From assembly GCF_014203755.1 (NCBI RefSeq), contig NZ_JACHJS010000001.1, positions 3,038,001-3,102,000 on the forward strand: 64,000 nt of DNA. The letters are read 5' to 3'. A model generated the notes under the pieces. That model had not been told where the DNA came from. It searched no databases and saw nothing but the letters and a program-made list of their open reading frames with translations. The DNA is from Saccharothrix violaceirubra (GTDB taxonomy: Bacteria; Actinomycetota; Actinomycetes; Mycobacteriales; Pseudonocardiaceae). The position numbers and the translations under genes were made by a program. Numbering within the stretch: the stretch's first letter is position 1; each line of letters opens with the position of its first letter. Shown in pieces: positions 1 through 64,000 of the stretch.

Positions 1-1
1 G

Positions 2-1480
2 AGTCCGCTGTGGAACGTCCAGCGGGATGACGAGGAACCGTACCTCTTCCGCACCGAGACCCGTGACGACGTCGCGGACGGCAGCACCACGGACTTCGGC
101 GCCCAGCGGCCGGTGACGCAGAACCTGATGCCGGTGGTCGAACTCTACGACCAGGTGAACGCCGCGTCCGACTGGACTCCCGGCGACTGCTGGGACCGGC
201 TCGACCGCGAGTGCCGGCGGATTCCGGTCAACTGGACGCCGACCTCGAACCTGGGCGACCACTACTGCTCCGAGGAAGGCGGCCCGGACTGCCCGCGGGA
301 GAACGAGATCTACCTGCGCGGGAACGCCAACACCTCCACCACGACCGCGATCCACGAGGTGGGTCACGGGGTCATGGACGACGTCTACGACGACCAGTAC
401 CCGCGGACCAACTGCCCCAACCCACACGCCATCCAGGGGCAGTCCGAGCCGGGCTGCGCATGGAGCGAGGGCTTCGCGGAGTGGTACCCCGCGCAGGTCA
501 CCGGCGCCCCGACGTACGTGTTCCCGGGCGGTGGCGCCGACGCCGGTCGGACGCTGAACCTGGAAGACCCGACCTGGGGCACGACGGGGTGGGACACCGG
601 CGACGACACCGAAGGCCGGGTCGCGGGCGCGATGATCGACCTGGTGGACGGCGGCGCGCGCGACGAGCGGTACTGGGACCGCCACGGCGAGCCCGCCACC
701 GCCATCTGGAACACGTTCCTCCGGCACCGCTCCGCGAACTTCCGGGACTTCTTCGTGGTGCACCGCGCGGCCGACGGCGGGGACGTGTCCGACGCGCGTG
801 GCAAAGCATCGCTCTTCCAGAACACCATCGACTTCGACTTCCGGGATCCGCTGGGCGACTACGCCGAGTTGGAGCGTCCACGGGCGATCGTGCCGCACAA
901 CTTCGGCTTCACCACCACCGTGGCCTTCTGGCAGGTCGTGGCGGTACGGCCGGATGGCGGCGAGCAGAACCTGGAGCTGTTCGACGACCGGAACCAGACG
1001 CGGAGTCTGGGCACCGGCAACCAGCCCGGAGCGGACACCGAGTTCATCGCCGTCGACTCCAACCGTCGCGCGTTGGGCGACTACTACCCGCGCGTCACCC
1101 AGGCCGGCGGCGCGGGCGGGTACCGGATCGAACTCGCCCAGGGCACGACACAGCTCATCGACCGCGAGACGTTCCGCATGGCGGCGGGCGATGTCGTGGT
1201 GGTTCGCGACGTGCTGCTGCACCAGGGCCGGGAGGTCACCATCGCGGTGGACCCGGCGACCACCGGGCAGAACCCGGAGTTGTACCTCGTGGGCTCCGTG
1301 CCCGGCCAGCCGGACACCTACGTCCGCAACCGCGCCCAGGCGGTGGCGCAGTCGACGGGTGGCGGTGCCGGAGCCACCGAGACGATCACGTTCACCGCGC
1401 CGAGCACGGGGTTCTACGGCGTCGTCGTGATCAACCGATCCGGTGGCGGTTCCTACGAGTTGAGCCGCCAAGGCGGGTGA
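2..1480 (+). CDS. Secreted zinc metallopeptidase-like protein, 5' end missing
   Basis: The reading frame is open from the left edge, so the start and any signal peptide lie outside the window; 492 codons are visible. An HEVGH zinc motif lies at 353-367, and a Glu in the following WSEGFAEW segment, about 35 residues on, could be the third zinc ligand, as in gluzincin peptidases. The paired Cys residues around the motif (GPDC, TNCPN, PGCAW) suit an exported, disulfide-bonded domain. The last 200 residues are beta-rich and end in a Gly-rich stretch, resembling the pre-peptidase C-terminal or bacterial Ig-like tails of exported enzymes. A GTG at 113 lies inside the frame and is not a convincing start because coding character continues upstream. 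The peptidase family is not certain. Confidence 0.75.
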   Translation, partial: SPLWNVQRDDEEPYLFRTETRDDVADGSTTDFGAQRPVTQNLMPVVELYDQVNAASDWTPGDCWDRLDRECRRIPVNWTPTSNLGDHYCSEEGGPDCPRENEIYLRGNANTSTTTAIHEVGHGVMDDVYDDQYPRTNCPNPHAIQGQSEPGCAWSEGFAEWYPAQVTGAPTYVFPGGGADAGRTLNLEDPTWGTTGWDTGDDTEGRVAGAMIDLVDGGARDERYWDRHGEPATAIWNTFLRHRSANFRDFFVVHRAADGGDVSDARGKASLFQNTIDFDFRDPLGDYAELERPRAIVPHNFGFTTTVAFWQVVAVRPDGGEQNLELFDDRNQTRSLGTGNQPGADTEFIAVDSNRRALGDYYPRVTQAGGAGGYRIELAQGTTQLIDRETFRMAAGDVVVVRDVLLHQGREVTIAVDPATTGQNPELYLVGSVPGQPDTYVRNRAQAVAQSTGGGAGATETITFTAPSTGFYGVVVINRSGGGSYELSRQGG

Positions 1481-1584
1481 GAAACCCTTGTCACGCCCCG
1501 GCATCGCCGGTCCCGTCGCCCAGGCGGCGGGACCGGCGATGCCAGGCGTGCAACCACCCGACCGTCGCCGTCCGTCCCAGCGGC

Positions 1585-2436
1585 ATGCGTATTCCGCAGT
1601 TGATCGCCGTACTGGTCGTCGGCCTGGTGGCCGCGGCCTGCGGACCCGACCGGGACGACGCTGTCACGAACGGCGAAACCGCGGCGGACACCGAAGCCCT
1701 GCCGACCGGCGCGCACGAACTCGTGCTGCGCATGGACTACAGCCCCGGCTTCGCGCGGGTACCCGAGACCGCGCCGTTCCCGGCGTTCTCGCTCTACGGT
1801 GACGGCCGCATCGTCACCGCCGACATCGACGTCAACGCTCCGGCCGCGCCGGGAGGCTGGCAACGCGCCCGGGAACTGCGGACCGACTCGGCCGGAATCC
1901 GGCGACTGGTGCGGGCCGCGCACGCCACCGGCCTCCAGGACACCACCGAGCCCTCCGGAACCGCATCGACCGGGACGCCCGCCGACGCGACGTCCGCGCG
2001 GTTTGTCCTGCTGGACGGGAAGAACGGGCGGCACTCCCGCACGGTCGCCGCACCCGAGGCGCACGGCGACGCACGCGGCGAACTGTTCCGAGCGCTGAGC
2101 GACCCTGCGGCCTGGCTCGGCGGCACCGTCCAGACCGCCCCGTACCGTGCGGACGCACTCGCGGTCCTCCGTCGGGACGAACCCGCGTCCGATCCCGCCG
2201 CACGACCCTGGCCGGTCGGCGCGCTGGACTTCCCCGGCACCCGACTGGGCAGTGGCCAACGCGTCATGACGTGTGTGGTGCTGCACGGCGAGTCCGCCGC
2301 CGCCGTCACCGCCCGAGCCGCCGACGTCCCGCAGTACAGCCCGTGGACGGACGGATCGCACACCGCCACCCTGGAACTGCGCCCACTCCTCCCGGACGAG
2401 AACGACTGCCCCGACCTTCCCGGCCCGCCGCGATGA
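1585..2436 (+). CDS. Putative lipoprotein, unknown function
   Basis: A 283-residue protein starting with MRIP, a hydrophobic core and a lipobox (VAAAC, Cys near residue 18), so it is predicted to be lipid-anchored on the outer face of the membrane. The mature part has a short acidic linker (about residues 20-40) followed by a domain I do not recognise. Phrases such as FSLYGDGRIV, and a second Cys pair near the C terminus (TCVV, NDCP), resemble uncharacterised actinobacterial lipoproteins. The ATG at 1585 was chosen because it begins the signal sequence; the frame is open much further upstream, but that part overlaps the preceding gene in another phase. Confidence 0.75.
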   Translation: MRIPQLIAVLVVGLVAAACGPDRDDAVTNGETAADTEALPTGAHELVLRMDYSPGFARVPETAPFPAFSLYGDGRIVTADIDVNAPAAPGGWQRARELRTDSAGIRRLVRAAHATGLQDTTEPSGTASTGTPADATSARFVLLDGKNGRHSRTVAAPEAHGDARGELFRALSDPAAWLGGTVQTAPYRADALAVLRRDEPASDPAARPWPVGALDFPGTRLGSGQRVMTCVVLHGESAAAVTARAADVPQYSPWTDGSHTATLELRPLLPDENDCPDLPGPPR

Positions 2437-2848
2437 CAGCGGCGCCTGCCTTCCCGGTCCACTTCTCGGGCCGAAGGAAGCCGGGTGACGTCACGTGTTC
2501 GCGCTTCCGACGTCGTCCTGCGGCGGAAAGCGATGTCACCACGCGGTGTCGGCTGTCCGAGCCGGACGTCGGGTGTGCGGACGGATTTCCGGCGGCGCCG
2601 GAACCGGCGCGGTGCGAAGCCCTCACGCCTCGGCAGGGCTCGGTGTGGACGATCCTTTCCGCGCCGGCGCCGACCATCGGGCCCTCGGCGTCGGCGGTGA
2701 GTGGCGATCTCGGTGCGCGCAGTGCGGAACCGGCATGGTGTCACTACGCTTGCAAGAGCGTCGGCGGAACCACATGCCGAGCGGTTTTGTCCCAACGAGA
2801 TCGTCCGCCCGGCCCCCGCGGAGGTCGTGGAGCCCTTTGGGGGTTCGG
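2437..2848. other. Intergenic region, 412 bases
   Basis: No convincing gene. Short frames here have poor codon character. It carries a TGACGTCA palindrome near 2486 and presumably the promoter of the glycosyltransferase gene that follows. Confidence 0.4.
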
Positions 2849-3829
2849 ATGATCGACGGTTTCGAGGGTCTGGACGTCGCGGTGGTCGCCCTCGGCGACG
2901 TGGACTCGGGCTACGCGGAGAGGGTCGCCGGGGAGTTGCGGCGGTTCGGGCACCGGGTGGTGCTGAGCACCACCGGAAGCGGGACACCCGGTTCGGCGGG
3001 CCGTCGCGGGACGGCCGGTGGCGTGGATGTCGTGCACACGTTGTCGGAGAAGTCCTTGCGCGCGGTGGCGGCTCTGCGGTCGGCGGGCACGCCCGTCGTC
3101 CACAGCCGTCGTCCCGGTGACCCGGTCGAGTCGTGCGCCGTGGTCGACCACGTCGTGGTGGGCAGCCGGGCCGACCTCGACGTGCTGATCCGCTCCGGGG
3201 TGCCGAGGTCCGCGACCAGCGTCGTGGTCGAGGCGGTCGACAACGCGCGGTGGAGCGTCGAGGGTCCGGTGCGCTCGCGCACGAAAGGGTTCCGGGTGGT
3301 GTGCCGGGACAGCCTGTGGCGGGGTGGCGGGGCGGACACCGCGATCGCGGCGCTGCCGTGGGTTCCGAACACCGAACTGGTGCTCGCCGGCAGGGGAGGC
3401 CCGCGCGGGTCGTCGACCCCCGCGGAGGTCGAGCGGCTGTCGCAGGGTGCCCGCGCCCTCCGGGTCGCCGACCGGGTGCGGATCGTCGGACGGGCCGATC
3501 CGGCGCTGGTCCGCTCGGCGGACGTGGTGGTGCAGGTCCCGTGGACCGCCGGGTCGACGCGGCCGGTGATCGAGGCGATGGCGTGCGGGGTCCCGGTGGT
3601 CGTCAGCACGGTGGGTGGGCTGCCCGAGACCGTGCTGACCGAGGTGACCGGCCTGGTGGTGCCCCCGCGCGATCCCAAGCTGCTCGGTTTGGTGCTGCGG
3701 AGGCTGCTGACCGACAAGGTCCGGCTCGCCGCGTTCTCCATCGCCGCCGCCGATCGGGTCGAGCAACGGCACACCTGGGCGCGGTTCGCGTCCGGGATCA
3801 CCCGCGCGTACCGCGAAGTGGTGCGCTGA
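2849..3829 (+). CDS. Family 4-like glycosyltransferase
   Basis: A 326-residue GT-B-type enzyme. The C-terminal half carries the GT4 nucleotide-sugar signature EAMACGVPVVVSTVGGLPE, in which the first Glu contacts the donor sugar. The N-terminal acceptor domain starts with a short beta strand (DVAVVALGDVD) and is shorter than the usual GT4 length of 370-400 residues. ATG at 2849 follows a G-rich stretch (TTTGGGGG). It converges on the GT4/GH130 operon at 3982-7600 and may act on the same glycan, but this is inferred only from position. Donor and acceptor cannot be read from the sequence. Confidence 0.8.
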   Translation: MIDGFEGLDVAVVALGDVDSGYAERVAGELRRFGHRVVLSTTGSGTPGSAGRRGTAGGVDVVHTLSEKSLRAVAALRSAGTPVVHSRRPGDPVESCAVVDHVVVGSRADLDVLIRSGVPRSATSVVVEAVDNARWSVEGPVRSRTKGFRVVCRDSLWRGGGADTAIAALPWVPNTELVLAGRGGPRGSSTPAEVERLSQGARALRVADRVRIVGRADPALVRSADVVVQVPWTAGSTRPVIEAMACGVPVVVSTVGGLPETVLTEVTGLVVPPRDPKLLGLVLRRLLTDKVRLAAFSIAAADRVEQRHTWARFASGITRAYREVVR

Positions 3830-3839
3830 AGCAGGGTCT

Positions 3840-3937
3840 CCCGCCGCCCGCGCGGGTCGGGCCTGTCCCCGGTCGGCAACGGCGCGGTCGCGGGTGGGGA
3901 AACGCCGCCTGTTCCCGCGCGTGCGTCGGGCGGCGGG
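3840..3937. terminator. Long-loop inverted repeat between convergent genes
   Basis: CCCGCCGCCCG at 3840-3850 is the exact complement of CGGGCGGCGGG at 3927-3937, in the gap between two convergent genes. The loop of about 76 bases and the absence of a T run make it a weak terminator candidate. Confidence 0.3.
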
Positions 3938-3981
3938 ATCTCGCGTACGACGTCCTGCCGGTGCGGTGCGCCGACCCGCCG

Positions 3982-5463
3982 TCAGGCGGACCTGGTCCGG
4001 CGGTCGGTCAGGGCGGCCACCAGACCACGCAGCGACGTGGTCGCGAGCCCGATGGTCGAGTCGCTCGCGCCGTAGGGGATCACCAGCGTGTCGCCGTGCC
4101 GTAGACCGCCGCAGGAGTAGATGACGTTGGGCACGTAACCGTCGCGTTCGTCCGGGTCGGGCAGCAGCAGCGGTTCGGGCAGGGTCGCCAGCACCCGTTC
4201 GGGGTGGTCCAGGTCCAGCAGCATCGCGCCCATCGAGTAGACCCGCATCGGGCCGACTCCATGGGTCAGCACGAGCCAGCCCTCCGGGGTCTCGATCGGC
4301 GAGCCGCAGTTGCCGACCTGCACGAGGTCCCAGTCCCCGCCGGGCGCCGCCACGGGGCGGGAATCGCTCCAGTTCCCGATGTCGTCGGAGGTCGTCACGG
4401 CCGTGCTCTCCCCGTCGCCGCGCGACAGCGCCGCGAACCGGCCCCCGATCCTGCGGGGGAACAACGCCATGCCCTTGTTGCGCGCGGCCGGGCCGGTGGT
4501 CTGGGTGACCTGGAAGGTGCGGAAGTCGTCGGTCCGCAGCAGTTGCGGTGCGACGTCGACACCGTCGAACGCCGTGTAGGTGGCGTAGTACGTCCGATCG
4601 CCGTCGTCATCGGTGAAACGCACGAACCTGGCGTCCTCCATTCCCTGGCGCTCCGACGGGCCGGTCGGCCAGAGCACCCGACCGCTGACGTCGGTGTCGA
4701 CCGGGAACTCCGAGGTGTAGTTGCACTCCGCGATCCACCGGATCAGCTCCACGGTCCGGTGCGCCTCCCGGCGGGCGGCCAGCCCCGGGTGCAGGTCCGC
4801 CAGCACCAGGTCCAGTTCGGCGCCGGTGAACCGCGCGGGCAGCCACCGGTTCAGCACGGCCGAGACCTCGTCGTCCTGCCCGAGTTCGGCCAGCTTGCCC
4901 AGGAACAGGGGCTTGTCGTACACCGGGTCCCCGCGCAGTCCCGTGGTGACGACGTCCGAGGGCGGCTCGACGGTGAGCGTGCCCCGGGGCCCGATCACGC
5001 CGGTCCGGAAGCCGATCGACGACAGGTGGCCCTCGCCGATCCCGCGGACGCTCAGCACGAACCTCAAGTGCCCCGGGGTCAGTCCGCTCTGATCCGGGTG
5101 CGCGACCATGGACGGGTTGCACAGCGCGGCACCCTCGACGGCGTACTCGTGCGTGAAGTACGCGCCGAGCAGCAGTCGGCGGGCCTCGGACAGCACCACG
5201 CCCGCGGGCAGGCGGTGGCTGACGCTCGCGAAGTGGTCGGCGAAGGTCGCCCGGACGTCGCGGTGCCGATCCGCGAACAGCCGGACCGTGCGGGCCAGCG
5301 CCGCGCACACGGTCTCCTCGTCCAGCGCCATCACCCTGCGGATCACGGCCGCGGACCGCGACTCGTGCTCGGGTCGCTCCTCTCCCGGCACGAACAGCTT
5401 GGTGATGACCCGGCGCGGGTCCGGTCGCAGCAGCGGGGAAATCCGGGTGACGACGGCGCTCAC
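3982..5463 (-). CDS. GH130-type beta-mannoside phosphorylase/hydrolase
   Basis: A 493-residue cytoplasmic protein resembling glycoside hydrolase family 130, five-bladed beta-propeller enzymes that phosphorolyse or hydrolyse beta-mannosides. Supporting stretches are MEDARFVRF, ATYTAFDG, the GNCGSPIETPEGWLVLTHGVG region and a C-terminal SCGGLRHGDTLVIPYG segment. The N-terminal 90 residues (from VTRISPLLRPDP) form the long helical lead of the longer GH130 subgroup. GTG at 5463 overlaps the upstream stop by 4 bases. It is last in a tight operon with a glycosidase-like protein and a GT4 enzyme, an arrangement I associate with synthesis and turnover of a mannose-containing oligosaccharide. The exact substrate is unknown. 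Confidence 0.82.
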   Translation of the reverse strand: MSAVVTRISPLLRPDPRRVITKLFVPGEERPEHESRSAAVIRRVMALDEETVCAALARTVRLFADRHRDVRATFADHFASVSHRLPAGVVLSEARRLLLGAYFTHEYAVEGAALCNPSMVAHPDQSGLTPGHLRFVLSVRGIGEGHLSSIGFRTGVIGPRGTLTVEPPSDVVTTGLRGDPVYDKPLFLGKLAELGQDDEVSAVLNRWLPARFTGAELDLVLADLHPGLAARREAHRTVELIRWIAECNYTSEFPVDTDVSGRVLWPTGPSERQGMEDARFVRFTDDDGDRTYYATYTAFDGVDVAPQLLRTDDFRTFQVTQTTGPAARNKGMALFPRRIGGRFAALSRGDGESTAVTTSDDIGNWSDSRPVAAPGGDWDLVQVGNCGSPIETPEGWLVLTHGVGPMRVYSMGAMLLDLDHPERVLATLPEPLLLPDPDERDGYVPNVIYSCGGLRHGDTLVIPYGASDSTIGLATTSLRGLVAALTDRRTRSA

Positions 5464-6470
5464 CCCGCGCTCCCCGCCAGGGCACGGCCGTGTTGCAGCG
5501 TGGAGATCAGCGCCAGGGTCGACTCGGCACCCTGGTTGAGGTTGGGGCCGTCGCGGGTGAGTCCGTCGTAGCCGCCCCCGGTCTCCGCGTCGCGCATCGG
5601 CACGCCGAGGTCGTTGTCGCCGCCGAACCACGCGACCGCGCGGTGGACACCGGTCAGCCACCTCGGCTCATCGGTCACCTCGTGGGCGCGGGCGCAGGCG
5701 TCGGCCAGCGCCGCCACCTCGATGGGTTGCTGGTCGAACGCCGGACGGGGCGCACCCGGGTGCCGACCGCCGGTCGGGGTCGGCGAGAGGTGGTCCCCGG
5801 CGGACTCGACGGTGAGCAGCCAACCCAGCAGCCGGAGCCCGTCGTCGCGGATCCCGGGGTCCCCGAGGAGGTGGCCCGCGGCGATCAGCGCCTCGGGCAG
5901 CACCGCGTTGGCGTAGAAGAGCCGCCGCTCCGGCCACGGCCAGCCCGGCACGTCGCCGGGTCCGCCGACGTACGAGGAGACGTCGCCGAGCAGTTCGGCC
6001 GCGAGGCGGTGGCCGGGGTCGCCGGCGAGCACCTCGGCGGCACCGAGGGCGGCGAACGCCATCGAGCGCACCGAGGGCGGCCGGTGGTGGGCACCGCGTT
6101 CGAAGCGGGCCAGGGCGGCGGTGCGAATCCAGGGCACCGGGCACCGGGCGGCCGCGGTGCCCAGCCCCCACAGGGCACGCCCCCACCAGTCACCCGACCC
6201 CGGTTCGTCCCGCCACGCGCGGTCGGTGCCGAGCCGGTTGTGGAAGCGACCGTCGTCGGCCTGCGCGTGAGCGGTGAACGCGAGGTAGCGCTCCACCAGG
6301 ACGACCAGGTCGGCGGACGGTTCCGGCTCGCGGCACAGCACGACCAGGCCACGCGCGACGTCGTCCAGGCAGTAGCCGTGCTCCCTGCGGGGCAGCGGTC
6401 CGTCGGCGTGCTCGTACAGGCCCGTGTCGTCGCCGAGCCGCAGCAGGTGGGCGAAACCCGGGCCGGTCAC
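5460..6470 (-). CDS. Alpha/alpha-barrel glycosidase-like protein
   Basis: A 336-residue protein of alternating helices with Trp/Gly-rich turns (WWGRALWGLG, PGWPWPERRLFYANAVLPEALI) and an N-terminal HGYCLDDVARGL segment, as in (alpha/alpha)6 glycan-active proteins found beside GH130 genes. No signal peptide, so it is cytoplasmic. It starts at GTG 6470 and overlaps both neighbours by 4 bases, so the three genes are probably translated as a coupled unit. Its partner genes suggest action on the same mannoside, but whether it is catalytic I cannot tell. Confidence 0.65.
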   Translation of the reverse strand: MTGPGFAHLLRLGDDTGLYEHADGPLPRREHGYCLDDVARGLVVLCREPEPSADLVVLVERYLAFTAHAQADDGRFHNRLGTDRAWRDEPGSGDWWGRALWGLGTAAARCPVPWIRTAALARFERGAHHRPPSVRSMAFAALGAAEVLAGDPGHRLAAELLGDVSSYVGGPGDVPGWPWPERRLFYANAVLPEALIAAGHLLGDPGIRDDGLRLLGWLLTVESAGDHLSPTPTGGRHPGAPRPAFDQQPIEVAALADACARAHEVTDEPRWLTGVHRAVAWFGGDNDLGVPMRDAETGGGYDGLTRDGPNLNQGAESTLALISTLQHGRALAGSAG

Positions 6471-7600
6471 GTGGTCACGGCGACGCGGGCGGTGAGCAGG
6501 TCCTCCGCCAGGTCCCGGTACCGGCGCGCGACCGCGGACCAGCCCAGTGCCGAGGCGAGACGCGCCGAACGGTCGCTCATCCCGGCCGCGAGACCCGGTT
6601 CGGTCAGCACGCGTCGCAGCGCCGCGGTCATGGCGGCCTGGTCGCGGTGGGGCACCAGCAACCCCGCGCCGTCCGCCAGCAGTTCGACGGCGTGCGGGAA
6701 TTCGGTCGCGACGACCGGTTTGCGGGCGGCCAGCGCTTCGACGAGGACGCCGGAGGTGACCTGCTCGGACGAGTCGTAGGGGAGCAGGACGACATCGGCG
6801 CGGTCGACCAGTTCCGCGAGCGCGTCGACCTCGTGGTAGCCCGGGTCGAACTCGACCAGGTCCGCGACCCCGAGCGCGGTGGCGTGGTCGCGCAGCTTCT
6901 CCCGGTAGACCTCGCCCTCGTGCGCCAGCACCTTGGGGTGTGTCCGGCCGGCCACCAGGTACCGCGGCTCCAGGTCGCGCAGCGCGCCCAGCGCCGAGAT
7001 GGCCCACTCGATGCCCTTGCCGGGCCCCAGCAGACCCCAGGTGAGGATCGTCGGCCGGTCGGTGGGAGATCGGCGGGCGGGTCGCGCCGCGGGGAGCGCG
7101 CCGTGCGGGATCACGACTATCCCGTCGGGCCGCGCGACGGCGTAGCCGGCCACGAGCCGCTGCCGCGCGGCCTCGGACATGGTCACCACCGCGTCGGCGT
7201 TGCCGACGACCTCGTCGAGCACCTGCCGCTGGCCGGGCGTGGGCGCGGTGAGCACCGTGTGCAGCACGACGATCACCGGCACCCTCAGCCGGGCGAGCAC
7301 GCCGAGCACGTCATCGCCGTCGCGGCCCGCGTAGATCCCGTACTCGTGCTGGACCACGACCACGTCGCAGTCGTTGAGCGACGAGGCCGCGTCCTCGATC
7401 GCGCCGGGAGCCATCCGGCACACCACCGGTGTTCCGCCCGCGACGTCGGGATCGGGGTCCGGTTCCGCGAGTACGCGGACCACCCGGCCCTCGCTCCCGG
7501 GTGCCGCCGCGATCAGGTGCCGCAGCAGGGCGGCGGTGAACGTGGCCAATCCGCATTGCGTGGGCGGGTACGTGCTCAGGAAACCGTACGTTCGGAACAT
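6467..7600 (-). CDS. Family 4 glycosyltransferase
   Basis: A 377-residue GT4 enzyme and first gene of a three-gene operon. The N-terminal Rossmann domain starts FLSTYPPTQCGLATFT, with the Gly-rich acceptor loop typical of this subgroup. The donor domain carries ILTWGLLGPGKGIEWAI and the signature LPYDSSEQVTSGVLVEALAARKPVVAT, in which E of VEALAARKPVV is the conserved donor-binding Glu. Retaining transfer from a nucleotide sugar is expected from the family. Its promoter should lie in 7601-7756. A second, shorter GT4 gene at 2849 faces the operon from the other side. Confidence 0.82.
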   Translation of the reverse strand: MFRTYGFLSTYPPTQCGLATFTAALLRHLIAAAPGSEGRVVRVLAEPDPDPDVAGGTPVVCRMAPGAIEDAASSLNDCDVVVVQHEYGIYAGRDGDDVLGVLARLRVPVIVVLHTVLTAPTPGQRQVLDEVVGNADAVVTMSEAARQRLVAGYAVARPDGIVVIPHGALPAARPARRSPTDRPTILTWGLLGPGKGIEWAISALGALRDLEPRYLVAGRTHPKVLAHEGEVYREKLRDHATALGVADLVEFDPGYHEVDALAELVDRADVVLLPYDSSEQVTSGVLVEALAARKPVVATEFPHAVELLADGAGLLVPHRDQAAMTAALRRVLTEPGLAAGMSDRSARLASALGWSAVARRYRDLAEDLLTARVAVTT

Positions 7601-7756
7601 GGAGGCCCTTCGGGGTATCGCGCGGGTTCCACACCGCCGGTGCGGATCGCGCGGCGTGATTCGGGTGGGTACTCCGGCGTTGCCCGCCGGACAGGCCGCG
7701 CCGAACGCCGGGCGCGGCCTGTCGGCGGGGACCGTCCAAGCGGCACCCGTCTGTGG

Positions 7757-7912
7757 TCAGCGCACCTTTTCCGGGATGCGGTCCAACGCGTCCAGCACCC
7801 GCACGGCCAAAACCCGCGCGTTCTTCCTGGTGAGTTCGGAATTCGCCGACAGCGTTTCCTGGACCAACGCGACCCTGCGCTCGTACGCGGACAGGTGGAT
7901 CGGTGTCTTCAT
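7757..7912 (-). CDS. Small coupled protein, 51 residues
   Basis: A short frame beginning MKTPIHLSAYERR, with an Arg-rich, amphipathic helical C terminus (NARVLAVRVLDALDRIPEKVR). Its ATG overlaps the stop of the DUF5994 gene by 4 bases, which argues for a real, coupled gene. No family recognised. Confidence 0.5.
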   Translation of the reverse strand: MKTPIHLSAYERRVALVQETLSANSELTRKNARVLAVRVLDALDRIPEKVR

Positions 7913-8472
7913 GAGGTGCACCTGTTCGTCTGCTCGGGAATTCGGCCGCCGTCCGCTTCCCAGCGCGCGATGGCGGTGTAGGTCAGGTCCGACACGTGTC
8001 GGTTCGACACGGTCTGGACGATGCCCGCGGCGAGCAGGTCGTCGACGGTCTGGACGTTGTCGCGGTCGGCCGCGAGCGCCATCGTCCGGTGCGCGGAAGT
8101 GGGATCGGTGTTCGAAGGCACGACGAGCAGGGTGAGGCGGTGCCCGTCCGCGGCGACCAGGTCCAGGGTGTGTGCGGGCCGCGAATGGAACCCTTCGAGT
8201 CGGACCGGGCGGGTGTCGGTGGCGAGTCGGCGGGGCGCGGCGTTCCACTCCGAGAGCGCGTAGCTCACCCGCAGGACGTCGCCCAGCCGCACGGCCACCA
8301 CCGCGAGCAACGCGGGAAGCTCGGTGACGAGGTCGCGGGAGCACGGCCACCAGGCGCCGTCGACGTGCCCTGTGGCGGGCGCCTTCGGCCGCAACCGCAG
8401 TCGTCGGAGGTGCCGCCGCTCGATGGCCGCCGCGGCAGGGGGGAGGATGGGGGTCTGGGGTGCCGACGTCAT
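7909..8472 (-). CDS. DUF5994 family protein
   Basis: A 187-residue soluble protein. The segment GHVDGAWWPCSRDLVTELP followed by a Val/Arg-rich strand, and later LVVPSNTDPTSAHRTM, match the pattern I know for DUF5994, an actinobacterial family of unknown function often present in several copies. The last 45 residues (VQTVDDLLAAG to the Cys-containing end) are an extension of unclear role. ATG at 8472 was chosen because the family motif begins shortly after it. The frame runs on upstream without coding character. Confidence 0.65.
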   Translation of the reverse strand: MTSAPQTPILPPAAAAIERRHLRRLRLRPKAPATGHVDGAWWPCSRDLVTELPALLAVVAVRLGDVLRVSYALSEWNAAPRRLATDTRPVRLEGFHSRPAHTLDLVAADGHRLTLLVVPSNTDPTSAHRTMALAADRDNVQTVDDLLAAGIVQTVSNRHVSDLTYTAIARWEADGGRIPEQTNRCTS

Positions 8473-8951
8473 GTCGGAACTCCCGTCTCCGGCCGGAGAA
8501 TACGGCCGGTTCCAGGTTTCACCGAGTACGACACGGGCTCTACCACCCGTGTGCGGGAAATTCCCGGCAACCCCGACCGTACACCGCCGCGGTCCTGATC
8601 GACGGAACAGCGCGGAAATCGACCGCGGGTGCGAGCGGTGCGTGTAGCGTCGGAGTGGAGGCGACGTCCCCACCGTGAAATCGCCGATCCGGAAAGGGCC
8701 GTGAGTTCCCCGCCGGACGATCGGCGAGACCACCGGGTGCTTCGCCGGCGAACCACGGGTGTCCGGTCTCCGCGTGGCCGACTTCGACCCGGCCGCACCG
8801 CCCGCCACACGCGGCACGCGTGTTTGGCCACGACCGGTCGCGGGTACTCCAGCGCCGAGGCGCCTGGCCCATCGTGCGGCGCCACCGACTCCCGCACTGA
8901 TCGCCCCGGACCCCGGCGACGCGAAGCGAATGCCATTCCGGAGGTACGAAC
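8473..8951. other. Divergent intergenic region, 479 bases
   Basis: Separates the minus-strand DUF5994 gene from the plus-strand desaturase and so should hold both promoters. I saw no clear -10/-35 pair, no long palindrome and no convincing small gene. Confidence 0.4.
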
Positions 8952-9905
8952 GTGCGCACCGAGGTCCCACCGACCGTCCGAGCCGATACCGCACCGCAGC
9001 CCCTGCTGGCGGGGGAGAAGTCGGCCACCGAGATGTTCCTGGTCAAGCTGTTCGCCGTGATCCCGGCGCTGGCGCTGGCCGCGGCCGTTCCACTGGCGTG
9101 GGGCTGGGGACTCGGGTGGGTCGACATCGGACTCGCCGTCTTCTTCTACACCCTCACCTGTCTCGGGGTGACGGTCGGGTTCCACCGGCATTTCACCCAC
9201 GGCGCCTTCAAGGCCACCCGCGCGCTGAGGATCGCGCTCGCGGTGACCGGCAGCATGGCCATGCAGGGCCCGGTCATCGGCTGGGTCGCCGACCACCGCC
9301 GCCACCACGCCTACGCGGACCGCGAAGGCGACCCGCACTCGCCGTGGCTGTTCGGCACCTCGGCCCGCTCGCTGGCCAAGGGTTTCTGGCACGCCCACAT
9401 GGGCTGGATGTTCCAGCGGGACATGACGAACCCCGCGCGCTTCGCTCCCGACCTGGTCGCCGACACCGACATCCGACGCGTCGACCGCTGGTTCCCCGCG
9501 CTGACCGCGGTCACGCTGCTCGCACCCGCACTCGCCGGGGGTCTGCTCACGTGGAGCTGGTGGGGTGCGCTGACCGGGTTCTTCTGGGCCGGTCTGGTAC
9601 GCGTCGCCGTGCTGCACCACGTCACCTGGTCGGTGAACTCGATCTGCCACATGATCGGCGACCGGCCTTTCACGGCACGTGACAGGTCGGCGAACTTCTG
9701 GCCCTTGGCGATCCTGTCGATGGGCGAGTCCTGGCACAACTCCCACCACGCCGACCCCACCTGTGCCCGCCACGGCGTGCGACGCGGTCAGATCGACGTT
9801 TCCGCGCGGCTGATCTGGTTGTTCGGCAAGCTCGGCTGGGCCACCGGGATCCACTGGCCGCAGCCGGAGCGACTGGCGCGCAGGCTCAAGGCCACCACCC
9901 GCTGA
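8952..9905 (+). CDS. Acyl-CoA/acyl-lipid desaturase, membrane diiron type
   Basis: A 317-residue integral membrane fatty acid desaturase. The three His boxes that bind the diiron centre are visible: HRHFTH at residues 78-83, HRRHH at 115-119 and HNSHH in the GESWHNSHHADP segment near the C terminus. Hydrophobic stretches at about 30-70 and 165-200 give the usual four membrane passes. Expected to insert a cis double bond (often delta-9) into membrane fatty acids using O2 and an electron carrier. GTG at 8952 follows GGAGG with good spacing. No reductase or ferredoxin gene is adjacent, so the electron donor must come from elsewhere. Confidence 0.9.
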   Translation: MRTEVPPTVRADTAPQPLLAGEKSATEMFLVKLFAVIPALALAAAVPLAWGWGLGWVDIGLAVFFYTLTCLGVTVGFHRHFTHGAFKATRALRIALAVTGSMAMQGPVIGWVADHRRHHAYADREGDPHSPWLFGTSARSLAKGFWHAHMGWMFQRDMTNPARFAPDLVADTDIRRVDRWFPALTAVTLLAPALAGGLLTWSWWGALTGFFWAGLVRVAVLHHVTWSVNSICHMIGDRPFTARDRSANFWPLAILSMGESWHNSHHADPTCARHGVRRGQIDVSARLIWLFGKLGWATGIHWPQPERLARRLKATTR

Positions 9906-10000
9906 AGGGCGTGTGCCGGGTCTCCGATCCGCCCGACCACGACCGGTGGTCCCCACGGATCTTCGGGAAAAGCGGGACGATCCACAAAGGACGGCAAGCG

Positions 10001-10252
10001 ATGCGCGCGGCGCCGGTCACCCGGCGACTCTGCCTCGCGACCGGATTCCCGGTGGCGGAACACGATCTGCCCGGGGCGTTGGGCGAGGTCCGCGACGAGG
10101 CGGCCCGGCAGGTCGAGGAGGTCGGACCCGCGGTGTCAGGGACCGCGAGCAATCGTCGGACGGGGATCCTGCGGAACCTGCCCGCCGGTCGTGGGACGCA
10201 GCGCGACATCACCGCCGCCCCGTTACCCGATGGGTGCCGAACGATCCGCTGA
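10001..10252 (+). CDS. Possible small protein, 83 residues
   Basis: ATG at 10001 follows AAGGA. The frame has reasonable G/C at third positions and an acidic helical middle (PGALGEVRDEAARQVEEVGPA). I recognise no family, and the C-terminal third is low in coding character. It could be a non-coding stretch open by chance in high-G+C DNA. Confidence 0.35.
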   Translation: MRAAPVTRRLCLATGFPVAEHDLPGALGEVRDEAARQVEEVGPAVSGTASNRRTGILRNLPAGRGTQRDITAAPLPDGCRTIR

Positions 10253-10833
10253 AGCCCGGGACGCCTTCCCGTCACCTGACGCGCGAAGTCTCGAAGAGAC
10301 CGGCGGCTCGGCCCAGCCGGCACCGAGCCCGCAGCCGCTTGACAGCCGGATGGGGACACCCCCGCGGACCCACCCGGATCGCCGCCGCGCTCGTCCGCAC
10401 CCACCGCGAACCCCTGGCCGCGGATCCGAACCCGTCGAGATCACGCCACGTGCGCGACGTCGACGGTTCGTCCGCCGTTCTCGCGGTGCGCCCACCGCGG
10501 TCGACGACCGCTCTCCTGGTGGTCCGGGCTTCCTCGGCGGGGGTCCGCCGTCCCCGTCCGGTCGCCGCCTGCCCACCGCATCGTGTTTGGGCGCCGCCAG
10601 AGCGGGCATACCTGTTTGTACAGCAGCCGCCCCGGACCTCGGCGACACCGGATGCCGGGAGGCTTGCCGGCCTTCACCCTTTGGGATCTTCTTCCGAGGG
10701 TCGGGGCGAAGGCCGATCTCACACCGGTCGAGCGAGTCCTCCCGGCGTGACAGTTCCACGGCGTCGAGCCGTCTCCGGCCGACGTGCCCGTCGTCGCCGA
10801 CACCCCACCGGACGCGAGTTCGAGGAGACCACC
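10253..10833. other. Intergenic region, 581 bases
   Basis: Upstream of the Asp23 operon. Open frames cross it on both strands, but with arginine/proline-rich shadow character. The operon promoter should be in the last 150 bases; an AT-richer patch at 10605-10625 (CATACCTGTTTGTACAG) is the most promoter-like stretch. Confidence 0.4.
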
Positions 10834-11307
10834 ATGACCAGTCCCACCATGTCGAAACCACCCACCCGGAACGAGAACACGGAGATCCCACCCCGGGAGG
10901 CGGGCACTACGTCGCCGCCGCAGGGGACGACCACCGTCGCCGACACGGTGGTCCAGAAGATCGCCGGGCTCGCGACGCGCGAGATCTCCGGCGTGTACGC
11001 GCTGGGCGGCGGTGCGGCGCGGGCCTTCAACTCGCTGCGCGAACGCATCCCGGGTGCGACGGCCTCGGCCGGCCAGGGCGTCTCGGTGGAGGTCGGTGAA
11101 CGGCAGGCCGCGGTGGACGTGCACATCCTCGTTGAGTACGGCGTGTCCATCACGGACCTGGCCCATTCGGTCCGCCGCAACGTCATCGGCGCGGTGGAGC
11201 AGATGACCGGCTTGGAGGTCGTCGAGGTCAACATCGTGGTGACCGACGTCCACATCCCCGGCGACGACGAGGGCGACAAGGCGCCGGACACCGGTCGCGT
11301 GCGGTGA
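10834..11307 (+). CDS. Asp23/Gls24 family envelope stress protein
   Basis: A 157-residue protein: a Pro/Thr-rich 35-residue lead, then the Asp23 domain (VADTVVQKIAGLATREISGVYAL, central Gly-rich loop, and the end VVEVNIVVTDVHIP). Asp23 proteins form membrane-tethered sheets or filaments under the envelope in Gram-positives. ATG at 10834 follows GAGGAG. This is the first of six genes running in one direction, four of the five junctions overlapping by 4 bases. A second Asp23 paralogue lies at 11866, and the operon also encodes the membrane proteins likely to anchor it. The extended N terminus is unusual for the family. Confidence 0.88.
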   Translation: MTSPTMSKPPTRNENTEIPPREAGTTSPPQGTTTVADTVVQKIAGLATREISGVYALGGGAARAFNSLRERIPGATASAGQGVSVEVGERQAAVDVHILVEYGVSITDLAHSVRRNVIGAVEQMTGLEVVEVNIVVTDVHIPGDDEGDKAPDTGRVR

Positions 11308-11687
11308 TTCCCGAGATCGAGGCGACGGTGATCGCCACCGTCGTGCGTGCCCTGCCGCAGGTGGCAGGGCCGCACAGCGGGCGGTACGGCGAGATCGCCA
11401 CCCACCTGCCGGGGCGCCGGGTGGCCGGCGTCCGCGTCGGACCGGCCGGGATCACGGTCGGGGTCGTCGTGCGGTACCCGGCCACCACCGCCGAGGTCGC
11501 CGCCGCCGTCCGTGCCGCCGTCGGCCGGCCGGCGTCGCCGCTGCACGTGTGGATCGGCGACATCGCGTTCCCCGACACCCACCTGCCGGTCGTACCCCCA
11601 TCGGACGCCGCCGCCCGGCACGCCCCGGCACGACCCGGGGCCCTTCCACGACGTGCACCGGCCACCACGACAAGGACGACACCATGA
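11304..11687 (+). CDS. Small Asp23-operon protein
   Basis: 127 residues, start GTG overlapping the previous stop by 4 bases. Residues 1-95 look like a compact alpha/beta domain with alternating strands (HLPGRRVAGVRVGP, ITVGVVVRYP) that resembles a degenerate Asp23 fold. The last 30 residues are Pro/Ala/Arg/Thr-rich and probably disordered. Not a named family to my knowledge. The operon context suggests it is a partner of the two Asp23 proteins. Confidence 0.65.
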   Translation: MIPEIEATVIATVVRALPQVAGPHSGRYGEIATHLPGRRVAGVRVGPAGITVGVVVRYPATTAEVAAAVRAAVGRPASPLHVWIGDIAFPDTHLPVVPPSDAAARHAPARPGALPRRAPATTTRTTP

Positions 11688-11860
11688 ACTCGACCACCAC
11701 CTGCCTGCTCGCCGGCCTCGCGCTCGGTTTCGCGGCGGCATTCGGCGGTTTCGCCGCCTTCGTCGTCGTGCTGTTCCTCGGCGCGACCGGGTTCGTCGTC
11801 GGCAGGGTCCTCGACGGCGAGCCGGTCCTCTCCGTGCCGGCCCGACGCGGCCGGAGGTGA
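11684..11860 (+). CDS. Small membrane protein, DUF2273-like
   Basis: 58 residues made mostly of one or two hydrophobic Gly/Ala/Phe-rich helices (CLLAGLALGFAAAFGGFAAF, then VVVLFLGATGFVVG) and a basic C-terminal tail ending RRGRR. Small proteins of this kind accompany Asp23 genes and are thought to help anchor them. ATG at 11684 overlaps the upstream stop by 4 bases. Confidence 0.65.
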   Translation: MNSTTTCLLAGLALGFAAAFGGFAAFVVVLFLGATGFVVGRVLDGEPVLSVPARRGRR

Positions 11861-11865
11861 CCGTC

Positions 11866-12261
11866 GTGACGGTGAGCGGCGCGGACACGAAGACCCGGTC
11901 CACCCCGGAGGGGCCGGACCCGGGGGACCGGGGCCGCCTCACCATCGGCGACACAGCGGTGGCGCGGATCGCGGCGCACGCGGCCGTCGAGGTCGGCGGT
12001 GTCGGCGGCTCGGCGCACCGCCTGCTCGGCGTCACCCTGGGCGCGCAGCGGGCGGACGGTGGCGTGCGGGTCATCGCGCGCGTCACCGGCGCGGTCGTCG
12101 CACTCGACGTGCGGTTGTCGGTCGGCTACCCGATGCCGGTGCGCCGCACCGCCGAGGAGGTGCGCGCGCACCTGGTCCGCCGGGTCCGGCAGCTGACCGG
12201 TCTGACCGCGTCCCGGGTCGACATCACCGTCACCGCGCTGCGCCGGGGGAGGGGCCGGTGA
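11866..12261 (+). CDS. Second Asp23/Gls24 family protein
   Basis: 131 residues. After a 25-residue acidic lead comes an Asp23 domain: RLTIGDTAVARIAAHAAVEV, Gly-rich loop, VALDVRLSVGYPMP, then RVDITVTAL at the end. Three in-frame GTG codons (11857, 11866, 11872) are possible starts. The first overlaps the upstream stop in the operon style, but 11866 lies 8 bases after GGAGG and was preferred. A duplicated Asp23 suggests hetero-oligomers in the envelope structure. Confidence 0.82.
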   Translation: MTVSGADTKTRSTPEGPDPGDRGRLTIGDTAVARIAAHAAVEVGGVGGSAHRLLGVTLGAQRADGGVRVIARVTGAVVALDVRLSVGYPMPVRRTAEEVRAHLVRRVRQLTGLTASRVDITVTALRRGRGR

Positions 12262-12803
12262 AGCGGTTCTCCCGCCGGAGCGTCCCGGCCGTGCTCGTGG
12301 CCCTGGTCGTCCTCGCCGCCTGCGTGGTCGTCACCGTCGTGGCGGTGCGGCAGATCCTCGGGCTCACCCCGTGGATCGACACGCACGCCGTGTTCCGCGC
12401 GCTGCACGGCACGCGCTGGACCGACCCCGTCGTCGTGTTCGCCGCCGCGGCCTGCGTGGTGCTCGGCGTCGTCCTGCTGCTGTGCGCGCTGCTCCCGGGG
12501 GAACCCACCGTCCTGCCACTGCGCGACGACGACCCGGACACGGACCGGGCGGTGGACTCCGGTGTGACGCGCCGCAGCCTGCGCCGCGTCCTGCGCACCG
12601 CGGCGTCCTCGGTCGACGGTGTGACCGCCGCCCGGCTCGTGCTCACCCGCCGGGCGATCATCGCGACCGTCACCACCGACCGCACGAGCACCACCGGGCT
12701 CGCCGACGCCGTGCGCGTGGCCGTCGGAAAGCGGCTCGACGGCCTCGGCCCGATGACCCGGCCGCCGTTGGACGTCCGGGTCAGGGACAGGAGGGTGCGA
12801 TGA
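12258..12803 (+). CDS. Asp23-operon membrane protein (DUF6286-like)
   Basis: 181 residues with a short basic N terminus, a membrane helix at about residues 10-32, a second at 60-82, then a cytoplasmic domain of about 90 residues with SLRRVLRTAASSVDGVTAARLV and a strand pattern like an Asp23 domain. This layout resembles the Asp23 anchor protein AmaP of Firmicutes and the DUF6286 proteins of actinobacteria. GTG at 12258 overlaps the previous stop by 4 bases. Confidence 0.7.
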   Translation: MKRFSRRSVPAVLVALVVLAACVVVTVVAVRQILGLTPWIDTHAVFRALHGTRWTDPVVVFAAAACVVLGVVLLLCALLPGEPTVLPLRDDDPDTDRAVDSGVTRRSLRRVLRTAASSVDGVTAARLVLTRRAIIATVTTDRTSTTGLADAVRVAVGKRLDGLGPMTRPPLDVRVRDRRVR

Positions 12804-13393
12804 GCGGGTCGGGGCTCAACCGCGCCGTCCTGGCGGTGACCGGCGTCCTGCTGCTCGCCGCCGGCGGGTTCGGGCTCGCCGTCCGGTTCGCCGTGCTGGA
12901 CGTCCTCGTTCCCGACGCGCCCCTCGTCCCCGGTGTCGCCCCGCCGCCGTCGTGGGTCTGGTGGGCGATCGCCGTCGGCGGAACCGGCTTCGGCCTGCTC
13001 GCCGGGTGCCTGCTCACCGCGCAGGTGTGCGGCGGACCGAAGAGCCGCACCTGGCGCTTCGACGCCGACGCGGGCCGGACCGAACTCGCCGCGAGCACCG
13101 CCCTCGCCCCGCTGCTCGCCGAGACCGGGGCCTACCCCGGGGTGCACGCGGTGCGCGGCACCCTCGCGGGGACCCGGGACACCCCGAGGGTGACATTGGT
13201 GATCAGCACCGGACGGGACGGGGAGCCGGGGGTGATCCGGCACGCGCTCGTCACCGGGGGGCTGCCCCGACTGCGCCGGGCCCTCGACGTCGACGAGCTG
13301 CCCGCGGCCGTCGAGTTCCGCTTGACCGACGAACCCGGCGCCCGGACCGGGCAGGTGACCGCCGCACATGTCGTCACTGATCCTCCTGGGTGA
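12800..13393 (+). CDS. Asp23-operon membrane protein, AmaP-like
   Basis: 197 residues: membrane helices near 8-32 and 52-75, separated by a Pro-rich extracytoplasmic loop (VPDAPLVPGVAPPPS), and a C-terminal cytoplasmic domain of 120 residues that again has the fold pattern of an Asp23-interacting domain. Final gene of the operon; ATG overlaps the previous stop by 4 bases. With the preceding gene it gives two related anchors for two Asp23 paralogues. Confidence 0.7.
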   Translation: MSGSGLNRAVLAVTGVLLLAAGGFGLAVRFAVLDVLVPDAPLVPGVAPPPSWVWWAIAVGGTGFGLLAGCLLTAQVCGGPKSRTWRFDADAGRTELAASTALAPLLAETGAYPGVHAVRGTLAGTRDTPRVTLVISTGRDGEPGVIRHALVTGGLPRLRRALDVDELPAAVEFRLTDEPGARTGQVTAAHVVTDPPG

Positions 13394-14118
13394 AAAGTGG
13401 CGCCGGACGGCCGATTCACCGACCTGGCGGCGGCCCTCGGGGAAACTGCCGGGAACACGGTTTCCGGCGTAGTTCCGGACATATCCCGGTGAATGTGGCG
13501 CCGACATTCCGGTCGGCGCCGAACAGGCCGAACAGGACGCATCACGAAAATCCGGCCGAGCGGCCGGGGACGGGAACGTCGAGATGGATTCGCACCAGTC
13601 CGCACCCGCCACCGATCCGGCCTCGCCGGCGGAACGCCGTCGCGCGGTGCCACCGCGCACAGCAGCGCGTGGCTCCGTGGACGACACGCGGCCCACGGCG
13701 GGCCGCGCCGACGTCGTGACCCCTCCCGACCGGCCGGACCCGCCCGTCGAACCCCGACCTCCGGGCGTGTCCGGTGCGCCGGCCGACGTGCCCCCGGTTC
13801 ACAGCCCCCTGTGGCGCAGGCGCGTCCGGACCAACGTGGGCCGCCGCCGGCCGCGTGCCACCGGACGCTGACCCGCACCTCGTTCCCGGCGGGAGCCGCG
13901 TCGGTGCTCGGCATGTCGGTGTCGCACCGCGAGGCCCGGGGAAACCCCGCCGACGAATTCGCGACCGCGGATCTTTCCCGCGGGCGGTTCTCCGGAAAAT
14001 TCGAGGCTGTTTTCGGGGCGTCTTGCGCGGAGAGTCCGGCCAAACGTAGAATCGGGCTGTGAACAATTCTTTGTCCGCTCGTTCCGCTCGGCCGCCGCCC
14101 AGACGAGGAGAAACTTTC
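13394..14118. other. Intergenic region with one doubtful frame
   Basis: Between the Asp23 operon and the STAS gene. The only candidate is 13584-13871 plus, 95 residues, starting MDSHQSAPATDP and almost wholly Pro/Arg/Ala with no fold-like pattern. I do not accept it as a gene without further support. The bases 13430-13500 and 13960-14060 are locally A+T-richer and may hold promoters. Confidence 0.4.
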
Positions 14119-14604
14119 GTGAGTGTCATGGCCCGAAATCCCCTTCGACCGCGGTCGCCCGGACTCGTCCGTCCGCCGCCCCCTCGTCCTCCCGATCCGC
14201 TGCTCAGCGTCGCGACACGGCCGCTGTCGTCCCGCGCTGTGGTGTGCGAGGTGGCCGGTGAGGTGGATGCGCACACCGCCTCCCGCCTGCGTGACCACCT
14301 CGTGGAGCGCATCCGCCCCGGCGGCCCTGATCTGGTCGTCGACCTCGGCGGTGTGCGGTTCCTCGCCGCGGCAGGTCTCGGCGTCCTCGCGGAAGTCGCG
14401 GCTTCGGCCGACGCGGCCGGGGTGCGGATCCACGTCGTCGCCCGCACCCGTCCGGTCCTGCTTCCGCTGAGTCTCACCGGACTCGACGTCGTGCTCGATG
14501 TGCACCGGTACCTCGGTGACGTCCCGCTGCGGGGCGGGATGTCCGATCGGATGCCCCGACGGTCACCGGTCATGTCGGTGAGGTCAGGGTCTTCAGCCAC
14601 ATGA
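14119..14604 (+). CDS. STAS-domain anti-anti-sigma-like protein
   Basis: 161 residues. Residues about 45-140 form a STAS domain (VVCEVAGEVDAHTASRLRDHL, DLVVDLGGVRFLAAAGLGVL). In SpoIIAA-type antagonists the loop reads DSSGLG and the Ser before Gly is phosphorylated. Here it is AAAGLG, so the usual switch residue is missing. GTG at 14119 lies 9 bases after GAGGAG; an earlier GTG at 14059 has no ribosome site. The last 25 residues (from GGMSDRMPRRS) are not STAS-like and overlap the transposase remnant on the other strand, so the original 3' end may have been replaced. Confidence 0.72.
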   Translation: MSVMARNPLRPRSPGLVRPPPPRPPDPLLSVATRPLSSRAVVCEVAGEVDAHTASRLRDHLVERIRPGGPDLVVDLGGVRFLAAAGLGVLAEVAASADAAGVRIHVVARTRPVLLPLSLTGLDVVLDVHRYLGDVPLRGGMSDRMPRRSPVMSVRSGSSAT

Positions 14605-14820
14605 TCGCTCCTCGTGGATGCGGTCCGGCCTCGTGGCTTCGTGGTGTCTTGTCGTAGCGGGTGACCAGGCCACACCATGTCCTGATCCGCTGGAAGCACC
14701 GTTCGGCGGTGTTGCGCCGCTCGTCGCGCACGGATCGAACGAGGCCGCCCGCCCCCCCGCGGAGCCCTTCCTCCTCCGGTCGGCCCGCTGGTCGGCCTTC
14801 TCCGGCTTGGACCGCGCCTT
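14581..14820 (-). pseudogene. IS5-type transposase remnant, C-terminal end
   Basis: On the minus strand one frame reads KADQRADRRRKGSAGGRAASFD, here given in parts: KADQRADRRRKGSAGG then RAASFD. A second frame continues RRNTAERCFQRIRTWCG and LVTRYDKT, ending near IMWLKTL. Together these match the conserved C-terminal end of IS5-group DDE transposases (GGRPPAFD, RNVVERC..LKQWRGLATRYDK, and a final IWL). The switch of frame near 14730 and the missing N-terminal two thirds show a dead fragment. No terminal inverted repeats were found. Confidence 0.72.
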
Positions 14821-15109
14821 CCGGCGACGTCGGAGGGCGGCCCGGTCCCGATCGGCAGACGTGGCCGCATCGACCTTGGCCGGTGGTACGGACCGCGCTC
14901 GATCACCCGCAGCGCCCGCCGCCGTATGGGCACATCACAACGCGCCACACCCGTGTCCGGTCAGCCCCGACACCACACCGCCGGGCCCAACCTGGATCCG
15001 AACCCACACGGCTCCTGGTCGACCGGTCGGGACCCTCCCGTCGGCGCGGGGGTGCGACAGTCCCGTCGGTGCGCTCACTCGGATGAGCCGTCCCGACAGC
15101 GGGAGGACG

Positions 15110-15978
15110 TCAGGAGAGGGTGGCGAGCGCGGCCTTGGTCGCGGACTCGGTCGCGGGCATCAGCGGGAGGCGGACGCGGGCACTCGGGATGCGGCCCCGG
15201 GCGTGCAGGACGCCCTTGATCACGGCCGGATTGGGCTCGGCGAACAGCGCGCGGGACACCGGGGCCAGGCGGCGGCCGAGCTGTCGGCCCCGGGTGACCT
15301 GTCCGTCGCGCCAGGCGTCGATCAGCTCGCCGAACGCGGCGGTCTCGACGTGGGCCGAGGCCAGGATCCCGCCGACCGCGCCGAGCGCCATCATCGGTCC
15401 GAGGAACAGGTCGTCGCCCACGAGCACCGAGAAGTCCTCGGGCAGACCGTCGAACATGCCGATCGTGGTCTCGTCGATCCCGCCCACCGCGTGCTTGAAC
15501 CCGACGACGCCGGGCAGCGCGGCCACCCGCAGCAGGGCTTGGGCGGACAGTTCGCGTCCGGTCCGGTAAGGCACGTTGTAGACGATCAACGGAACGGGCG
15601 CGGCTTCCGCCAGGGCACGGAAGTGCGCGACGACGCCGTCCTCGGACGGGCGGGTGTAGTACGGCACGACGGTCATCGCATACGCGGCGTCGGGGACCAG
15701 CCTCGTGACGGCGTCGAGCGAATCGGCGGTGGAGTTGGTGCCCGTCCCGACGATCAGGGGTGCGCCGCGTTCCGGCAGACCGCGCCCGTCACCGCCAGGA
15801 CGCGGGCCCGCTCGTCGGCGGTGAGGGTGGCGGGTTCACCGGTGGTGCCGAGCGCGACGATCCCGGCCGCGCCGGCGTCGAGCACCGAGTGGGCGAGCCC
15901 TTCGAGCGCGTCGGCGGCCAGTGCGCCGGCGGCGGTGAACGGGGTGACCAGGGGGACGTGGAGGCCGTCGAGTCGCAT
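15110..15978 (-). pseudogene. DapA-family aldolase, frameshifted
   Basis: Two minus-strand frames together make a nearly full dihydrodipicolinate synthase/N-acetylneuraminate lyase family protein. The first, from ATG 15978, gives MRLDGLHVPLVTPFTAAG and GTTGEPATLTADERARVL, then stops at 15754. The second frame continues ERGAPLIVGTGTNSTADSLDAV, with the Schiff-base strand VPLIVYNVPYRTG and VVGFKHAVGG, in which Lys is the catalytic residue. The shift lies near 15771-15776 and is explained by one missing base before CGGAAC. It may be a recent pseudogene or a sequence error. A LysR gene is divergent and was probably its regulator. Confidence 0.8.
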
Positions 15979-16049
15979 GAGGCCGGCCTGCCGACGAGCG
16001 ATCGTCCAGGTCCAGTTCACGTTCCTACCGACGAGCGTAAGGTCGACTT

Positions 16050-16934
16050 ATGCTCGATGTCCGCAGGCTGCGGCTGCTCCGTGAGCTGTCCCGGCTCGGC
16101 ACGATCGCGGCGGTCGCCGAACTCCTCGCCTACACGCCTTCGGCGGTCTCCCAACAACTCGCGGCGTTGGAACGGGAGGCCGGCGTCGCACTGCTGGAAC
16201 GCACCGGCCGCCGGGTCACGCTGACCCCCGCCGCCCACGGCCTGGTGGTTCGCACCGAGGCGATCCTCGCGGAACTCGAACGGGCCGCCGCCGACCTCGC
16301 CGTCGCCCGCACGACCCTGACCGGCACCCTGCGGATCGGCGCCTTCCCGACGGCGGTCCGCACCATCCTGCCGCCCGCGCTGGTCGCACTCAGCCGCGAT
16401 CACCCGGGACTGGAGTTGCGGATCGGCGAACTGGACCCGGCCGACGTCCCCGACGCCCTGCGCAGCGGGGTCCTGGACATCGGGCTGCTCCAGGACTACG
16501 GCCACGCACCCGTGGCGCCCCCGGATCTGGACAGCGAGCCGCTGCTCACGGAGACCGTCCTCCTCGCCTCGACGGACGGTGGCGACCTGGCCGACCACCG
16601 CGACTCGCCGTGGATCGTCGCGCTGCCCGGCACGCTCTGCCACGACATGACGATGCGGGCGTGCGAAGCGGCGGGATTCCACCCCCGCGTCCGGCACTAC
16701 ACCGACGACTTCGGCGCCCTGCTCGCGCTGGTCGCCGCCGACCAGGGCGTGGCGTTCGTCCCGGACCTCGGCACGGTCGGCGCGCCGGCGTCGGTGCTGC
16801 TGCGCCCGCTGCCGATCATCCGCTGCACCGCGACGGCCTACCGCCGCGGTTCGGCCGGCCGGCCCGGGATCGCCGCCGCCCGTGCCGCGCTGCTCGCCGC
16901 CGCGAGGAGCCACGCCGCGCGCCCACCGGCCTGA
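16050..16934 (+). CDS. LysR family transcriptional regulator
   Basis: 294 residues: N-terminal winged helix (LRLLRELSRLGTIAAVAELL, TPSAVSQQLAALEREAGVAL) and a C-terminal two-lobe effector domain (GTLRIGAFPTAVRTILPPAL onward, residues about 90-290). LysR proteins usually regulate the divergent gene, here the frameshifted DapA-like aldolase; only 71 bases separate the two starts. An imperfect palindrome, TAAGGTCGACTTA, sits directly before the ATG and is a possible autoregulatory site. The effector is unknown. Confidence 0.88.
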   Translation: MLDVRRLRLLRELSRLGTIAAVAELLAYTPSAVSQQLAALEREAGVALLERTGRRVTLTPAAHGLVVRTEAILAELERAAADLAVARTTLTGTLRIGAFPTAVRTILPPALVALSRDHPGLELRIGELDPADVPDALRSGVLDIGLLQDYGHAPVAPPDLDSEPLLTETVLLASTDGGDLADHRDSPWIVALPGTLCHDMTMRACEAAGFHPRVRHYTDDFGALLALVAADQGVAFVPDLGTVGAPASVLLRPLPIIRCTATAYRRGSAGRPGIAAARAALLAAARSHAARPPA

Positions 16935-16940
16935 CCGGGT

Positions 16941-16968
16941 GTGCCGCCCGGACGGGTCCGGGCGGCAC
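16941..16968. terminator. Bidirectional hairpin terminator
   Basis: A perfect 13-base-pair stem (GTGCCGCCCGGAC at 16941-16953, complement at 16956-16968) with a 2-base loop, placed between the convergent LysR and DAHP synthase genes. No T run follows, as is common in actinomycetes. Confidence 0.75.
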
Positions 16969-16973
16969 CGCGG

Positions 16974-18008
16974 TCATCCGCGTCGGGCCCGGACCGCCGC
17001 CGCCAGCGTGTCCAGCACGTCGACGGTCTCGGGCAGGGCCAGGCAGGCGTCGGTGATGCTGACGCCGTAGCGCTGGGCGGTGTCCTGCCTGCCCTCGTAC
17101 AGGAACGACTCCACCATCACGCCCACGAGTCCCCGTTGACCCTGGGCGATCTGCGCTGCCAGGTCGGCTACCACGCCCGGCTGGCGGCGGTGGTCCTTGC
17201 CGCTGTTGCCGTGCGACGCGTCGACCACGACCCGTTCCGGCAGGCCCACCGCACGCAGGCGGGCCAACGCCTGTCCCACGGATTCGGCGTCGTAGTTGGT
17301 TCCGGCCGTGCCGCCGCGCAGGATGAGGTGCGCCTGTGCGTTGCCGGCTCCCTGTTGGACGGCCGGTGCGCCGTCATGACCGACGCCGGGGAACACGTGT
17401 CGTGCGATGGCGCTGCGGATGGCGTCGACGGCCACGCCGACGTCGCCGTCCACCGCGTTCTTCAACCCCACGGGCATCGGCAGCCAGGACGCGAGCTGCC
17501 GGTGCGGCTGGCTGGCGACCGTGCGGGCGCCGATCGCGCCATAACTGACCAGGTCCGCCAGGTACGGGGCCACCAGGGGTTCGACGAACTCGCCCGCCAG
17601 CGGCAGGCCGGTGTCCGCCGCGTCGAGCAGGAACTCCCGGCCCAGGCGCAGCCCTTCGGCCACGTCCCCGCTGCCGTCCAGCGCCGGGTCGTGCACCAGG
17701 CCCTTCCACCCGACGACCGAGCGCGGCTTCTCCAGGTACGCGCGGAGGACCACCAGCAGGTCGCCCGTCCACCGTGCGGACGCGGCGGCCAGGCCGCGCG
17801 CGTACTCCAGGCCCGCCTCCGGGTCGTGGATGGAGCACGGGCCGACGACGGCCAGCACCCGGTCGTCCTCGCCGTCGAGCACCCGGCGCACGGCTTCGCG
17901 GTGTGCGTGGATGCCGTGCCCGGGCCGGACCGGAAGGTCGCTGAGCAGCTCGCCCGACGTGGGCAGCAGCCCCAGGGTTTCCGGCGCGGCCAGCAGAGGC
18001 GCGGTCAT
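16974..18008 (-). CDS. 3-deoxy-7-phosphoheptulonate synthase, class I
   Basis: 344 residues, class I (AroF/G/H type) DAHP synthase, condensing phosphoenolpyruvate and erythrose 4-phosphate in the first shikimate step. Family motifs: VVGPCSIHD near residue 45, RAYLEKPRSVVGWKGL, SQPHRQLASWLPMPVGLKN and VVDASHGNSGKDHRRQ. It is the last gene of a four-gene operon with an exporter, an aryl-CoA-ligase-like enzyme and a chorismatase, and its ATG overlaps the exporter stop by 4 bases. A dedicated DAHP synthase raises chorismate supply for that pathway. A second, unrelated class II enzyme lies at 45694. Confidence 0.93.
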   Translation of the reverse strand: MTAPLLAAPETLGLLPTSGELLSDLPVRPGHGIHAHREAVRRVLDGEDDRVLAVVGPCSIHDPEAGLEYARGLAAASARWTGDLLVVLRAYLEKPRSVVGWKGLVHDPALDGSGDVAEGLRLGREFLLDAADTGLPLAGEFVEPLVAPYLADLVSYGAIGARTVASQPHRQLASWLPMPVGLKNAVDGDVGVAVDAIRSAIARHVFPGVGHDGAPAVQQGAGNAQAHLILRGGTAGTNYDAESVGQALARLRAVGLPERVVVDASHGNSGKDHRRQPGVVADLAAQIAQGQRGLVGVMVESFLYEGRQDTAQRYGVSITDACLALPETVDVLDTLAAAVRARRG

Positions 18009-18967
18009 GCGCGTTCCTGCCGGGTCCGTGCGGGCTTCGTCCGCGACACCGCGACGCCGACCAGGCACAGCGCGCCGCCCAGCACGGCGATCAGGCCGGG
18101 CACCTCGTCGAGCAGCAGCCACGACAGCAGCACGACGATGGCGGGCACGGCGTAGGTCGTCGCGCCGAGCTTGCCGGTCGTGGTGCGGGACAGGGCGTAC
18201 GCCCAGGTGTAGAACGCGAGCGCCGTGGGCAGCAGACCCAGGTACACCACGGAGATCGTGGCGGACGCCGGCGCGTCGGCCACGTCGTCCAGCAGTTGCC
18301 CGGCGAACGGCAGGCAGGCCACCGCACCGATGACGCACCCGAACGTGGTGGCCTGCAACGCCGACGCGTGCGCGAGGGCCGGCTTCTGGAGCACCACGCC
18401 CACCGCGTACCCGGCCGCGGCGACCAGGCACAGCAGCACTCCGGACGTGGTGGACGACCCGGTCCCGCCGGACAGGCCGACCGCGGCGGCGCCCCCGAAC
18501 GCGATGGCCAGGCCGAGCACGAGCCGGGCCGCCAGGCGTTCCTTGAGCACCACGCCCGCGATGATCGCGGCCAGGATCGGGCCGATGCCGATGATCAGCG
18601 CCGCCGTGCCCGCGTCCGTGTGCCGCTCGCCCCAGTTCAACGCCACCATGTAGAGCGCGAACCAGAACACGCCCGACCCGACGATGCCGGGCCACGCCGC
18701 GCGCGGCGGCACCTTCACGCCCTTGGCGAAGGCGATCGCGGCCAGCGCGATCGCGCCGACGAGCAACCGGCCCAGCGCCAGGGAACCGGGCTCGTAGTGC
18801 GCCCCGGCGTAGCGGATGCCGACGAACGCCGACGCCCACAGCACCATGGTGACGACCACCGCGCCGACCGCCTTGACGTCCACTGTGGACTCCTCTGTGG
18901 CGGACTTCGCCGGGGTGGGCTCCACTGGAGCGGACCTCTCCGGTGCGGACTTCTGCGGGGTGCTCAC
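18005..18967 (-). CDS. EamA/DMT family exporter
   Basis: 320 residues with about ten membrane helices in two EamA halves (AVVVTMVLWASAFVGIRYAG and later LLCLVAAAGYAVGVVLQKPA), preceded by a 30-residue Pro/Ser/Glu-rich cytoplasmic lead. EamA transporters export small metabolites such as amino acids and aromatic acids. Its position between the ligase and the DAHP synthase, with 4-base overlaps on both sides, suggests export of the chorismatase-derived product. GTG at 18967 is the operon-style start. The lead region contains the palindrome GTCCACTGTGGAC at 18878. Confidence 0.87.
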   Translation of the reverse strand: MSTPQKSAPERSAPVEPTPAKSATEESTVDVKAVGAVVVTMVLWASAFVGIRYAGAHYEPGSLALGRLLVGAIALAAIAFAKGVKVPPRAAWPGIVGSGVFWFALYMVALNWGERHTDAGTAALIIGIGPILAAIIAGVVLKERLAARLVLGLAIAFGGAAAVGLSGGTGSSTTSGVLLCLVAAAGYAVGVVLQKPALAHASALQATTFGCVIGAVACLPFAGQLLDDVADAPASATISVVYLGLLPTALAFYTWAYALSRTTTGKLGATTYAVPAIVVLLSWLLLDEVPGLIAVLGGALCLVGVAVSRTKPARTRQERA

Positions 18968-20424
18968 CGCGCCGCCGCCATCGTGCGAACCTCCCGCCGA
19001 CGGAGCTTCCCCGTCGGGGTGCGAGGCAGTGCGGTGACGAACACCACGTCCTCCGGAACCTTGTACCACGTGAGCTTTTCCTTTGCTGTGGCGAGGAGTT
19101 CGGCGCGTACCCGGTCCGGCGACGGACCGTCGGCCTTGAGCGCGACGAACGCGCGCAAGGTCGTCACGCCGGTCTCCCGTCGAGTCGAGCACACCCCGGC
19201 CTCCTGCACGTCGGGGTGTTGCATGAGCAGATCTTCGATCTCCGTGGGGTGCACGTTCTGGCCGCCGACGATCTCGATGTCGTCCAGCCTCCCGTGCAGC
19301 CGCACGAAACCTTCCGCGTCCACGGTCGCGGCGTCTCCCGTGGCGTACCAGCCCTCCGCGCGCAGCGGCCCGTCGCCGCCGCGTCGCGAACCGAGTGCGA
19401 TCGTCGGCCCGGCCACCTCCAGCCTGCCCTCCACGCCCGGCGCCGCCTCGTCGCCGTTGTCGTCCACGATCCGCAGCCGGTAGGGCGGCAGGATGCGACC
19501 GATCGAGCCGTCCCGGCGCGCGTCGGGCGTGTTGGCGACCAGGGCGTGCCCGATCTCCGTGGTGCCGAAGATGTTGAGCAGTCGCCCGCCCAGCACCTCC
19601 CGCAGCCGCGACTCCAACGACTCCGGCAGCACCTCGCCCGCGACGAGCGCGAGCCGCAGGCCGGACAGCGCCGCGTGGTCGGGGTGGCGCAGCAGCCGGG
19701 CGAAGAAGCTGGGCTGGCCATAGAGGACCGTCACGCCGTGCCGCCGCACCAAACGCAGTGCTTCGTCCTCGGTGGCGCGTTCGCGGGACAGCACGGTGGC
19801 GCCGCCCCGGTGCAGCGGGAACAGGATCGAGTTGCCCAGTCCATAGGAGAAGTACAGGCGGGACACGGAGAACGTGACGTCGCGCGGTGTGATGCCGACG
19901 ACCTCGCCGATCGCCTGTTCGTACACGCCGGGGTCGCCGTGGGTGTGGAAGCACAGCTTCGGGTCCCCGGTCGTGCCCGAGGTGAACGCCGCGTACGCCG
20001 GGTCGTCGGCCGTGACGTCCGCGACCGGTGCCTCGTCGGTCACCGCGCGCAGTTCCGCCGGGTCGACGACCGCGTCGAACAGCCCCGCCAGGTCGGCCTC
20101 GGCGACCACCAGGTCCGGCTGCGCGACGCGCGTGGCCAGGGCGATCTCGTCCGGGTGCAGGGTGGAGTTGACCGGCACGGCCACCGCGCCCAACCGTGCC
20201 GCGCCGAGGAACGCCCACACGGCGTCGATGCCGTCGGGCAACGCCAGCAGCACGCGACCGCCGCGCGCCAGGCCGCGGGCGGCGAACCCGGCGGCGAACC
20301 GCGCCGCGCCCCGGTGCACGTCCTCGAATGTGTGGACGTCGTCGCCGTCGTAGTAGGCGGGACGGGCGCTCCAGCCGTTCTCGGCCGCGCGGGACGCCAG
20401 GTACCCGGCCAGGTTCGCGGTCAT
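18964..20424 (-). CDS. Benzoate-CoA ligase-like enzyme
   Basis: 486 residues of the ANL superfamily. The adenylate motif is FTSGTTGDPKLCFHTHGDP, the A5 motif NIFGTTEIGH, A7/A8 the GWYATGDAATVD and GRLDDIEIVGGQNVHP segments, and the catalytic Lys is in RTPTGKLRRRE. SRLYFSYGLGNSILFPLHRG is particularly close to benzoate- and 4-hydroxybenzoate-CoA ligases. It probably adenylates the hydroxybenzoate made by the adjacent chorismatase and transfers it to CoA. No carrier protein gene is present in this operon. ATG overlaps the chorismatase stop by 4 bases. Confidence 0.88.
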   Translation of the reverse strand: MTANLAGYLASRAAENGWSARPAYYDGDDVHTFEDVHRGAARFAAGFAARGLARGGRVLLALPDGIDAVWAFLGAARLGAVAVPVNSTLHPDEIALATRVAQPDLVVAEADLAGLFDAVVDPAELRAVTDEAPVADVTADDPAYAAFTSGTTGDPKLCFHTHGDPGVYEQAIGEVVGITPRDVTFSVSRLYFSYGLGNSILFPLHRGGATVLSRERATEDEALRLVRRHGVTVLYGQPSFFARLLRHPDHAALSGLRLALVAGEVLPESLESRLREVLGGRLLNIFGTTEIGHALVANTPDARRDGSIGRILPPYRLRIVDDNGDEAAPGVEGRLEVAGPTIALGSRRGGDGPLRAEGWYATGDAATVDAEGFVRLHGRLDDIEIVGGQNVHPTEIEDLLMQHPDVQEAGVCSTRRETGVTTLRAFVALKADGPSPDRVRAELLATAKEKLTWYKVPEDVVFVTALPRTPTGKLRRREVRTMAAAR

Positions 20425-21404
20425 CGGACGATCCCTTCGATCTCGACCAGCAGGTCGGGGCGGCACACGTCGACGTTGAGGTAGACCACGTCCGCGTCCG
20501 GGCTGAACGCCTCTTCGCACCGGGCCTTCACCAGCGGGATGTCGGCCGCGTCGCGGACGTAGACCTTGACCTGGTCCAGGTCGGCGAGGGTGAAACCGCC
20601 GGACACGCCGTGGCGGTCCAGGTTCTCGGCCCCGATCAGGTCGGCGATGTTGGCGAGCGTCACCTCGGTCTGCCCGAGCACGTCGCCGTGGCGCACGGTC
20701 TCGTCGCCGATGATGCTGGCCGTGCCGGACACGTAGAGGGTGCCGTCGACGTAGGTCGCGCGGGCGAAACTGGGCGACTTGGGCCCGTACTCGTCCGGGT
20801 ACTCGTAGGCGGGCGTCTGGTGCGGGTTCTCCAGGTGCACGGGCTCCGCGTCCGGCGTTCCGGCGAGGAAGTAGAGGTAGACGTCCTGCCCCCGGGTGCC
20901 GATGCCCGTGGCGGCCGGGATGCGCCCGACCCGTCCCGCCCACGTGTCGAACGCCTCGGCCCGGCCGATGCAGAAGTCCCGGTAGATCTCCAGGCCGTCG
21001 GCGTTGTCGTCGATGATGCCGCCGACGAGGTTCCACATGCGCAGCACCTGCGGGTACCCCAGGCGCGTGATCAACTCGAACGCCGAGTCGTAGGCGATGC
21101 GCACCGTGTCCCGGTACACCCCCCGGCGGTCGATCCGCGCCGCGCAGAACAGCCGTTCGCCGTCCTCCGCGTAGACCAGCCTGCCGTCCACGCCGGTGCG
21201 CACCGGTCGCTCGGACGTGAACACCTCCTGGAAGCCGCCGCCCATCGGCACGATGACCGTGGGCACGCCGTCGGCAATAGCCGGTTGGACACCCAGATCG
21301 CTGAACACGACTCGTCCCAGCACATTCCTGTCGCCCACGTCGGTACCGACCGGCTCGAACGCCGAACCGATCCCGCGAACGGGCACCGCACTGTCGACCG
21401 TCAT
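20421..21404 (-). CDS. Chorismatase (FkbO/Hyg5/XanB2 family)
   Basis: 327 residues. The C-terminal part has the RidA-like strand-rich fold and the marks of chorismatases: FARATYVDGTLYVSGTASI, GQTEVTLANIADLI and VDVCRPDLLVEIEG, where the last Glu is in the catalytic position. These enzymes convert chorismate to 3-hydroxybenzoate (Hyg5), 3- and 4-hydroxybenzoate (XanB2) or dihydroxycyclohexadiene carboxylate (FkbO). Which subtype this is depends on two active-site residues I cannot align with certainty. AGGAGG lies 8 bases before the ATG. First gene of the operon; the promoter should be in the A+T-richer DNA upstream. Confidence 0.87.
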   Translation of the reverse strand: MTVDSAVPVRGIGSAFEPVGTDVGDRNVLGRVVFSDLGVQPAIADGVPTVIVPMGGGFQEVFTSERPVRTGVDGRLVYAEDGERLFCAARIDRRGVYRDTVRIAYDSAFELITRLGYPQVLRMWNLVGGIIDDNADGLEIYRDFCIGRAEAFDTWAGRVGRIPAATGIGTRGQDVYLYFLAGTPDAEPVHLENPHQTPAYEYPDEYGPKSPSFARATYVDGTLYVSGTASIIGDETVRHGDVLGQTEVTLANIADLIGAENLDRHGVSGGFTLADLDQVKVYVRDAADIPLVKARCEEAFSPDADVVYLNVDVCRPDLLVEIEGIVR

Positions 21405-22142
21405 CCCCACTCCTCCTTTTCCGCCCATGGCCGAGCCGTCCCGCGACAATGTCGCGCGACCGTACGACCGGGTGGGACCCGACCGGAAAATGACCTTTTC
21501 GGCACACTCGGCGCAGGGCGCGACAAACGCTGCGGACCGTGTGCGCACAACCCCAGATCTGTGCGAGTCGACACTGGTCGACCCCATCCGAGACTGGTGG
21601 AGGCCCTGATGACTGTCAAGCTTTCCCAGGAAATGGTCGATGTCCGTATGTGATCGGTGTAATAACCGAATAGCTCGGAGGGCGACTTTTCGATTGAGCG
21701 ACGAAACCTTATCTTCCCTGGCTGCCGGGTCGGGCGTCCAGCGTCCGGAATGGGTTGACACGGCCTCCGTGCGGATTTCCGAAGGGTGCGGTCGAACGGT
21801 TTCCTCAACAGTTGACGAGGCGTGGTCGAGATCAATTCCGCCGATCGGCCGGAGATCTCGGAAGTCCGATCGGACGCGGCCCGACCCCCGGTGTCGCGGG
21901 ACCGTCGCCGGTCGACCGCGGGGTTTCGGTCCGACCGGGGGTGCGCCGAGCCCGCGCCGGACGGGCGGGGTTTTCGGTACCAGGCCGGGTCGGAATGTCG
22001 CCGACTCCGGTCCGTCCATTGTGGACTTCCCGTCGGGAGGGGGCTCGCGTTGTTCACGATTCCTTCACCGAAGTCCCTTGTCGACGACGGCGAAATCGGT
22101 TCCAATGTATTCCGTTCCACAGGGAATACAGGGGAGGGAACC
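21405..22142. other. Divergent intergenic region, 738 bases
   Basis: Holds the promoters of the chorismatase operon and the lectin gene. The segment 21640-21720 is one of the more A+T-rich stretches in the window. Frames crossing it have poor third-base G/C and no fold pattern. Directly before the lectin, GTATTCC and GGAATAC (22109-22131) form a 7-base inverted repeat close to the ribosome site. Confidence 0.45.
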
Positions 22143-22667
22143 TTGAAGAAGTCGCTTCGTAGACTGCTGATGGTCTTCTTGTCCGTCGCAGCGCTCCTGG
22201 GCGCGCTGCCTGCGGCCTCGGCGCTGGCCGCCGAGCCGCCGCTCTACACGGACTTGCTCTTCGAGAACAAGGCCAGTGGCAAGTGTATGAACATCCCGAA
22301 CGGCGCCACCTTCGACGGCGCGCCGGTCACCCAGTTCAGTTGCGGTGTCTGGGCTGACCACAAGTGGATGCTCCACGACCGCGGCAACGGGTGGTACCAG
22401 ATCACCAACGGCGCGAGCGGCAAGTGCCTCGCCGTGCCGCACGGCACCACCACGCGCGGCGTGCAGTTGATCATCTGGCCGTGCGGCGGCTACGAAGACC
22501 ACCACTGGCGTTTCGTGGAGTATCCGGACGGGAAGCGCCAAGTCGTCAACATGAAGAGCGGCCAGTGCCTGGCCGTGCGCGACGGCAACCGGGACGACCA
22601 CGCGGCGGTGATCCAGTGGCCGTGCGGCTCGTGGCCCGACCACTTCTGGAAACTGGTTGCGGTGTAG
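22143..22667 (+). CDS. Secreted ricin-type beta-trefoil lectin
   Basis: 174 residues with a basic start (MKKSLRR), a hydrophobic core, and cleavage expected after ALAAE or nearby (residue about 30). The mature part has three repeats of about 45 residues, each with SGKCMNIPN or SGKCLAVPH or SGQCLAVRD, a Cys pair, and a closing DHKW, DHHW or DHFW in place of the usual QxW. It should bind galactose-type or other sugars outside the cell; no catalytic domain is attached. The start is TTG at 22143, preceded by GGGAGGG. An ATG further in would cut the signal sequence. Confidence 0.87.
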   Translation: MKKSLRRLLMVFLSVAALLGALPAASALAAEPPLYTDLLFENKASGKCMNIPNGATFDGAPVTQFSCGVWADHKWMLHDRGNGWYQITNGASGKCLAVPHGTTTRGVQLIIWPCGGYEDHHWRFVEYPDGKRQVVNMKSGQCLAVRDGNRDDHAAVIQWPCGSWPDHFWKLVAV

Positions 22668-22673
22668 TTCTCG

Positions 22674-22706
22674 GGGCCGCGTCCGGGTTACCGGGTGCGG
22701 CCCTTT
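22674..22706 (+). terminator. Hairpin terminator after the lectin gene
   Basis: GGGCCGC at 22674-22680 pairs with GCGGCCC, and TCCGG with CCGG, around a short GTTA loop. The hairpin has two mismatches and is followed by TTTC. Confidence 0.6.
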
Positions 22707-22762
22707 CGTCCGGATGCGCGAACGGTGTCCGGGTCGTGGCGGGAGCCGGCAGGCTGCGGGCC

Positions 22763-23329
22763 ATGAACCCGATCGTCGCGCAGGTGTTGACCATCGTCGG
22801 TGTCCTGCTCGGTTCGGCGGCCACGTTCATCGTCACCTCGACCACTGAGAGAACGCGGTGGAGACGGGCACAGGCCGCGCGGTGGGACGACAAACGCCTG
22901 GTGGCGTACTCGGAGTACGCCAACGCGGTCAAGCACATGCTCCGGTTGTGCCGGCGCATCGCCGAGACCAGGGGGCTGCTGTCGACGGGGCAGCCCGTCG
23001 ACCTCGGCTCGTCGTTCGCCGACCTCGCCGAGGCCGAGACCGATCGTGCCGCCCGGTGGGAGACCGTCCTGCTCCTCGGCGAGCCGGACACGATCTCCGC
23101 CGCGCGGGCGTGGAGCGAAGAGGTCTGGCGGGTGGAGCACATCCTGCGCCAGGACCGGCCCGAGTCGTCTTCCTTCGCCGAGGCTTATCGCGCCGCCATG
23201 CGACTGCGCAACGAGTTCTACGCCCACGCCCGCGCGGACCTCGGCATCACCAGTGGCGCGCTGCCCGAGCTGGTGTGGAAGTCGCTCCAGCCGTCGTCGG
23301 CGGATGAGAGCCGGGACGCCGACGGCTGA
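22763..23329 (+). CDS. Membrane-anchored helical protein, unknown
   Basis: 188 residues: an N-terminal membrane helix (VAQVLTIVGVLLGSAATFIV), then a charged helical body (RWRRAQAARWDDKRLVAYSE, RLCRRIAET) without catalytic motifs. Similar one-pass proteins of unknown role are widespread in actinobacteria. The ATG at 22763 begins the membrane helix. No functional link to the lectin upstream or the acetyltransferase downstream is evident. Confidence 0.7.
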   Translation: MNPIVAQVLTIVGVLLGSAATFIVTSTTERTRWRRAQAARWDDKRLVAYSEYANAVKHMLRLCRRIAETRGLLSTGQPVDLGSSFADLAEAETDRAARWETVLLLGEPDTISAARAWSEEVWRVEHILRQDRPESSSFAEAYRAAMRLRNEFYAHARADLGITSGALPELVWKSLQPSSADESRDADG

Positions 23330-23353
23330 CCGGGTGCGTGGCAGGATCGTGGG

Positions 23354-24037
23354 ATGACTCGGCCAGGGCAGTCGCGAACCGACCGGGTGCTCGCCGAGTG
23401 GGTGTGGGCCTGGGCGTTGTCCCGGGGAACCCCCGATCCCGTCGTGGAGCCGGACGGCTACCGCATCGACGTCGGGTTGCCCGGCCATCGGGTGCGCTAC
23501 CTCCTGCCGGACCCGGATGCGGTCGGTCCGCGCGCCGCGGGGCTCACCGAGCCCGGTACCTGGCTGAAGGTCTGCGGTCCGGTGGAGCGGGTGCGGCCGG
23601 CGTTGGACTCCCGGTGGACGATCCGCGCGCCGGAGTACCTGATGAGTGTCGAGCCGGCGACGACCCCACCCGCCGCCCCGCCGGATTCCTACACGGTGGA
23701 GTCCCACCGCACCGGTGACGTGTACGACGTCGTCGTCCGCGCGGCCGACGGCGGGCACGCGGCGAAGGGGCGGTTGGCGGTGCGCGGTCGTGCCGCCGCC
23801 GTCGACATGGTGGAGACCGATCCCGCACATCGCCGACGCGGTCTCGGCAGCGTCGTCATGGCCGAACTGTCGCGCATCGCCTCGACCGGGGGCGCGGCAC
23901 GGGCCGTGCTGGTCGCCACCGAAGAAGGGCTTGCCCTGTACCGGAAACTCGGGTGGACGGTCGAGTCCCCGATCACCGCGGCACATCTGGCGGCCGGGGC
24001 ACGGCACGAAGCCGTCATCGCACCCCCGGGACGATGA
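23354..24037 (+). CDS. GNAT family acetyltransferase
   Basis: 227 residues. Residues about 110-225 form a GNAT domain with the acetyl-CoA loop VETDPAHRRRGLGSVVMAEL (R/Q-x-x-G-x-G/A type) and the terminal ATEEGLALYRKLGW strand-helix. The first 105 residues are a separate domain with strands GYRIDVGLPGHRVRYLLPD and a Trp-rich start, present in a subset of actinobacterial GNATs. The substrate cannot be deduced. Its stop codon lies inside the terminator hairpin at 24008-24044. Confidence 0.83.
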   Translation: MTRPGQSRTDRVLAEWVWAWALSRGTPDPVVEPDGYRIDVGLPGHRVRYLLPDPDAVGPRAAGLTEPGTWLKVCGPVERVRPALDSRWTIRAPEYLMSVEPATTPPAAPPDSYTVESHRTGDVYDVVVRAADGGHAAKGRLAVRGRAAAVDMVETDPAHRRRGLGSVVMAELSRIASTGGAARAVLVATEEGLALYRKLGWTVESPITAAHLAAGARHEAVIAPPGR

Positions 24038-24044
24038 CGGCTTC
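24008..24044. terminator. Bidirectional hairpin terminator
   Basis: GAAGCCGTCATCG (24008-24020) pairs perfectly with its complement at 24032-24044 around an 11-base loop. The right arm contains the stop codon of the GNAT gene. It separates two convergent genes. Confidence 0.75.
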
Positions 24045-24068
24045 GGCGGCTCGCGGACGTGTACCGGG

Positions 24069-24416
24069 TCAGGGCCTCGCCTCGCTGGAGCAGATGTCGA
24101 GACCGACGACGTCCTCGCACACCCTGAACTTCTGCACCGAGCCGTAGGTGGCGTTTCCGCAACCACCGGACGATCCGCTGCCGTCCCACAACTCGGTCGG
24201 CTTGCTGCCGCCGTTCACCCAGAACAGGCCGTAGACGCCGTTGCCGTCCCGTTCCATGTCACAGACCTCCACCCACGTGCCGTTGGAACCCGCGTAGTTC
24301 GCCTGCACGTAGACACGGCCCAGGGCCGTGGCGTCCGCACCGGCGGCCGGTGTGACCAGGGCGGTGGTCGCCAGAGCCGCGCAGCCGGCGAGGACGACAA
24401 GTCTCGAACGCGTCAT
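24069..24416 (-). CDS. Small secreted protein, unknown
   Basis: 115 residues with a signal peptide (MTRSRLVVLAGCAALATTAL, cleavage near AAGADA, residue about 27). The mature part is short, Gly- and aromatic-rich, with four Cys (VEVCD, GGCGN, RVCED, DICSS) that could form two disulfides. The pattern GRVYVQANYAG..WVEVCDMERDG resembles small exported actinobacterial proteins of unknown function. A related-looking secreted protein lies at 32946. Confidence 0.78.
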   Translation of the reverse strand: MTRSRLVVLAGCAALATTALVTPAAGADATALGRVYVQANYAGSNGTWVEVCDMERDGNGVYGLFWVNGGSKPTELWDGSGSSGGCGNATYGSVQKFRVCEDVVGLDICSSEARP

Positions 24417-24642
24417 CGTGAACTCCGATTCGTGTGTTTCGTGCTCCGCCACGACGCCGGACATGGCGCCGCCCGGTGTTTTCCCGGGCCGGGATTGGGT
24501 GTTTCCGGGACGAGTCCACCTTGTCGGGTGGGCCTCGGCGTGTCCTCGCCGTCGGGGTTGGTTGTGTTCTCCACCCGTGGGTGGAGGCCGGCGGTGGCGT
24601 CCGGTGGTGCCGTCGGGCGTGGGAGCGGCGTTAGCGTGCGGT

Positions 24643-25743
24643 ATGGGCGGGCGCCGTCGGTGGTGGTGGTATCCGGTGGGTGCGGTCGTCGCGGCCGATC
24701 TGGGCTGGGCGATCGTGGTCGCGGCGGGGTCGGCCGGGCGGCTGTGGGGACCGGTCGGCGGGGTGGTCGCCACGGTGCTGTACTGCGGGGCTTCGGTCGG
24801 GTGCCTGATGACGCGTGGTCATGCGGCGTGGCGGCTCGGCGGTGCCCTGGTGGTGGGGTTGTGGGTGTGCGTGTTCGCCGTCTACGCGAGCCTGCCGTTG
24901 CTGTACCTGGTCGTGGTCGTGGCTCCGCTGCGGATGCGGTTGGGGCAGGCGATGACCTCGACGGCCCTGGCGGTGTGCGGGTTCGCTTTCGTTGGCTCGA
25001 CCTACTGGCTGCCCAGGGGCAGCGTCGCCGGAATCGGGATCGGGCTGGTGGCGGCGTTCCTCATCTCGGCGTTGGCGAACCAGATCGGGGTGACGCGGCG
25101 GCAGTTGACGGAAGTGGCGCGTGCCAGGGCGGACGAGGCGATGCTCGCCGAACGGCAGCGCTTGGCACGGGAGGTCCACGACGTGCTGGCCCACTCGTTG
25201 TCCGCGCAGATCGTGCACCTGGAAGGCACGCGCCTGCTGCTCCAGCTGAACAAAGCCGACGCGGCGCAGGTGCTGTCCAGGGTTACCCGGGCCGGGGAGT
25301 TGGCCCGCGACGGCCTGCGCGAGGCACGCCGTGCCGTGGTGGCATTGCGCGGTGACACGGCCCCGATGGTCGGGCAGTTGGTCGGCTTGGTGGACGAATT
25401 CCGCGCGGTGACAGGACATCGCTGCACGCTCGCCTTCACCGGTGACGACAACTTCCGCCCCGAGCACGCCGCCGCGTCGACCGTGGTGCGGGTCGCGCAG
25501 GAGGCGTTGAGCAACGTCCGTCGACACGCACCCGGTGCGGACGTCGCCATCGTCCTACACCGGGACCGCGAGTGCCTCGAACTCGACATCAGGGACAGCG
25601 GCCCGTCGCGGCCCCGTCCGCCGATCGCGTCGGGAGGCTACGGACTGGCGGGCATGCGTGAACGGGCCGAGCTGCTCGGCGGACGGCTGCACGCCGGTCC
25701 CGACGGCGCCGGCTTCCGCGTGCGCCTGCGGATACCGACGTGA
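24643..25743 (+). CDS. NarL-type sensor histidine kinase
   Basis: 366 residues: about five or six membrane helices in residues 10-145, a short linker helix, a HisKA_3 dimerisation domain with the phospho-acceptor in REVHDVLAHSL (His179), and an ATPase domain with the N box AQEALSNVRRHAPGADVAI and G box GGYGLAGMRERAELLGG. There is no large extracytoplasmic loop, so it probably senses a signal in or at the membrane. The response regulator gene overlaps its stop by 4 bases. Target genes cannot be told from position. Confidence 0.92.
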   Translation: MGGRRRWWWYPVGAVVAADLGWAIVVAAGSAGRLWGPVGGVVATVLYCGASVGCLMTRGHAAWRLGGALVVGLWVCVFAVYASLPLLYLVVVVAPLRMRLGQAMTSTALAVCGFAFVGSTYWLPRGSVAGIGIGLVAAFLISALANQIGVTRRQLTEVARARADEAMLAERQRLAREVHDVLAHSLSAQIVHLEGTRLLLQLNKADAAQVLSRVTRAGELARDGLREARRAVVALRGDTAPMVGQLVGLVDEFRAVTGHRCTLAFTGDDNFRPEHAAASTVVRVAQEALSNVRRHAPGADVAIVLHRDRECLELDIRDSGPSRPRPPIASGGYGLAGMRERAELLGGRLHAGPDGAGFRVRLRIPT

Positions 25744-26381
25744 ACCCCGACCCGATCCGCGTCCTGGTCGCCGACGACCAGGCGATCGTGCGCGAAGGAC
25801 TCGTCCTCGTCCTGGGTCTGCTGCCCGGCATCCAGGTCGTCGCCACGGCCGCCGACGGGCGCGAAGCCGTACGCCGAGTCGCGGAGTCGACCCCCGACGT
25901 CGTCCTGATGGACCTGCGGATGCCGGTTCTGGACGGGGTCGAGGCCACCCGGCTGGTCCTCGACGCCCACCCCGCCGCCAAAGTCCTCGTGCTGACGACC
26001 TACGCCGACGAGGAGTCGGTGGTCGCCGCCCTGCGCGCGGGTGCGCACGGCTACCTCACCAAGGACGCCCACGCCGACACGATCGCCGATGCCATCGCCG
26101 CCGTGCTGCGCGGCGACACCCCGTTCGACCCCGCGGTCACCCGGCACCTCGTGACCATGGCGACCTCGGGACGGCAGGCGCGGCTCACCGACCGGGAGAC
26201 CGAGGTCTTGCGCCTGATCGCCCTGGGGTTGTCGAACGCCGAGATCGCCCGACAGTTGTACGTCACCGAAGCGACGGTGAAGACCCACGTCAACAACCTG
26301 TTCGCCAAGACCGGTGTCCGCGATCGCGCCCAGGCCGTCATCTACGCCTACCGGCACCACCTGGTGGTCCCGCCCGCCTAG
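25740..26381 (+). CDS. NarL/LuxR-type response regulator
   Basis: 213 residues. Receiver domain with acidic pair ADD at 11-13, phospho-acceptor Asp58 in MDLRMPVLDG, and the conserved Lys in YLTKDAHAD. The C-terminal LuxR helix-turn-helix reads LTDRETEVLRLIALGLSNAE and IARQLYVTEATVKTHVNNL. GTG at 25740 overlaps the kinase stop by 4 bases, so the pair is co-translated. Its stop lies only 4 bases from the convergent endonuclease gene. Confidence 0.95.
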   Translation: MNPDPIRVLVADDQAIVREGLVLVLGLLPGIQVVATAADGREAVRRVAESTPDVVLMDLRMPVLDGVEATRLVLDAHPAAKVLVLTTYADEESVVAALRAGAHGYLTKDAHADTIADAIAAVLRGDTPFDPAVTRHLVTMATSGRQARLTDRETEVLRLIALGLSNAEIARQLYVTEATVKTHVNNLFAKTGVRDRAQAVIYAYRHHLVVPPA

Positions 26382-26385
26382 CGGG

Positions 26386-26985
26386 TCAGCGGCTCAGGGG
26401 GAGTGGCGGCACGTTCGTGCGTGCCCACTCGGCGAGGGCGGTGCGGTCGACGAGCAGGATGCCGACGCCGGCGGCGATCCGCTGGGCCGGTTCGGTGAAG
26501 GTGGTCGTGGCGATCAGGAGTGCGACGTCCGCCCGGTGGTAGTGGAACACGCCGCCGAACCGTTGGACGTCCGGGCTGGTGATCTTGCGGACGTGCCGCT
26601 TGCACTGCACCACGACCCGCTTGCCACCCGGTGTCCACGCGACGACGTCGGCGCCCGCGTCGCCCGTGCCGCCGACCACCTCGACGTCGCGGCATCCCGA
26701 CCGGCGGAGCAGGCGTGCGGTCCACTGCTCGAACTCGGGGCCGGTCATCCCGTCGGTGACCTCGATGGCACGGTCGCGTCCGGCCTGCCGTTCCGCCTCG
26801 ATCCGACCGGCGCGCAAGCGCAATGCGAACCACGTCGTCGCGCCGAGGACCACGAGCGTCGTGACCGTCACGGACAACACCGGGTGGGAGCGGAAGAACG
26901 GTGGGAGCACGATGACCGCCGCCACGGCGACCGCGAGGCCGGGTTTCCAGTCGGGTTTCCGGCTTTTGCGTGGCCGTGTGGTCAT
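26386..26985 (-). CDS. Membrane-anchored Mrr-like endonuclease
   Basis: 199 residues: two membrane helices at about 15-32 and 38-55 separated by only a few residues, a basic linker, then a restriction-endonuclease-like (Mrr_cat) domain of about 110 residues with FEQWTARLLRRSGCRDVEVV, the catalytic GDAGADVVAW (Asp) and VVVQCKRH (Gln-Cys-Lys) motifs. The D...QxK centre appears intact. Type IV systems cut modified DNA, but membrane-tethered forms without a partner are of unknown role. It stands alone, convergent with the response regulator gene. Confidence 0.8.
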   Translation of the reverse strand: MTTRPRKSRKPDWKPGLAVAVAAVIVLPPFFRSHPVLSVTVTTLVVLGATTWFALRLRAGRIEAERQAGRDRAIEVTDGMTGPEFEQWTARLLRRSGCRDVEVVGGTGDAGADVVAWTPGGKRVVVQCKRHVRKITSPDVQRFGGVFHYHRADVALLIATTTFTEPAQRIAAGVGILLVDRTALAEWARTNVPPLPLSR

Positions 26986-27056
26986 GGCGCCCCTCCCCGC
27001 TCCAGGGTGCACAGGGCGTGACCAGGGCGGAAAGGTCCTTCGGGGTGAACGGCCGG

Positions 27057-27479
27057 TCAGTCGGCGGACAGCACCTCGACGAGTCGTAGCAGGCCGTTCC
27101 GCGTGGCGTCGCGGGCTTCGACGGGCAGCCGCGCGTACAGGTCGTCCTCGATCGCGGCCAACGCCCGTCGGGTGTGTCGCCACGCGCGGCGCCCGCCGGG
27201 CGTGATCGTCACGGCCCGGCGTCGGCGGTCGCCCGACACCTGCTCGCGGGTCACGTGGCCAGCCGCCTCCAGTTCGTCGACGATCCGCATGACCTTGGTC
27301 TTGTCCAGTTCCAGGGCGTCGACGAGTTCGAGTTGCCCGCGCACGGGCGCGTCCACGAGCAGGGTCAGCACCTCGTAGCCCCACAGCGAGAGGCCCTGCT
27401 CGCGCACCGTCGGCAGTTCCCGCGTGCCGAGTCGCCGGTAGAGCTGCAGGGCCAGCCAGTGCAGGTCGGTCCGTTCCAT
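27057..27479 (-). CDS. MarR family transcriptional regulator
   Basis: 140 residues, all-helical dimer with a winged helix: LSLWGYEVLTLL, QLELVDALELDKTKVMRIVD (recognition helix region) and the wing GDRRRRAVTITPGG. It is divergent from the quinone oxidoreductase gene, with 55 bases between the starts, and a perfect palindrome in that gap (27507-27519) is the likely operator. A typical arrangement is repression of the oxidoreductase until a reactive phenolic or quinone ligand binds. Confidence 0.88.
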   Translation of the reverse strand: MERTDLHWLALQLYRRLGTRELPTVREQGLSLWGYEVLTLLVDAPVRGQLELVDALELDKTKVMRIVDELEAAGHVTREQVSGDRRRRAVTITPGGRRAWRHTRRALAAIEDDLYARLPVEARDATRNGLLRLVEVLSAD

Positions 27480-27506
27480 GGGGCGTATGGTAGCAGTTCG
27501 AGATGT

Positions 27507-27521
27507 TCTCAGTCTGAGACT
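27507..27521. promoter_or_regulatory. Probable MarR operator
   Basis: TCTCAGTCTGAGA (27507-27519) is a perfect 6-1-6 palindrome that overlaps a second perfect one, AGTCTGAGACT (27511-27521). It lies between divergent MarR and oxidoreductase genes, 14 bases before the oxidoreductase start. Confidence 0.65.
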
Positions 27522-27534
27522 AAATGGAGGCGTG

Positions 27535-28455
27535 ATGAGGGCTTTCCTGTTGCGGGAGTACGGGGGCACGCCGGAACTCGACGTGATCGACGAACCGCTA
27601 CCCGGCCCCGGGCAGGTCCTGGCCGAGGTGCTCGCGGCCGGGGTGAACCCGGTCGACCTGGCGATCGCCGACGGGCAACTCGGCACCGCCCACCCGCTGC
27701 CGAGAGTGCTGGGAAACGAGGCCGTGGTGCTCCTCGGCGACCGGGTCGGCTACAGCCAACGGACGTCGGGCTCGTTCGCGGACCGGACCCTCGTGGACCC
27801 GGCCGGTGTGCTGGACGTGCCGTCGGCGCTCGACCCGACCGCCGTGTTCGCGGCGGGCATCTCCGGTCAGCCCGCGTGGATCCCGCTGGAGACCACGGCC
27901 GCCCTGCGCCCCGGGGAGACCGTGCTGGTGCTCGGCGCGACCGGCGCGGCGGGCCAGGTCGCGGTCCAGGCCGCCCGACTGCTCGGCGCGGGCCGGGTGG
28001 TCGCCGCCGCCGGACACCGGCCGACGTTGACCGCGCTGCTGGACCGGGGCGCGGACGAGGTCGTGGTGCTCGGCGGCCCGGACGACGCGGCGGCCCTGCT
28101 CGAAGCCACGCGCGGTGGCGCCGACGTGGTGTACGACCCGTTGTGGGGAGCGCCGTTCTCGGCGGCGCTGCGGGCCACGAGACCCGGTGGCCGCACGGTC
28201 ACGGTCGGCCGCAGCGCGGGTGAGCACGTGGCCGCGATTCCGGTGTTCGACTTCCTGGGGCGGACGATGCTGAGCTACCGCAACGGCGGGGCGTCGCCCG
28301 ACGTCGTCGCGCGGGCGTTCGGGCGGATGCTGCGGCACGTCGCGGCGGGGGAGTTGGTCGTGGACACCTCGGTGTTCCCGTTGTCCGCCGCGGCCGACGC
28401 CTGGGCGCACCAGAAGTCCGTTCCGCACGGCAAAGTGGTGCTGGGGACGGCCTGA
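27535..28455 (+). CDS. NAD(P)H:quinone oxidoreductase-like MDR protein
   Basis: 306 residues, zinc-independent medium-chain dehydrogenase/reductase. N-terminal GroES-like domain (PGPGQVLAEVLAAGVNPVDL), nucleotide-binding loop LGATGAAGQVAVQAARLLGA at 133-152, and a C-terminal GKVVLGTA. No Cys/His zinc site is present, so it is closer to quinone reductases or enoyl reductases than to alcohol dehydrogenases. GGAGG lies 5 bases before the ATG. Expression is probably controlled by the divergent MarR. Confidence 0.87.
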   Translation: MRAFLLREYGGTPELDVIDEPLPGPGQVLAEVLAAGVNPVDLAIADGQLGTAHPLPRVLGNEAVVLLGDRVGYSQRTSGSFADRTLVDPAGVLDVPSALDPTAVFAAGISGQPAWIPLETTAALRPGETVLVLGATGAAGQVAVQAARLLGAGRVVAAAGHRPTLTALLDRGADEVVVLGGPDDAAALLEATRGGADVVYDPLWGAPFSAALRATRPGGRTVTVGRSAGEHVAAIPVFDFLGRTMLSYRNGGASPDVVARAFGRMLRHVAAGELVVDTSVFPLSAAADAWAHQKSVPHGKVVLGTA

Positions 28456-28824
28456 GCCGGCGTGGTGACGAGCCGCACCGGAACGTCGCCACCACATCGC
28501 CGAGCAGCACGACCGCGTGAAGCCGCGCCATGGTCGACGCAGTGGCCGGGCAGGCGACCGGGATCGATCCGAACAGGACGGTACGGGCCGGGCCGGCGGC
28601 GGACCCGGCCGACCCACGCCCGGGCCGGTCGGCGCGCACCGCGCCGGTCGATTCGTGCTGTGCGCCCGGACCGAGGGCGCGGAGGTGCTGCCGGCCGCGT
28701 CGGGCGGCGGGACCTGATCGGGCAGAACGCATATTTCGGAAAAGTGTCGTGGGTCACGTACGTCCAAGACGTGTGCGCGCTACGCCAAAGCGGCCACCGC
28801 CGGGCGACCGGATACTCGCCAGCC
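28456..28824. other. Intergenic region, 369 bases
   Basis: No convincing gene. A small A+T-rich island near 28728-28745 (GCATATTTCGGAAAAG) is the most promoter-like part and would suit the permease gene downstream. Confidence 0.4.
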
Positions 28825-30264
28825 ATGGATCACAGCGAGTCCCGGGACGACACGGCGCTGGCCCGCGACGTGCTCGGAGTGCCCGGCGTCGTCTTTCTCG
28901 TACTGGCCGCCGTCGCACCGTTGACCGGGATCGTGGTGATCGCCGCCATCGGCATCGCGCTCGGCAACGGCGGCGGCATGGTCGTGGCATTCGTCGCGGC
29001 GACGGTCGTGCTCTTGCTGTTCGCGGTGGGCTACGCGCAGATGTCGAAGAGCCTCACCAACGCGGGTGGGTTCTACGCGTTCGTCGTGCGTGGCCTCGGG
29101 CGGACCTTCGGTCTCGTCGCCGGGTTCGTCGCGATGCTGGGCTACAACTGCTTCGTCGCCGGTGCGATCGGCACCAGCGGCTTCTTCACGTCGACGGGGA
29201 TCGCCGAGGTGTTCGGGCCGGACCTGGACTGGGCGGTGTGGAGCGCGCTGTCGGTGGTGCTGGTGTTCCTGCTCGGCCGGCGGGGACTCGACGTCAGCGC
29301 CAAGGTGCTCGCGGTGTGTCTGGTGCTCGAGGTGTCGATCCTGCTCGTGCTGGACTTCAGCGTGCTGTTCCGGCACGGGTTCTCGTGGTCGGTGTTCGCC
29401 CCCACGATCGTCATGCAGGGCGCGGGCGGGTTGGCGCTGCTGTTCGCCGCCAACGCGTTCATCGGGTTCGAGGCCACCGCGCTGTTCGGCGAGGAGGCCA
29501 AGGACCCGCACCGCACGATCCCGCGGGCCACCTACCTCGCGATCGGGTTCATCGGGATCTTCGCCGCGTTCACCACGTGGGCCGTCGTGAGCGCGATCGG
29601 CGTCGCCCAGGCCCAGGACGTCGCCCTCGCGCACCTGCCGACCGGCGACCTGGTCTTCACGGTGGCACGGGAGTACCTGGGCGACACGTTGACCAAGGTG
29701 ATGACGATGCTGCTGATCGTCAGCCTGTTCGCGGCCCTGCTGGCGTTGCACAACTCGGCCACCCGCTACCTCTACGCGCTGGGTCGCGTGGGCGTGCTCC
29801 CGCGCGCGTTGGGCCGCACCCACGCGGGTACCGGCGTGCCGCGTCGTGCCGCGATCGTGCAGTTGCTGTTCGCCTCGCTGGTGGCGCTGGCCTTCCGCCT
29901 GGCCGGTCTGGACCCGGTGACCGCGCTGACCGCGAGCATGACCGGCCTGGGCACGCTGGGCATCCTGGTGCTCCAGTTCCTCGCGGCCGTGGCGATCGTG
30001 GTCCACTTCCGCCGGGTCGGCGACGGCCGGGTGGTGCGGACGGTGGTGGCGCCGGGACTGGGTGCGCTCGGCCTGGCGGTGATCGTGGGGCTGGCGGTCA
30101 CGAACTTCTCGACGCTGGCGGGCTCGGACAACCCGGTCATCGCCCGGTTGCCGTGGCTGCTGCCGCTCGTCGCGGCGGCGGGCCTGGTGATGGCGTTCTG
30201 GCTGCGCCGGCACCGGCCGTCGGTCTTCGAGTCGCTGAGCACCGATCTCGAACGCGTCGACTGA
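28825..30264 (+). CDS. APC family amino acid/amine permease
   Basis: 479 residues with about twelve hydrophobic helices, no signal peptide, and the APC helix 1 motif VAPLTGIVVIAAIGIALGNG. The conserved helix 6-loop segment NAFIGFEATALFGEEAKDPH and TIPRATYLAIGFIG follow. It should take up or exchange an amino acid or amine with protons. No metabolic gene is beside it, so the substrate is unknown. Confidence 0.9.
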   Translation: MDHSESRDDTALARDVLGVPGVVFLVLAAVAPLTGIVVIAAIGIALGNGGGMVVAFVAATVVLLLFAVGYAQMSKSLTNAGGFYAFVVRGLGRTFGLVAGFVAMLGYNCFVAGAIGTSGFFTSTGIAEVFGPDLDWAVWSALSVVLVFLLGRRGLDVSAKVLAVCLVLEVSILLVLDFSVLFRHGFSWSVFAPTIVMQGAGGLALLFAANAFIGFEATALFGEEAKDPHRTIPRATYLAIGFIGIFAAFTTWAVVSAIGVAQAQDVALAHLPTGDLVFTVAREYLGDTLTKVMTMLLIVSLFAALLALHNSATRYLYALGRVGVLPRALGRTHAGTGVPRRAAIVQLLFASLVALAFRLAGLDPVTALTASMTGLGTLGILVLQFLAAVAIVVHFRRVGDGRVVRTVVAPGLGALGLAVIVGLAVTNFSTLAGSDNPVIARLPWLLPLVAAAGLVMAFWLRRHRPSVFESLSTDLERVD

Positions 30265-30600
30265 GGCCGGCACGGCGTTGTTTTCCGGAACAGGGTTCGC
30301 GGCGATCCATGCGCTTCGGCCTGGACCGGGTTCTTCGGAAATGCCTGTGGACGCGGCCCGGCACGACTTCGCCGGCCGGCGGGCCGCGTCCACGTCGTCG
30401 ACCAGCGGATCTCCTCGAAGGCAGGTGCTTTTCCGTCCGCCGGAATGCGGTGACGGAGATCCGCCGGCAAGCCGCCGTCGACGATTTGTGAGAGGTGCTC
30501 GCCCGATTCGTCCTGCTGTTCGCGAATGCTCGTGACCTCGGACCCGGAATCGTTCGCTACCCTCGCCCGGGTCGCGGGAATCCGTCGGTGTGGAGGGTTG
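30265..30600. other. Intergenic region, 336 bases
   Basis: Separates the permease from the type VII-associated operon. No gene, long palindrome or hairpin was seen. The promoter of the operon should be near 30500-30590. Confidence 0.4.
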
Positions 30601-31821
30601 ATGTCGCAGGCTGAGCGTGCGCGCGAACTCAGGGAACGGAGACAGGCGCTGCGCGACTCGTGGCGCCCTCGGGACCGGTACGTCATCGGCGGGGTCAACT
30701 GGCCGGGACACAGTCACGAGGCGATGCACCGGATGGTGCACGAGGACGCCGATCCGGCCCAGGTCGACGGCGTGGCCGCCGAGTGGCGGCGGCACGGGGA
30801 CGCGATCGTGGAGTTGGCCGACCGGTTCCGGGAGTTGCTCGGGGACCTCGAGTCGGCGTGGCGTGGACCCGCCACCGAACGGGCGTTCGAGGTGTTGCGC
30901 GACAACGCGCGATGGGTCGCCGAGCTGGGGGAGACCGTATCGGCGATCTCGGTGCCGGTGACGGAGTCCGCGCAGGCGTTGGCGAGCGCCCGGGCGGCCA
31001 TGCCGGAACCGCAGGCCGGACCGGACGGGTGGGCGGCCGTGGGTGCCGCTTCGGCCACCTCCACCCTGTTCGCCGCGGCCGCCGGGCCCGCGGGTGCGGT
31101 GGTCGGTGCGGTGGTCGGCGCCGGTGCGAGCGTCGTCGGGCAGGCCGCCGGTCGCTGGGAGCTCAAGGCCCGGGCGGTCGAGGTCATGCGCGGGTACGAG
31201 CTGACCGCCCAGGCGATCGACGCCTCGGCGCCGGGCTTCGGGTCCGACCGGCCCGCCGGACCGTGGCTGGGCGATCGGGTGCCGAGCGGCCCGGGTGGCG
31301 GTGGTCCAGGCGGCGGTGACCCGGGCGGCGGTGACCCGGGTGGTGGTGACCCGGGCACTCCGGTGGACGAGGACGACCCGCCCACCGGTGGCGGGTCCGA
31401 CGACCCCGGTCGCGGCGTCACCGCGGTGGTGCCCGACGACGTGACCGTGCCGACGTGGGCCGCCGGGCCGGAAGCCCGCTGGCAGGCGTTGACGTCGGCC
31501 ACCCCGGCACCGACGACACCGGCCCCGGTCGCGCCGACGCACGCCGGTGTGCCCGCGGCTGCGTACCCGTGGCAGGCCGGGGGGAACCGCGGGCTCGGTG
31601 CGGGCACCACGACCGGCCTGCCGGGCGAACGGGGCGGTCCGCGCCCGTCCGGTGACGTGCGGGCGGGTGCCCGCGGCGTGACCGGGCCGGGGATGTCCGG
31701 TGGCATGGTGCCCGCCGCGCAGCGTGAGGAAGAGGACCGCGAGCACCACAACCGCTACCCGGACGAGCACGACGTGTTCGCCGACGACCAGGTCGTGGCA
31801 CCGCCCGTGATCGGCGGATGA
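30601..31821 (+). CDS. PPE-like type VII secretion substrate
   Basis: 406 residues. The first 130 residues form a helical WXG100/PPE-like module: NWPGHSHEAMHRMVH, then the turn WRG at 87-89 (AWRGPATERAFEVLR). A Gly/Ala-rich helical stretch follows (GPAGAVVGAVVGAGASVVG), then a long low-complexity tail with the repeat GGGDP three times near residues 235-250 and Pro/Thr-rich sequence to the end. It is followed directly by a small helical partner and an EspG-like chaperone, so it is probably exported by an ESX system encoded elsewhere. The tail may extend into the cell wall. Confidence 0.8.
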   Translation: MSQAERARELRERRQALRDSWRPRDRYVIGGVNWPGHSHEAMHRMVHEDADPAQVDGVAAEWRRHGDAIVELADRFRELLGDLESAWRGPATERAFEVLRDNARWVAELGETVSAISVPVTESAQALASARAAMPEPQAGPDGWAAVGAASATSTLFAAAAGPAGAVVGAVVGAGASVVGQAAGRWELKARAVEVMRGYELTAQAIDASAPGFGSDRPAGPWLGDRVPSGPGGGGPGGGDPGGGDPGGGDPGTPVDEDDPPTGGGSDDPGRGVTAVVPDDVTVPTWAAGPEARWQALTSATPAPTTPAPVAPTHAGVPAAAYPWQAGGNRGLGAGTTTGLPGERGGPRPSGDVRAGARGVTGPGMSGGMVPAAQREEEDREHHNRYPDEHDVFADDQVVAPPVIGG

Positions 31822-31838
31822 CCGGAGAGGGACACCGC

Positions 31839-32159
31839 ATGCGCATCGACACTCCCGGCGGCGGACTCGACGTCGACGTGGACGCCCTCATCGCGTCCTC
31901 GCGCGACTTCTCGGGGCTGTCCGACATGCTCGGCCAGTTGCGTCGGCACGCCGACGCCCTGCGTGAAGTCCTGCGCCTGGGCACCAGCCCGCAGGCCCAC
32001 GACCTCAACCGCAAGTTCGCCGACCGGCACGCGGCGCTCGTGGAGCGCCTGGAGATCATGGACACCCAACTCGTCGGCATCCAGGACGCGGTCCGCGACA
32101 GCGCGGAGTCCTACCTGCGGCACGAGGACGACAACCGCGCGAGGTTCGGGCAGTCGTGA
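31839..32159 (+). CDS. Small helical type VII-associated protein
   Basis: 106 residues, mostly two long amphipathic helices (SGLSDMLGQLRRHADALREV and DLNRKFADRHAALVERLEIM), the layout of WXG100 or EspC-like partners, but without an obvious WxG turn. ATG at 31839 follows GGAGAGGG; an earlier in-frame ATG at 31818 overlaps the previous stop and is an alternative adding seven residues. It probably pairs with the preceding PPE-like protein. Confidence 0.72.
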   Translation: MRIDTPGGGLDVDVDALIASSRDFSGLSDMLGQLRRHADALREVLRLGTSPQAHDLNRKFADRHAALVERLEIMDTQLVGIQDAVRDSAESYLRHEDDNRARFGQS

Positions 32160-32914
32160 AGTCCTGGTCGCTGGGCCCCCGCGAGCTCTACCTGTTGTGC
32201 GAGTACGCCGAACGCCCGTGGCCCGCGCCGCTGGTGGAGCCGGAACTGTCGGTCGACCTGGCCGGCCACCGTGACGACGGCCGGCTCGCCGCCGCCGGGC
32301 TCTCCCGGCGGGGCCTGGCCGACGCGCGGGGACCACGCGGGGCCGCGGCCGTGCTCACGGCCCGGCTGCGGGCGGCGACGGGCACCGTGCACCTCGTCGT
32401 GGACGGCGCGGCCCGGACGATCGCCGTGGCCCTGCTCGAACCGACCGGCGCGTCCGTGGTGACGCAGCGGCAGGGCGTCGACGACCTCGCGGTGGTGGAC
32501 GTGGCCGTCGACCGGGTGCCCGTCGTCCTGGCGGGGCTGGTGCCGCACGTGCCGCGGGCGGACACGACGCCGCTGTCCCTGCCCGTCGGTGCGCTGCGGG
32601 CGGCCGAGGAACTCGTCGTCGGCGCGGCGGCGTCGGCCGACGCGTTGGAACGCCTCCTCGTCGAGCACGGTGTCGACCGCGCGACGCAACGCCGGTGGGT
32701 CGCGTGCCTGCGGCCGGTGCTCGGCGGGGGACAGGCGGGTGCCGGCCGCGAGACGGCGTCGCGGTGGCTGGACACCCCGCGTGGTCGTTACCGACTGGCC
32801 GAGCGGGACGGGTGGATCAGCGCGAACCCGTTGCGCCCCGAGGACCTGACCCGCGACCTGGCCGACGCGGTGCGCCGGGCGACTGGATCCACTGTGGACA
32901 GTCCGGTGGCGTGA
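32156..32914 (+). CDS. espG: EspG family ESX secretion chaperone
   Basis: 252 residues resembling EspG, which binds the tip of PE/PPE heterodimers in the cytosol and delivers them to the ESX machine. Seen here are the start LGPRELYLLCEYAERPWPAPL, the central strands VHLVVDGAARTIAVALLEP and the C-terminal TPRGRYRLAER motif. GTG overlaps the previous stop by 4 bases. No ESX ATPase, mycosin or EccB-E gene is in the window, so this is a detached substrate-chaperone cassette. Confidence 0.82.
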   Translation: MKSWSLGPRELYLLCEYAERPWPAPLVEPELSVDLAGHRDDGRLAAAGLSRRGLADARGPRGAAAVLTARLRAATGTVHLVVDGAARTIAVALLEPTGASVVTQRQGVDDLAVVDVAVDRVPVVLAGLVPHVPRADTTPLSLPVGALRAAEELVVGAAASADALERLLVEHGVDRATQRRWVACLRPVLGGGQAGAGRETASRWLDTPRGRYRLAERDGWISANPLRPEDLTRDLADAVRRATGSTVDSPVA

Positions 32915-32940
32915 CCGCCCGGAGATCGGGCGGTCACGCC
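32908..32940. terminator. Bidirectional hairpin terminator
   Basis: A perfect 14-base-pair stem (GGCGTGACCGCCCG at 32908-32921, complement at 32927-32940) with a GAGAT loop. The left arm contains the espG stop codon. Confidence 0.78.
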
Positions 32941-32945
32941 GCGGA

Positions 32946-33374
32946 TCACCACCAGGCGGTGGAGTTGTCCGCCGTGCAGGTGCCGTTGGACGCGACCACG
33001 AAGCAGGCCCGGAACGCGCGGGCCGGGTTCGAACTCGTCGGGTACGCCTGGGTGTAGTTGCGGGTTCCGGCCGTGTAGGTGGAGAAGTCGTCGGCGACGC
33101 GGTCGCCGTTCAGGTCGACTTCGAAGCGGATCAGGTCCGGTCCGGTGTAGTTCTGGATTCGCCCCCAGCCGTACTGGCCGCCGCCGCAGTTGCCGTAGCG
33201 GACCTGGACGGTGCGGCCGGAGACCGTCCGCTGCACCGCCGTGAGCGGGTTGGTACACGTGGCCGGGTCGCCCACCCAGGGCGGTGCGGACGCGGCGGTG
33301 GCCGTGCCGGAGATCAGGACCAGGGTCGCGGCCGTGGTCGTGAGGACGGCGGCGATCTTCATCGTCTTCAGCAT
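32946..33374 (-). CDS. Small secreted protein, unknown
   Basis: 142 residues with a signal peptide (MLKTMKIAAVLTTTAATLVL, cleavage near TATAAS, residue about 28). The mature domain has four Cys (ATCTN, GNCGG, RACFV, GTCTA), a Gly-rich middle (NCGGGQYGWGRIQNYTG) and an Asp-rich strand (FEVDLNGDRVADDF). This looks like a compact beta domain stabilised by two disulfides, of a kind common in exported actinobacterial proteins. An AAGGGGAAG ribosome site precedes the ATG at 33374. No catalytic motif seen. Confidence 0.78.
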   Translation of the reverse strand: MLKTMKIAAVLTTTAATLVLISGTATAASAPPWVGDPATCTNPLTAVQRTVSGRTVQVRYGNCGGGQYGWGRIQNYTGPDLIRFEVDLNGDRVADDFSTYTAGTRNYTQAYPTSSNPARAFRACFVVASNGTCTADNSTAWW

Positions 33375-33886
33375 GCTTCCCCTTGTCGCCTGTTCAGCGG
33401 GCGAGGTCCGGGCTTGTGCGGGGGATGGGCGGCCATGTCACGGCACAGCTCGGTGTCGCCACTCCCCGTCGACACGAGCACCTCGCCATTCGCGCACATC
33501 GTCCCACCGCGTCGGAGGGGGAGGCATCGGGCCGTCCGAGTGATAACGCCGGTACGAGTCGACGAGGGCGCGAATTCTTCCTTGTGCGCACAAGGAGTCC
33601 GGTCGTTCGGACCACTTAGGACCGCGGTTCCCGCTGGAGGTTCCCGACCGCGGTCAGGTGGTCGGTCCGGTCCGCGGTGCGCCCGGTGCGGGGCCGGCAT
33701 CGGCGGTGCGGCCTGTCCGGGGTGGCCGCCCACCGCTCCGGAGTTCATTCGCCGCTCCGGGGAATTCTCGGGGCGGCGGCGGGAACGGCGGATCGCGGAG
33801 GCCGCCGAAAAGGGCCCTGGATCGCGCATTTCGTTGGCCGGAACGGTCGTTTCGGCCGGGGTGACCGGACTGCCAGGATCGCGGTC
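33375..33886. other. Divergent intergenic region, 512 bases
   Basis: Lies between two divergent small secreted protein genes. Contains the 18-base perfect palindrome listed separately and two ACCGCGGT palindromes at 33621 and 33647. No coding character. Confidence 0.45.
33579..33596. promoter_or_regulatory. 18-base perfect palindrome, possible operator
   Basis: TCCTTGTGCGCACAAGGA reads identically on both strands. It sits in a divergent intergenic region, about 205 bases upstream of the minus-strand gene and 290 upstream of the plus-strand gene. Which regulator might bind is unknown. Confidence 0.5.
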
Positions 33887-34171
33887 ATGAGACCACTCCT
33901 GATTTCCGCCCTCGTCGCGGCGGCCGTACTCGTCCCGGTGTCGTCCGCCTCCGCCGCCGACTACACGGTGCACAGGTCGGCCATCGGCAGCGGCACCGCG
34001 CGGGGTTTCACCGCGGCGGTCGAACTCGCCGCCGAGAGCGCGCACCGAGCCGTTCTCGCCGAAGGCGGCGACTGCGTCGGCTGGCAGCACGAGCTGCTCA
34101 GGCTCGAAGAGCACCCGCACACCCTGCTCGTGTTCGCCACGATCAAAGCGAGCGCTGTCTGTGTGCGGTGA
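33887..34171 (+). CDS. Very small secreted protein
   Basis: 94 residues with a clear signal peptide (MRPLLISALVAAAVLVPVSS, cleavage after ASA near residue 24). The mature part is about 70 residues with two Cys (GDCVGW and the C-terminal VCVR) likely forming one disulfide, and a helix FTAAVELAAESAHRAVLAEG. No family recognised. Confidence 0.7.
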   Translation: MRPLLISALVAAAVLVPVSSASAADYTVHRSAIGSGTARGFTAAVELAAESAHRAVLAEGGDCVGWQHELLRLEEHPHTLLVFATIKASAVCVR

Positions 34172-34288
34172 TGCGCCGGGTTACCTCTTCGGGTGAACAT
34201 CGGGTCGGCACGTCGGTGGTCCGGTCGCCCACGCACCAGAATCCCCCAGGGCCTTTCGGCCGCGGATCGAGACACCCCAGGGGACAAC

Positions 34289-34501
34289 ATGGCCGAGCGC
34301 CAGAACGGCACCGTGAAGTGGTTCAACGACGAGAAGGGGTACGGCTTCGTCACCCCGGAGTCGGGACCTGACCTGTTCGTGCACTTCCGCGCGATCGAGA
34401 CGAGCGGCTTCAAGTCCCTCCAGGAAGGCCAGCGGGTCAGCTTCGAGGCCGTCCAGGGCCAGAAGGGGCTCCAGGCCGACAAGGTCCGGGTCGAGGGGTA
34501 G
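34289..34501 (+). CDS. csp: CspA-type cold-shock protein
   Basis: 70 residues, single cold-shock OB-fold domain: [20 protein letters not shown] contains the RNP1 motif (KGYGFV), and DLFVHFRAI is RNP2 (usual form DVFVHYSAI; Leu and Phe variants here). It binds single-stranded RNA/DNA as an RNA chaperone. AGGGGA lies 7 bases before the ATG. Upstream DNA from 34172 is untranslated and may give the long leader typical of csp genes. Confidence 0.95.
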
Positions 34502-34646
34502 TCGGCGGCCACCGGGCACCGCGTGTCGCCGGTGCCCGGTGCGGTCCACCCCCGGGACCGCGCGTCCGATGCGGCTGGGGCACCCTTGTACGCGGGCCTG
34601 GCGTTTCCGCGGCGGGCCGCACAGCCACCACCCGAGGACGCGACAC

Positions 34647-35495
34647 GTGACACTGCCCTACGGACCCGACGACGATTCGGCTGCCTACCACTACATCAAC
34701 GCCGCGTTGCGCGGTCGCGAGGCCGAGGCGTGGCGGCTGCTCGCCTCCGATGCCCACGTGGAGCAGACCGACCGGGTGATGCGGGCGATGCTCGACCGGA
34801 TCACGGTGGCGCGCAAGCACCGCACCGCCCAGCGCGCCAAGGCACGGGCCCAGGCGGCCTCCGGCGAGATCACGCAGGAGGAGTACCGGCGCGACGCGGC
34901 CGAGGACGCCGCCCGCGCCTCGAAGACCGCCCACTTCGAGACGCTGCTGCGCGAGCAGTACCGGTCGATCGGGCAGGCGGCACGTCGGCTGCGCGGCGAC
35001 GACGTCCGGGCCGAGTTGACGGACCTGGTCGTCGCCCTCGGGGCCGCGGTCGACGCGCACCGGGCCGCCGTCCTCGCCGGCGGGTACGAGCCCACCGCCG
35101 CGGACCGGTCGTTGTGGGAGCGGTTGGCCACGCTCGACGCGCCCGACGGCACCGGGCGCACGTCGGTCGAGGAGTTGGTCCAGCGCCACACGGAGCGGCA
35201 GGACGACTTCGGGCGCGTTCTGGCCGGGATCGTCCTGGACGTCGCCGGCGACGCCACGTCCGTGCCGCGCGCCGCGGTGGCGACCGCGTGGAAGCGGACC
35301 GTGGCGCCGACGTTGGCACCGGAGCAGAAGGCCGAGTTCGCGGCCAAGGGCAAGGGGTCGCTGGCGACCGAAAAGCTGCGCAAGGCGTTGGGGCACCTGG
35401 AACGCAAGGGCCTGGTGAAGCGCTCCGAGGCGGCGGACGGACAGCGGCTCGACCTGCTCGACCGGCGTGGGCTCGAGGACCTGGCCGACGGGTAG
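34647..35495 (+). CDS. Hypothetical helical protein with winged-helix-like end
   Basis: 282 residues, highly helical and charged, with Ala/Arg/Glu-rich coiled-coil-like segments (RKHRTAQRAKARAQAASGEI, EDAARASKTAHFETLLREQY). The C-terminal 60 residues (LATEKLRKALGHLERKGLVK, then RSEAADGQRLDLLDRRG) look like a winged helix, so a DNA-binding or adaptor role is possible. GTG at 34647 follows GAGGA; an in-frame frame extension upstream reaches into the csp terminator area and is not convincing. Not a family I recognise. It ends 5 bases from the convergent MpaB gene. Confidence 0.7.
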   Translation: MTLPYGPDDDSAAYHYINAALRGREAEAWRLLASDAHVEQTDRVMRAMLDRITVARKHRTAQRAKARAQAASGEITQEEYRRDAAEDAARASKTAHFETLLREQYRSIGQAARRLRGDDVRAELTDLVVALGAAVDAHRAAVLAGGYEPTAADRSLWERLATLDAPDGTGRTSVEELVQRHTERQDDFGRVLAGIVLDVAGDATSVPRAAVATAWKRTVAPTLAPEQKAEFAAKGKGSLATEKLRKALGHLERKGLVKRSEAADGQRLDLLDRRGLEDLADG

Positions 35496-35500
35496 TCGGG

Positions 35501-36865
35501 TCACCTGCGGCCGAACAGGGCGCGGGCCGCGTCGAGGTCGCGTCGGCCGGCCAGGAAGTCCTGGAGCGCCACCTCGAACTCGTCGACGTGCACCGTGCCG
35601 TCGCCGTCACGGTCGAGGTCGCGCAGGGCGGCGACGAGTTCGTGGCGGCGCGGACTGTCGTCGAGCAGCTTCGCGTACTCGTCGAGTCGGACCTCGCCGT
35701 CGCCGTCGCGGTCGATCAACCGGCGGATCGCGCCGGCCACCGCGCCGTAGCCCGTCCGGGGGTCCGGCGGGCCCGGGTAGCGGTCGTCGGCCAGAGCGGT
35801 GAGGTACGCGTCGAGCGTGACGGCGCCGTCGCGTGCCGTGCCGGTGGCCGTGCGGAGTTGGTCCCACCATGACTCGAACGCGGTGTGGACGGCGTCCTCG
35901 TCGTCCCCGTCCAGGTCGAGGTGGGTGCTGAGTTCGCGGGCCAGGGCGAGCAGATCGCTCCACCGCAGCACGCCGTCCCCGGTCTGGTCCAGCACGGTCG
36001 TGAAGAACGACTCCGGTGACGGCGTCCGGTCGGGCCGGCGTGGTGTGGCGGCGGCCCGGATCGACGTCGAGGCTCGCGGGAGGTAACGCCACGGCTCGGG
36101 CAGCAGTGCGGACGCCAGGCGCGCGGCCTGGTGCAGGCCCGCCACCAGCAGGTCCGCACCGGGCAGCACGGTCAGTCGCAGGCGTTCCCGGTACGCCTCG
36201 GGCAGCGTCGCGGCGGTGGCCTGGACGACGGCGGTCACCACGACGTGCCGTAGCGGGCTCCAGAGCGGCGCGGGGATCGGCAGGCCGGGCGGTGGCGGCA
36301 CGCGGTGGATGCTGCCGGAGAGCAGGTCGCGCACGGTCGCGTTGTCCTCCAGCACTTCGGCGACCGTGCGGGTGAAGTGCGCGGCGAACTCGGCCGCCGT
36401 GGCGGGCACGTCGGCCTCGGTCAGCCCGAAGACCTGCCCGAGCCGCCGCCACTCCGCGTAGAAGCGCTCGGTCTCGTCGGCGGGCAACGGGTCGCCGCCC
36501 AGCCGCCGCATGGTCAGCACGGCCTCGAACATGGTCAGGTGGACCCAGGCCCGCGCCGCCAGGTCGGCGGCGTCGAACGCCCGGCCGTGCTCGTCGGTGC
36601 CGCGCATCCGGCGGTGCAGGCGTTCCAGGCGGGCCAGTTCGCGCCGCTGCTCGGAAGCGCTTCCGTAGACGTAGGTCTGGAGGCTTTCCAACGTGCGGAA
36701 CAGCCGGCGCCACGGCCGGGCGTTGTAGACCGAGAACCGGCTCACCGCCGCGCCGACGGCCGGGTGGGCGGCCTGGAGCACCAACGTCCGGTGCGTCACC
36801 AGCAGTTGCCGCCACAGGCCGAGGTTCTCCCAGGTCGCGGAGCCGGGACCGGGTAGCGCCACCAT
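35501..36865 (-). CDS. MpaB-type oxygenase fused to four EF-hands
   Basis: 454 residues. Residues 1-265 belong to the MpaB/DUF2236 (latex-clearing-protein-like) family, haem-containing oxygenases: LVLQAAHPAVGAAVSRFSVY, RAWVHLTMFEAVLTMRRLGG with the helical His-rich core. After a Pro/Arg linker (271-284) comes a calerythrin-like domain of EF-hands: DQTGDGVLRWSD at 293-304, a degenerate loop around 341-354, DRDGDGEVRLDEY at 385-397, and DRDGDGTVHVDE at 418-429. The oxygenase is thus joined to a calcium sensor or buffer. ATG at 36865; RBS weak. Confidence 0.85.
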   Translation of the reverse strand: MVALPGPGSATWENLGLWRQLLVTHRTLVLQAAHPAVGAAVSRFSVYNARPWRRLFRTLESLQTYVYGSASEQRRELARLERLHRRMRGTDEHGRAFDAADLAARAWVHLTMFEAVLTMRRLGGDPLPADETERFYAEWRRLGQVFGLTEADVPATAAEFAAHFTRTVAEVLEDNATVRDLLSGSIHRVPPPPGLPIPAPLWSPLRHVVVTAVVQATAATLPEAYRERLRLTVLPGADLLVAGLHQAARLASALLPEPWRYLPRASTSIRAAATPRRPDRTPSPESFFTTVLDQTGDGVLRWSDLLALARELSTHLDLDGDDEDAVHTAFESWWDQLRTATGTARDGAVTLDAYLTALADDRYPGPPDPRTGYGAVAGAIRRLIDRDGDGEVRLDEYAKLLDDSPRRHELVAALRDLDRDGDGTVHVDEFEVALQDFLAGRRDLDAARALFGRR

Positions 36866-37063
36866 GCGGCCACCTCCGTGCGGGTCGGGAAACCGACGCT
36901 AGTGGCCGGGGAACACGCCTGGTGGGATTTTCACCTGATGTGGCCATGCGGGACGAGTCGGCACGGCACCGGTATGTCCACAGTGGACAGCGATGGTCGG
37001 GTCCGAGGTCGGCGGGCCGGTGTGGTGTGATCGTCGGGCGGTCCACTGTGGTCCGCTCGGGAG

Positions 37064-37555
37064 ATGCCGGGGGATCGGGTGGACGTCGCCGGACCTGTCC
37101 GACCGTGGTGCGCGGCCGTCCTGCCGGTCGTCCGGCGGGACGGCTACGCCTCCGCGCACCTCGACGAGCTGTTCGAGTCGTACGACGAGTCGTACTCCGT
37201 CGGTCTGGGGTTCCAGTGCCTCGACGAGTTGGTGCGGGCCTACCGGCCGTGGTGCGTCGAGGTGCGGGCGATGTACGTGGCCGTGACCGGGATGGGCGAG
37301 GTCCTCGACCTGGACGCGCCGGGTGCGGCGGGGATCGCGGCGGCGTGGGACGGGTTCACGCCGCCCGAGCCGTACCTCGTGCGCAGGGCACCCGACCTCG
37401 TGCCGTACGTGGTCGAGGAGTACCGCAGGCCTTACCCGGCGGGCACGTTCCCCGCACCCCACGGGGTCTACCACGGCTATTACCGCTGCCACCGGCAGGA
37501 TGACACCGTCGAGTTCACCTCCGGTGTGTACGTCGAGCACTACCCCTCGGGCTGA
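37064..37555 (+). CDS. Hypothetical protein, 163 residues
   Basis: Acidic and aromatic-rich, with ELFESYDESYSVGLGFQCLD and the Tyr/His-rich end HGVYHGYYRCHRQ. Looks like a compact soluble domain; I do not recognise the family. Starts possible at 37064 (ATG) or 37079 (GTG). The stop is 3 bases from the end of the convergent gene at 37559. Confidence 0.6.
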   Translation: MPGDRVDVAGPVRPWCAAVLPVVRRDGYASAHLDELFESYDESYSVGLGFQCLDELVRAYRPWCVEVRAMYVAVTGMGEVLDLDAPGAAGIAAAWDGFTPPEPYLVRRAPDLVPYVVEEYRRPYPAGTFPAPHGVYHGYYRCHRQDDTVEFTSGVYVEHYPSG

Positions 37556-37558
37556 CGG

Positions 37559-37867
37559 TCAGCGTGGCCCGTAGCTGTCGCGGACGGCGAAGGTCACCTC
37601 GCCGACCAGGGCCCGCGCCGCGCCCAGGGCGTCCTGCAACGGGTCGATGTCGCTGTCCGGCCCGCGTTGTCGGAGCGCGATCAGGGAGACCGCGCAGGAC
37701 AGGGCGCTGTCCACGGCGGCCAGGACGGGGTCGCCGGACGCGCGCAGCACGGCCCGGGCCCGGTCGACGGCGTCGACGGCCTGGTCGACCACGTGGTCCA
37801 CCCCGGCGGGCGGTCCGTCCGACCCGGCGTCGGGCACGCCCACGGCCGACGGCGAGGAACTTGTCAT
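37559..37867 (-). CDS. Small helical protein downstream of LysE
   Basis: 102 residues: a Gly/Pro/Ser-rich lead, then helices VDHVVDQAVDAVDRARAVLR and AALDSALSCAVSLIALRQRG-like segments, ending in a conserved-looking VTFAVRDSYGPR. Begins 2 bases after the LysE stop, so it belongs to the same operon. Unknown function. Confidence 0.6.
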   Translation of the reverse strand: MTSSSPSAVGVPDAGSDGPPAGVDHVVDQAVDAVDRARAVLRASGDPVLAAVDSALSCAVSLIALRQRGPDSDIDPLQDALGAARALVGEVTFAVRDSYGPR

Positions 37868-37869
37868 CG

Positions 37870-38493
37870 TCACACCCCCACCAGTGAGGTCACGCCGAGT
37901 CCGACCAGGACCAGTCCCAGGACGGAGTCCAGGGACCGCCGCACCCGCGGTCGGTTCAGGGTCGGGTGCAGGCTGCCGGCGGCGAACGCGAACCCCAGCA
38001 GCCACAGGGCGCTCACCGCCACGTAGATCGAGAACAGCACCACCTGGTCGCGCAGGCCCGGTGCCGTCGCGCTCGGCAGGAATTCGGGCAGGATCGACAG
38101 GTAGAACAAACCGATTTTCGGGTTCAGGAGATTCGTCAGCAATCCCCGTCGGAAGAATCCCCGGTGTCGGTGGCCGCCGTGCGGCCCGCTCGTGGCGACC
38201 GCGGTCGACAAAGCCGAGCGCAACGCCTTGACCCCGAGCCAGATCAGGTAGGACGCCCCGGCGACGGTGATGACCCGATAGGCCGTGCTGCTGCCGGCCA
38301 CCACCGCGGACAGACCCAGGACCGAGGCGATGCCCCACAGGACGATGCCGAGCAGGATTCCGCACGCGGTGCGCATCGCCGCAGGTCGGCCGGCGGCGGC
38401 ACTGGTCTGCAACAGCAGCGCCTGGTCGGGGCCGGGCACGACGACGATGAGCGCGGCGGCGGCCGTGAACGCGAGAAGGGTGAGCGTGGTCAA
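37870..38493 (-). CDS. LysE/RhtB family amino acid exporter
   Basis: 207 residues with six membrane helices. The family signature VVVPGPDQALLLQTSAAAGR follows the first helix, and NLLNPKIGLFYLSILPEFLP is the other conserved LysE segment. These proteins export amino acids and analogues with protons. The start is TTG at 38493, six bases after GGGGGAA, with a leader (GAATTCGATTG) identical over 11 bases to that of the ligase gene at 53239. It lies 81 bases after the SbnA-like gene and probably exports the amino acid made by this operon. Confidence 0.87.
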   Translation of the reverse strand: MTTLTLLAFTAAAALIVVVPGPDQALLLQTSAAAGRPAAMRTACGILLGIVLWGIASVLGLSAVVAGSSTAYRVITVAGASYLIWLGVKALRSALSTAVATSGPHGGHRHRGFFRRGLLTNLLNPKIGLFYLSILPEFLPSATAPGLRDQVVLFSIYVAVSALWLLGFAFAAGSLHPTLNRPRVRRSLDSVLGLVLVGLGVTSLVGV

Positions 38494-38574
38494 TCGAATT
38501 CCCCCATAGTGCTTCGCGCGCGACCCGGTCGGAAATGTTTTCCGGGAAGCGGCACCCCAGTGTAGACCCCGATA

Positions 38575-39579
38575 TCAGACGGGTGAACCTTCCACCACCC
38601 GCGTCGTCCGCACCTCGGGGAACTCCAGGCTTGTTTTCCAGGCCAGGTTCTTCGCCCGGCGCCAGGCCGGGGAATAGATCGTGTCCTCGTACCGGTCGCC
38701 GCCGTCGGCGCACACGACGACCACGTGCTCGGCGCCGTGACCCTCGCGGATCCACCGCACGGCACCGGCGACGACCGCACCGGAACTGCCGCCGACCCGG
38801 ACGCCCAGTTCGCTCGCGATCCAGTCGCACGCGGCCACCGCCTCCGCGGCGGTCACCCGGACGGTCGGCACGTCGTGGTCGGCGACGAACGTCGAGGTCC
38901 GGCTCGCGCCGATCCCGTTGAGGTCCCGCGCCGCCGGCCGGCCGCCGAGCGCCACCGACCCCACCTCGTCGACCGCGACGCAACGCCACGGCGCCCGGTT
39001 CTCCTCGACGTAGTCGGTGAACCCGCGGAACGTCCCGCCTGTGGACACGCCCAGGAAGACGTCGAGTCCGCCGTCCGGGACGGCGTGCGAGATCTCCGGC
39101 GCGGTGCCTTGCGCGTGCGCCCGGGGATTGGCCGGGTTCTCGTACTGGTTCGGCCAGATCAGCGAGTCCTCGACGGCGGCCCGGCCGCGGATGTAGTCGA
39201 GCCGGGACAACAGGTAGCCGCCGGTCTCGTCGGGCGTCGTGACCTCCACGACCTTCGCGCCCGCGCTGCGCATCTGCCGCACGAGTTTGTGCGACGTGCG
39301 CGGGTCCACGACCGCGGTGAACCCGATGTCGCAGATCTGGGCGTACCGCGCCAACGCGATCCCGAGGTTGCCGGACGTCGATTCGATGATCTCCGCGCGC
39401 GGACCGCCCGCGCGGAGGATGGACCCGATGAGGGAGAACGCCACCCGGTCCTTGATCGACCCGAACGGGTTCTCCTGCTCCAGTTTCAGCCAGAGGTTCG
39501 TCGTCCGGCCGCGATACCTGACCTCCGCGTTCAACATCGGCGTTCGACCCGGTACGGGGCCGCGCAGTCCGACGGTCAT
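38575..39579 (-). CDS. SbnA-type PLP-dependent synthase
   Basis: 334 residues, fold type II PLP enzyme of the cysteine synthase group. PLP Lys43 in NPFGSIKDRVAF; the phosphate/substrate loop is ESTSGNLGIALA (66-77), as in SbnA, rather than the TSGNTG of cysteine synthases. Later GIGASR and ADGGDRYEDTIYS also match SbnA, which joins O-phosphoserine and glutamate on the way to 2,3-diaminopropionate. The usual partner dehydrogenase SbnB is absent, so the product may stop at the adduct, or another nucleophile may be used. GGAGGAG precedes the ATG. Co-directional with the diiron oxidase and CDGSH genes. Confidence 0.87.
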   Translation of the reverse strand: MTVGLRGPVPGRTPMLNAEVRYRGRTTNLWLKLEQENPFGSIKDRVAFSLIGSILRAGGPRAEIIESTSGNLGIALARYAQICDIGFTAVVDPRTSHKLVRQMRSAGAKVVEVTTPDETGGYLLSRLDYIRGRAAVEDSLIWPNQYENPANPRAHAQGTAPEISHAVPDGGLDVFLGVSTGGTFRGFTDYVEENRAPWRCVAVDEVGSVALGGRPAARDLNGIGASRTSTFVADHDVPTVRVTAAEAVAACDWIASELGVRVGGSSGAVVAGAVRWIREGHGAEHVVVVCADGGDRYEDTIYSPAWRRAKNLAWKTSLEFPEVRTTRVVEGSPV

Positions 39580-39672
39580 CGACTTCTCCTCCCCCTGGTC
39601 CGGCCCGCGATCGGCGGACCGGACGCGAGTCCGACTCGGCGGGTTTTCCGGGTCGCGGATGCCCCACCGCCG

Positions 39673-39912
39673 TCAGGCACTCGGCTGCTGTCCCTCGACG
39701 GTGTTCTTCGCCCAGACGTGGCTGCCGTCGCAGAACGGCTTGAGCAGCGAGCGCCCGCACCGGCACAGCGCGATGGTCCGGCGCTGCGGGTCGATCGGCT
39801 CGCCGGTCTGGGCGCACAGGTCGTAGTCGCCGCGGATGATGATCGGCCCGTCCTGGACCACGACGACCGTCGCCGGCGCCGGTCGCCGCCGGTCCGGGTC
39901 GCGGTCGGCCAT
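39673..39912 (-). CDS. CDGSH iron-sulfur protein
   Basis: 79 residues with the full motif CRCGRSLLKPFCDGSH: Cys50, Cys52, Cys61 and His65 bind a [2Fe-2S] cluster as in mitoNEET. No membrane anchor. A second Cys (DLCAQTG) lies ahead of the motif. The ATG overlaps the stop of the diiron oxidase gene by one base (TGATG), so the two are coupled. The likely role is electron delivery to, or assembly of, the oxidase's metal centre. Confidence 0.92.
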   Translation of the reverse strand: MADRDPDRRRPAPATVVVVQDGPIIIRGDYDLCAQTGEPIDPQRRTIALCRCGRSLLKPFCDGSHVWAKNTVEGQQPSA

Positions 39913-40925
39913 CAGGACACCGCCGCGGGCGTCGTGGTGCGGAGTGAGGACTCGCCGCGTTCCCACGACGACAGGATGTTCTCGTTGGCCAGTCCGCCCA
40001 GCTCCGTCGTCGCGAGCGCGCCGAAGACGACGTCGGACAGCTCGCTCGGGTTCTCCCGCACGAACCTGCCGCACATGTCGTGGGCGGCGAGCTGTTCGTG
40101 GACGGCGTCCGCGACGATGTGCTCCTGGAAGAACAGCCAGGAGCTGTCCGAGCCGTTCAGGCGCTGGAGGCCGTTGCGGAAGTTCCGGTTCACGTGGTGC
40201 GAGCCGATCTCCGTGATCGCGAGGTTGCCGAGCAGTGCGCCCCGCCGCCGTCCGTAGGTCCCGAAATAGGAAATCAGGTTCACGGTCGCCAGCGAGTACG
40301 CGGGGACGTCCGCGAAGTACGCGCCGAATTCGGTGCGCAGGCCGAGTTCGTCCAGGGTCAACTCGAAGAGCTGGGAGTGCAGGCGTCCCGGAATGCCGCC
40401 GCCGTATTCGTCGGACTGGATTTCGACCAGTGCGGGTTTCCCGCCGCCGCGCACCCGGGGAATGGCCAGGCTGTGGTGGTCGGCCTCCATGAGGCTGTAG
40501 ACCGAACGGTGCATGAGGAACTCTTCGAACTGCCGTATGGTGGCGTCCCGCTTGATGTAGCGGGAGAGCGACCGCCCGGCGCGCGGTTTGCCGAGTTCCA
40601 TGAGGAAACCGGGGAGTTCCTCGACCTCCAGGTCGGGGAGCGGGCCGACGGCTTCGTCGAGTACGCGCTGGAAGCGCGCTTCGAGGCGTTGTCGCAGTCC
40701 GATGAGGGGAGCGTGCCACTCCCAGTGCTGCGCGGCCTCGTCGAAGAGGTAGTACTGGAGGCCGTAGCACACGAATAAGGAGTGCTGGAGATCCTCTTCG
40801 GCGATGGAATCCGCCTCGGTCGCCAGGACCTCTTTCAGGATCGATTCGTCACCGGGCTCGGGCGGGCGGCGCAGGAGGTCGACGAGGATCTCGCCCACCG
40901 GGCCGCGGTGGTCGGGTAACTGCAC
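39912..40925 (-). CDS. Haem-oxygenase-like diiron oxidase
   Basis: 337 residues, all-helical, of the iron-containing redox enzyme family (PF14518-like). Likely iron ligands are in VEIQSDEYGGG (Glu168, Asp172, Glu173), TEIGSHH (Glu239) and EHIVADAVHEQ (His269, Asp273, His276). Related HDOs include UndA, BesC, SznF and CADD, which perform O2-dependent C-C cleavage, desaturation or N-oxygenation on small amine or acid substrates. Start GTG 40925 after GGGGAG. It heads the operon with CDGSH, SbnA-like and LysE genes. Substrate unknown; the SbnA product is the obvious candidate. Confidence 0.83.
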   Translation of the reverse strand: MQLPDHRGPVGEILVDLLRRPPEPGDESILKEVLATEADSIAEEDLQHSLFVCYGLQYYLFDEAAQHWEWHAPLIGLRQRLEARFQRVLDEAVGPLPDLEVEELPGFLMELGKPRAGRSLSRYIKRDATIRQFEEFLMHRSVYSLMEADHHSLAIPRVRGGGKPALVEIQSDEYGGGIPGRLHSQLFELTLDELGLRTEFGAYFADVPAYSLATVNLISYFGTYGRRRGALLGNLAITEIGSHHVNRNFRNGLQRLNGSDSSWLFFQEHIVADAVHEQLAAHDMCGRFVRENPSELSDVVFGALATTELGGLANENILSSWERGESSLRTTTPAAVS

Positions 40926-41140
40926 TGTGACTCCCCAATTCGAAGAACCGGTTCGCGGTTCGCGATCGTGGTCGGGTAAGAACGCTACCCATCGGGGTCG
41001 GATATTTCCTATAGCCCATCAGGGGGCGTCGGTCGAATGCTCTGCGTCACTTCTCCACATTCGGTAGGGGTGCGCCACGCACGGTCAGAACGGCGTGAAT
41101 CGGTACGGTTGCCACGGGTGCGACAAGACTTTCGAGGGTT

Positions 41141-42712
41141 TCAGCGCAGGGGTCCGGTGAGGTAGGACACCCGGCTCAGGAATTCGCCCCGGTCGAGCGC
41201 CGCGGCGACCCGTTCGACGTCGTCGCCCAGCGACCGGTCGTGCTCGACGGCGGGCGACAGCGAGCGGATCAGGTCGTGGGTCGCCCGGCCCGCCGGACCC
41301 AGCCGCCCGTGCCGGCCGGCCAGGTCCACCGCCTGTGCCGCCGCGAGCGCCTCGACGGCCAGGATGCGGTTGTTGTTGCCCAGCACGCGGCGGGCGTTGC
41401 GCACGGAGATCAACCCCATGCTCACCACGTCCTGGTTGTCGCCGTTGGCGGGGATGCTCTGGGTGCTCGCCGGGCCGATGGTCCGGTTCTCGGCCACCAG
41501 CGCCGTGGCCGGGTACTGGGCACCGGCGAATCCACTGTGGAGTCCGGGCTGTCCGGCGACGAGGAACTCGGGCAGGCCGTCGCTGAGGTGCCGGTTGAGC
41601 AGCCGGTTCGTCCGGCGCTCGGACAGCACGCCGAGCTGGGTGAGCGCGATGGTCGTGTAGTCCAGGGCGAAGGCGACCGGCTGGCCGTGGAAGTTGGCGC
41701 CGTGGAAGACCTCCTCGTCCGCGAAGAACAGCGGGTTGTCGTTGGCCGAGTTCAACTCGGTGGCCAGGGTGCGCTCCGCGTACGCGAGGGTGTCCCGGAC
41801 CGCGCCCAGCACCTGGGGGATCGCGCGCAGGGAGTACGCCTTCTGCAGGTAGACCGGGGTCCCGCCGCGCTGCCGGTGGGCGGCCGTCCGCAGGTCCGCG
41901 TGGGAGACCAACGCCGCGCTGCCCTCGGTGAGGGCACGGATGTTGACCGCCGAGTCGATCTGCCCGGCGTGCGGCTTGGCCAGTTCGTGGCCCTGCGCGA
42001 CGAACGGACCGGCCGACGCCGCCAGGGCCTCCAGCACCAGCGCGGCGACGATCTCCGCCTGTCGCACCTGGTCCAGCGCGCGGCACACGACCAGGGAGCC
42101 GACGCCGGTCATCGCCGACGTGCCGTTGATCAGGGCCAGACCTTCCTTGTACCGCAGGCGTAACGGCTCGATGCCGTGCTCCCGCAGGACTTCCGCGGTG
42201 GCCACGCGCCGGCCGTCGCGCAGCACGTACCCCTCGCCGATCACCGTGCACGCGAGGTGCGACAACGGCGTGAGGTCGCCGCTGGCGCCCAGCGATCCGA
42301 TCTCCGGGATCGCCGGGGTGATCCCCTCGTCGAGGTAGCGCGCCAGCCGCAGCACGAGTTCCGGGCGCACCGCCGAGTAGCCCCGGGCCAGCGCGTTGAG
42401 CCGGGCGCCCAGGATCGCCCGGGACTCGGCGCGGTCGAACAGCGGTCCGACCCCGGTGCTGTGGCTGCGGATCAGGTTGGTCTGCAGTTCCGTCTCGTGC
42501 GCGGCGTCCACCGCGTGGTAGACCATCTCGCCGTAGCCGGTGGTGACGCCGTAGACGGGCACGTCGTCCTGCGCGAGCTTCTCGAGCTGGACCCGGCTCG
42601 CGGCGACGCGCGTGAGCGCGTCCGGGTCGACCTCGCAGCGCGCGTCGTCCTCGGCGATCGCGCGCAGGTCGGCCGGCCGCAGGGTGCGGCCGTCGATGCG
42701 GACGGTGGTCAC
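41141..42712 (-). CDS. MIO-type tyrosine 2,3-aminomutase (SgcC4-like)
   Basis: 523 residues of the aromatic amino acid ammonia-lyase/aminomutase family. The MIO cofactor forms from Ala143-Ser144-Gly145 in GSLGASGDLTPLSH. YGVTTGYGEMVY (Tyr54, Glu62) and RSHSTG (His84) correspond, with a constant offset of 9, to Tyr63, Glu71 and His93 of the C-1027 enzyme SgcC4 as I remember it. FHGANFHGQPVAFALDY and SIPANGDNQDVVSMG are also close. Lyases usually have TGFG in place of TGYGE. Expected reaction: L-tyrosine to beta-tyrosine; beta-phenylalanine formation or lyase activity remain possible. GTG overlaps the MFS stop by 4 bases. Confidence 0.88.
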   Translation of the reverse strand: MTTVRIDGRTLRPADLRAIAEDDARCEVDPDALTRVAASRVQLEKLAQDDVPVYGVTTGYGEMVYHAVDAAHETELQTNLIRSHSTGVGPLFDRAESRAILGARLNALARGYSAVRPELVLRLARYLDEGITPAIPEIGSLGASGDLTPLSHLACTVIGEGYVLRDGRRVATAEVLREHGIEPLRLRYKEGLALINGTSAMTGVGSLVVCRALDQVRQAEIVAALVLEALAASAGPFVAQGHELAKPHAGQIDSAVNIRALTEGSAALVSHADLRTAAHRQRGGTPVYLQKAYSLRAIPQVLGAVRDTLAYAERTLATELNSANDNPLFFADEEVFHGANFHGQPVAFALDYTTIALTQLGVLSERRTNRLLNRHLSDGLPEFLVAGQPGLHSGFAGAQYPATALVAENRTIGPASTQSIPANGDNQDVVSMGLISVRNARRVLGNNNRILAVEALAAAQAVDLAGRHGRLGPAGRATHDLIRSLSPAVEHDRSLGDDVERVAAALDRGEFLSRVSYLTGPLR

Positions 42713-44193
42713 AGGACCTCCACGGCGGCGGGCTTCAGGGTGACGTCGCGCCGGCGCAACATCCGGCCGAGCAGCCCGCTCAGCACGGCCGTGGCCAGCG
42801 CCAGCAGGCAGAGCAGCACGCAGGTGATCGTGAACGCGGCGGCGAAGTCGGCTGCCGGGACCGAATCCCCGGTCCGCTGGGGGTTGGCGCCCAGCACCGC
42901 CCGGTACACCGTGCCGACGACGGCCACGCCGAGCGCCATCGCCGCCTGGGTCACGGTGTTGAGCACGCCGGACCCCGCGCCCGCCATCTCGTCGGGCACC
43001 TGCGCCATGACGATGGCGATCAGCGGCGACACCACCAGCCCCTGGCCGATCCCGGACAGGCCGATCGCCGCGCCCAGGGCCAGGGACTGGACGCCCGCGT
43101 CCGCGTGCACGATGAACGGGATCGGCACGAAGCTGATCGCCATCAGCAGCGCGCCCGCGATCAGCACCCGGGCGCCGTGCCGTTCGGCGAGCCGGCGACC
43201 GGCCACCGACGCGAGCGCGAAACCCGCGCCGAGCGGTACGAACACCAGGCCGGTGTCCAGTGGTCCCAGTGCGAGGCCCGACTGGAGGTGGTAGGTCAGC
43301 ACCAGGAAGTAACCCGCGTTGCCGCTGAAGAACACGGTCACCGCGGCCATGCTGGTCGGGAAGCCGGGCCGGCGCAGGATCCCGGGCGGCAGCAACGGAT
43401 CGCCGCCGCGCGCGGCCAGCCTCGTCTCGTAGCGGAACAGCCCGGCGGTCAGCAGCGCCGCGACCGGGAACCACGGCCAGATCCACGGCGGCCACCCGTG
43501 CTCGGGCCCCAGCGACAGCGGGATCAGCAGCACGGGCAACGCCGTCGCGGTCAGCACGGTGCCCACCACGTCCAGCGGTGCCGCGGCCGGACCGCGACTC
43601 TCCCGCACGGTCGGCGCGGCGACCAGGATGGCCACGCCGATCGGCACGTTGATCAGGAAGATCGTCCGCCACTCCAGGCCCGCGACGTCCAGTTGCAGCA
43701 GCAGGCCGCCACCGATGAGGCCGACGATGACGCCCAGGCCGATCACCGCCCCGTAGGCGCCGACCGCGCGCCGGCGGTCCCGCGCGTCCGGGAAGGTGGT
43801 CTGGATGATCGACAGCACCTGCGGCATCAGCACGGCCGCCGCCGCGCCCTGGAGGACGCGGGCCCCGATCAGCAGCGGCGCCGTCGGGCACAGCGCGCAC
43901 AGCAGCGAGGTCACGGTGAACGCGGCGACGCCGTACAGGAAGACCTTCCGGCGGCCGATCCGGTCGCCGAGCTTGCCGCCGGCGACCATGCCCGCCGCGT
44001 AGGCGATCACGTAGCCCTCGATGACGAACTGCATCTGGCCGAAGGTCGCGTCCAGGTCCGCCTGGATCGGCGGGCTCGCCACGTTCACGATGAACATGTC
44101 GATCTGGCCCATGAACGCGGCGAGCAGGACGACGCCGATGCCGAACCAGGTGCGGCCGGTCGGCCGGGGTGGGGCATCCATCGGTGCGCTCAT
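42709..44193 (-). CDS. MFS drug:H+ antiporter (DHA2, 14-helix type)
   Basis: 494 residues with about fourteen membrane helices. Helix 1 segment FMGQIDMFIVNVASPPIQAD is typical of DHA2 exporters, GKLGDRIGRRKVFLYG is motif A, and GARVLQGAAAAVLMPQVLS is motif B/C. Likely exports the final product and gives self-resistance. ATG at 44193 follows GGGAGGGGAG. It sits between the SDR and aminomutase genes in one transcription unit. Confidence 0.9.
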   Translation of the reverse strand: MSAPMDAPPRPTGRTWFGIGVVLLAAFMGQIDMFIVNVASPPIQADLDATFGQMQFVIEGYVIAYAAGMVAGGKLGDRIGRRKVFLYGVAAFTVTSLLCALCPTAPLLIGARVLQGAAAAVLMPQVLSIIQTTFPDARDRRRAVGAYGAVIGLGVIVGLIGGGLLLQLDVAGLEWRTIFLINVPIGVAILVAAPTVRESRGPAAAPLDVVGTVLTATALPVLLIPLSLGPEHGWPPWIWPWFPVAALLTAGLFRYETRLAARGGDPLLPPGILRRPGFPTSMAAVTVFFSGNAGYFLVLTYHLQSGLALGPLDTGLVFVPLGAGFALASVAGRRLAERHGARVLIAGALLMAISFVPIPFIVHADAGVQSLALGAAIGLSGIGQGLVVSPLIAIVMAQVPDEMAGAGSGVLNTVTQAAMALGVAVVGTVYRAVLGANPQRTGDSVPAADFAAAFTITCVLLCLLALATAVLSGLLGRMLRRRDVTLKPAAVEVL

Positions 44194-44212
44194 CGGTGTT
44201 CGGCTCCCCTCC

Positions 44213-44938
44213 CTATCGGCTGCGGTAGGCGCCGCCGTTGACGTTGACCACCTGCCCGGTGACGTGCCGCGCACCGGGTGACGCGAGGAAGAACACGGCC
44301 TCCGCGATGTCGTCCGGCGTGCCCGCCCGCCCGGTGAGCGTCGAGGCGACGAGGTGGTCCACGCGCTCGTCGGTGAGCTTGTCGCGGAAGAACTCGGTGT
44401 CCCTGATGTAGCCGGGGGAGACCACGTTCGTCGTGATCCCGCGTGGACCCAGGTGCTTGGCCAGGTCCACGTTCCACGCGGCGAGCGCGGCCTTGGCGGC
44501 ACCGTAGGACCCGGCGCCCTGGTCGGCGGCGATCGATCCGATGTGGACGACCGCGCCGCCCGCGACCAGTCGGTGGTCGACCGCGTGCGTGGTCAGCACC
44601 GCGCTGATCAGGTTGGCCTCCAGGTTGGCCCGCCACCGCCGGGCGAGTGCCGCGAGCCCCTCGTCGGCGGGCAGGTCGAAGTCGGTGTTGCCGCCGGCGT
44701 TGTTGACCAGCACGTCGACCGTGTCCGGCAACTCGGCCACGGCCGCGGCCAGCCCCTCGGGGTCCGTGCCGTCGCAGGGCAGGGCGTGCGCGTTCCCGCC
44801 GAGCGCGCTCACCGCGTCCCGCAGGATTTCCTTGCGACGACCGGTGATGTAGACCCGGTCGCCCTCGGCGACGAAGCGCGCGGCCACCGCGCGACCGATG
44901 CCCGTACCGCCACCGGTGACCAGAACCGTTCGAGCCAT
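44213..44938 (-). CDS. Short-chain dehydrogenase/reductase
   Basis: 241 residues, classical SDR. NAD(P) loop TGGGTGIGRAVAARFVAEG at the N terminus with TGRRKE after strand 2 (Arg-rich, favouring NADPH), NNAGG near residue 90, then Ser in GSIAADQGAG and the YxxxK pair in SYGAAKAALAAW. C-terminal SPGARHVTGQVVNVNGG closes the fold. Reduces or oxidises a carbonyl/alcohol in the pathway. First gene of the SDR-MFS-aminomutase unit, with the MarR-type operator 22 bases before its ATG. Confidence 0.9.
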   Translation of the reverse strand: MARTVLVTGGGTGIGRAVAARFVAEGDRVYITGRRKEILRDAVSALGGNAHALPCDGTDPEGLAAAVAELPDTVDVLVNNAGGNTDFDLPADEGLAALARRWRANLEANLISAVLTTHAVDHRLVAGGAVVHIGSIAADQGAGSYGAAKAALAAWNVDLAKHLGPRGITTNVVSPGYIRDTEFFRDKLTDERVDHLVASTLTGRAGTPDDIAEAVFFLASPGARHVTGQVVNVNGGAYRSR

Positions 44939-44959
44939 CCTCGTTCCCTTCACGTATAG

Positions 44960-44971
44960 TTTAGGTCTAAA
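44960..44971. promoter_or_regulatory. Cluster operator copy 1 (TTTAG-GT-CTAAA)
   Basis: Perfect 5-2-5 palindrome TTTAGGTCTAAA between the divergent SDR and MarR genes, in an A+T-rich patch that should hold both promoters. The same half-sites recur at 53316. Confidence 0.7.
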
Positions 44972-45020
44972 TCGTAGAGACGGCCAGTGTGAACGTGGCA
45001 ACCGGTGGCAAGGGTGTGAG

Positions 45021-45611
45021 ATGAAGGTAACAGCTACGTCGGTCGGCGATCAGGGTCGCGGGAGCGACCGGGACGCGGCGGACGAGATCGCGGCGGCCTG
45101 GCAGCGGGAGCGGCCGGGCACGCCGACCGAGTCGATCGGCGTCGTCACCAGACTGTGGCGGCTGGCCAAGGTGTTCGGCGAGGACCGGCGCCGGGTGCTC
45201 GCCGCCTCGGGGGTCGACTCGGCCACCCTGGACCTGCTCAGCGTGCTCCGGCGCAGTTCCCCTCCCTACTCGCTGACGACCCGCGAACTGACCCGGCTCA
45301 CCCTGGTCACCGCCGGGGCGATCTCCCAGCGGGTGGCGCGGGCCGAACGCGACGGGCTGGTGCGGCGCTGGTCGGACCCCGGCGACCGCAGCGTGTGGGT
45401 CCAGTTGACCCCGGACGGCCACGCCCTGGTCGAGAGCACCGTCGACCGGGTGCTCAACCGGGAACTCGAGCTGCTCGCCGGGCTCGACGCCGACCAGCGC
45501 GACCGGCTCGCCGACCTGCTCCGCCTGCTGCTGCGCGACGTGCAGGAGCGGCTCGGCGACCACGGCATCTCCCACGTGGGCGACGCCGACGGCATCGGGT
45601 CGGCGCTGTGA
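45021..45611 (+). CDS. MarR family regulator of the biosynthetic region
   Basis: 196 residues. A 35-residue polar lead, then a MarR fold: GVVTRLWRLAKVFGEDRRRV, LRRSSPPYSLTTRELTRLTL, recognition helix VTAGAISQRVARAERDG and the wing RWSDPGDRSVWVQLTPDGH. It is divergent from the SDR gene, with the TTTAG-NN-CTAAA palindrome between them, and a second copy of that palindrome lies before the ligase operon and asnB. It is therefore the best candidate for a cluster-wide repressor. ATG at 45021 preferred; the frame extends upstream through the operator and cannot all be coding. Confidence 0.88.
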   Translation: MKVTATSVGDQGRGSDRDAADEIAAAWQRERPGTPTESIGVVTRLWRLAKVFGEDRRRVLAASGVDSATLDLLSVLRRSSPPYSLTTRELTRLTLVTAGAISQRVARAERDGLVRRWSDPGDRSVWVQLTPDGHALVESTVDRVLNRELELLAGLDADQRDRLADLLRLLLRDVQERLGDHGISHVGDADGIGSAL

Positions 45612-45685
45612 TCGGCGCTGTGATCCCCGAACGGTGATCGCCGGGTGGTGATCGCCGGGAGGTGATCACAGCGCCGTGATCACCG
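45603..45685. terminator. Repeat-rich bidirectional terminator
   Basis: GGCGCTGTGATC occurs twice in tandem (45603-45614, 45615-45626), GGTGATCGCCGGG twice (45634 and 45648), and the region ends in a hairpin GGTGATCAC / GTGATCACC (45662-45685, loop AGCGCC). The hairpin could also pair with the tandem copies. It lies between the convergent MarR and DAHP synthase genes. Confidence 0.6.
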
Positions 45686-45693
45686 GGTCCCGG

Positions 45694-46902
45694 TCAACCG
45701 TCGCACAGCAGTTCGGCGACGTGCCGCACGACCTGCTCGGCCTGCTCGCCGTTGAGCCGGGGGTCGCACGCGGACTCGAACCGGTCCGGCTCGGCGCCCG
45801 ACGCCAGGTCCGCGCGCGTCGCCAGGCACTCCGACACCGGGTCCGGCGTCGCCTCCAGGTGGACGCCGCCCGGGTGGCACCCGTGCCGTCGCAGCACCGC
45901 GCAGAAGCGTTCGACCTCGCGCAGCACGTCCGACACCACCCGGGTCTTGCGACCGGCGTTGGTGCGGACGGTGTTGCCGTGCATGGGATCCGACAGCCAC
46001 ACGACGTCGCGCGCCGACTCGCCCAGCGCGGTCACCAGGTGGGGGAGTCGGTCCGCGATCGCGTCGACGCCCATCCGCACGATCAAGCAGAGCCGCCCGG
46101 GACGCCGGCCCGCCGCGAGCCGGTCCACGATCGCGACCACGTCCTCGGGCCGCGCGGTGGGGCCGATCTTGACGCCGACCGGGTTGCCGATCGCCGCCGC
46201 GAACGCCAGGTGCGCGTGGTCGAGCTGACGGGTCCGCTCGCCGATCCACACCATGTGCGCCGAGGACGCGTACTCGCCGCCCCGGACCGGGTCGGGCCGT
46301 ACGAGGGCACGTTCGAAATCGAGCAGCAGCGCTTCGTGGCTGATGTAGGTCGGTGCCAGCATCGCGCTGAGCCCGCTGTTGCCCGGCAACAGGAGTTGCC
46401 GCATGAACAACGCGTTCAGCCCGCTCGCGGCGTGGTCGTACGCGGCCAGCAGCCGCAGCGGGTCGGCACGCCGGGCCGACGCCGTCGGTGCGAGGTCGTT
46501 CACCGCGTCGCCGCGGTAGACCGGCAGCGCGGTGCCGTCCGGCAGGGTCTCGGTGTCGCTGGAGCGGGGCTTGCCGTACTGGCCCGCGAACCGTCCGATC
46601 CGGACGGTGGGCAGCCCGACCGCCTCGACGATCTCGCAGAGTCCGTGCACCTGCGCGGCCTTGGCCTGGATGCGGGCCCGCGACGAGTCGGCGAACAGCT
46701 CGGCGCACTCGCCGACCTGCACGACGAACGACTCGCCCCGGGCCACGAACTCCAGTTCCGCCGCGAGCGCGTGGCACGACTCGGCGTCGACCAACGGCGG
46801 GCGGCGGCGTAACTCGTCGACGACGGCGTCGAGTCGTTCCCTGGTGGACCATTGGGGCTGCTGTGCGGCTTCGACGGCAAGCGATTCCCGGAGAACGCCC
46901 AC
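45694..46902 (-). CDS. 3-deoxy-7-phosphoheptulonate synthase, class II
   Basis: 402 residues, plant-like class II DAHP synthase, unrelated in sequence to the class I enzyme at 16974. Motifs: FVVQVGECAELF, GRFAGQYGKPRSSDTE, HMVWIGERTRQLDHAH, GVKIGPTARPEDVV, LSDPMHGNT and VHLEATPDPVSEC. Cys in GECAELF and the His/Glu/Asp of the later motifs are metal ligands in this family. PhzC-type enzymes of this class are common in secondary-metabolite clusters. GTG at 46902 follows GAGGGGGAA. Last gene of the seven-gene operon; it should feed the shikimate pathway and hence tyrosine. Confidence 0.93.
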   Translation of the reverse strand: MGVLRESLAVEAAQQPQWSTRERLDAVVDELRRRPPLVDAESCHALAAELEFVARGESFVVQVGECAELFADSSRARIQAKAAQVHGLCEIVEAVGLPTVRIGRFAGQYGKPRSSDTETLPDGTALPVYRGDAVNDLAPTASARRADPLRLLAAYDHAASGLNALFMRQLLLPGNSGLSAMLAPTYISHEALLLDFERALVRPDPVRGGEYASSAHMVWIGERTRQLDHAHLAFAAAIGNPVGVKIGPTARPEDVVAIVDRLAAGRRPGRLCLIVRMGVDAIADRLPHLVTALGESARDVVWLSDPMHGNTVRTNAGRKTRVVSDVLREVERFCAVLRRHGCHPGGVHLEATPDPVSECLATRADLASGAEPDRFESACDPRLNGEQAEQVVRHVAELLCDG

Positions 46903-46949
46903 GATTTCCCCCTCGTGTTCGGTCGTTGGTCGAGGTCTTGCGGTTCGGG

Positions 46950-48383
46950 TCAGCGCGGCCGCAGGCCCAGATCCCCGCTGTGGCGCTGGACCCGGCGGGC
47001 CAGGTCGATCAGCCGTTCCTCGCCGCCCGGCGGGCCGACGAGCTGCACGCCGAGCGGCGCGCCGTTGACCGTGCTCAGCCGCACCGGCACCGCGATGGCG
47101 GGCAGTCCGGCGAAGCTGGCGATCGGGGTGTACCCGATGGCCCGGTCGTAGTCGGGGTCGCCCGGCGCGGGGATCGTGCTGGCCATCGGGCCGCGGACCC
47201 GCAGGTCGGGCGGCGTCGAGGGATCCAGCGGCAGCACCCAGGCGTGGCAGTGGTCGCCGAACCGGGCCGGCACCTCCCGGCGGGTCTCCTCCAGGTCGGC
47301 CAGGATCGCGGCGCAGTGCCGGTCGTCCACCCGCGCGCCGATCCGCAGCGCCCGTTCGGTGCTCTCGTGCAGCGGGACGGTGATCCACTGGCGGCAGTGC
47401 CGGTAGCCGTCCCACGCCTGACGGGCGCACAACTGCCAGGCGTCGCCGCGCGACCGCCACAGGTCGTCGAGCCGCACCGGGTCCACGAGGTGCCCGTCGT
47501 CGGACAGCCAGTCGCAGACCTGGTCCACCGCGCCCAGCATCTCCGGGTCGCACGAGCCGTCGCGGACGTTGTCGACCACGCCGATCCGGTACCGCTCGCC
47601 GATCCCGGCACCGGTCGGCTCGACGAGGGCGCCCAGACCCAGCCGCCGCCAGAGCAGCGCGAGGTCGTCGGCGGTCCGCGCGACCCAGCCGACCGCGTCC
47701 ATGGCCGGCGACAGCGGGAAGATGCCGCCCAGCGACCGGGAGTCGTGCGTCATGCGCAGGCCGACCGTGCCGCACTGGCCCGCCGGCCAGCGCACCGAGC
47801 CGAGCACGTCGGTGCCCATCGACAGGTCGCAGAGGTTCGCGGCCACCGCCACCCCGGAGCCGGTGCTGGAACCGGCCGGGTCGATGTGCGGGAAGTACGG
47901 GTTGAGGCAGCCCGACCCGATGCCGATGTTCAGCTCGGTGCTGACCACCTTCGCGATCACCAGGTCGCCCGCCCGCTCGACCGGGGCCAGGGCCGGTGCC
48001 GACGCCTTCGGGTGGTGGCGGTAGTGCCGCAGCCCCAGTCCCGTGGGGAAACCCGCCACGTCGACGGTGTCCTTCACCCCCACCCGGATGGTCGGGGTGT
48101 GCGGGTCCGGCCGACGCCGGGCGACGAGCGCCCGGTAGCGCGGGTCGGCCGCGGCCGTCCACGCCTCGGTCTGCGCGGTCCACTCGTCGTCGTCCCACTC
48201 GCCCGCGTCGACCCGCCGCAGGCGTTCGGCCAGTGGGACTTCCAGCAGCGGTGGTGGTTCGGGCCGGTGGTCGGGATAGGCGACGTCCGCGTGGCGGGCG
48301 TAGCGGATCATGGCCTCGGCCGGGCGCGGGATCGATCGCGCGGTGGCCGGGGGAGTCGGGTCGGGGATCCGGGTCGCGGTCAT
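46950..48383 (-). CDS. Amidase-signature enzyme
   Basis: 477 residues. The Ser-cisSer-Lys triad is present: Lys104 (GVKDTVDVAGFP), Ser172/173 in PAGSSTGSGVAVAA, and nucleophile Ser196 in GTDVLGSVRWPAG. The family more often has GTDTGGSIR at this point, and here Leu replaces one Gly. Residues 1-95 are an extra helical lead. Amidases of this group hydrolyse or, rarely, form amides by acyl transfer. In the operon, with an ACP and adenylate ligases upstream, it could release or transfer an acyl group. ATG overlaps the ligase stop by 4 bases. Confidence 0.87.
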   Translation of the reverse strand: MTATRIPDPTPPATARSIPRPAEAMIRYARHADVAYPDHRPEPPPLLEVPLAERLRRVDAGEWDDDEWTAQTEAWTAAADPRYRALVARRRPDPHTPTIRVGVKDTVDVAGFPTGLGLRHYRHHPKASAPALAPVERAGDLVIAKVVSTELNIGIGSGCLNPYFPHIDPAGSSTGSGVAVAANLCDLSMGTDVLGSVRWPAGQCGTVGLRMTHDSRSLGGIFPLSPAMDAVGWVARTADDLALLWRRLGLGALVEPTGAGIGERYRIGVVDNVRDGSCDPEMLGAVDQVCDWLSDDGHLVDPVRLDDLWRSRGDAWQLCARQAWDGYRHCRQWITVPLHESTERALRIGARVDDRHCAAILADLEETRREVPARFGDHCHAWVLPLDPSTPPDLRVRGPMASTIPAPGDPDYDRAIGYTPIASFAGLPAIAVPVRLSTVNGAPLGVQLVGPPGGEERLIDLARRVQRHSGDLGLRPR

Positions 48384-49456
48384 CGGGCGGGGACCTCCGC
48401 CCTCCGGTCGTGCCCGGTCGGCGTCACCGCCTGGGCGTACAGCGCGGCCACCGCGATCTTCCCGGTCGCCGTCCGCGGGATCAGCGGCACCCGGTGCACC
48501 GCGCGCGGCGGGGTGAAGTCGGCCACGGCGGCGCCCAGCCGGTCGAGGACCTGCCGCGGATCCGGATCCGGCCCGGTGGCGCTGTAGAACAGCTCGTAGT
48601 GCTCGGCCCGCACCGGATCCCGCACCGGCAGGCACGCCACGTCCAGCCCCGGGACGAGCGTCCGCAGCGTCGTGGACAGCTCCTCCAGGTTGCAGCGCCG
48701 ACCGTTCACCTTGATCAGTGCGGAGGCCCGGCCGTCGAACTCGAACGACCGCGGACCGACGCGGCGCACCAGGTCCGGCAGCCGCCAGGAGGTCGGCCGT
48801 GCGGCCATGTCGGCGCGGCGGGCCAGCCGGGGGCCGCGGATGTGCAGCCACTGGTCGGCTTCGTCGGTGGCGTCGACGAACTCCACGTCGGGCAGCAACG
48901 TCCACGGTGCCGGTCGGGTGCCCCGGCCGACGATCCGGCGCTGGGCGATCCCGCCGGTCTCGGTCGACCCGAACAGCTCCACCGCGCGGAAGCCGGTGTC
49001 CGCGAGCGCGTCCACCACCTGCGCGGTGGCCGGCACGGTCGGACCGGTGCCGTGCAACGCCACCACCGCGGGCAGTTCCGCGACCTGGCGGAGCATGTGC
49101 CGCAGCACCAGCCAACTCGACGGCAGGCAGACGAACAGCGTGCGCCGGCCCGCCACCTCCGGGGGCAGCCCGACCGGGTCGTGGCCGACGTGCACCACGG
49201 GGATGTCCAGTCGTGCGGGCAGGATCTCGGCGAACAGCCGGCCGAACAGGTGCTCGCGCGGCGCGAAGCTGACGACCTGGTCGACGTCCCCGATCACCGC
49301 GTCGGCGATCAGGGCGGTCTCGGCGTGGAGCTGCTCCTCGGTGCGCAGCCACACCGCCGGGGTGCCGGTGTGGCCCGAGGTGCTGAACGGGAACTCGGCA
49401 TGGTGCGGCACGGCCGCTCCGGACGACCTGTCGTCGACCGGCACGAGGCGGGTCAT
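48380..49456 (-). CDS. Acyl-adenylate ligase, short ANL protein
   Basis: 358 residues, shorter than normal ANL enzymes (about 500). P-loop FSTSGHTGTPAVW at 24-36, VELFGSTETGGIAQR as motif A5, GRASALIKVNGRRCNLEEL as A8, and TGK with Lys333 as the C-terminal catalytic Lys. The N-terminal subdomain is reduced, like loading ligases that act with a discrete carrier protein. It follows the ACP gene with a 4-base overlap, so it probably adenylates an acid and loads it on that ACP. The substrate may be the beta-amino acid or an aryl acid. Confidence 0.85.
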   Translation of the reverse strand: MTRLVPVDDRSSGAAVPHHAEFPFSTSGHTGTPAVWLRTEEQLHAETALIADAVIGDVDQVVSFAPREHLFGRLFAEILPARLDIPVVHVGHDPVGLPPEVAGRRTLFVCLPSSWLVLRHMLRQVAELPAVVALHGTGPTVPATAQVVDALADTGFRAVELFGSTETGGIAQRRIVGRGTRPAPWTLLPDVEFVDATDEADQWLHIRGPRLARRADMAARPTSWRLPDLVRRVGPRSFEFDGRASALIKVNGRRCNLEELSTTLRTLVPGLDVACLPVRDPVRAEHYELFYSATGPDPDPRQVLDRLGAAVADFTPPRAVHRVPLIPRTATGKIAVAALYAQAVTPTGHDRRAEVPAR

Positions 49457-49752
49457 CGCGCCGTCCCGAAGACCTCGAGGTCCTCCAACCGGTCCCGGAC
49501 GAAACCGGCCATGTTGTCGACGCGGGAGAAGGCGTGCCGCACGTCGTGGGCGACGAAGTCGATCTCGATGCCGAATTCCTGCTCCACGGCCGTGATGCAC
49601 TCCAGGGCGCCCAGGCTGTCGTACCGGTCGCCGAGCGCGTCGGACAGCACGGCGTCGTCCGCCACCGCGTCGAACTCGGGCCCGAACCGCCCGCCGAGCA
49701 GGGTCCTGATCCGGGCCAGGACGTCGTCGGTGGAAACCTTCGAAACCGTCAT
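49453..49752 (-). CDS. Discrete acyl carrier protein
   Basis: 99 residues. Four-helix carrier fold with the phosphopantetheine site Ser46 in GDRYDSLGALECITAVEQEF (DSL motif). The acidic helix 2 (ECITAVEQEFGIEIDF) is ACP-like. ATG at 49752 follows GAAGAGGA; an in-frame upstream ATG (49782) would overlap the tautomerase gene and lacks a ribosome site. It should hold the activated acyl or aminoacyl group while the tailoring enzymes act. It is the only carrier protein in the window. Confidence 0.9.
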   Translation of the reverse strand: MTVSKVSTDDVLARIRTLLGGRFGPEFDAVADDAVLSDALGDRYDSLGALECITAVEQEFGIEIDFVAHDVRHAFSRVDNMAGFVRDRLEDLEVFGTAR

Positions 49753-49771
49753 CAGATCCTCTTCCCTGGTG

Positions 49772-50161
49772 TCAGGTGGCATCGGCGCGACGCAGCTTCC
49801 CGGCCGCGCCGTAGTGCACTTGGTCCAGCGGTGTCGGTCGGAACTCGACGTACAGGAACGGCGTACCGGCGGTCAGTCCGAGCGCGTCGCCGATCTCGGC
49901 TGCCAGTGCCGCGCGGTACGCCTCGTCGCGGTCGGGTGCCACGCAGCAGGTGACGGCCGCGTGGCGCAGGCCGTCGTCGTAAGGCAGGGCTTCGACCGGC
50001 ATCCCGCCGATGTAGACGGTGCCCTCCTCGGTCGACTCGAAGCGCACGACGACGTGCCCGCGTTCGCTGCCGTGCGTGGAAAGCCAGCGCGTGAGCCGGA
50101 CGGCGACCGCCCGACGTCGGGCGGTGCTCAGCTTCGTCGTGGTGATCGTGATCGTGGGCAT
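49772..50161 (-). CDS. Tautomerase-superfamily protein
   Basis: 129 residues beginning MPTITITTTKL: after Met removal the N-terminal Pro is the general base of the tautomerase superfamily (4-oxalocrotonate tautomerase, MIF, cis-CaaD). Two beta-alpha-beta units are visible (residues 2-60 and 62-125), about twice the 4-OT monomer. Expected chemistry is keto-enol isomerisation or hydration/dehalogenation-like steps next to a carbonyl. Gap of 19 bases from each neighbour in the operon. Confidence 0.8.
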   Translation of the reverse strand: MPTITITTTKLSTARRRAVAVRLTRWLSTHGSERGHVVVRFESTEEGTVYIGGMPVEALPYDDGLRHAAVTCCVAPDRDEAYRAALAAEIGDALGLTAGTPFLYVEFRPTPLDQVHYGAAGKLRRADAT

Positions 50162-50180
50162 GCGCCCGTCCCCTCGAAGG

Positions 50181-51929
50181 TCAGGACAGCGTCAGCGCCG
50201 GCAGGTCCGTCGGCCCGCCCGCCGCGCGTCGCCGCAGGAGCCGGGCGAGGCAGTCGGCCAGCGGTCCGCCGCCGACTGGCGCGAGCGGGGTCCACGCGGT
50301 TCCCGTCGGGGTGCGGACGCGGTCCAGGAACGTGGCCAGGTGTCCGGTGTCGACCTCGACGTCGAAGCGGTCGGCGGTCGCCACCGCCTCGTAACCGCTG
50401 AGCAGGTCCGGCATGCGGGCGCCCTCGTTGGCGAACCCGCCGCCGGCGACGCGGTGCCGGTCGAGCAGCGTGACCACGTCCCGTCGCACGCCCCGGCCGA
50501 GGCCGTCCAGCACCCGCTGCGCCTGCAAACCCGCCCGCAGCGTGGGTGTCGATCCCGGCACGTGCCCGAAACCGGCACTGTCCACTGTGCTCCGACAGGC
50601 CTCGACGAAACCGACCAGGCGTCGGGTGTCCAGCGCCCGCGCCACCGGGATGTCCAGCAGGCGGAGGATTTCCACCGCGGCCGAGGTGGACACCAGGTCT
50701 GAGGCGCGACCCTCCCAGTACCCGAAGCCGCCGTCGGTGTTCTGGAGCGTCCGGAGCCAGTCCGCGATCTCCCCGCGTGCCGCGGGATCGTCCGCGCACG
50801 CACCGGCGGCCAGCGCCCAGAGCGTGCACCGCACCTCGCTGCCCCGGGCGGGCATGTACATCACGCCGCCCTCGTTGGGCAGTCGGCAGCCCGCGAGCCA
50901 CTGCCGCCAGGGAGCACGGCGCGGGTCGTCGGGCTCCGCGCCCAGCACAGCGGCGGCGGTGCTCAACGCGTCACCGGCGTGTTCGGGTTCGCGGTAGGTG
51001 AAGCCGCCGTCGGGGCAGGCCAGTTCCCGTACCCGGGCGACGACCGGATCGGCGTGGACACCGGTGTCGGCGCCCAGCGCCCGCAGCGAACCGACCGCGC
51101 AGAACGAGGCCCACACGTCGGCCACGTCGTACCCGGCCCACCGGACGAAGGCGCCGTCGGCCGTGCGGCGATCCTCGATCCACCGCAGGCAGCCGGCGCG
51201 GTCGCGCGGACCGGCGCCCAACGCGTCGAGCGCGGCGGTCGCCCGGTAGGTCGCCCACATGCACGGTGTCCGCGCGTCGGCGCCGAAGCGGAAGCCGCCG
51301 TCGGGGCCCTGCTGGTCCCGGAGCCACCAGAGGAGGGCCGGGACGTCCCATGGGGGAGCCAGATCCGGTTCGGCGGTCCGCAACGCGCGCCAGGCCATCA
51401 CGCCGTAGAAGCAGGCGCGGACGTCGGACCGGCCGTACCGGGCGTGCTCGGGCGACCAGCCCAGCCCGCCGTCGGGTGTCTGGAGGAGGCGCAGCCAGTC
51501 CAGGAGGCGTCGCCGGTCCGGCACGTCGGCGCGGCACAGCTCGACCACGGTGCGCACGGAGAAGTGCGTCGCCCAGACGTCGGCGGCCTGGCCGGGCATC
51601 ATCGCGTACGCGTCGCCGGTCCACGTGCCGCGCAACCACCTGGCGGTGCGTTCCAGGCGCGGCACGTCGGCGCCGAGGTCGGCCAATGCCTGCGCGCAGT
51701 AGAAGGTGGCCCACGCGTCGGAGGCCATGCCCTTGCTCCAGGCGTAGCCGCCGTCCGCGTTCTGCTTGCCGGCGAGGAAGGCCGCGGTCTCGGCGACGCC
51801 CGGGGCGTCGCCGACGCGGCCCAGCCACGCCAGGGTCCGGGTCGCGGCGTAGGTGCACCACAGGTCGGCTTCGCCGCCGGAGACGGCGAGCCCGCCGGGT
51901 GCGCGCGGGGTGGTGTCGACGGCGGTCAT
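50181..51929 (-). CDS. Squalene-cyclase-like (alpha/alpha) toroid protein
   Basis: 582 residues made of about nine to eleven prenyltransferase/squalene-oxidase repeats: GGYAW..ASDAWATFYCAQAL, GGLGWSPEHARYGRSD, GGFRFGADARTPCMWATYRA, GAFVRWAGYDVADVWASFCA, GGFTYREPEHAGDALSTAAA, GGFGYWEGRASDLVSTSA and GGFANEGARMPD. The DxDD acid of squalene-hopene cyclases and the D..C..H zinc site of protein prenyltransferases were not found. No signal peptide or membrane helix. ATG overlaps the upstream ligase stop by 4 bases. Its role in an operon without terpene genes is unexplained: a cyclase of another type, or a scaffold. Confidence 0.82.
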   Translation of the reverse strand: MTAVDTTPRAPGGLAVSGGEADLWCTYAATRTLAWLGRVGDAPGVAETAAFLAGKQNADGGYAWSKGMASDAWATFYCAQALADLGADVPRLERTARWLRGTWTGDAYAMMPGQAADVWATHFSVRTVVELCRADVPDRRRLLDWLRLLQTPDGGLGWSPEHARYGRSDVRACFYGVMAWRALRTAEPDLAPPWDVPALLWWLRDQQGPDGGFRFGADARTPCMWATYRATAALDALGAGPRDRAGCLRWIEDRRTADGAFVRWAGYDVADVWASFCAVGSLRALGADTGVHADPVVARVRELACPDGGFTYREPEHAGDALSTAAAVLGAEPDDPRRAPWRQWLAGCRLPNEGGVMYMPARGSEVRCTLWALAAGACADDPAARGEIADWLRTLQNTDGGFGYWEGRASDLVSTSAAVEILRLLDIPVARALDTRRLVGFVEACRSTVDSAGFGHVPGSTPTLRAGLQAQRVLDGLGRGVRRDVVTLLDRHRVAGGGFANEGARMPDLLSGYEAVATADRFDVEVDTGHLATFLDRVRTPTGTAWTPLAPVGGGPLADCLARLLRRRAAGGPTDLPALTLS

Positions 51930-53239
51930 CGGACCGACTCCACCACCCGGAAGTTGGACCGCTTCCAGCTCTTCTGCGACGCACCGCTCTTGGTGGTGGC
52001 CGGGAGCTGGTTGACGAAGAGCACCTCGTCCCATTGCAGCCCGAGCAGGTCACGGGAGGCGTCCTGGAGCTGTCCGGCCATGCCCCGCTCGCCGGACCGG
52101 TCCCACCGCACGTCGCGTTCCAGGATCAGCCGGGCGAAGTCGCCGGTGGTGTCGGTCTCCATCAGGTACCCGGTCGCCTCGGTGGCGCCGTAGACGACCT
52201 CCTCGACGCCGCGGACGGTCAACGTGGCACCGCGCACCCGCAGCGCGTCCGAGCTGCGGCCCGAGACCCGGATCACCGGGGACCCGTCGCCGCACCCGCA
52301 CTCGCCGCCCACCTCGACCTCGTCGCCGGTGTCCAGTCGCAGCAGCACCCTGGCGTGCAGGTTGAGCGGCGTGACGACGAGGCGGCCGGAGCCCGACGCG
52401 GGGAGCGGCACCACGCCGTCGTCGGTCGCGAGTTCGAAGTAGTTGGTCGTGGTGAGCAGGTGCAGCCGGTCACGGGCGCAACTCGCGGCCAGCGTGCCGG
52501 TCTCCGTGCTGCCGTAGCTCGCGTCGAACGCCCGGGCGCCCCACCAGTGGCCGAGGCGGCGGCGGAACGGCGCCGTGCTCACCTCGCCGAGCAGCATCAG
52601 CCGGTCCACCGAAGCGCCGAGTTCGTCGAGGAGGCCGCGCTGTTTGAGCAATCTGCTGAATTGCAGCGCGACGCCCGGTGCGACGAAGACCGTGGTCGGC
52701 CGCAGGGTTCGCCAGAGGCCGATCACCCGGTCCCAGTCCGAGATGCCGGTGGCGAACGGATAGGCCCGCGTGTGCGGGAACCCGAGGTATTCGACGACTC
52801 CCACGATGAGATCCGCGACCGGCACGATGTCCGATGGCATCATGACCAGTACACGTTCATCCGGGGTGAACAGACCACGCCAGGCTTCGGCCACGGACGT
52901 GGTGTTCCAAATGATGTCCTCGGCCAGTCGGGGTGTGGGTGTCGGACTTCCGGTCGTGCCGGTGGTCTCGTAGTACTTCACCGCTTCACCGATGGCCGCG
53001 GCGAGGAATGCGCCGGGGTCGGACTTGAGTCGGTCCTTGCCGGTGGCCGGTAGCCGGGCGAAATTCTCGGGCGAGAATTCACCTAACCGGCGGTATGCGT
53101 CGGTGTTCCGGGCGCGTGCCCAGACGGATTGGAGTTTCTGCTGGTAGAAGCTGTGCGAACTGGTCGCCCTGTGGCCGGCGCGGATCTCGGCGCGGGCCAG
53201 TTGCAACGTGTGCAGGCGATCCAGGCTATTGATCAGCAA
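51926..53239 (-). CDS. PaaK-like phenylacetate-CoA ligase homologue
   Basis: 437 residues, ANL enzyme of the phenylacetate-CoA ligase type. P-loop YETTGTTGSPTPTPR at 90-104, ASYGSTETGTLAASC as A5, LLRLDTGDEVEVGGECGCGD with the Cys pair usual in PaaK, and a C-terminal KSGASQKSWKRS with the catalytic Lys. Such ligases activate aryl or amino acids in many clusters. TTG at 53239, 7 bases after GGGGAG, starts the seven-gene operon; the palindrome at 53316 lies 77 bases upstream. It is the second adenylating enzyme here, so two different acids may be activated. Confidence 0.88.
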   Translation of the reverse strand: MLINSLDRLHTLQLARAEIRAGHRATSSHSFYQQKLQSVWARARNTDAYRRLGEFSPENFARLPATGKDRLKSDPGAFLAAAIGEAVKYYETTGTTGSPTPTPRLAEDIIWNTTSVAEAWRGLFTPDERVLVMMPSDIVPVADLIVGVVEYLGFPHTRAYPFATGISDWDRVIGLWRTLRPTTVFVAPGVALQFSRLLKQRGLLDELGASVDRLMLLGEVSTAPFRRRLGHWWGARAFDASYGSTETGTLAASCARDRLHLLTTTNYFELATDDGVVPLPASGSGRLVVTPLNLHARVLLRLDTGDEVEVGGECGCGDGSPVIRVSGRSSDALRVRGATLTVRGVEEVVYGATEATGYLMETDTTGDFARLILERDVRWDRSGERGMAGQLQDASRDLLGLQWDEVLFVNQLPATTKSGASQKSWKRSNFRVVESVR

Positions 53240-53566
53240 TCGAATTCTCCCCGCGAGACGTGGGCAGACCGCAGTCCCCTCGAATTACTGCATCCACGCT
53301 GTCCAATGTGGTCAATTTAGCACTAAACAAGCAACATTGCAACCGCGTTGCCGGGAACGTGGGATGTTGGGGCGACCACAGTCATGTTCACCCGAAAGGC
53401 GGTGTGGTGCCCGCCGTGGGCCGGGCCACGCTGACGATCAGCGGGTGATGTGCCGGCACCCCGCCGTGAACGTCGAAAATCGCTCTGCCTCGTCCCCGAG
53501 CGGGTACGACGCAGTCCCGAACCGGACAATTGGGTTACGGTTCACGACCACGTTAAGGGTTTGCCC
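53240..53566. other. Divergent control region of ligase operon and asnB
   Basis: 327 bases with no gene. It contains the operator-like palindrome at 53316-53327, and on the minus strand a TTGACC hexamer (53307-53312) just downstream of it that could be a -35 element for the ligase operon. The last 40 bases before asnB are A+T-richer (GGGTTACGG..CGTTAAGGG). Confidence 0.5.
53316..53327. promoter_or_regulatory. Cluster operator copy 2 (TTTAG-CA-CTAAA)
   Basis: Perfect half-sites TTTAG and CTAAA with a 2-base centre, the same form as 44960-44971, located between the divergent ligase operon and asnB. Probably bound by the MarR protein encoded at 45021. Confidence 0.7.
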
Positions 53567-55396
53567 ATGTGCGGTATTGCCGGGTGGGTCGACTTCGGTC
53601 GGCCACGTGTTTCGCAGCGTGCCGAGTTGGAACGGATGACCACCACGCTGGCACCTCGGGGACCGGACGCGGCCGGGTTCTGGCTCGACCGGCACGTCGG
53701 ACTCGGACACCGCCGGTTGGCGATCATCGACGTGCGGCGGGGCACCCAGCCGATGATCGCCGGACCGGAGTCCGGTCCGCACGCCGTGCTCTCCTACAGC
53801 GGCGAGGTCTACAACTTCCAGGAGCTACGGGCCGAACTGGTCCGGCGCGGCCACGTCTTCCGCACCCGCAGCGACACCGAGGTGGTGCTGGAGGCGTACC
53901 TGGAGTGGGGCACGGACTTCGTGCGACGCCTCGACGGCATGTTCGCGTTCGCGCTGTGGGACGCCCGGGAGCAGCGGCTGCTGCTGGTACGGGACCGGCT
54001 GGGCATCAAGCCGCTCTACTACGCCCCGTTGGGCTCGGGCGTCCTGTTCGGGTCCGAACCCAAGGCCGTGCTCGCCCATCCCGAGTTCACCGCGGAACTC
54101 GACGACGAGGGCCTCGCGGACCTGCTGGCGCTGAGCGGGACGCCCGGTCGCACCCCGTTGCGCGGCTTGGCGGAACTGCCGCCGGGGCACGTCCTGACCG
54201 TGGACCGGCGGGGGACCCGGACGCACCGCTACTGGGGACTGGAGAGCCGGCCGCACGAGGACGACATCCCCACCACCGTCCGCACGGTACGGGAACTGCT
54301 CGAGGACATCGTCCGGCGGCAACTGGTCACCGACGTCCCCCTCTGCACGCTGCTGTCCGGCGGCCTGGACTCCAGCGCCCTGACCGCCATCGCCGCGGCC
54401 ATCCTCGGCGGGCGCGGCGAGGGCCCGGTGCGGTCGTTCTCCGTCGACTTCGTCGGCAGCCAGGAGGACTTCCGCGGCAGCGAGTTCCGGCCCGACCGGG
54501 ACAACCCGTACGCCACGATGGTCGCGGAGCACATCGGGACCGAGCACCGGACCATCGAACTGCCCGCCGAGGCGCTGACGACCGACGGGGCACGGCGGGC
54601 GGTGCTCGACGCCCACGACCTGCCACTGACCTTCGGCGACGTCGACACGTCGTTGCACCGGCTCTTCACCCGCATCCGGGACCACTCCACCGTGGCGTTG
54701 TCCGGCGAGTCGGCGGACGAGGTGTTCGGCGGCTACGTCTGGTTCCACGACCCGAAGGTCGTCGCCACCGAGGACTTCCCGTGGCTGAGCCGGATGCGGT
54801 TCGTCCCCGAGGACATGCTCGACCGGGACTTCCGCGAGCGGACCCGGTTCGCGCAACTGCGCGCCGACGCCTACCGGCAGGCCGTCGCCGAGGTGGACCA
54901 CCTGCCGGGCGACGACCACCACGAGCGGCGCATGCGCGAGATCGGCCACCTGCACCTGACCCGGTGGCTGCCGGTGCTGCTCGACCGCAAGGATCGCCTG
55001 AGCATGGCCGCCGGCCTGGAGGTGCGCGTGCCGTTCTGCGACCACCGTCTGATCGAGTACGTCCACAACATCCCGTGGAAGATCAAGGCCTACGACGGCC
55101 GGGAGAAGAGCGTCCTGCGTGGCGCCGTCGCCGACCTGCTCCCGCCGGCCGTGCTCGACCGCAGGAAGAGTCCTTACCCCACCACCGGGGACCAGCGGTA
55201 CGAGCGCGATCTGCGCGCGCGGACCGCGAAGTTGCTCCAGGACGACCGTTCACCCGCCTTGGACTTCGTCGACGCCGGACGGTTGCGGGAGTTGCTGGAC
55301 CGGCCGTTCGGTCACTTCGACTCCCAGCTCAGCCGCAACCCGATGGAGACCGCCCTGATGCTGGACGACTGGCTGCGCACCTACGGCCTGGCGTAG
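53567..55396 (+). CDS. asnB: Glutamine-dependent asparagine synthetase
   Basis: 609 residues. N-terminal class II glutaminase domain begins MCGIAGWVDFG, so Cys2 becomes the nucleophile after Met removal; RGPDAAGFW, LGHRRLAIID and SYSGEVYNF are its other motifs. The synthetase domain has the ATP loop LLSGGLDSSAL (SGGLDS at 264-269), LSGESADEVFGGY and RVPFCDHRLIEY. Homologues in clusters amidate carboxylates other than aspartate. Presence of Cys2 argues against a beta-lactam synthetase. Start fixed by Met-Cys; AAGGG lies 7 bases upstream. Divergent from the ligase operon and sharing its control region. Confidence 0.93.
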   Translation: MCGIAGWVDFGRPRVSQRAELERMTTTLAPRGPDAAGFWLDRHVGLGHRRLAIIDVRRGTQPMIAGPESGPHAVLSYSGEVYNFQELRAELVRRGHVFRTRSDTEVVLEAYLEWGTDFVRRLDGMFAFALWDAREQRLLLVRDRLGIKPLYYAPLGSGVLFGSEPKAVLAHPEFTAELDDEGLADLLALSGTPGRTPLRGLAELPPGHVLTVDRRGTRTHRYWGLESRPHEDDIPTTVRTVRELLEDIVRRQLVTDVPLCTLLSGGLDSSALTAIAAAILGGRGEGPVRSFSVDFVGSQEDFRGSEFRPDRDNPYATMVAEHIGTEHRTIELPAEALTTDGARRAVLDAHDLPLTFGDVDTSLHRLFTRIRDHSTVALSGESADEVFGGYVWFHDPKVVATEDFPWLSRMRFVPEDMLDRDFRERTRFAQLRADAYRQAVAEVDHLPGDDHHERRMREIGHLHLTRWLPVLLDRKDRLSMAAGLEVRVPFCDHRLIEYVHNIPWKIKAYDGREKSVLRGAVADLLPPAVLDRRKSPYPTTGDQRYERDLRARTAKLLQDDRSPALDFVDAGRLRELLDRPFGHFDSQLSRNPMETALMLDDWLRTYGLA

Positions 55397-55401
55397 CGGG
55401 T

Positions 55402-56508
55402 TCAGGGGAACGTCCAGCGGGTCGGTCGCCGTTTGCCGTCGGGTGCGACGCTCACGCCGTAGGCCGTGCCGGTGTTGTTGAAGCCGGCGGCCTCCGCGCC
55501 CTCGCCCGGGGCGAGGGCGGGCAGTTCGACGAAGGTGCCCGCGTGCCACACGTACGAACGCCTTGGTTCGTCGTACCGGCCGCGTGACACCAGGACCTGG
55601 CCGCGTTCGTTGATCGCGACGGCGCCGCTGGGCTTGTCGTAGCCGTCGAAGTCGACGAGCGCCCCGTGTCGCCACAGCACGGCGTGCGGGGTGCCGTCGG
55701 GGCGCGTCGTGGAACCGGCCACGTCGCCGGCGCGGTTGACGGACGTGGCCACGCCGCCGGGCGAGTCGCCGGTCGGGAGCCGGACGACCGTGTTCCCCTG
55801 CCACCGCAACGGGACGCTCCACCCGTCGCGGTCGCCGGTGCCCACCGCGTACTCGTCGTTCGCCGAGGACACCGTCGCACTCCCGACGCCCGGCGGCAGG
55901 GGCAGCCACCGGCACACGCCGTCGCGCCCGCAGCGGACCGGCCTGTCCCGGCCGCCGTCGAAGGCCAGGCGGCCGTAGACCGTGCCGTCGTCGGTGATGA
56001 GGTCGGCCAGGCCCAACGCGTCGTCGCTCGGGAACTCCAGCACCCGGAACCGGCCTTGTCGCGCGACGCCGACGTTCTCCCACTCGTCCTGGCCCGGCTC
56101 GCGGTACGCGAGGACGACGTCGCCCGCGCTGTTGATCGCGTTGGGGCCGACGTCCCGCGCGGTCGCGGGCTTGGGGATCTCGACAGTGGTACCGCGCTGC
56201 CACACCAGCGCCCGCCCGGCCCGGTCCTGCCACAGCACCCGGCCGTCCCGGCTCACGGCGACCGGGTCGCCCTCGCCCAACTCGCGGAACCCGCCGGTGG
56301 GCGGCCACACGACCGTGCGGGGCCATGCCGGGTCGTAGCGGCTCTGGCCGAGGATCGTGCCGGTGTCGTCGATGCCGGCGAGCCACGTCCACGTGTTCCC
56401 CGGCGGCGGTTCGAGCGGAACGGCCACCGCACCCGCCGCCACCGCGACCACCTGTGACCCGCACAGCAGCACGACGGCAGTGGCGACTGTCGACACCCCA
56501 CGACGCAT
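55402..56508 (-). CDS. Secreted HAF-repeat-like beta-propeller protein
   Basis: 368 residues with signal peptide (MRRGVSTVATAVVLLCGSQV, cleavage near residue 28). Six or more repeats of about 50 residues with patterns such as GIDDTGTILGQSRYD, AINSAGDVVLAY, VNRAGDVAGSTTRPDG, AINERGQVLVSRGRY and GFNNTGTAYGVS, each followed by a W-containing strand. This matches extracellular HAF repeats, thought to form a propeller. No catalytic motif. It ends 5 bases from asnB and is probably unrelated to the biosynthetic genes. Confidence 0.78.
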   Translation of the reverse strand: MRRGVSTVATAVVLLCGSQVVAVAAGAVAVPLEPPPGNTWTWLAGIDDTGTILGQSRYDPAWPRTVVWPPTGGFRELGEGDPVAVSRDGRVLWQDRAGRALVWQRGTTVEIPKPATARDVGPNAINSAGDVVLAYREPGQDEWENVGVARQGRFRVLEFPSDDALGLADLITDDGTVYGRLAFDGGRDRPVRCGRDGVCRWLPLPPGVGSATVSSANDEYAVGTGDRDGWSVPLRWQGNTVVRLPTGDSPGGVATSVNRAGDVAGSTTRPDGTPHAVLWRHGALVDFDGYDKPSGAVAINERGQVLVSRGRYDEPRRSYVWHAGTFVELPALAPGEGAEAAGFNNTGTAYGVSVAPDGKRRPTRWTFP

Positions 56509-56834
56509 GCCCGTCTCCCTTCGTTCCCGGTCCGGACGCTAGCCCCGGTCCGGCGACCCGTGGACGCCCCTTCGGCCCACCCCGACCGGGTGCGAGCCGG
56601 GCACGCGTCCCGACAGCCACATCCGGGGTGGCATGCCCGGGACCACGCCGTTCCCCGGTGCCGCACGCCGACCGGCGGAGGTCCGGAAGTCCTGGTGGAG
56701 CAACGACTTCGCGCTCCGCTGTGCGGAGGTGGGACGCCCGTGGGCAGCAGTCCGGGGCCGTCCCCGTGCGGGCGTGCCATGCGAGGGGGAAAGACGCCGG
56801 GGTTAGCCTGGACGGGGTCGGTGAGGAGGATGCC
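56509..56834. other. Intergenic region, 326 bases
   Basis: Divergent spacer between the HAF protein and the 76-residue gene. No gene, hairpin or palindrome of note was seen. Confidence 0.4.
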
Positions 56835-57065
56835 GTGACGGACGAGGAACTGCTGGTCGAGTTCGCCCTGACCCGGCTGGACCACCCCGGGGCGGACCTG
56901 GAGGACGTCGCGGAGCTGGTCGTGCGGCGCCTGGGGGAGGAGCGGATGGTCGAGTTCGCGTCCCGGACGTTGGCCGCGCGTGACGAGCTGCGCGGGGCGC
57001 TGTTCCCCGCGGCGGTGGAGCACGTGCTGCGGGTGGTGCTGACGTTGCGCGGACCGGCGGACTGA
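56835..57065 (+). CDS. Small acidic helical protein, 76 residues
   Basis: GTG at 56835 lies 6 bases after GAGGAGGA, a strong ribosome site. Entirely helical: ELLVEFALTRLDHPGADLED, VAELVVRRLGEERMVEFASR, ALFPAAVEHVLRVVLTLRG. Function unknown. Confidence 0.62.
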   Translation: MTDEELLVEFALTRLDHPGADLEDVAELVVRRLGEERMVEFASRTLAARDELRGALFPAAVEHVLRVVLTLRGPAD

Positions 57066-57225
57066 ACCGGACCCGGATCCGATCGGTGGGTGTGGGCCGA
57101 GAGCGACGGCCTGCGACGAAACGGTTGGCCTGTCAGGGCATTCGAGTGAAACGCGAGTGATCGCCTTCGCGCGCCGAGGTGCGGTGCCTAGCGTCTCGCG
57201 CTGTCCCCGGTGCGAGGAGGTCGAC

Positions 57226-59100
57226 GTGGCGTTGTCGGTGGCGGCGATGGTCGTGGCAGCCGCGGTGGTCGCGGTGGCACCCGCCGCGTCGGCCGTCGTC
57301 GAGGGCACCGGGCCGGGTGCGGTCGACGGCAGCTACCTGGTGGTGCTCAAGGACGACCGGACCGATCCGCGGGCGTTGGCGGCGGCGTACTCCGGCACCG
57401 TGCGGACCACGTACCGGCACGTCGTGCCAGGCTTCTCCGGCGAGATGACCGCACGGGACGCGGGTCGGCTCGCGGCGGACCCCCGGGTCGCCCTCGTGCG
57501 GCAGAACCAGCGGGTCCGGACGACCGGCACGCAGACCTCGCCGCCCTCCTGGGGGCTGGACCGGGTCGACCAGCGCGACGGCGGACTCGACAACTCGTAC
57601 TCCTACTCCACCACGGCGTCGAGCGTCACCGCGTACGTGATCGACACCGGCATCCACACCGCGCACCAGGACTTCGGTGGCCGGGCGACGTGGGGCACCA
57701 ACACCGCCGGGGATGGGGACGACACCGATTGCAACGGTCACGGCACGCACGTCGCCGGGACGATCGGCGGCACGTCCTACGGCGTGGCCAAACAGGTGCG
57801 CCTGGTGGCGGTGAAGGTGCTCGACTGCGCCGGGTCCGGCACGACCGAGACCGTGCTGGCGGGCATCGACTGGGTCATCGCCCACCACGGCAACGGTCCC
57901 GCCGTGGCGAACCTGAGTCTGGGCGGCGAGGCCGACCCGCTGTTGGACGCCGGGATCCGGCGGCTGATCGCCGACGGCGTCACCACGACGGTGTCGGCGG
58001 GCAACCAGGGCGGAGACGCCTGCCTGAGGTCGCCGGCCCGGGTCGCCGAGGCGATCACCGTGGGCGCCACGACCGAACAGGATTCCCGCGCGTCGTACTC
58101 GAACACCGGCACCTGCGTCGACCTGTTCGCGCCGGGCGACTCCATCACATCGGCGTGGAAGGGCTGGGACCAGGCGTCCGACACGATCAGTGGGACGTCC
58201 ATGGCGGCTCCGCACGTGGCCGGGGCCGCCGCGTTGCTGCTCGCCGTCGACCCGGCGTCCACGCCCGCGCAGATCGGCGCGCACCTCGCCGCCGACGCGA
58301 CGCCGGGCAAGGTGGACGACGCGGGCACGGGCTCGCCGAACCGCCTGCTCGTGGTGAACACCGGCAGCCGACCGGGCTACCCGATCGTGTCCAACCCCGG
58401 CTACCGCGCGCAACGCACCGGCACGCCCATGACGTTCCAGATGACGGCGACCGGCGGCACCGCGCCATACACGTGGTCGGCCACCGGGCTGCCCACCGGC
58501 GTCACGATCAACGCGGGCACGGGACTGGTCTCGGGCACGCCGACGCAGACGATCGTCGACGGCCAGGTGGCCGTGACCGCCAAGGACAAGGCGGGTCGGG
58601 CCACCACCGCGCGGTTCCGGATCACCGTCGTCCCGCCCGGCTGGACCTGCCCGTCGGGCGGGCAGAAGCTGGTCAACCCCGGCTTCGAGTCCGGCAGCAC
58701 CGGGTGGTGGTCCAGCGGGTACCTGATCGACCGGTACACCGACGTGGACGCGCCGCGCACCGGCGTCTACGCGGCGAAGGTGGACGCGTTCACCGCGACC
58801 GGCGGCAGCGTCACGCAGGACGTGACGATCCCTCGGGAGTGCGCGTGGTCAACGCTGACCTTCTACGCGAAGGTCACCCGTGAGGGCCCGGAGGACCAGT
58901 ACGACCGGCTGAACGTGCGGATCGGCGACGACGTGGTCACGACGGTGCAGGGCAAGGGCGCGCCGGCGGGCTACCGCCAGTTCACCGTCGACCTGTCCGC
59001 CTACGCGGGCAAGACCGTCGCGATCTGGTTCACCGGGTGGGGCGACACGCAGAACATCACGTCGTTCGTGCTGGACGACATCGCGGTGAACGCCCGGTGA
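57226..59100 (+). CDS. Secreted subtilisin-like serine protease
   Basis: 624 residues. Hydrophobic signal to about residue 24, inhibitor I9 prodomain (GSYLVVLKDDRTDPRALAAA, about 35-98), S8 catalytic domain with Asp140 (YVIDTG), His172 (NGHGTHVAG) and Ser325 (SGTSMAAPHVAG) and oxyanion Asn in SAGNQGG. Then a putative Ig (He_PIG) domain around GTAPYTWSATGLPTGVTINA and a C-terminal beta-sandwich (NPGFESGSTGWWSS to the end), probably carbohydrate- or surface-binding. GTG at 57226 chosen because GAGGAGG lies 5 bases before it; the ATG at 57157 has no such site. The signal lacks the usual basic residues, so the start is not settled. Confidence 0.9.
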   Translation: MALSVAAMVVAAAVVAVAPAASAVVEGTGPGAVDGSYLVVLKDDRTDPRALAAAYSGTVRTTYRHVVPGFSGEMTARDAGRLAADPRVALVRQNQRVRTTGTQTSPPSWGLDRVDQRDGGLDNSYSYSTTASSVTAYVIDTGIHTAHQDFGGRATWGTNTAGDGDDTDCNGHGTHVAGTIGGTSYGVAKQVRLVAVKVLDCAGSGTTETVLAGIDWVIAHHGNGPAVANLSLGGEADPLLDAGIRRLIADGVTTTVSAGNQGGDACLRSPARVAEAITVGATTEQDSRASYSNTGTCVDLFAPGDSITSAWKGWDQASDTISGTSMAAPHVAGAAALLLAVDPASTPAQIGAHLAADATPGKVDDAGTGSPNRLLVVNTGSRPGYPIVSNPGYRAQRTGTPMTFQMTATGGTAPYTWSATGLPTGVTINAGTGLVSGTPTQTIVDGQVAVTAKDKAGRATTARFRITVVPPGWTCPSGGQKLVNPGFESGSTGWWSSGYLIDRYTDVDAPRTGVYAAKVDAFTATGGSVTQDVTIPRECAWSTLTFYAKVTREGPEDQYDRLNVRIGDDVVTTVQGKGAPAGYRQFTVDLSAYAGKTVAIWFTGWGDTQNITSFVLDDIAVNAR

Positions 59101-59264
59101 GCCGCGGCGATCCGGAACCGACCCGTGTGGTCGGGCCTGCCCTGACGAGTCGGCCCGCCTTCCGGTCGTGGCAGTTCTCCTGGATGACCCGGCCGCGGTC
59201 GACGCCGGTTCGCGCCGAGAGTGGTCGGCCGTGTACCCGGGGAGAAGGTGTGCTCCCGTCGGCA

Positions 59265-60500
59265 CTACGCGGTGCCGAGGAGCGCGAACCCGAGCCTGCG
59301 GCCCTCTTCACGTAGTCGCGCACGTGCGTCCGGGTGCGCCACGTGGTCGAGGATCTGTTGTGCTTGGCCGTCCGCGTCATGCCCCCACACGCGAGCCGTG
59401 CCCTGTTCGCTGACGATGTAGCTGTGCTGGAACGAGGTCACCGGCCCCGCCAGGCTCGGCACCACTGTGGACACGTCGGCCTTCGGGTGCCACGACGGCA
59501 GGGCGATGATCGCGTGGCCGCCGGGGGAGTGCAGTGCCCCGACGACGAAGTCCGTCTGCCCGCCGAAACCCGAGTGGATTCGGCCGCGTACCCGGCTCGC
59601 GTCCGCCTGGGCGTACAGGTCGACCTGGAGTGCGCTGTTGATCGAGACGAGCGATCGTTGCCGCGCGATGATGCCCGGATCGTTGGTCTTCTCCGTACGC
59701 AGCAGTCGCACGCGCGGATTGCGGTCGACCCACGCGTACAGTTCGGCGCTGCCGAACACGAAGGACGCGGTCACCGGCATGTCGGGGTCCAGGGCGTCGC
59801 CCAGGCCGAGCACACCGTCGCTGAACATCTCCGACCACACCGCGAGCCCGCGCCTGCCGGTCAACGCGGCGAGCACCGCGTCGGGGACGGCGCCGATGCC
59901 CAACTGGAGCGTCGCGCCGTCGCCCACGAGGGCCGCCACCCGCTCGCCGATCTCCCCGGAGACGTCGGTGACCGGCCGGGGTGTCGGCGAGGCGAGCGGT
60001 TCGTCGACCTCGATCGCGTAGTCGATCTCGTCGACCGGGAGCACGGCGTCGCCGTAGGTGTAGGGCATCCGGGGATTGAGTTGCGCCACGACCAGTCCGC
60101 CTCGGGCGCGGACGGCGTCGATCGCCGCGGGGAGGATGTTCACCTCGGTGCCCAGCGACACGGTGCCGTCGAACGGCTCGGAGGTGTGGATCAGTACCAC
60201 GTCCGGTGCCAGCGGTCCGCCCAGCAGTTGCGGTACGAGCGAGAGCCGGGACGGGAAGTAGCGCAGCAGGCGCCGTCCTCGCATTCCGGGTCCGACGAAC
60301 GGTGTCTCCAGGACCACCCCGTCGCGGTCGGGAACGCCGGGTTGGGCGTTGAGCATGAACAGCCGGTACTCGGCCAGGACTTCGTCCACGATGCCCAACG
60401 CGACCCACGGCGTGGCGAAGTTCCCGCTCGCGACCACGCGTGGGCACGACGGGACGCGGGACAGCACCGTCCCGAACTCGACCTGGGAGACGATCCGCAT
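59265..60500 (-). CDS. Acetyl-CoA hydrolase/transferase family protein
   Basis: 411 residues, class I CoA-transferase of the Cat1/4-hydroxybutyrate CoA-transferase type. Two halves: the first with ASGNFATPWVALGIVDEVLA and SEPFDGTVSLGTEVNILPAA, the second with LQLGIGAVPDAVLAAL, LAVWSEMFSDGVL and GFGGQTDFVVGALHSPGGHA. The catalytic Glu is probably in the SEMFSDG segment. Moves CoA between acetyl-CoA and another carboxylate, or hydrolyses it. GGAGG lies 10 bases before the ATG. Divergent from the chitinase gene. Confidence 0.87.
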   Translation of the reverse strand: MRIVSQVEFGTVLSRVPSCPRVVASGNFATPWVALGIVDEVLAEYRLFMLNAQPGVPDRDGVVLETPFVGPGMRGRRLLRYFPSRLSLVPQLLGGPLAPDVVLIHTSEPFDGTVSLGTEVNILPAAIDAVRARGGLVVAQLNPRMPYTYGDAVLPVDEIDYAIEVDEPLASPTPRPVTDVSGEIGERVAALVGDGATLQLGIGAVPDAVLAALTGRRGLAVWSEMFSDGVLGLGDALDPDMPVTASFVFGSAELYAWVDRNPRVRLLRTEKTNDPGIIARQRSLVSINSALQVDLYAQADASRVRGRIHSGFGGQTDFVVGALHSPGGHAIIALPSWHPKADVSTVVPSLAGPVTSFQHSYIVSEQGTARVWGHDADGQAQQILDHVAHPDARARLREEGRRLGFALLGTA

Positions 60501-60587
60501 GCGTGCCGGCCTCCTTCCGACCGCCAGGATGGACCGGGATGCCGCCACCGCGCATCCCGAAGCGGTTGCGCTGTCCGGCCGTAGCTG

Positions 60588-60622
60588 TGGTCTAGACCTT
60601 AATTTAGCGTGGTCCGGACCAC
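60588..60622. promoter_or_regulatory. Two DasR-like sites before the chitinase gene
   Basis: TGGTCTAGACC (60588-60598) fits the core of the streptomycete DasR element TGGTCTAGACCA with only the last base changed; GTGGTCCGGACCAC (60609-60622) is a 14-base perfect palindrome of the same form. They lie 31-65 bases before the chitinase start. DasR represses chitin and N-acetylglucosamine genes until glucosamine 6-phosphate binds. Confidence 0.65.
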
Positions 60623-60652
60623 GCCGTCGCCGCGGCCGGTGCGAGGAGGAAC

Positions 60653-61957
60653 ATGTCGAAGCAGAGGTGGGGTGCGGCCGTCCTGGCCGGTGCCCTGGCT
60701 ATCGGGTTGTCGGTCGCCGCGTCGCCGGCACAGGCGCACGACCGCCGCGGTGGCGATCCGGTGCGCACCGTCGGGTACTACACGCAATGGGGCCTCAAGG
60801 ACCGCGGCATCCCGGTCCGCTACCTGGTCGACAACGGCACGGCGGCGAGGCTCACGCACCTCAACTACGCCTTCGGGCTCCTGGACGAGCAGGGCAGGTG
60901 CGTCAGCTCCGACCCGGTCGCCGACTACCAGCGGCTGATCCCGGCCGAGCAGTCCGTGAACGGCCGTGCCGACCAGCCCGGCCAGGCGCTGGCGGGCAAC
61001 CTCAACCAGCTCAAGCAGCTCAAGAAGAAGTTCCCCGAGCTGCGCGTCTACATCTCGCTGGGCGGCTGGACGGGGTCCAAGTACTTCTCCAACGCCGCGC
61101 TCACCCCGCGGTCTCGCGCCGAGCACGTGAAGTCCTGCGTCGACCTGTGGCTCAAGGGCAACCTGCCGGGCACGCCCGCCGGTGCGGCCAAGGGCGTGTT
61201 CGACGGCATCGACCTCGACTGGGAGTGGCCCGCGACCGAGGGCAACGCCGGCAACGTCGTGCGCCCCGAGGACAAGCAGAACTTCACCAAGCTGCTGCGC
61301 GAGTACCGCACGCAGTTGCGTCAGCAGGGCTTCAAGGACCGCAAGACCTACGACCTGACCGCGTTCCTGCCCGCCAACCGGGAGGCCATGGACCGCGGCT
61401 ACGAACTGGCCGACGTCTACAAGCTCCTGACCTTCGCCACCGTGCAGGGCTACGACTACCACGGCACGTGGGAGAAGACCACGAACCAGCAGTCGGCCCT
61501 GCGCGTGCCCGAAGGCGACCCGACGACGCCCAAGGACAGCGGCGAGATCGTGGTCGACGCGCACATCGAGCGCGGCGCGCCACTCGACAAGATCACCCTC
61601 GGCGTGCCGTACTACGGCCGCGGCTGGACCGGCGTTCCGGACCGGAACAACGGTCTGTTCCAGCAGTCGACCGGCGCCGCGCCGGGCAGCTACGAGGCGG
61701 GCTACGAGGACTACCGCACGCTCAAGACCCTGGTGGCGGGCGGGAAGTTCAAGCTGTACCGCGACGACAAGGCCGGGCACGCCTGGCTGTTCGACGGCAC
61801 CACGTTCTGGACCTACGACGACCCGACCGAGCTGGCGCGCAAGGGCCGGTTCATCCGCGACCGCAAACTCGGCGGCGCGATGATCTGGTCGCTCGACGGC
61901 GACACGTCCCAGGGCGAACTGATCAGGGGACTGTCCTCCGGCCTGCACCGACGCTGA
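60653..61957 (+). CDS. Secreted GH18 chitinase
   Basis: 434 residues. Signal peptide MSKQRWGAAVLAGALAIGLS ending near ASPAQA (residue 28). GH18 barrel with GYYTQWG at the start, RVYISLGGWTGSKYF (strand 3) and the catalytic DGIDLDWEW at 184-192, where Glu191 is the acid/base and Asp187/Asp189 assist. The end GAMIWSLDGDTSQGEL is the family's last strand. No carbohydrate-binding or fibronectin domain is attached. GGAGGA lies 5 bases before the ATG. Likely controlled by DasR through the sites just upstream. Confidence 0.95.
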   Translation: MSKQRWGAAVLAGALAIGLSVAASPAQAHDRRGGDPVRTVGYYTQWGLKDRGIPVRYLVDNGTAARLTHLNYAFGLLDEQGRCVSSDPVADYQRLIPAEQSVNGRADQPGQALAGNLNQLKQLKKKFPELRVYISLGGWTGSKYFSNAALTPRSRAEHVKSCVDLWLKGNLPGTPAGAAKGVFDGIDLDWEWPATEGNAGNVVRPEDKQNFTKLLREYRTQLRQQGFKDRKTYDLTAFLPANREAMDRGYELADVYKLLTFATVQGYDYHGTWEKTTNQQSALRVPEGDPTTPKDSGEIVVDAHIERGAPLDKITLGVPYYGRGWTGVPDRNNGLFQQSTGAAPGSYEAGYEDYRTLKTLVAGGKFKLYRDDKAGHAWLFDGTTFWTYDDPTELARKGRFIRDRKLGGAMIWSLDGDTSQGELIRGLSSGLHRR

Positions 61958-61964
61958 CGGCACG

Positions 61965-62000
61965 CGTTCGTGGGGCGGTCACGGGGCCGCCCCACGAACG
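61965..62000. terminator. Bidirectional hairpin terminator
   Basis: A perfect 14-base-pair stem (CGTTCGTGGGGCGG at 61965-61978, complement at 61987-62000) with an 8-base loop, between the chitinase gene and the WD40 fragment. Confidence 0.78.
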
Positions 62001-62003
62001 TCG

Positions 62004-62520
62004 TCAGTGGCCGCACGGCGGGTCGTGCGGCAGGCCGGGGAACCGGCGCTGCCACTCCGCCGGGTCGATCGGCGTACGCACGCGAGCGCGGACGCGCGTG
62101 GTCGCCTCGCCCGCGTCCAGGTGCCACAGCCGCACGGTCGCGTCCGCGCTCCCGGTGGCCAGGACCGTCCCGTCCGGGCTGAACGACGCCGATTTCACGC
62201 TGTCCCCGTGGTTGGTCAGGGTCGCGACCGCGACGGGTGCGGCCGGGTCGCCCACGTCCCACACCCGCACGGTGCCGTCCTTGCCCGGCGTGGCGAGCCG
62301 GCGGCCGTCCGCGCTGATCCCCAGGCGGTACACGGTCCCCGCGTGTCCGGTCAGGACCGCGGTCGGGCGGGGCCGGGTCGGGTCGGGTCGGTGACGTCCC
62401 ACACCGGGCCGTGCGGGATCGGCGACGTCCCAGATCCGGACGGTGCCGTTCTGTGTGCTCGCGGCCAGGCGCCGGCCATCGGGCGTGAACGCGACCGAGA
62501 CCGTGCCGCTTGGCGCGGGG
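62004..62520 (-). pseudogene. WD40 propeller fragment, C-terminal three repeats
   Basis: One minus-strand frame gives three WD40 repeats: SVAFTPDGRRLAASTQNGTV..IWDV, GISADGRRLATPGKDGTVRV..WDV and SASFSPDGTVLATGSADATV..LWHL, then a C-terminal tail with WQRRFPGLPHDPPCGH, typical of the end of large WD40 nSTAND or serine kinase proteins. A full propeller needs seven. Upstream of about 62515 the same frame loses all character, while another frame takes over, so the 5' part has been deleted. Confidence 0.7.
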
Positions 62521-62805
62521 CCTCGATGTCGGCGACGGGGTTTCGTACTCCTCGGCATAGGCGGTGGCCTGGCCGGGGTTGTGCCAGTTCTTGTAGTTGA
62601 CCGATGAGCCGCGGTCGGTGGTGCGCAGGCGCAGCCACTCGGTGATACTGACGAGGGCGGCGTGGGCGGCGTCCTGGTCGACGCCGTCCCAGCCGATCGG
62701 GACGCCGTCATTGACCGCCGGGCCGCCGAGCGTCCAGCAGCCGGCGTCCAAAACGGAGACCTCCCGGTCCAGGCCGGGCAGGAGGCGGTGTTCGAGGGTG
62801 TTCAT
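62521..62805 (-). pseudogene. Truncated coding fragment fused out of frame to WD40
   Basis: From ATG 62805 a plausible protein reads MNTLEHRLLPGLDREVSVLD, VNDGVPIGWDGVDQDAAHAA and WHNPGQATAYAEEYETP over about 92 residues, then runs into the WD40 fragment in the wrong phase near 62520. I recognise no family. GGGAGGACC lies before the start. Either a short gene lost its stop in a deletion or this is the head of a longer lost gene. Confidence 0.5.
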
Positions 62806-62818
62806 CGTGGTCCTCCCG

Positions 62819-63217
62819 TCAGGTGCCGCAGGGGTCGCCGGCGTTGATCAGGTCCCAGGTGTGGATGTCGTTCCAGCGGTCGTACTCGTGGTGCAGCAGG
62901 TCGCGGTGGTCGTCGGGAAGATCGGCCTGTACGCGGGCGACGACGGGGTCGAGGGCGGCGTGCAGCTCGCGGATCATGCTCTCCACGATCGCGGCGCACC
63001 GCTCGTGCAGCGGGTGGCGGGCGGCGGTGTCGGGGTCGGTGGCGTTTAGGGTGTGCAGCATCGCGCCGAACACGAGGTAGGCGGCGTTCTTCAGGACCCG
63101 CCGAAGGTCGCGCACGGCGTGGTAGCCGGGCCCGTCGAGGATCTTCTCCAGTGATTTCAGGGTGTAGTCCAGGGGGAAGTTCCGGTCGATCCAGCGTTGG
63201 CTCCAGTCGGCGAGCAC
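62819..63217 (-). CDS. Hypothetical protein, N terminus probably truncated
   Basis: 132 residues from a GTG at 63217. Coding character continues a little further upstream (YADWRIG before VLADWSQRW) until an in-frame stop near 63255, which suggests loss of the natural start. Sequence is helical with KSLEKILDGPGYHAVRDLRR, RCAAIVESMIRELHAALD and HHEYDRWNDIHTWDLINAG. No family recognised. It ends 13 bases before the preceding fragment's start. Confidence 0.55.
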   Translation of the reverse strand: MLADWSQRWIDRNFPLDYTLKSLEKILDGPGYHAVRDLRRVLKNAAYLVFGAMLHTLNATDPDTAARHPLHERCAAIVESMIRELHAALDPVVARVQADLPDDHRDLLHHEYDRWNDIHTWDLINAGDPCGT

Positions 63218-63240
63218 GCCGATGCGCCAGTCCGCGTAGC

Positions 63241-63381
63241 GGGTCGAGCGTGATCAGCGGCGCGACCCTGAACGCGGGCCGGTGCCCGCAGAGGATCGGG
63301 CAGCGGAACGTGTCGTGGTACTACCCGATCGCGGACAGCCTGGCCTACTACGGTCCGCGCTACGGCGTGGTGCTCTGGTAG
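63241..63381 (+). pseudogene. C-terminal gene fragment
   Basis: The frame ending at 63381 reads GSSVISGATLNAGRCPQRIG and QRNVSWYYPIADSLAYYGPR then YGVVLW. The last 25 residues are aromatic-rich and look like the true end of a secreted protein. Upstream of 63241 the frame overlaps the preceding gene on the other strand and has no coding character, so only the tail remains. Confidence 0.5.
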
Positions 63382-63433
63382 CGGACGCGACCCGTTGTGC
63401 GTCGCAGCCGTGGTGGCTGACAGTCGCCGTACG

Positions 63434-63828
63434 ATGACGGGGGTGTCGATCAAGGATGTGACCGCGCCGCTCGACGCGGTCTTGGGCGAGATCGACGCCA
63501 CGCGGGAGTCGCTCAACCTGGCGGTGGGCTTGATCGACGACGCAACCACCCCGCTGGGGTCGGCCGTGTCCGGCACGGCCGACCCTGACGCGCTTCAGAC
63601 GTTGGCGTGGTTCGGTGAGCCGGTGCGTTTCGTGTTCACGGCGCTGAAGACGTCCTACCAGGGCGACGCTGGTAGGCGACTCGACCGCGACCGGGTCCCA
63701 CGGGCGCCATCCGTCCGCATTACAAGGGAGGCGGGATCTCGAAGTGGGTGCTCTGGACGTGTACTGCCTGTACGAGCACGGTGACACTCCCGTCACGGTG
63801 TCCACAGTGGATGAAGCAGACGCCTTGA
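63434..63828 (+). pseudogene. Polymorphic toxin remnant
   Basis: From ATG 63434 about 75 residues look genuine: DVTAPLDAVLGEIDATRESL, NLAVGLIDDATTPLGSAVSG and LAWFGEPVRFVFTALKTS, a helical domain like those heading secreted toxins. After about 63665 that frame degenerates. A second frame, open from 63676 to the stop at 63826-63828, reads YKGGGISKWVLWTCTACTST and VTLPSRCPQWMKQTP, plausible as a Cys-containing toxin end. The middle, where the catalytic domain should be, is gone. The last 85 bases overlap the start of the Imm1 gene in another phase. Confidence 0.55.
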
Positions 63829-64000
63829 TCGGCCTGGTTCGGGTCGAGTCGCCGTCTGCGGCGCCCGTTCTGCTGGATGTGCACCTGTCCGGCGATCCGT
63901 ACGCGCAAGGATCGGACGTCGGCATCACGGTCGATCGCGGTGTGATCCGATATTCGGGGCCGGAGTGGCCGCACGGTGTCGTCAGCGCCGGAAACGCTTC
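63744..64000 (+). CDS. Imm1 family immunity protein, 3' end cut by window
   Basis: 85 residues visible from GTG 63744. LDVYCLYEHGDTPVTVSTVD, EADALIGLVRVESPSAAPVL and the closing DVGITVDRGVIRYSGPEWPH match the pattern of Imm1 proteins, which neutralise deaminase and nuclease toxins in actinobacterial contact-dependent systems. The frame is open to the window edge. GGGAGG lies 12 bases upstream. Its toxin appears to be the wreck just upstream, so it may be an orphan immunity gene kept against toxins of neighbours. Confidence 0.72.
   Translation, partial: MGALDVYCLYEHGDTPVTVSTVDEADALIGLVRVESPSAAPVLLDVHLSGDPYAQGSDVGITVDRGVIRYSGPEWPHGVVSAGNA

Follow-up and report, generated by a model that had tools for sequence, protein, structure and literature searches.

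A recurrent five-gene core with a toroid protein and a free-standing carrier protein marks a proposed family of non-modular biosynthetic pathways

What does a tyrosine aminomutase of the SgcC4 type do in a gene cluster that has two adenylating enzymes and one discrete acyl carrier protein (ACP)? A 64,000-nucleotide stretch of the Saccharothrix violaceirubra genome (contig NZ_JACHJS010000001.1, positions 3,038,001 to 3,102,000; the window) raises this question. A preliminary description had placed a beta-amino-acid pathway at 41141-55396 of the window, and every gene that it named was found there by our gene calls, made with our own codon-usage script, and by Pfam and NCBIfam profiles. Its reading of the gene set as non-modular is also supported, as no ketosynthase, condensation or thioesterase family was matched among the cluster genes (Pfam at 1e-3; NCBIfam for all but the MFS gene and g42). 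The cluster is, however, larger than described: it extends leftward to 37870 and includes a missed module of haem-oxygenase-like diiron oxidase (HDO), SbnA-like and LysE genes, which are 70-79% identical to genes adjoining the same cluster in Amycolatopsis. Its left edge is probably at 37559, the end of g42, which matches no Pfam family above cut-off. Taken jointly with the pathway proposed below, the reading of about 17 genes over about 37.56-55.40 kb as one MarR-controlled cluster stands at even confidence. Two starts were reset after inspection of the sequence by eye, that of the SDR gene to 44938 and that of AsnB to 53567; from the latter AsnB reads MCGIAGW, so its glutaminase Cys2 is intact. 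The features are as follows.

37559..37843, minus strand: g42, small protein, probable cluster edge; its C-terminus resembles the ORF that follows LysE in L135 (judged by eye only)
37870..38493, minus strand: g43, LysE-type amino-acid exporter; PF01810, 70% identity to an Amycolatopsis decaplanina cluster gene
38575..39597 (start approximate), minus strand: g44, SbnA-like PLP enzyme; PF00291, 76% identity to an Amycolatopsis gene
39673..39912, minus strand: g45, CDGSH iron-sulphur protein; PF09360, flanked by the conserved genes for the PLP enzyme and HDO
39912..40925, minus strand: g46, HDO; PF14518, 79% identity to an Amycolatopsis gene
41141..42712, minus strand: g47, predicted tyrosine 2,3-aminomutase (TAM; MIO enzyme, SgcC4 type); TIGR03832, PDB tyrosine aminomutase chains
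42709..44193, minus strand: g48, MFS exporter; PF07690
44213..44938, minus strand: g49, SDR oxidoreductase; PF13561, start corrected from the sequence
44960..44971, unstranded: operator copy 1, TTTAGGTCTAAA, between the SDR and MarR genes
45021..45611, plus strand: g50, MarR regulator; PF12802
45694..46902, minus strand: g51, short class II DAHP synthase; PF01474
46950..48383, minus strand: g52, amidase-signature enzyme; PF01425
48380..49456, minus strand: g53, short ANL adenylating enzyme, distantly 4-coumarate-ligase-like; TIGR02372 below cut-off, ANL motifs conserved
49453..49752, minus strand: g54, discrete ACP; ACP models below cut-off, DSL serine
49772..50161, minus strand: g55, N-terminal-proline tautomerase-like protein; PF14832 below cut-off, Pro2
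50181..51929, minus strand: g56, alpha/alpha-toroid protein that lacks the DxDD motif of terpene cyclases; PF00432
51926..53239, minus strand: g57, PaaK-like adenylating enzyme; best PDB relatives 6siw and 6wuq, motifs conserved
53316..53327, unstranded: operator copy 2, TTTAGCACTAAA, between the PaaK and AsnB genes
53567..55396, plus strand: g58, AsnB-type glutamine-dependent amidotransferase; TIGR01536, Cys2

The operator that the genes apparently share was confirmed by counting. Exact copies of TTTAGNNCTAAA lie at 44960-44971 and 53316-53327, the cluster's two divergent promoters, with no third copy in the 7,354,386 bases of the 7.35-Mb genome, where about 0.008 would be expected from the window's dinucleotides and where the reversed sequence gave 0 matches; with one mismatch allowed the same two sites are still the only ones in the window (0 in 100 shuffles). 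All five Amycolatopsis-type loci (L020, L021, L022, L030 and L066, the first three with cluster proteins 83-93% identical to those of L066) carry the operator at the corresponding positions, and it adjoins the MarR gene in relatives. The MarR protein g50 is likely to bind it, and would keep both divergent promoters repressed as long as no effector is bound. We also considered whether the aminomutase operon and the ligase operon could be two unrelated neighbours, as might be suggested by most core loci having no TAM and by Saccharopolyspora, in which AsnB adjoins TAM at its other end. The two promoters share an operator that the rest of the genome lacks, and the window and all five Amycolatopsis-type loci have a common TAM-to-AsnB gene order, which makes this extremely improbable.

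Our main discovery concerns five of these genes. The PaaK ligase, toroid, tautomerase, ACP and short ANL enzyme are adjacent in the window, in this order and on one strand, and we propose that they form the core of a gene family. Relatives were scored at >=50 bits with profiles built from the same loci and run on six-frame ORFs. A gene was counted as present if it fell in the fetched stretch, which reaches some 10 kb to each side of the toroid; one scored as missing may lie further off or beyond the contig. All five genes are found in 52 of the 54 other loci, which come from Actinomycetota and Pseudomonadota. This strongly confirms the co-occurrence of toroid, tautomerase and ACP across genomes, for which the preliminary description had proposed a search. 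Strand and order are unchanged in 51 of these 52 loci; the exception is L020, which has the same order by gene calls. Dropped from these counts were L023, L024, L025, L026 and L027 (judged by length to be the same contigs as L031, L038, L071, L081 and L053), the remote L029, L078 with a toroid outside any core, and L068, L070, L079 and L084, which are cut by contig ends. No description of a pathway with this gene set appeared in the titles and abstract openings of the literature matches listed, in keeping with the earlier impression that none had been described.

Conservation within the core extends to single residues: Ser46 of the ACP (the DSL serine) is kept in 54/54, Pro2 of the tautomerase in 55/55, Lys417 of PaaK in 56/58 and Lys333 of the ANL enzyme in 46/53, with 3 gaps. 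The tautomerase g55 scores 21.3 bits on PF14832 (Tautomerase_3), under the gathering score of 25.7, and neither the ANL enzyme nor the ACP matches a Pfam family at 1e-3. The best model hit of g53 is 4-coumarate ligase TIGR02372 at 65 bits, far under the cut-off of 334.7; adenylation regions of NRPS models are matched weakly, also below cut-off. The closest PDB relatives of g57 are 6siw, a PaaK-like ligase, and 6wuq (AjiA1).

The toroid's matches to PF00432 and SQHop_cyclase, with squalene-cyclase-like proteins and prenyltransferase beta subunits as its solved relatives, would fit a genuine terpene cyclase, or a subunit of a prenyltransferase, in a pathway to a meroterpenoid. The DxDD motif of class II terpene cyclases is nevertheless absent from g56 and seen in just 2 of the 61 family members. 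The 16 gene-call proteins g43-g58 contain no DDxxD, and no isoprenoid gene was recognised in the window cluster with Pfam or NCBIfam. We consider the meroterpenoid reading very unlikely, and for want of DxDD terpene cyclase was dropped as an annotation of the toroid. A more tentative role, which we rate somewhat short of even, is that of a new enzyme class in which a terpene-cyclase fold acts on aryl-acyl thioesters or acyl adenylates delivered by PaaK and the ACP; with the tautomerase it would form the heart of an Actinomycetota and Pseudomonadota family that couples arylpropanoids to amines (ammonia, diaminopropionate, diaminobutyrate or beta-lysine-like) without NRPS or PKS modules.

The SgcC4-like identity given to g47 is borne out: the protein scores 851.3 bits on the equivalog TIGR03832 (cut-off 501) and 727 bits against PDB tyrosine aminomutase chains, and by sequence we predict SgcC4-type tyrosine 2,3-aminomutase activity. 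Its MIO-forming Ala-Ser-Gly occurs as GASGDL, at the position of a modified residue in 2rjr, which we take to be SgcC4, and the motifs GYGEM, RSHS, LINGTS, AYSLRAIP, NFHGQP and NGDNQD are identical in 2rjr. Aminomutase and ligase operon occur together in 7/7 rows of the window's toroid clade (the window, five Amycolatopsis-type loci and Saccharopolyspora), so the joint conservation expected of them stands within this clade and fails outside it, where many core loci have no aminomutase. Across the wider family this core is accompanied by MIO enzymes nearer the BagA/FevW lyases or of a divergent HutH-like type. In 25 of the 54 other loci no MIO gene adjoins it; these include 12 Pseudomonas/Pantoea loci whose genomes carry 1-4 PF00221 genes elsewhere. 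Of the 29 MIO-positive rows two have incomplete genes, L072 with fragments and L082 with a partial one. The aminomutase is thus an add-on of one clade, replaced elsewhere by lyase-like MIO enzymes.

These patterns bear directly on the fate of beta-tyrosine. The preliminary description inferred that beta-tyrosine itself is adenylated (in our terms, by the ANL enzyme) and modified while bound to the ACP as a beta-tyrosyl thioester, much as SgcC1 and SgcC2 handle carrier-bound beta-tyrosine in C-1027 biosynthesis. A true TAM profile with a conserved active site, the presence of TAM in every row of the clade and a tree in which one branch separates the 8 cluster TAMs from 24 further proteins with the TAM profile (with support of only 69, and with L163 and L165 left out as the motif filter gave no ORF) all point this way. 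However, the ANL-ACP pair also occurs beside lyase-like MIO genes or with none nearby, and the best model of the ANL enzyme among its hits is a coumarate ligase, if weakly so. The formation of beta-tyrosine is predicted by sequence, and its place on the ACP is possible; with MIO genes missing beside the core in 25 loci and a single, distant PF00221 match in the L032 genome, a tyrosine-derived acid on the ACP is no more than a possibility for the family as a whole. We regard beta-tyrosyl-ACP as distinctly unlikely. A second reading makes the aminomutase chiefly a source of 4-coumarate, formed on the way or released, for a hydroxycinnamoyl-ACP pathway like that of relatives, with plant-associated members that have no MIO gene drawing on plant hydroxycinnamates. 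The second residue type of MIO enzyme in ten tree rows favours it, as do the four of these that were scanned (L059, L041, L028 and L026), each with the BagA/FevW tyrosine ammonia-lyase model as its top hit, and the presence of Pseudomonas, Pantoea and Rhizobium among the MIO-less loci. Yet those scores of 600-809 bits fall below the cut-off of 1000, so that lyase function is a prediction only, g47 keeps SgcC4-like residues that differ from the second type, and uptake of plant acids is an ecological guess; this reading too we find somewhat unlikely.

Judged by predicted gene function and conservation, a locus of this family combines the core with a DAHP synthase in most cases, an optional MIO enzyme, and either AsnB or a second PaaK or neither, never both. 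The window's g58 scores 505 bits on TIGR01536 (cut-off 267.1), a glutamine-dependent asparagine synthetase family with a synthetase domain, and Cys2 is kept in 28/28; beta-lactam synthetase was dropped as an alternative on both counts. AsnB was found in 26 of 55 loci, a second PaaK in 23, neither in 6 and both in 0, which suggests that the two may perform alternative amide-forming steps, although only 2-3 independent changes on the tree underlie this exclusivity and it is not significant. A DAHP synthase of class II or class I is present in 39/55 loci, with none in the fetched stretch of the remaining 16. The window's version, g51, is short (402 aa) and matches PF01474 at 421 bits and the equivalog TIGR01358 at 402 bits, under its cut-off of 614.7, and Cys66, Arg104, Lys111, His308, Glu350 and Asp380, presumably catalytic, are each kept in at least 30 of 31. 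The amidase triad Lys104, Ser172 and Ser196 is kept in 40/40, with no amidase within the fetched stretch of 16 of 54 other loci, and SDR hits, which may include unrelated SDRs, occur in 47 of 54 and are missing from 7.

Some family loci also carry genes of diamino-acid-type supply, as assigned by profile. An SbnA-like gene is present in the window and the five Amycolatopsis-type loci; g44 scores 283.7 bits on the SbnA equivalog TIGR03945, under the cut-off of 349.95, making 2,3-diaminopropionate-type supply possible. The SbnB-like, OTC-like and AKR genes of Amycolatopsis have no match in the window, and g45 has no relatives among the loci clustered (L128, L134 and L135 left out). Elsewhere, L042, L073 and L074 carry a Dab transaminase above the TIGR00709 cut-off, the Nocardia member L076 has SbnA and SbnB above cut-off, and L028, L077, L080 and L082 have KamA-like genes below it. 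Two sets of candidates were dropped by eye: an above-cut-off SbnA/SbnB pair at 5.03 Mb, beside NRPS-like genes, and two SbnA-like PLP matches to the right of the window, with neighbours unlike the cluster.

Together, these loci appear to represent a family of non-modular pathways that rely on a carrier protein; the family is scattered yet well conserved, and its members seem to build amides on one free-standing protein of this kind. In our best explanation of the window as a MarR-controlled member of this family, for which, inferred chemistry included, we see the chances as evenly balanced, the DAHP synthase would raise aromatic supply and the MIO enzyme would convert tyrosine to a hydroxyphenylpropanoid acid, which would be beta-tyrosine in the window's clade and 4-coumarate in certain relatives. 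Loading of an arylpropanoid acid onto the ACP would fall to the ANL enzyme; tautomerase, SDR and toroid would alter the bound acyl group, and PaaK would activate an aryl acid for or after this alteration. AsnB would turn the acid into an amide, the SbnA-like/HDO module would supply an amino partner, and the MFS and LysE proteins would export.

Parts of this scheme are familiar from known systems. The beta-tyrosine branch of C-1027 and related enediynes uses an aminomutase of the same family as g47, a likeness that we tested, and, as in the window cluster, a free-standing carrier protein with an adenylating enzyme; the window cluster differs in having no condensation enzyme or enediyne PKS by Pfam, in a short, coumarate-ligase-like ANL enzyme, and in adding toroid, tautomerase, AsnB and DAHP synthase. 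Bagremycin and ferroverdin biosynthesis (BagA tyrosine ammonia-lyase, BagE synthetase) shares a PaaK-type synthetase and a tyrosine-derived phenylpropanoid, with related MIO enzymes in the window's sister clusters, but the window PaaK scores 80 bits on BagE/FevW (NF041217; cut-off 800) and we know of no ACP or toroid in that pathway. The flexirubin-type lyase and ligase FlxA and FlxY likewise set MIO and acyl-activating enzymes around an aryl acid, but the window scores are below cut-off (403 of 700 bits and 55 of 520, respectively) and the window cluster has no ketosynthase. In closthioamide-like thiotemplated, NRPS-independent pathways a carrier protein and discrete ligases make amides with no modules; this likeness is by description rather than by comparison of genes, and to our knowledge the toroid/PaaK/tautomerase core does not occur there. 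Finally, the SbnA/SbnB route to 2,3-diaminopropionate is matched in the window by an SbnA-like PLP enzyme below cut-off with no SbnB-like gene, and above cut-off for both in the Nocardia member.

Many biosynthetic gene clusters have been found through their modular synthases. The core described here has none, yet it recurs in Actinomycetota and Pseudomonadota with a fixed five-gene order and swappable supply genes, and may represent a class of natural products overlooked by standard mining. It raises the questions of what a terpene-cyclase fold does beside an ACP and whether an aminomutase of the SgcC4 type supplies a pathway that has no modules, and the cluster's own MarR gene and genome-unique operator would offer a handle for switching it on.

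Codon-usage gene calls combined with Pfam and NCBIfam scans confirmed each of the genes named in the preliminary description of the cluster, in a window that spans 3,038,001-3,102,000 of a single contig of 7,354,386 bases, and the Pfam scan agreed with it that no ketosynthase, condensation or thioesterase family occurs among the cluster genes. The SgcC4-type tyrosine 2,3-aminomutase (TAM) is, at the level of sequence, the best supported of these genes, scoring 851 bits against TIGR03832 (cut-off 501) and aligning near full length with solved tyrosine aminomutase chains (727 bits), with the surrounding motifs kept. Features referred to below have these coordinates.

37870-40925, left of the aminomutase: LysE exporter, SbnA-like PLP enzyme, CDGSH protein and haem-oxygenase-like diiron oxidase
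44960-44971, SDR/MarR promoter: exact TTTAGNNCTAAA
53316-53327, PaaK/AsnB promoter: exact TTTAGNNCTAAA
53567: start of AsnB, N-terminus MCGIAGW

The proposal of a shared operator was borne out, since exact copies of TTTAGNNCTAAA stand at both divergent promoters and nowhere else in the genome, with no sites in 100 shuffles of the window and about 0.008 expected genome-wide. We infer that MarR binds this operator. Sites occur at the same two promoters in all five Amycolatopsis-type loci, and one or two are present in each of eight further loci (L023, L032, L033, L035, L044, L072, L074 and L083); the site is absent from 111 of the 128 loci compared, and L036, from Streptomyces, carries the same gene set but not the site.

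Judged from gene content and identity, the cluster is larger than was first described, and the module to the left of the aminomutase belongs to it. Its PLP enzyme, diiron oxidase and LysE exporter are 76%, 79% and 70% identical to Amycolatopsis decaplanina genes downstream of AsnB, and comparable identities (68-77%) were found for MarR, SDR, aminomutase and PaaK, the PaaK query being that of A. oliviviridis. Because these three genes lie beyond AsnB in 5/5 Amycolatopsis-type loci (L030, L066 and those of genomes G054, G205 and G085), at the opposite cluster end from the window, the module has moved, yet been kept. For the OTC-like, SbnB-like and aldo-keto reductase genes of Amycolatopsis there is no match within the window, and in Saccharopolyspora the module is absent from the fetched locus and about 20 kb on each side. 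The window also carries another small gene set of shikimate-derived type, about 16 kb away from the cluster (16974-21404, minus strand). It consists of a chorismatase of FkbO/Hyg5 type (413 bits, cut-off 325), a class I DAHP synthase, a transporter recognised by eye and a ligase whose closest model, matched below cut-off, is a p-hydroxybenzoate-AMP ligase. A DapA-like gene (by eye; 15110-15978, minus strand) is split into two ORFs, g16 and g17, possibly through a frameshift or a gene-call artefact.

A toroid profile search of genome contigs gave 55 loci, with 54 besides the window after removal of duplicate, truncated and remote rows. The core of PaaK-like ligase, toroid, tautomerase, ACP and short ANL enzyme is complete in 52 of these 54 (exceptions L028 and L071), in a single order and strand in 51 of the 52. 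Members come from Streptomyces, Amycolatopsis, Nocardia, Lentzea, Actinokineospora, Micromonospora and other actinomycetes, 12 Pseudomonas/Pantoea loci, one Hyphomicrobiales MAG and one Rhizobium. Within Pseudonocardiaceae, 15 of 297 genomes have a toroid match, 11 of them strong, counting the window's own. The family is scattered, as an even draw of 396 genomes from the phylum matched at 1e-60 only in the window's genome. Catalytic residues of the cluster enzymes are conserved across the family. Invariant Arg, Trp and Asp residues are numerous in the toroid, but the terpene-cyclase DxDD motif is missing from it.

Toroid relatives also lie on three Rhizobium rhizogenes plasmid records, and in the two inspected (pAtK84c, CP000631.1; pC5.7c, NZ_MK318969.1) the annotated neighbours are consistent with the same gene set. 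As annotated, these comprise an AMP-binding or F390-synthetase-like gene, the toroid, two small genes, another gene of ligase size, an amidase, an SDR and an ATP-grasp or biotin-carboxylase-like gene; transposase genes flank the set in pAtK84c and stand on one side of it in pC5.7c. In Amycolatopsis circi (L078) a toroid relative of 44% identity stands without the remaining core, in surroundings that by eye resemble an NRPS-type cluster. At L071 (Kutzneria sp. CA-103260), PaaK, toroid and tautomerase adjoin three identical 30-aa peptides, an NHLM-like peptidase/ABC exporter (below cut-off) and, by eye, a condensation-like protein, a carrier protein and an adenylation enzyme; a hybrid with a peptide pathway is possible.

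The co-occurrence of aminomutase, toroid, tautomerase and ACP raised by the preliminary description holds for the last three, and TAM accompanies them in few loci. A MIO profile match occurs in 29/54 loci, of three kinds by residue motifs. The TAM kind is found in the window, the five Amycolatopsis-type loci, Saccharopolyspora and Kitasatospora indigofera, and all three scanned exceed the TIGR03832 cut-off. Four scanned proteins of a BagA/FevW-lyase-like kind score 600-809 bits (cut-off 1000), and four of a divergent kind score best on HutH-like models, below cut-off. The Pseudomonas/Pantoea loci carry no MIO gene beside the core. In one Streptomyces branch the MIO gene is fragmented (L044 and L072, the latter record containing runs of N) or lost (L032), the rest of the cluster being retained; outside the cluster, the L044 genome holds one more PF00221 gene, and the L032 genome has one in total. 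On the toroid tree, clusters with TAM and AsnB form one clade (7 rows, SH-aLRT 100), and L074 makes a second change necessary for TAM. Among the TAM proteins sampled, the eight from these clusters form a weakly supported group (support 69) apart from the rest. Among the 297 Pseudonocardiaceae genomes, 29 have a TAM over cut-off, in five (G000, G046, G054, G085, G205) within the cluster, and two of these five have a second copy elsewhere. From these sequences, the aminomutase looks like a one-clade addition to a wider core.

Other genes vary as well. AsnB is present in 26/55 loci, a second PaaK-like ligase in 23, neither in 6 and both in none (Fisher p 5e-10), an exclusion for which the tree shows only 2-3 independent changes, too few for significance. 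DAHP synthase, class II or class I, occurs in 39/55 loci. Genes for amine supply differ between loci: diaminobutyrate transaminase is found in L042, L073 and L074, and in L024/L038 a diaminobutyrate-transaminase-like domain is apparently fused with the second PaaK ligase (847 aa); SbnA and SbnB occur in L076, and KamA-like genes, below cut-off, in L028, L077, L080 and L082.

The core and its optional supply genes point to a probable pathway of aryl-acid activation, ACP attachment and amide formation. An aryl acid would be activated, the short ANL enzyme would load it onto the ACP, the tautomerase, SDR and toroid would then modify the bound unit, and amide formation would be the final step. The presence of DAHP synthase and MIO enzymes suggests that many members take this acid from tyrosine. 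For the clade of the window it would be beta-tyrosine or coumarate, and either may be the one that reaches the ACP. AsnB, given its MCGIAGW start, should hydrolyse glutamine, and this intact glutaminase suggests a primary carboxamide product. AsnB and the second PaaK exclude each other, which suggests that loci with the second PaaK use it to attach a different amine. The earlier interpretation is half right: the non-modular gene set with TAM is supported, and beta-tyrosine on the ACP is a possibility.

A search of open-access literature, with subscription papers and preprints outside its scope, gave no description of this gene set among the matches listed; the enzymes individually belong to known families, and their combination is new to us. 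The cluster first noticed is real, and its scope should be widened to a larger cluster within a wider family: what was found undescribed is the five-gene core, in which the toroid is the real question.
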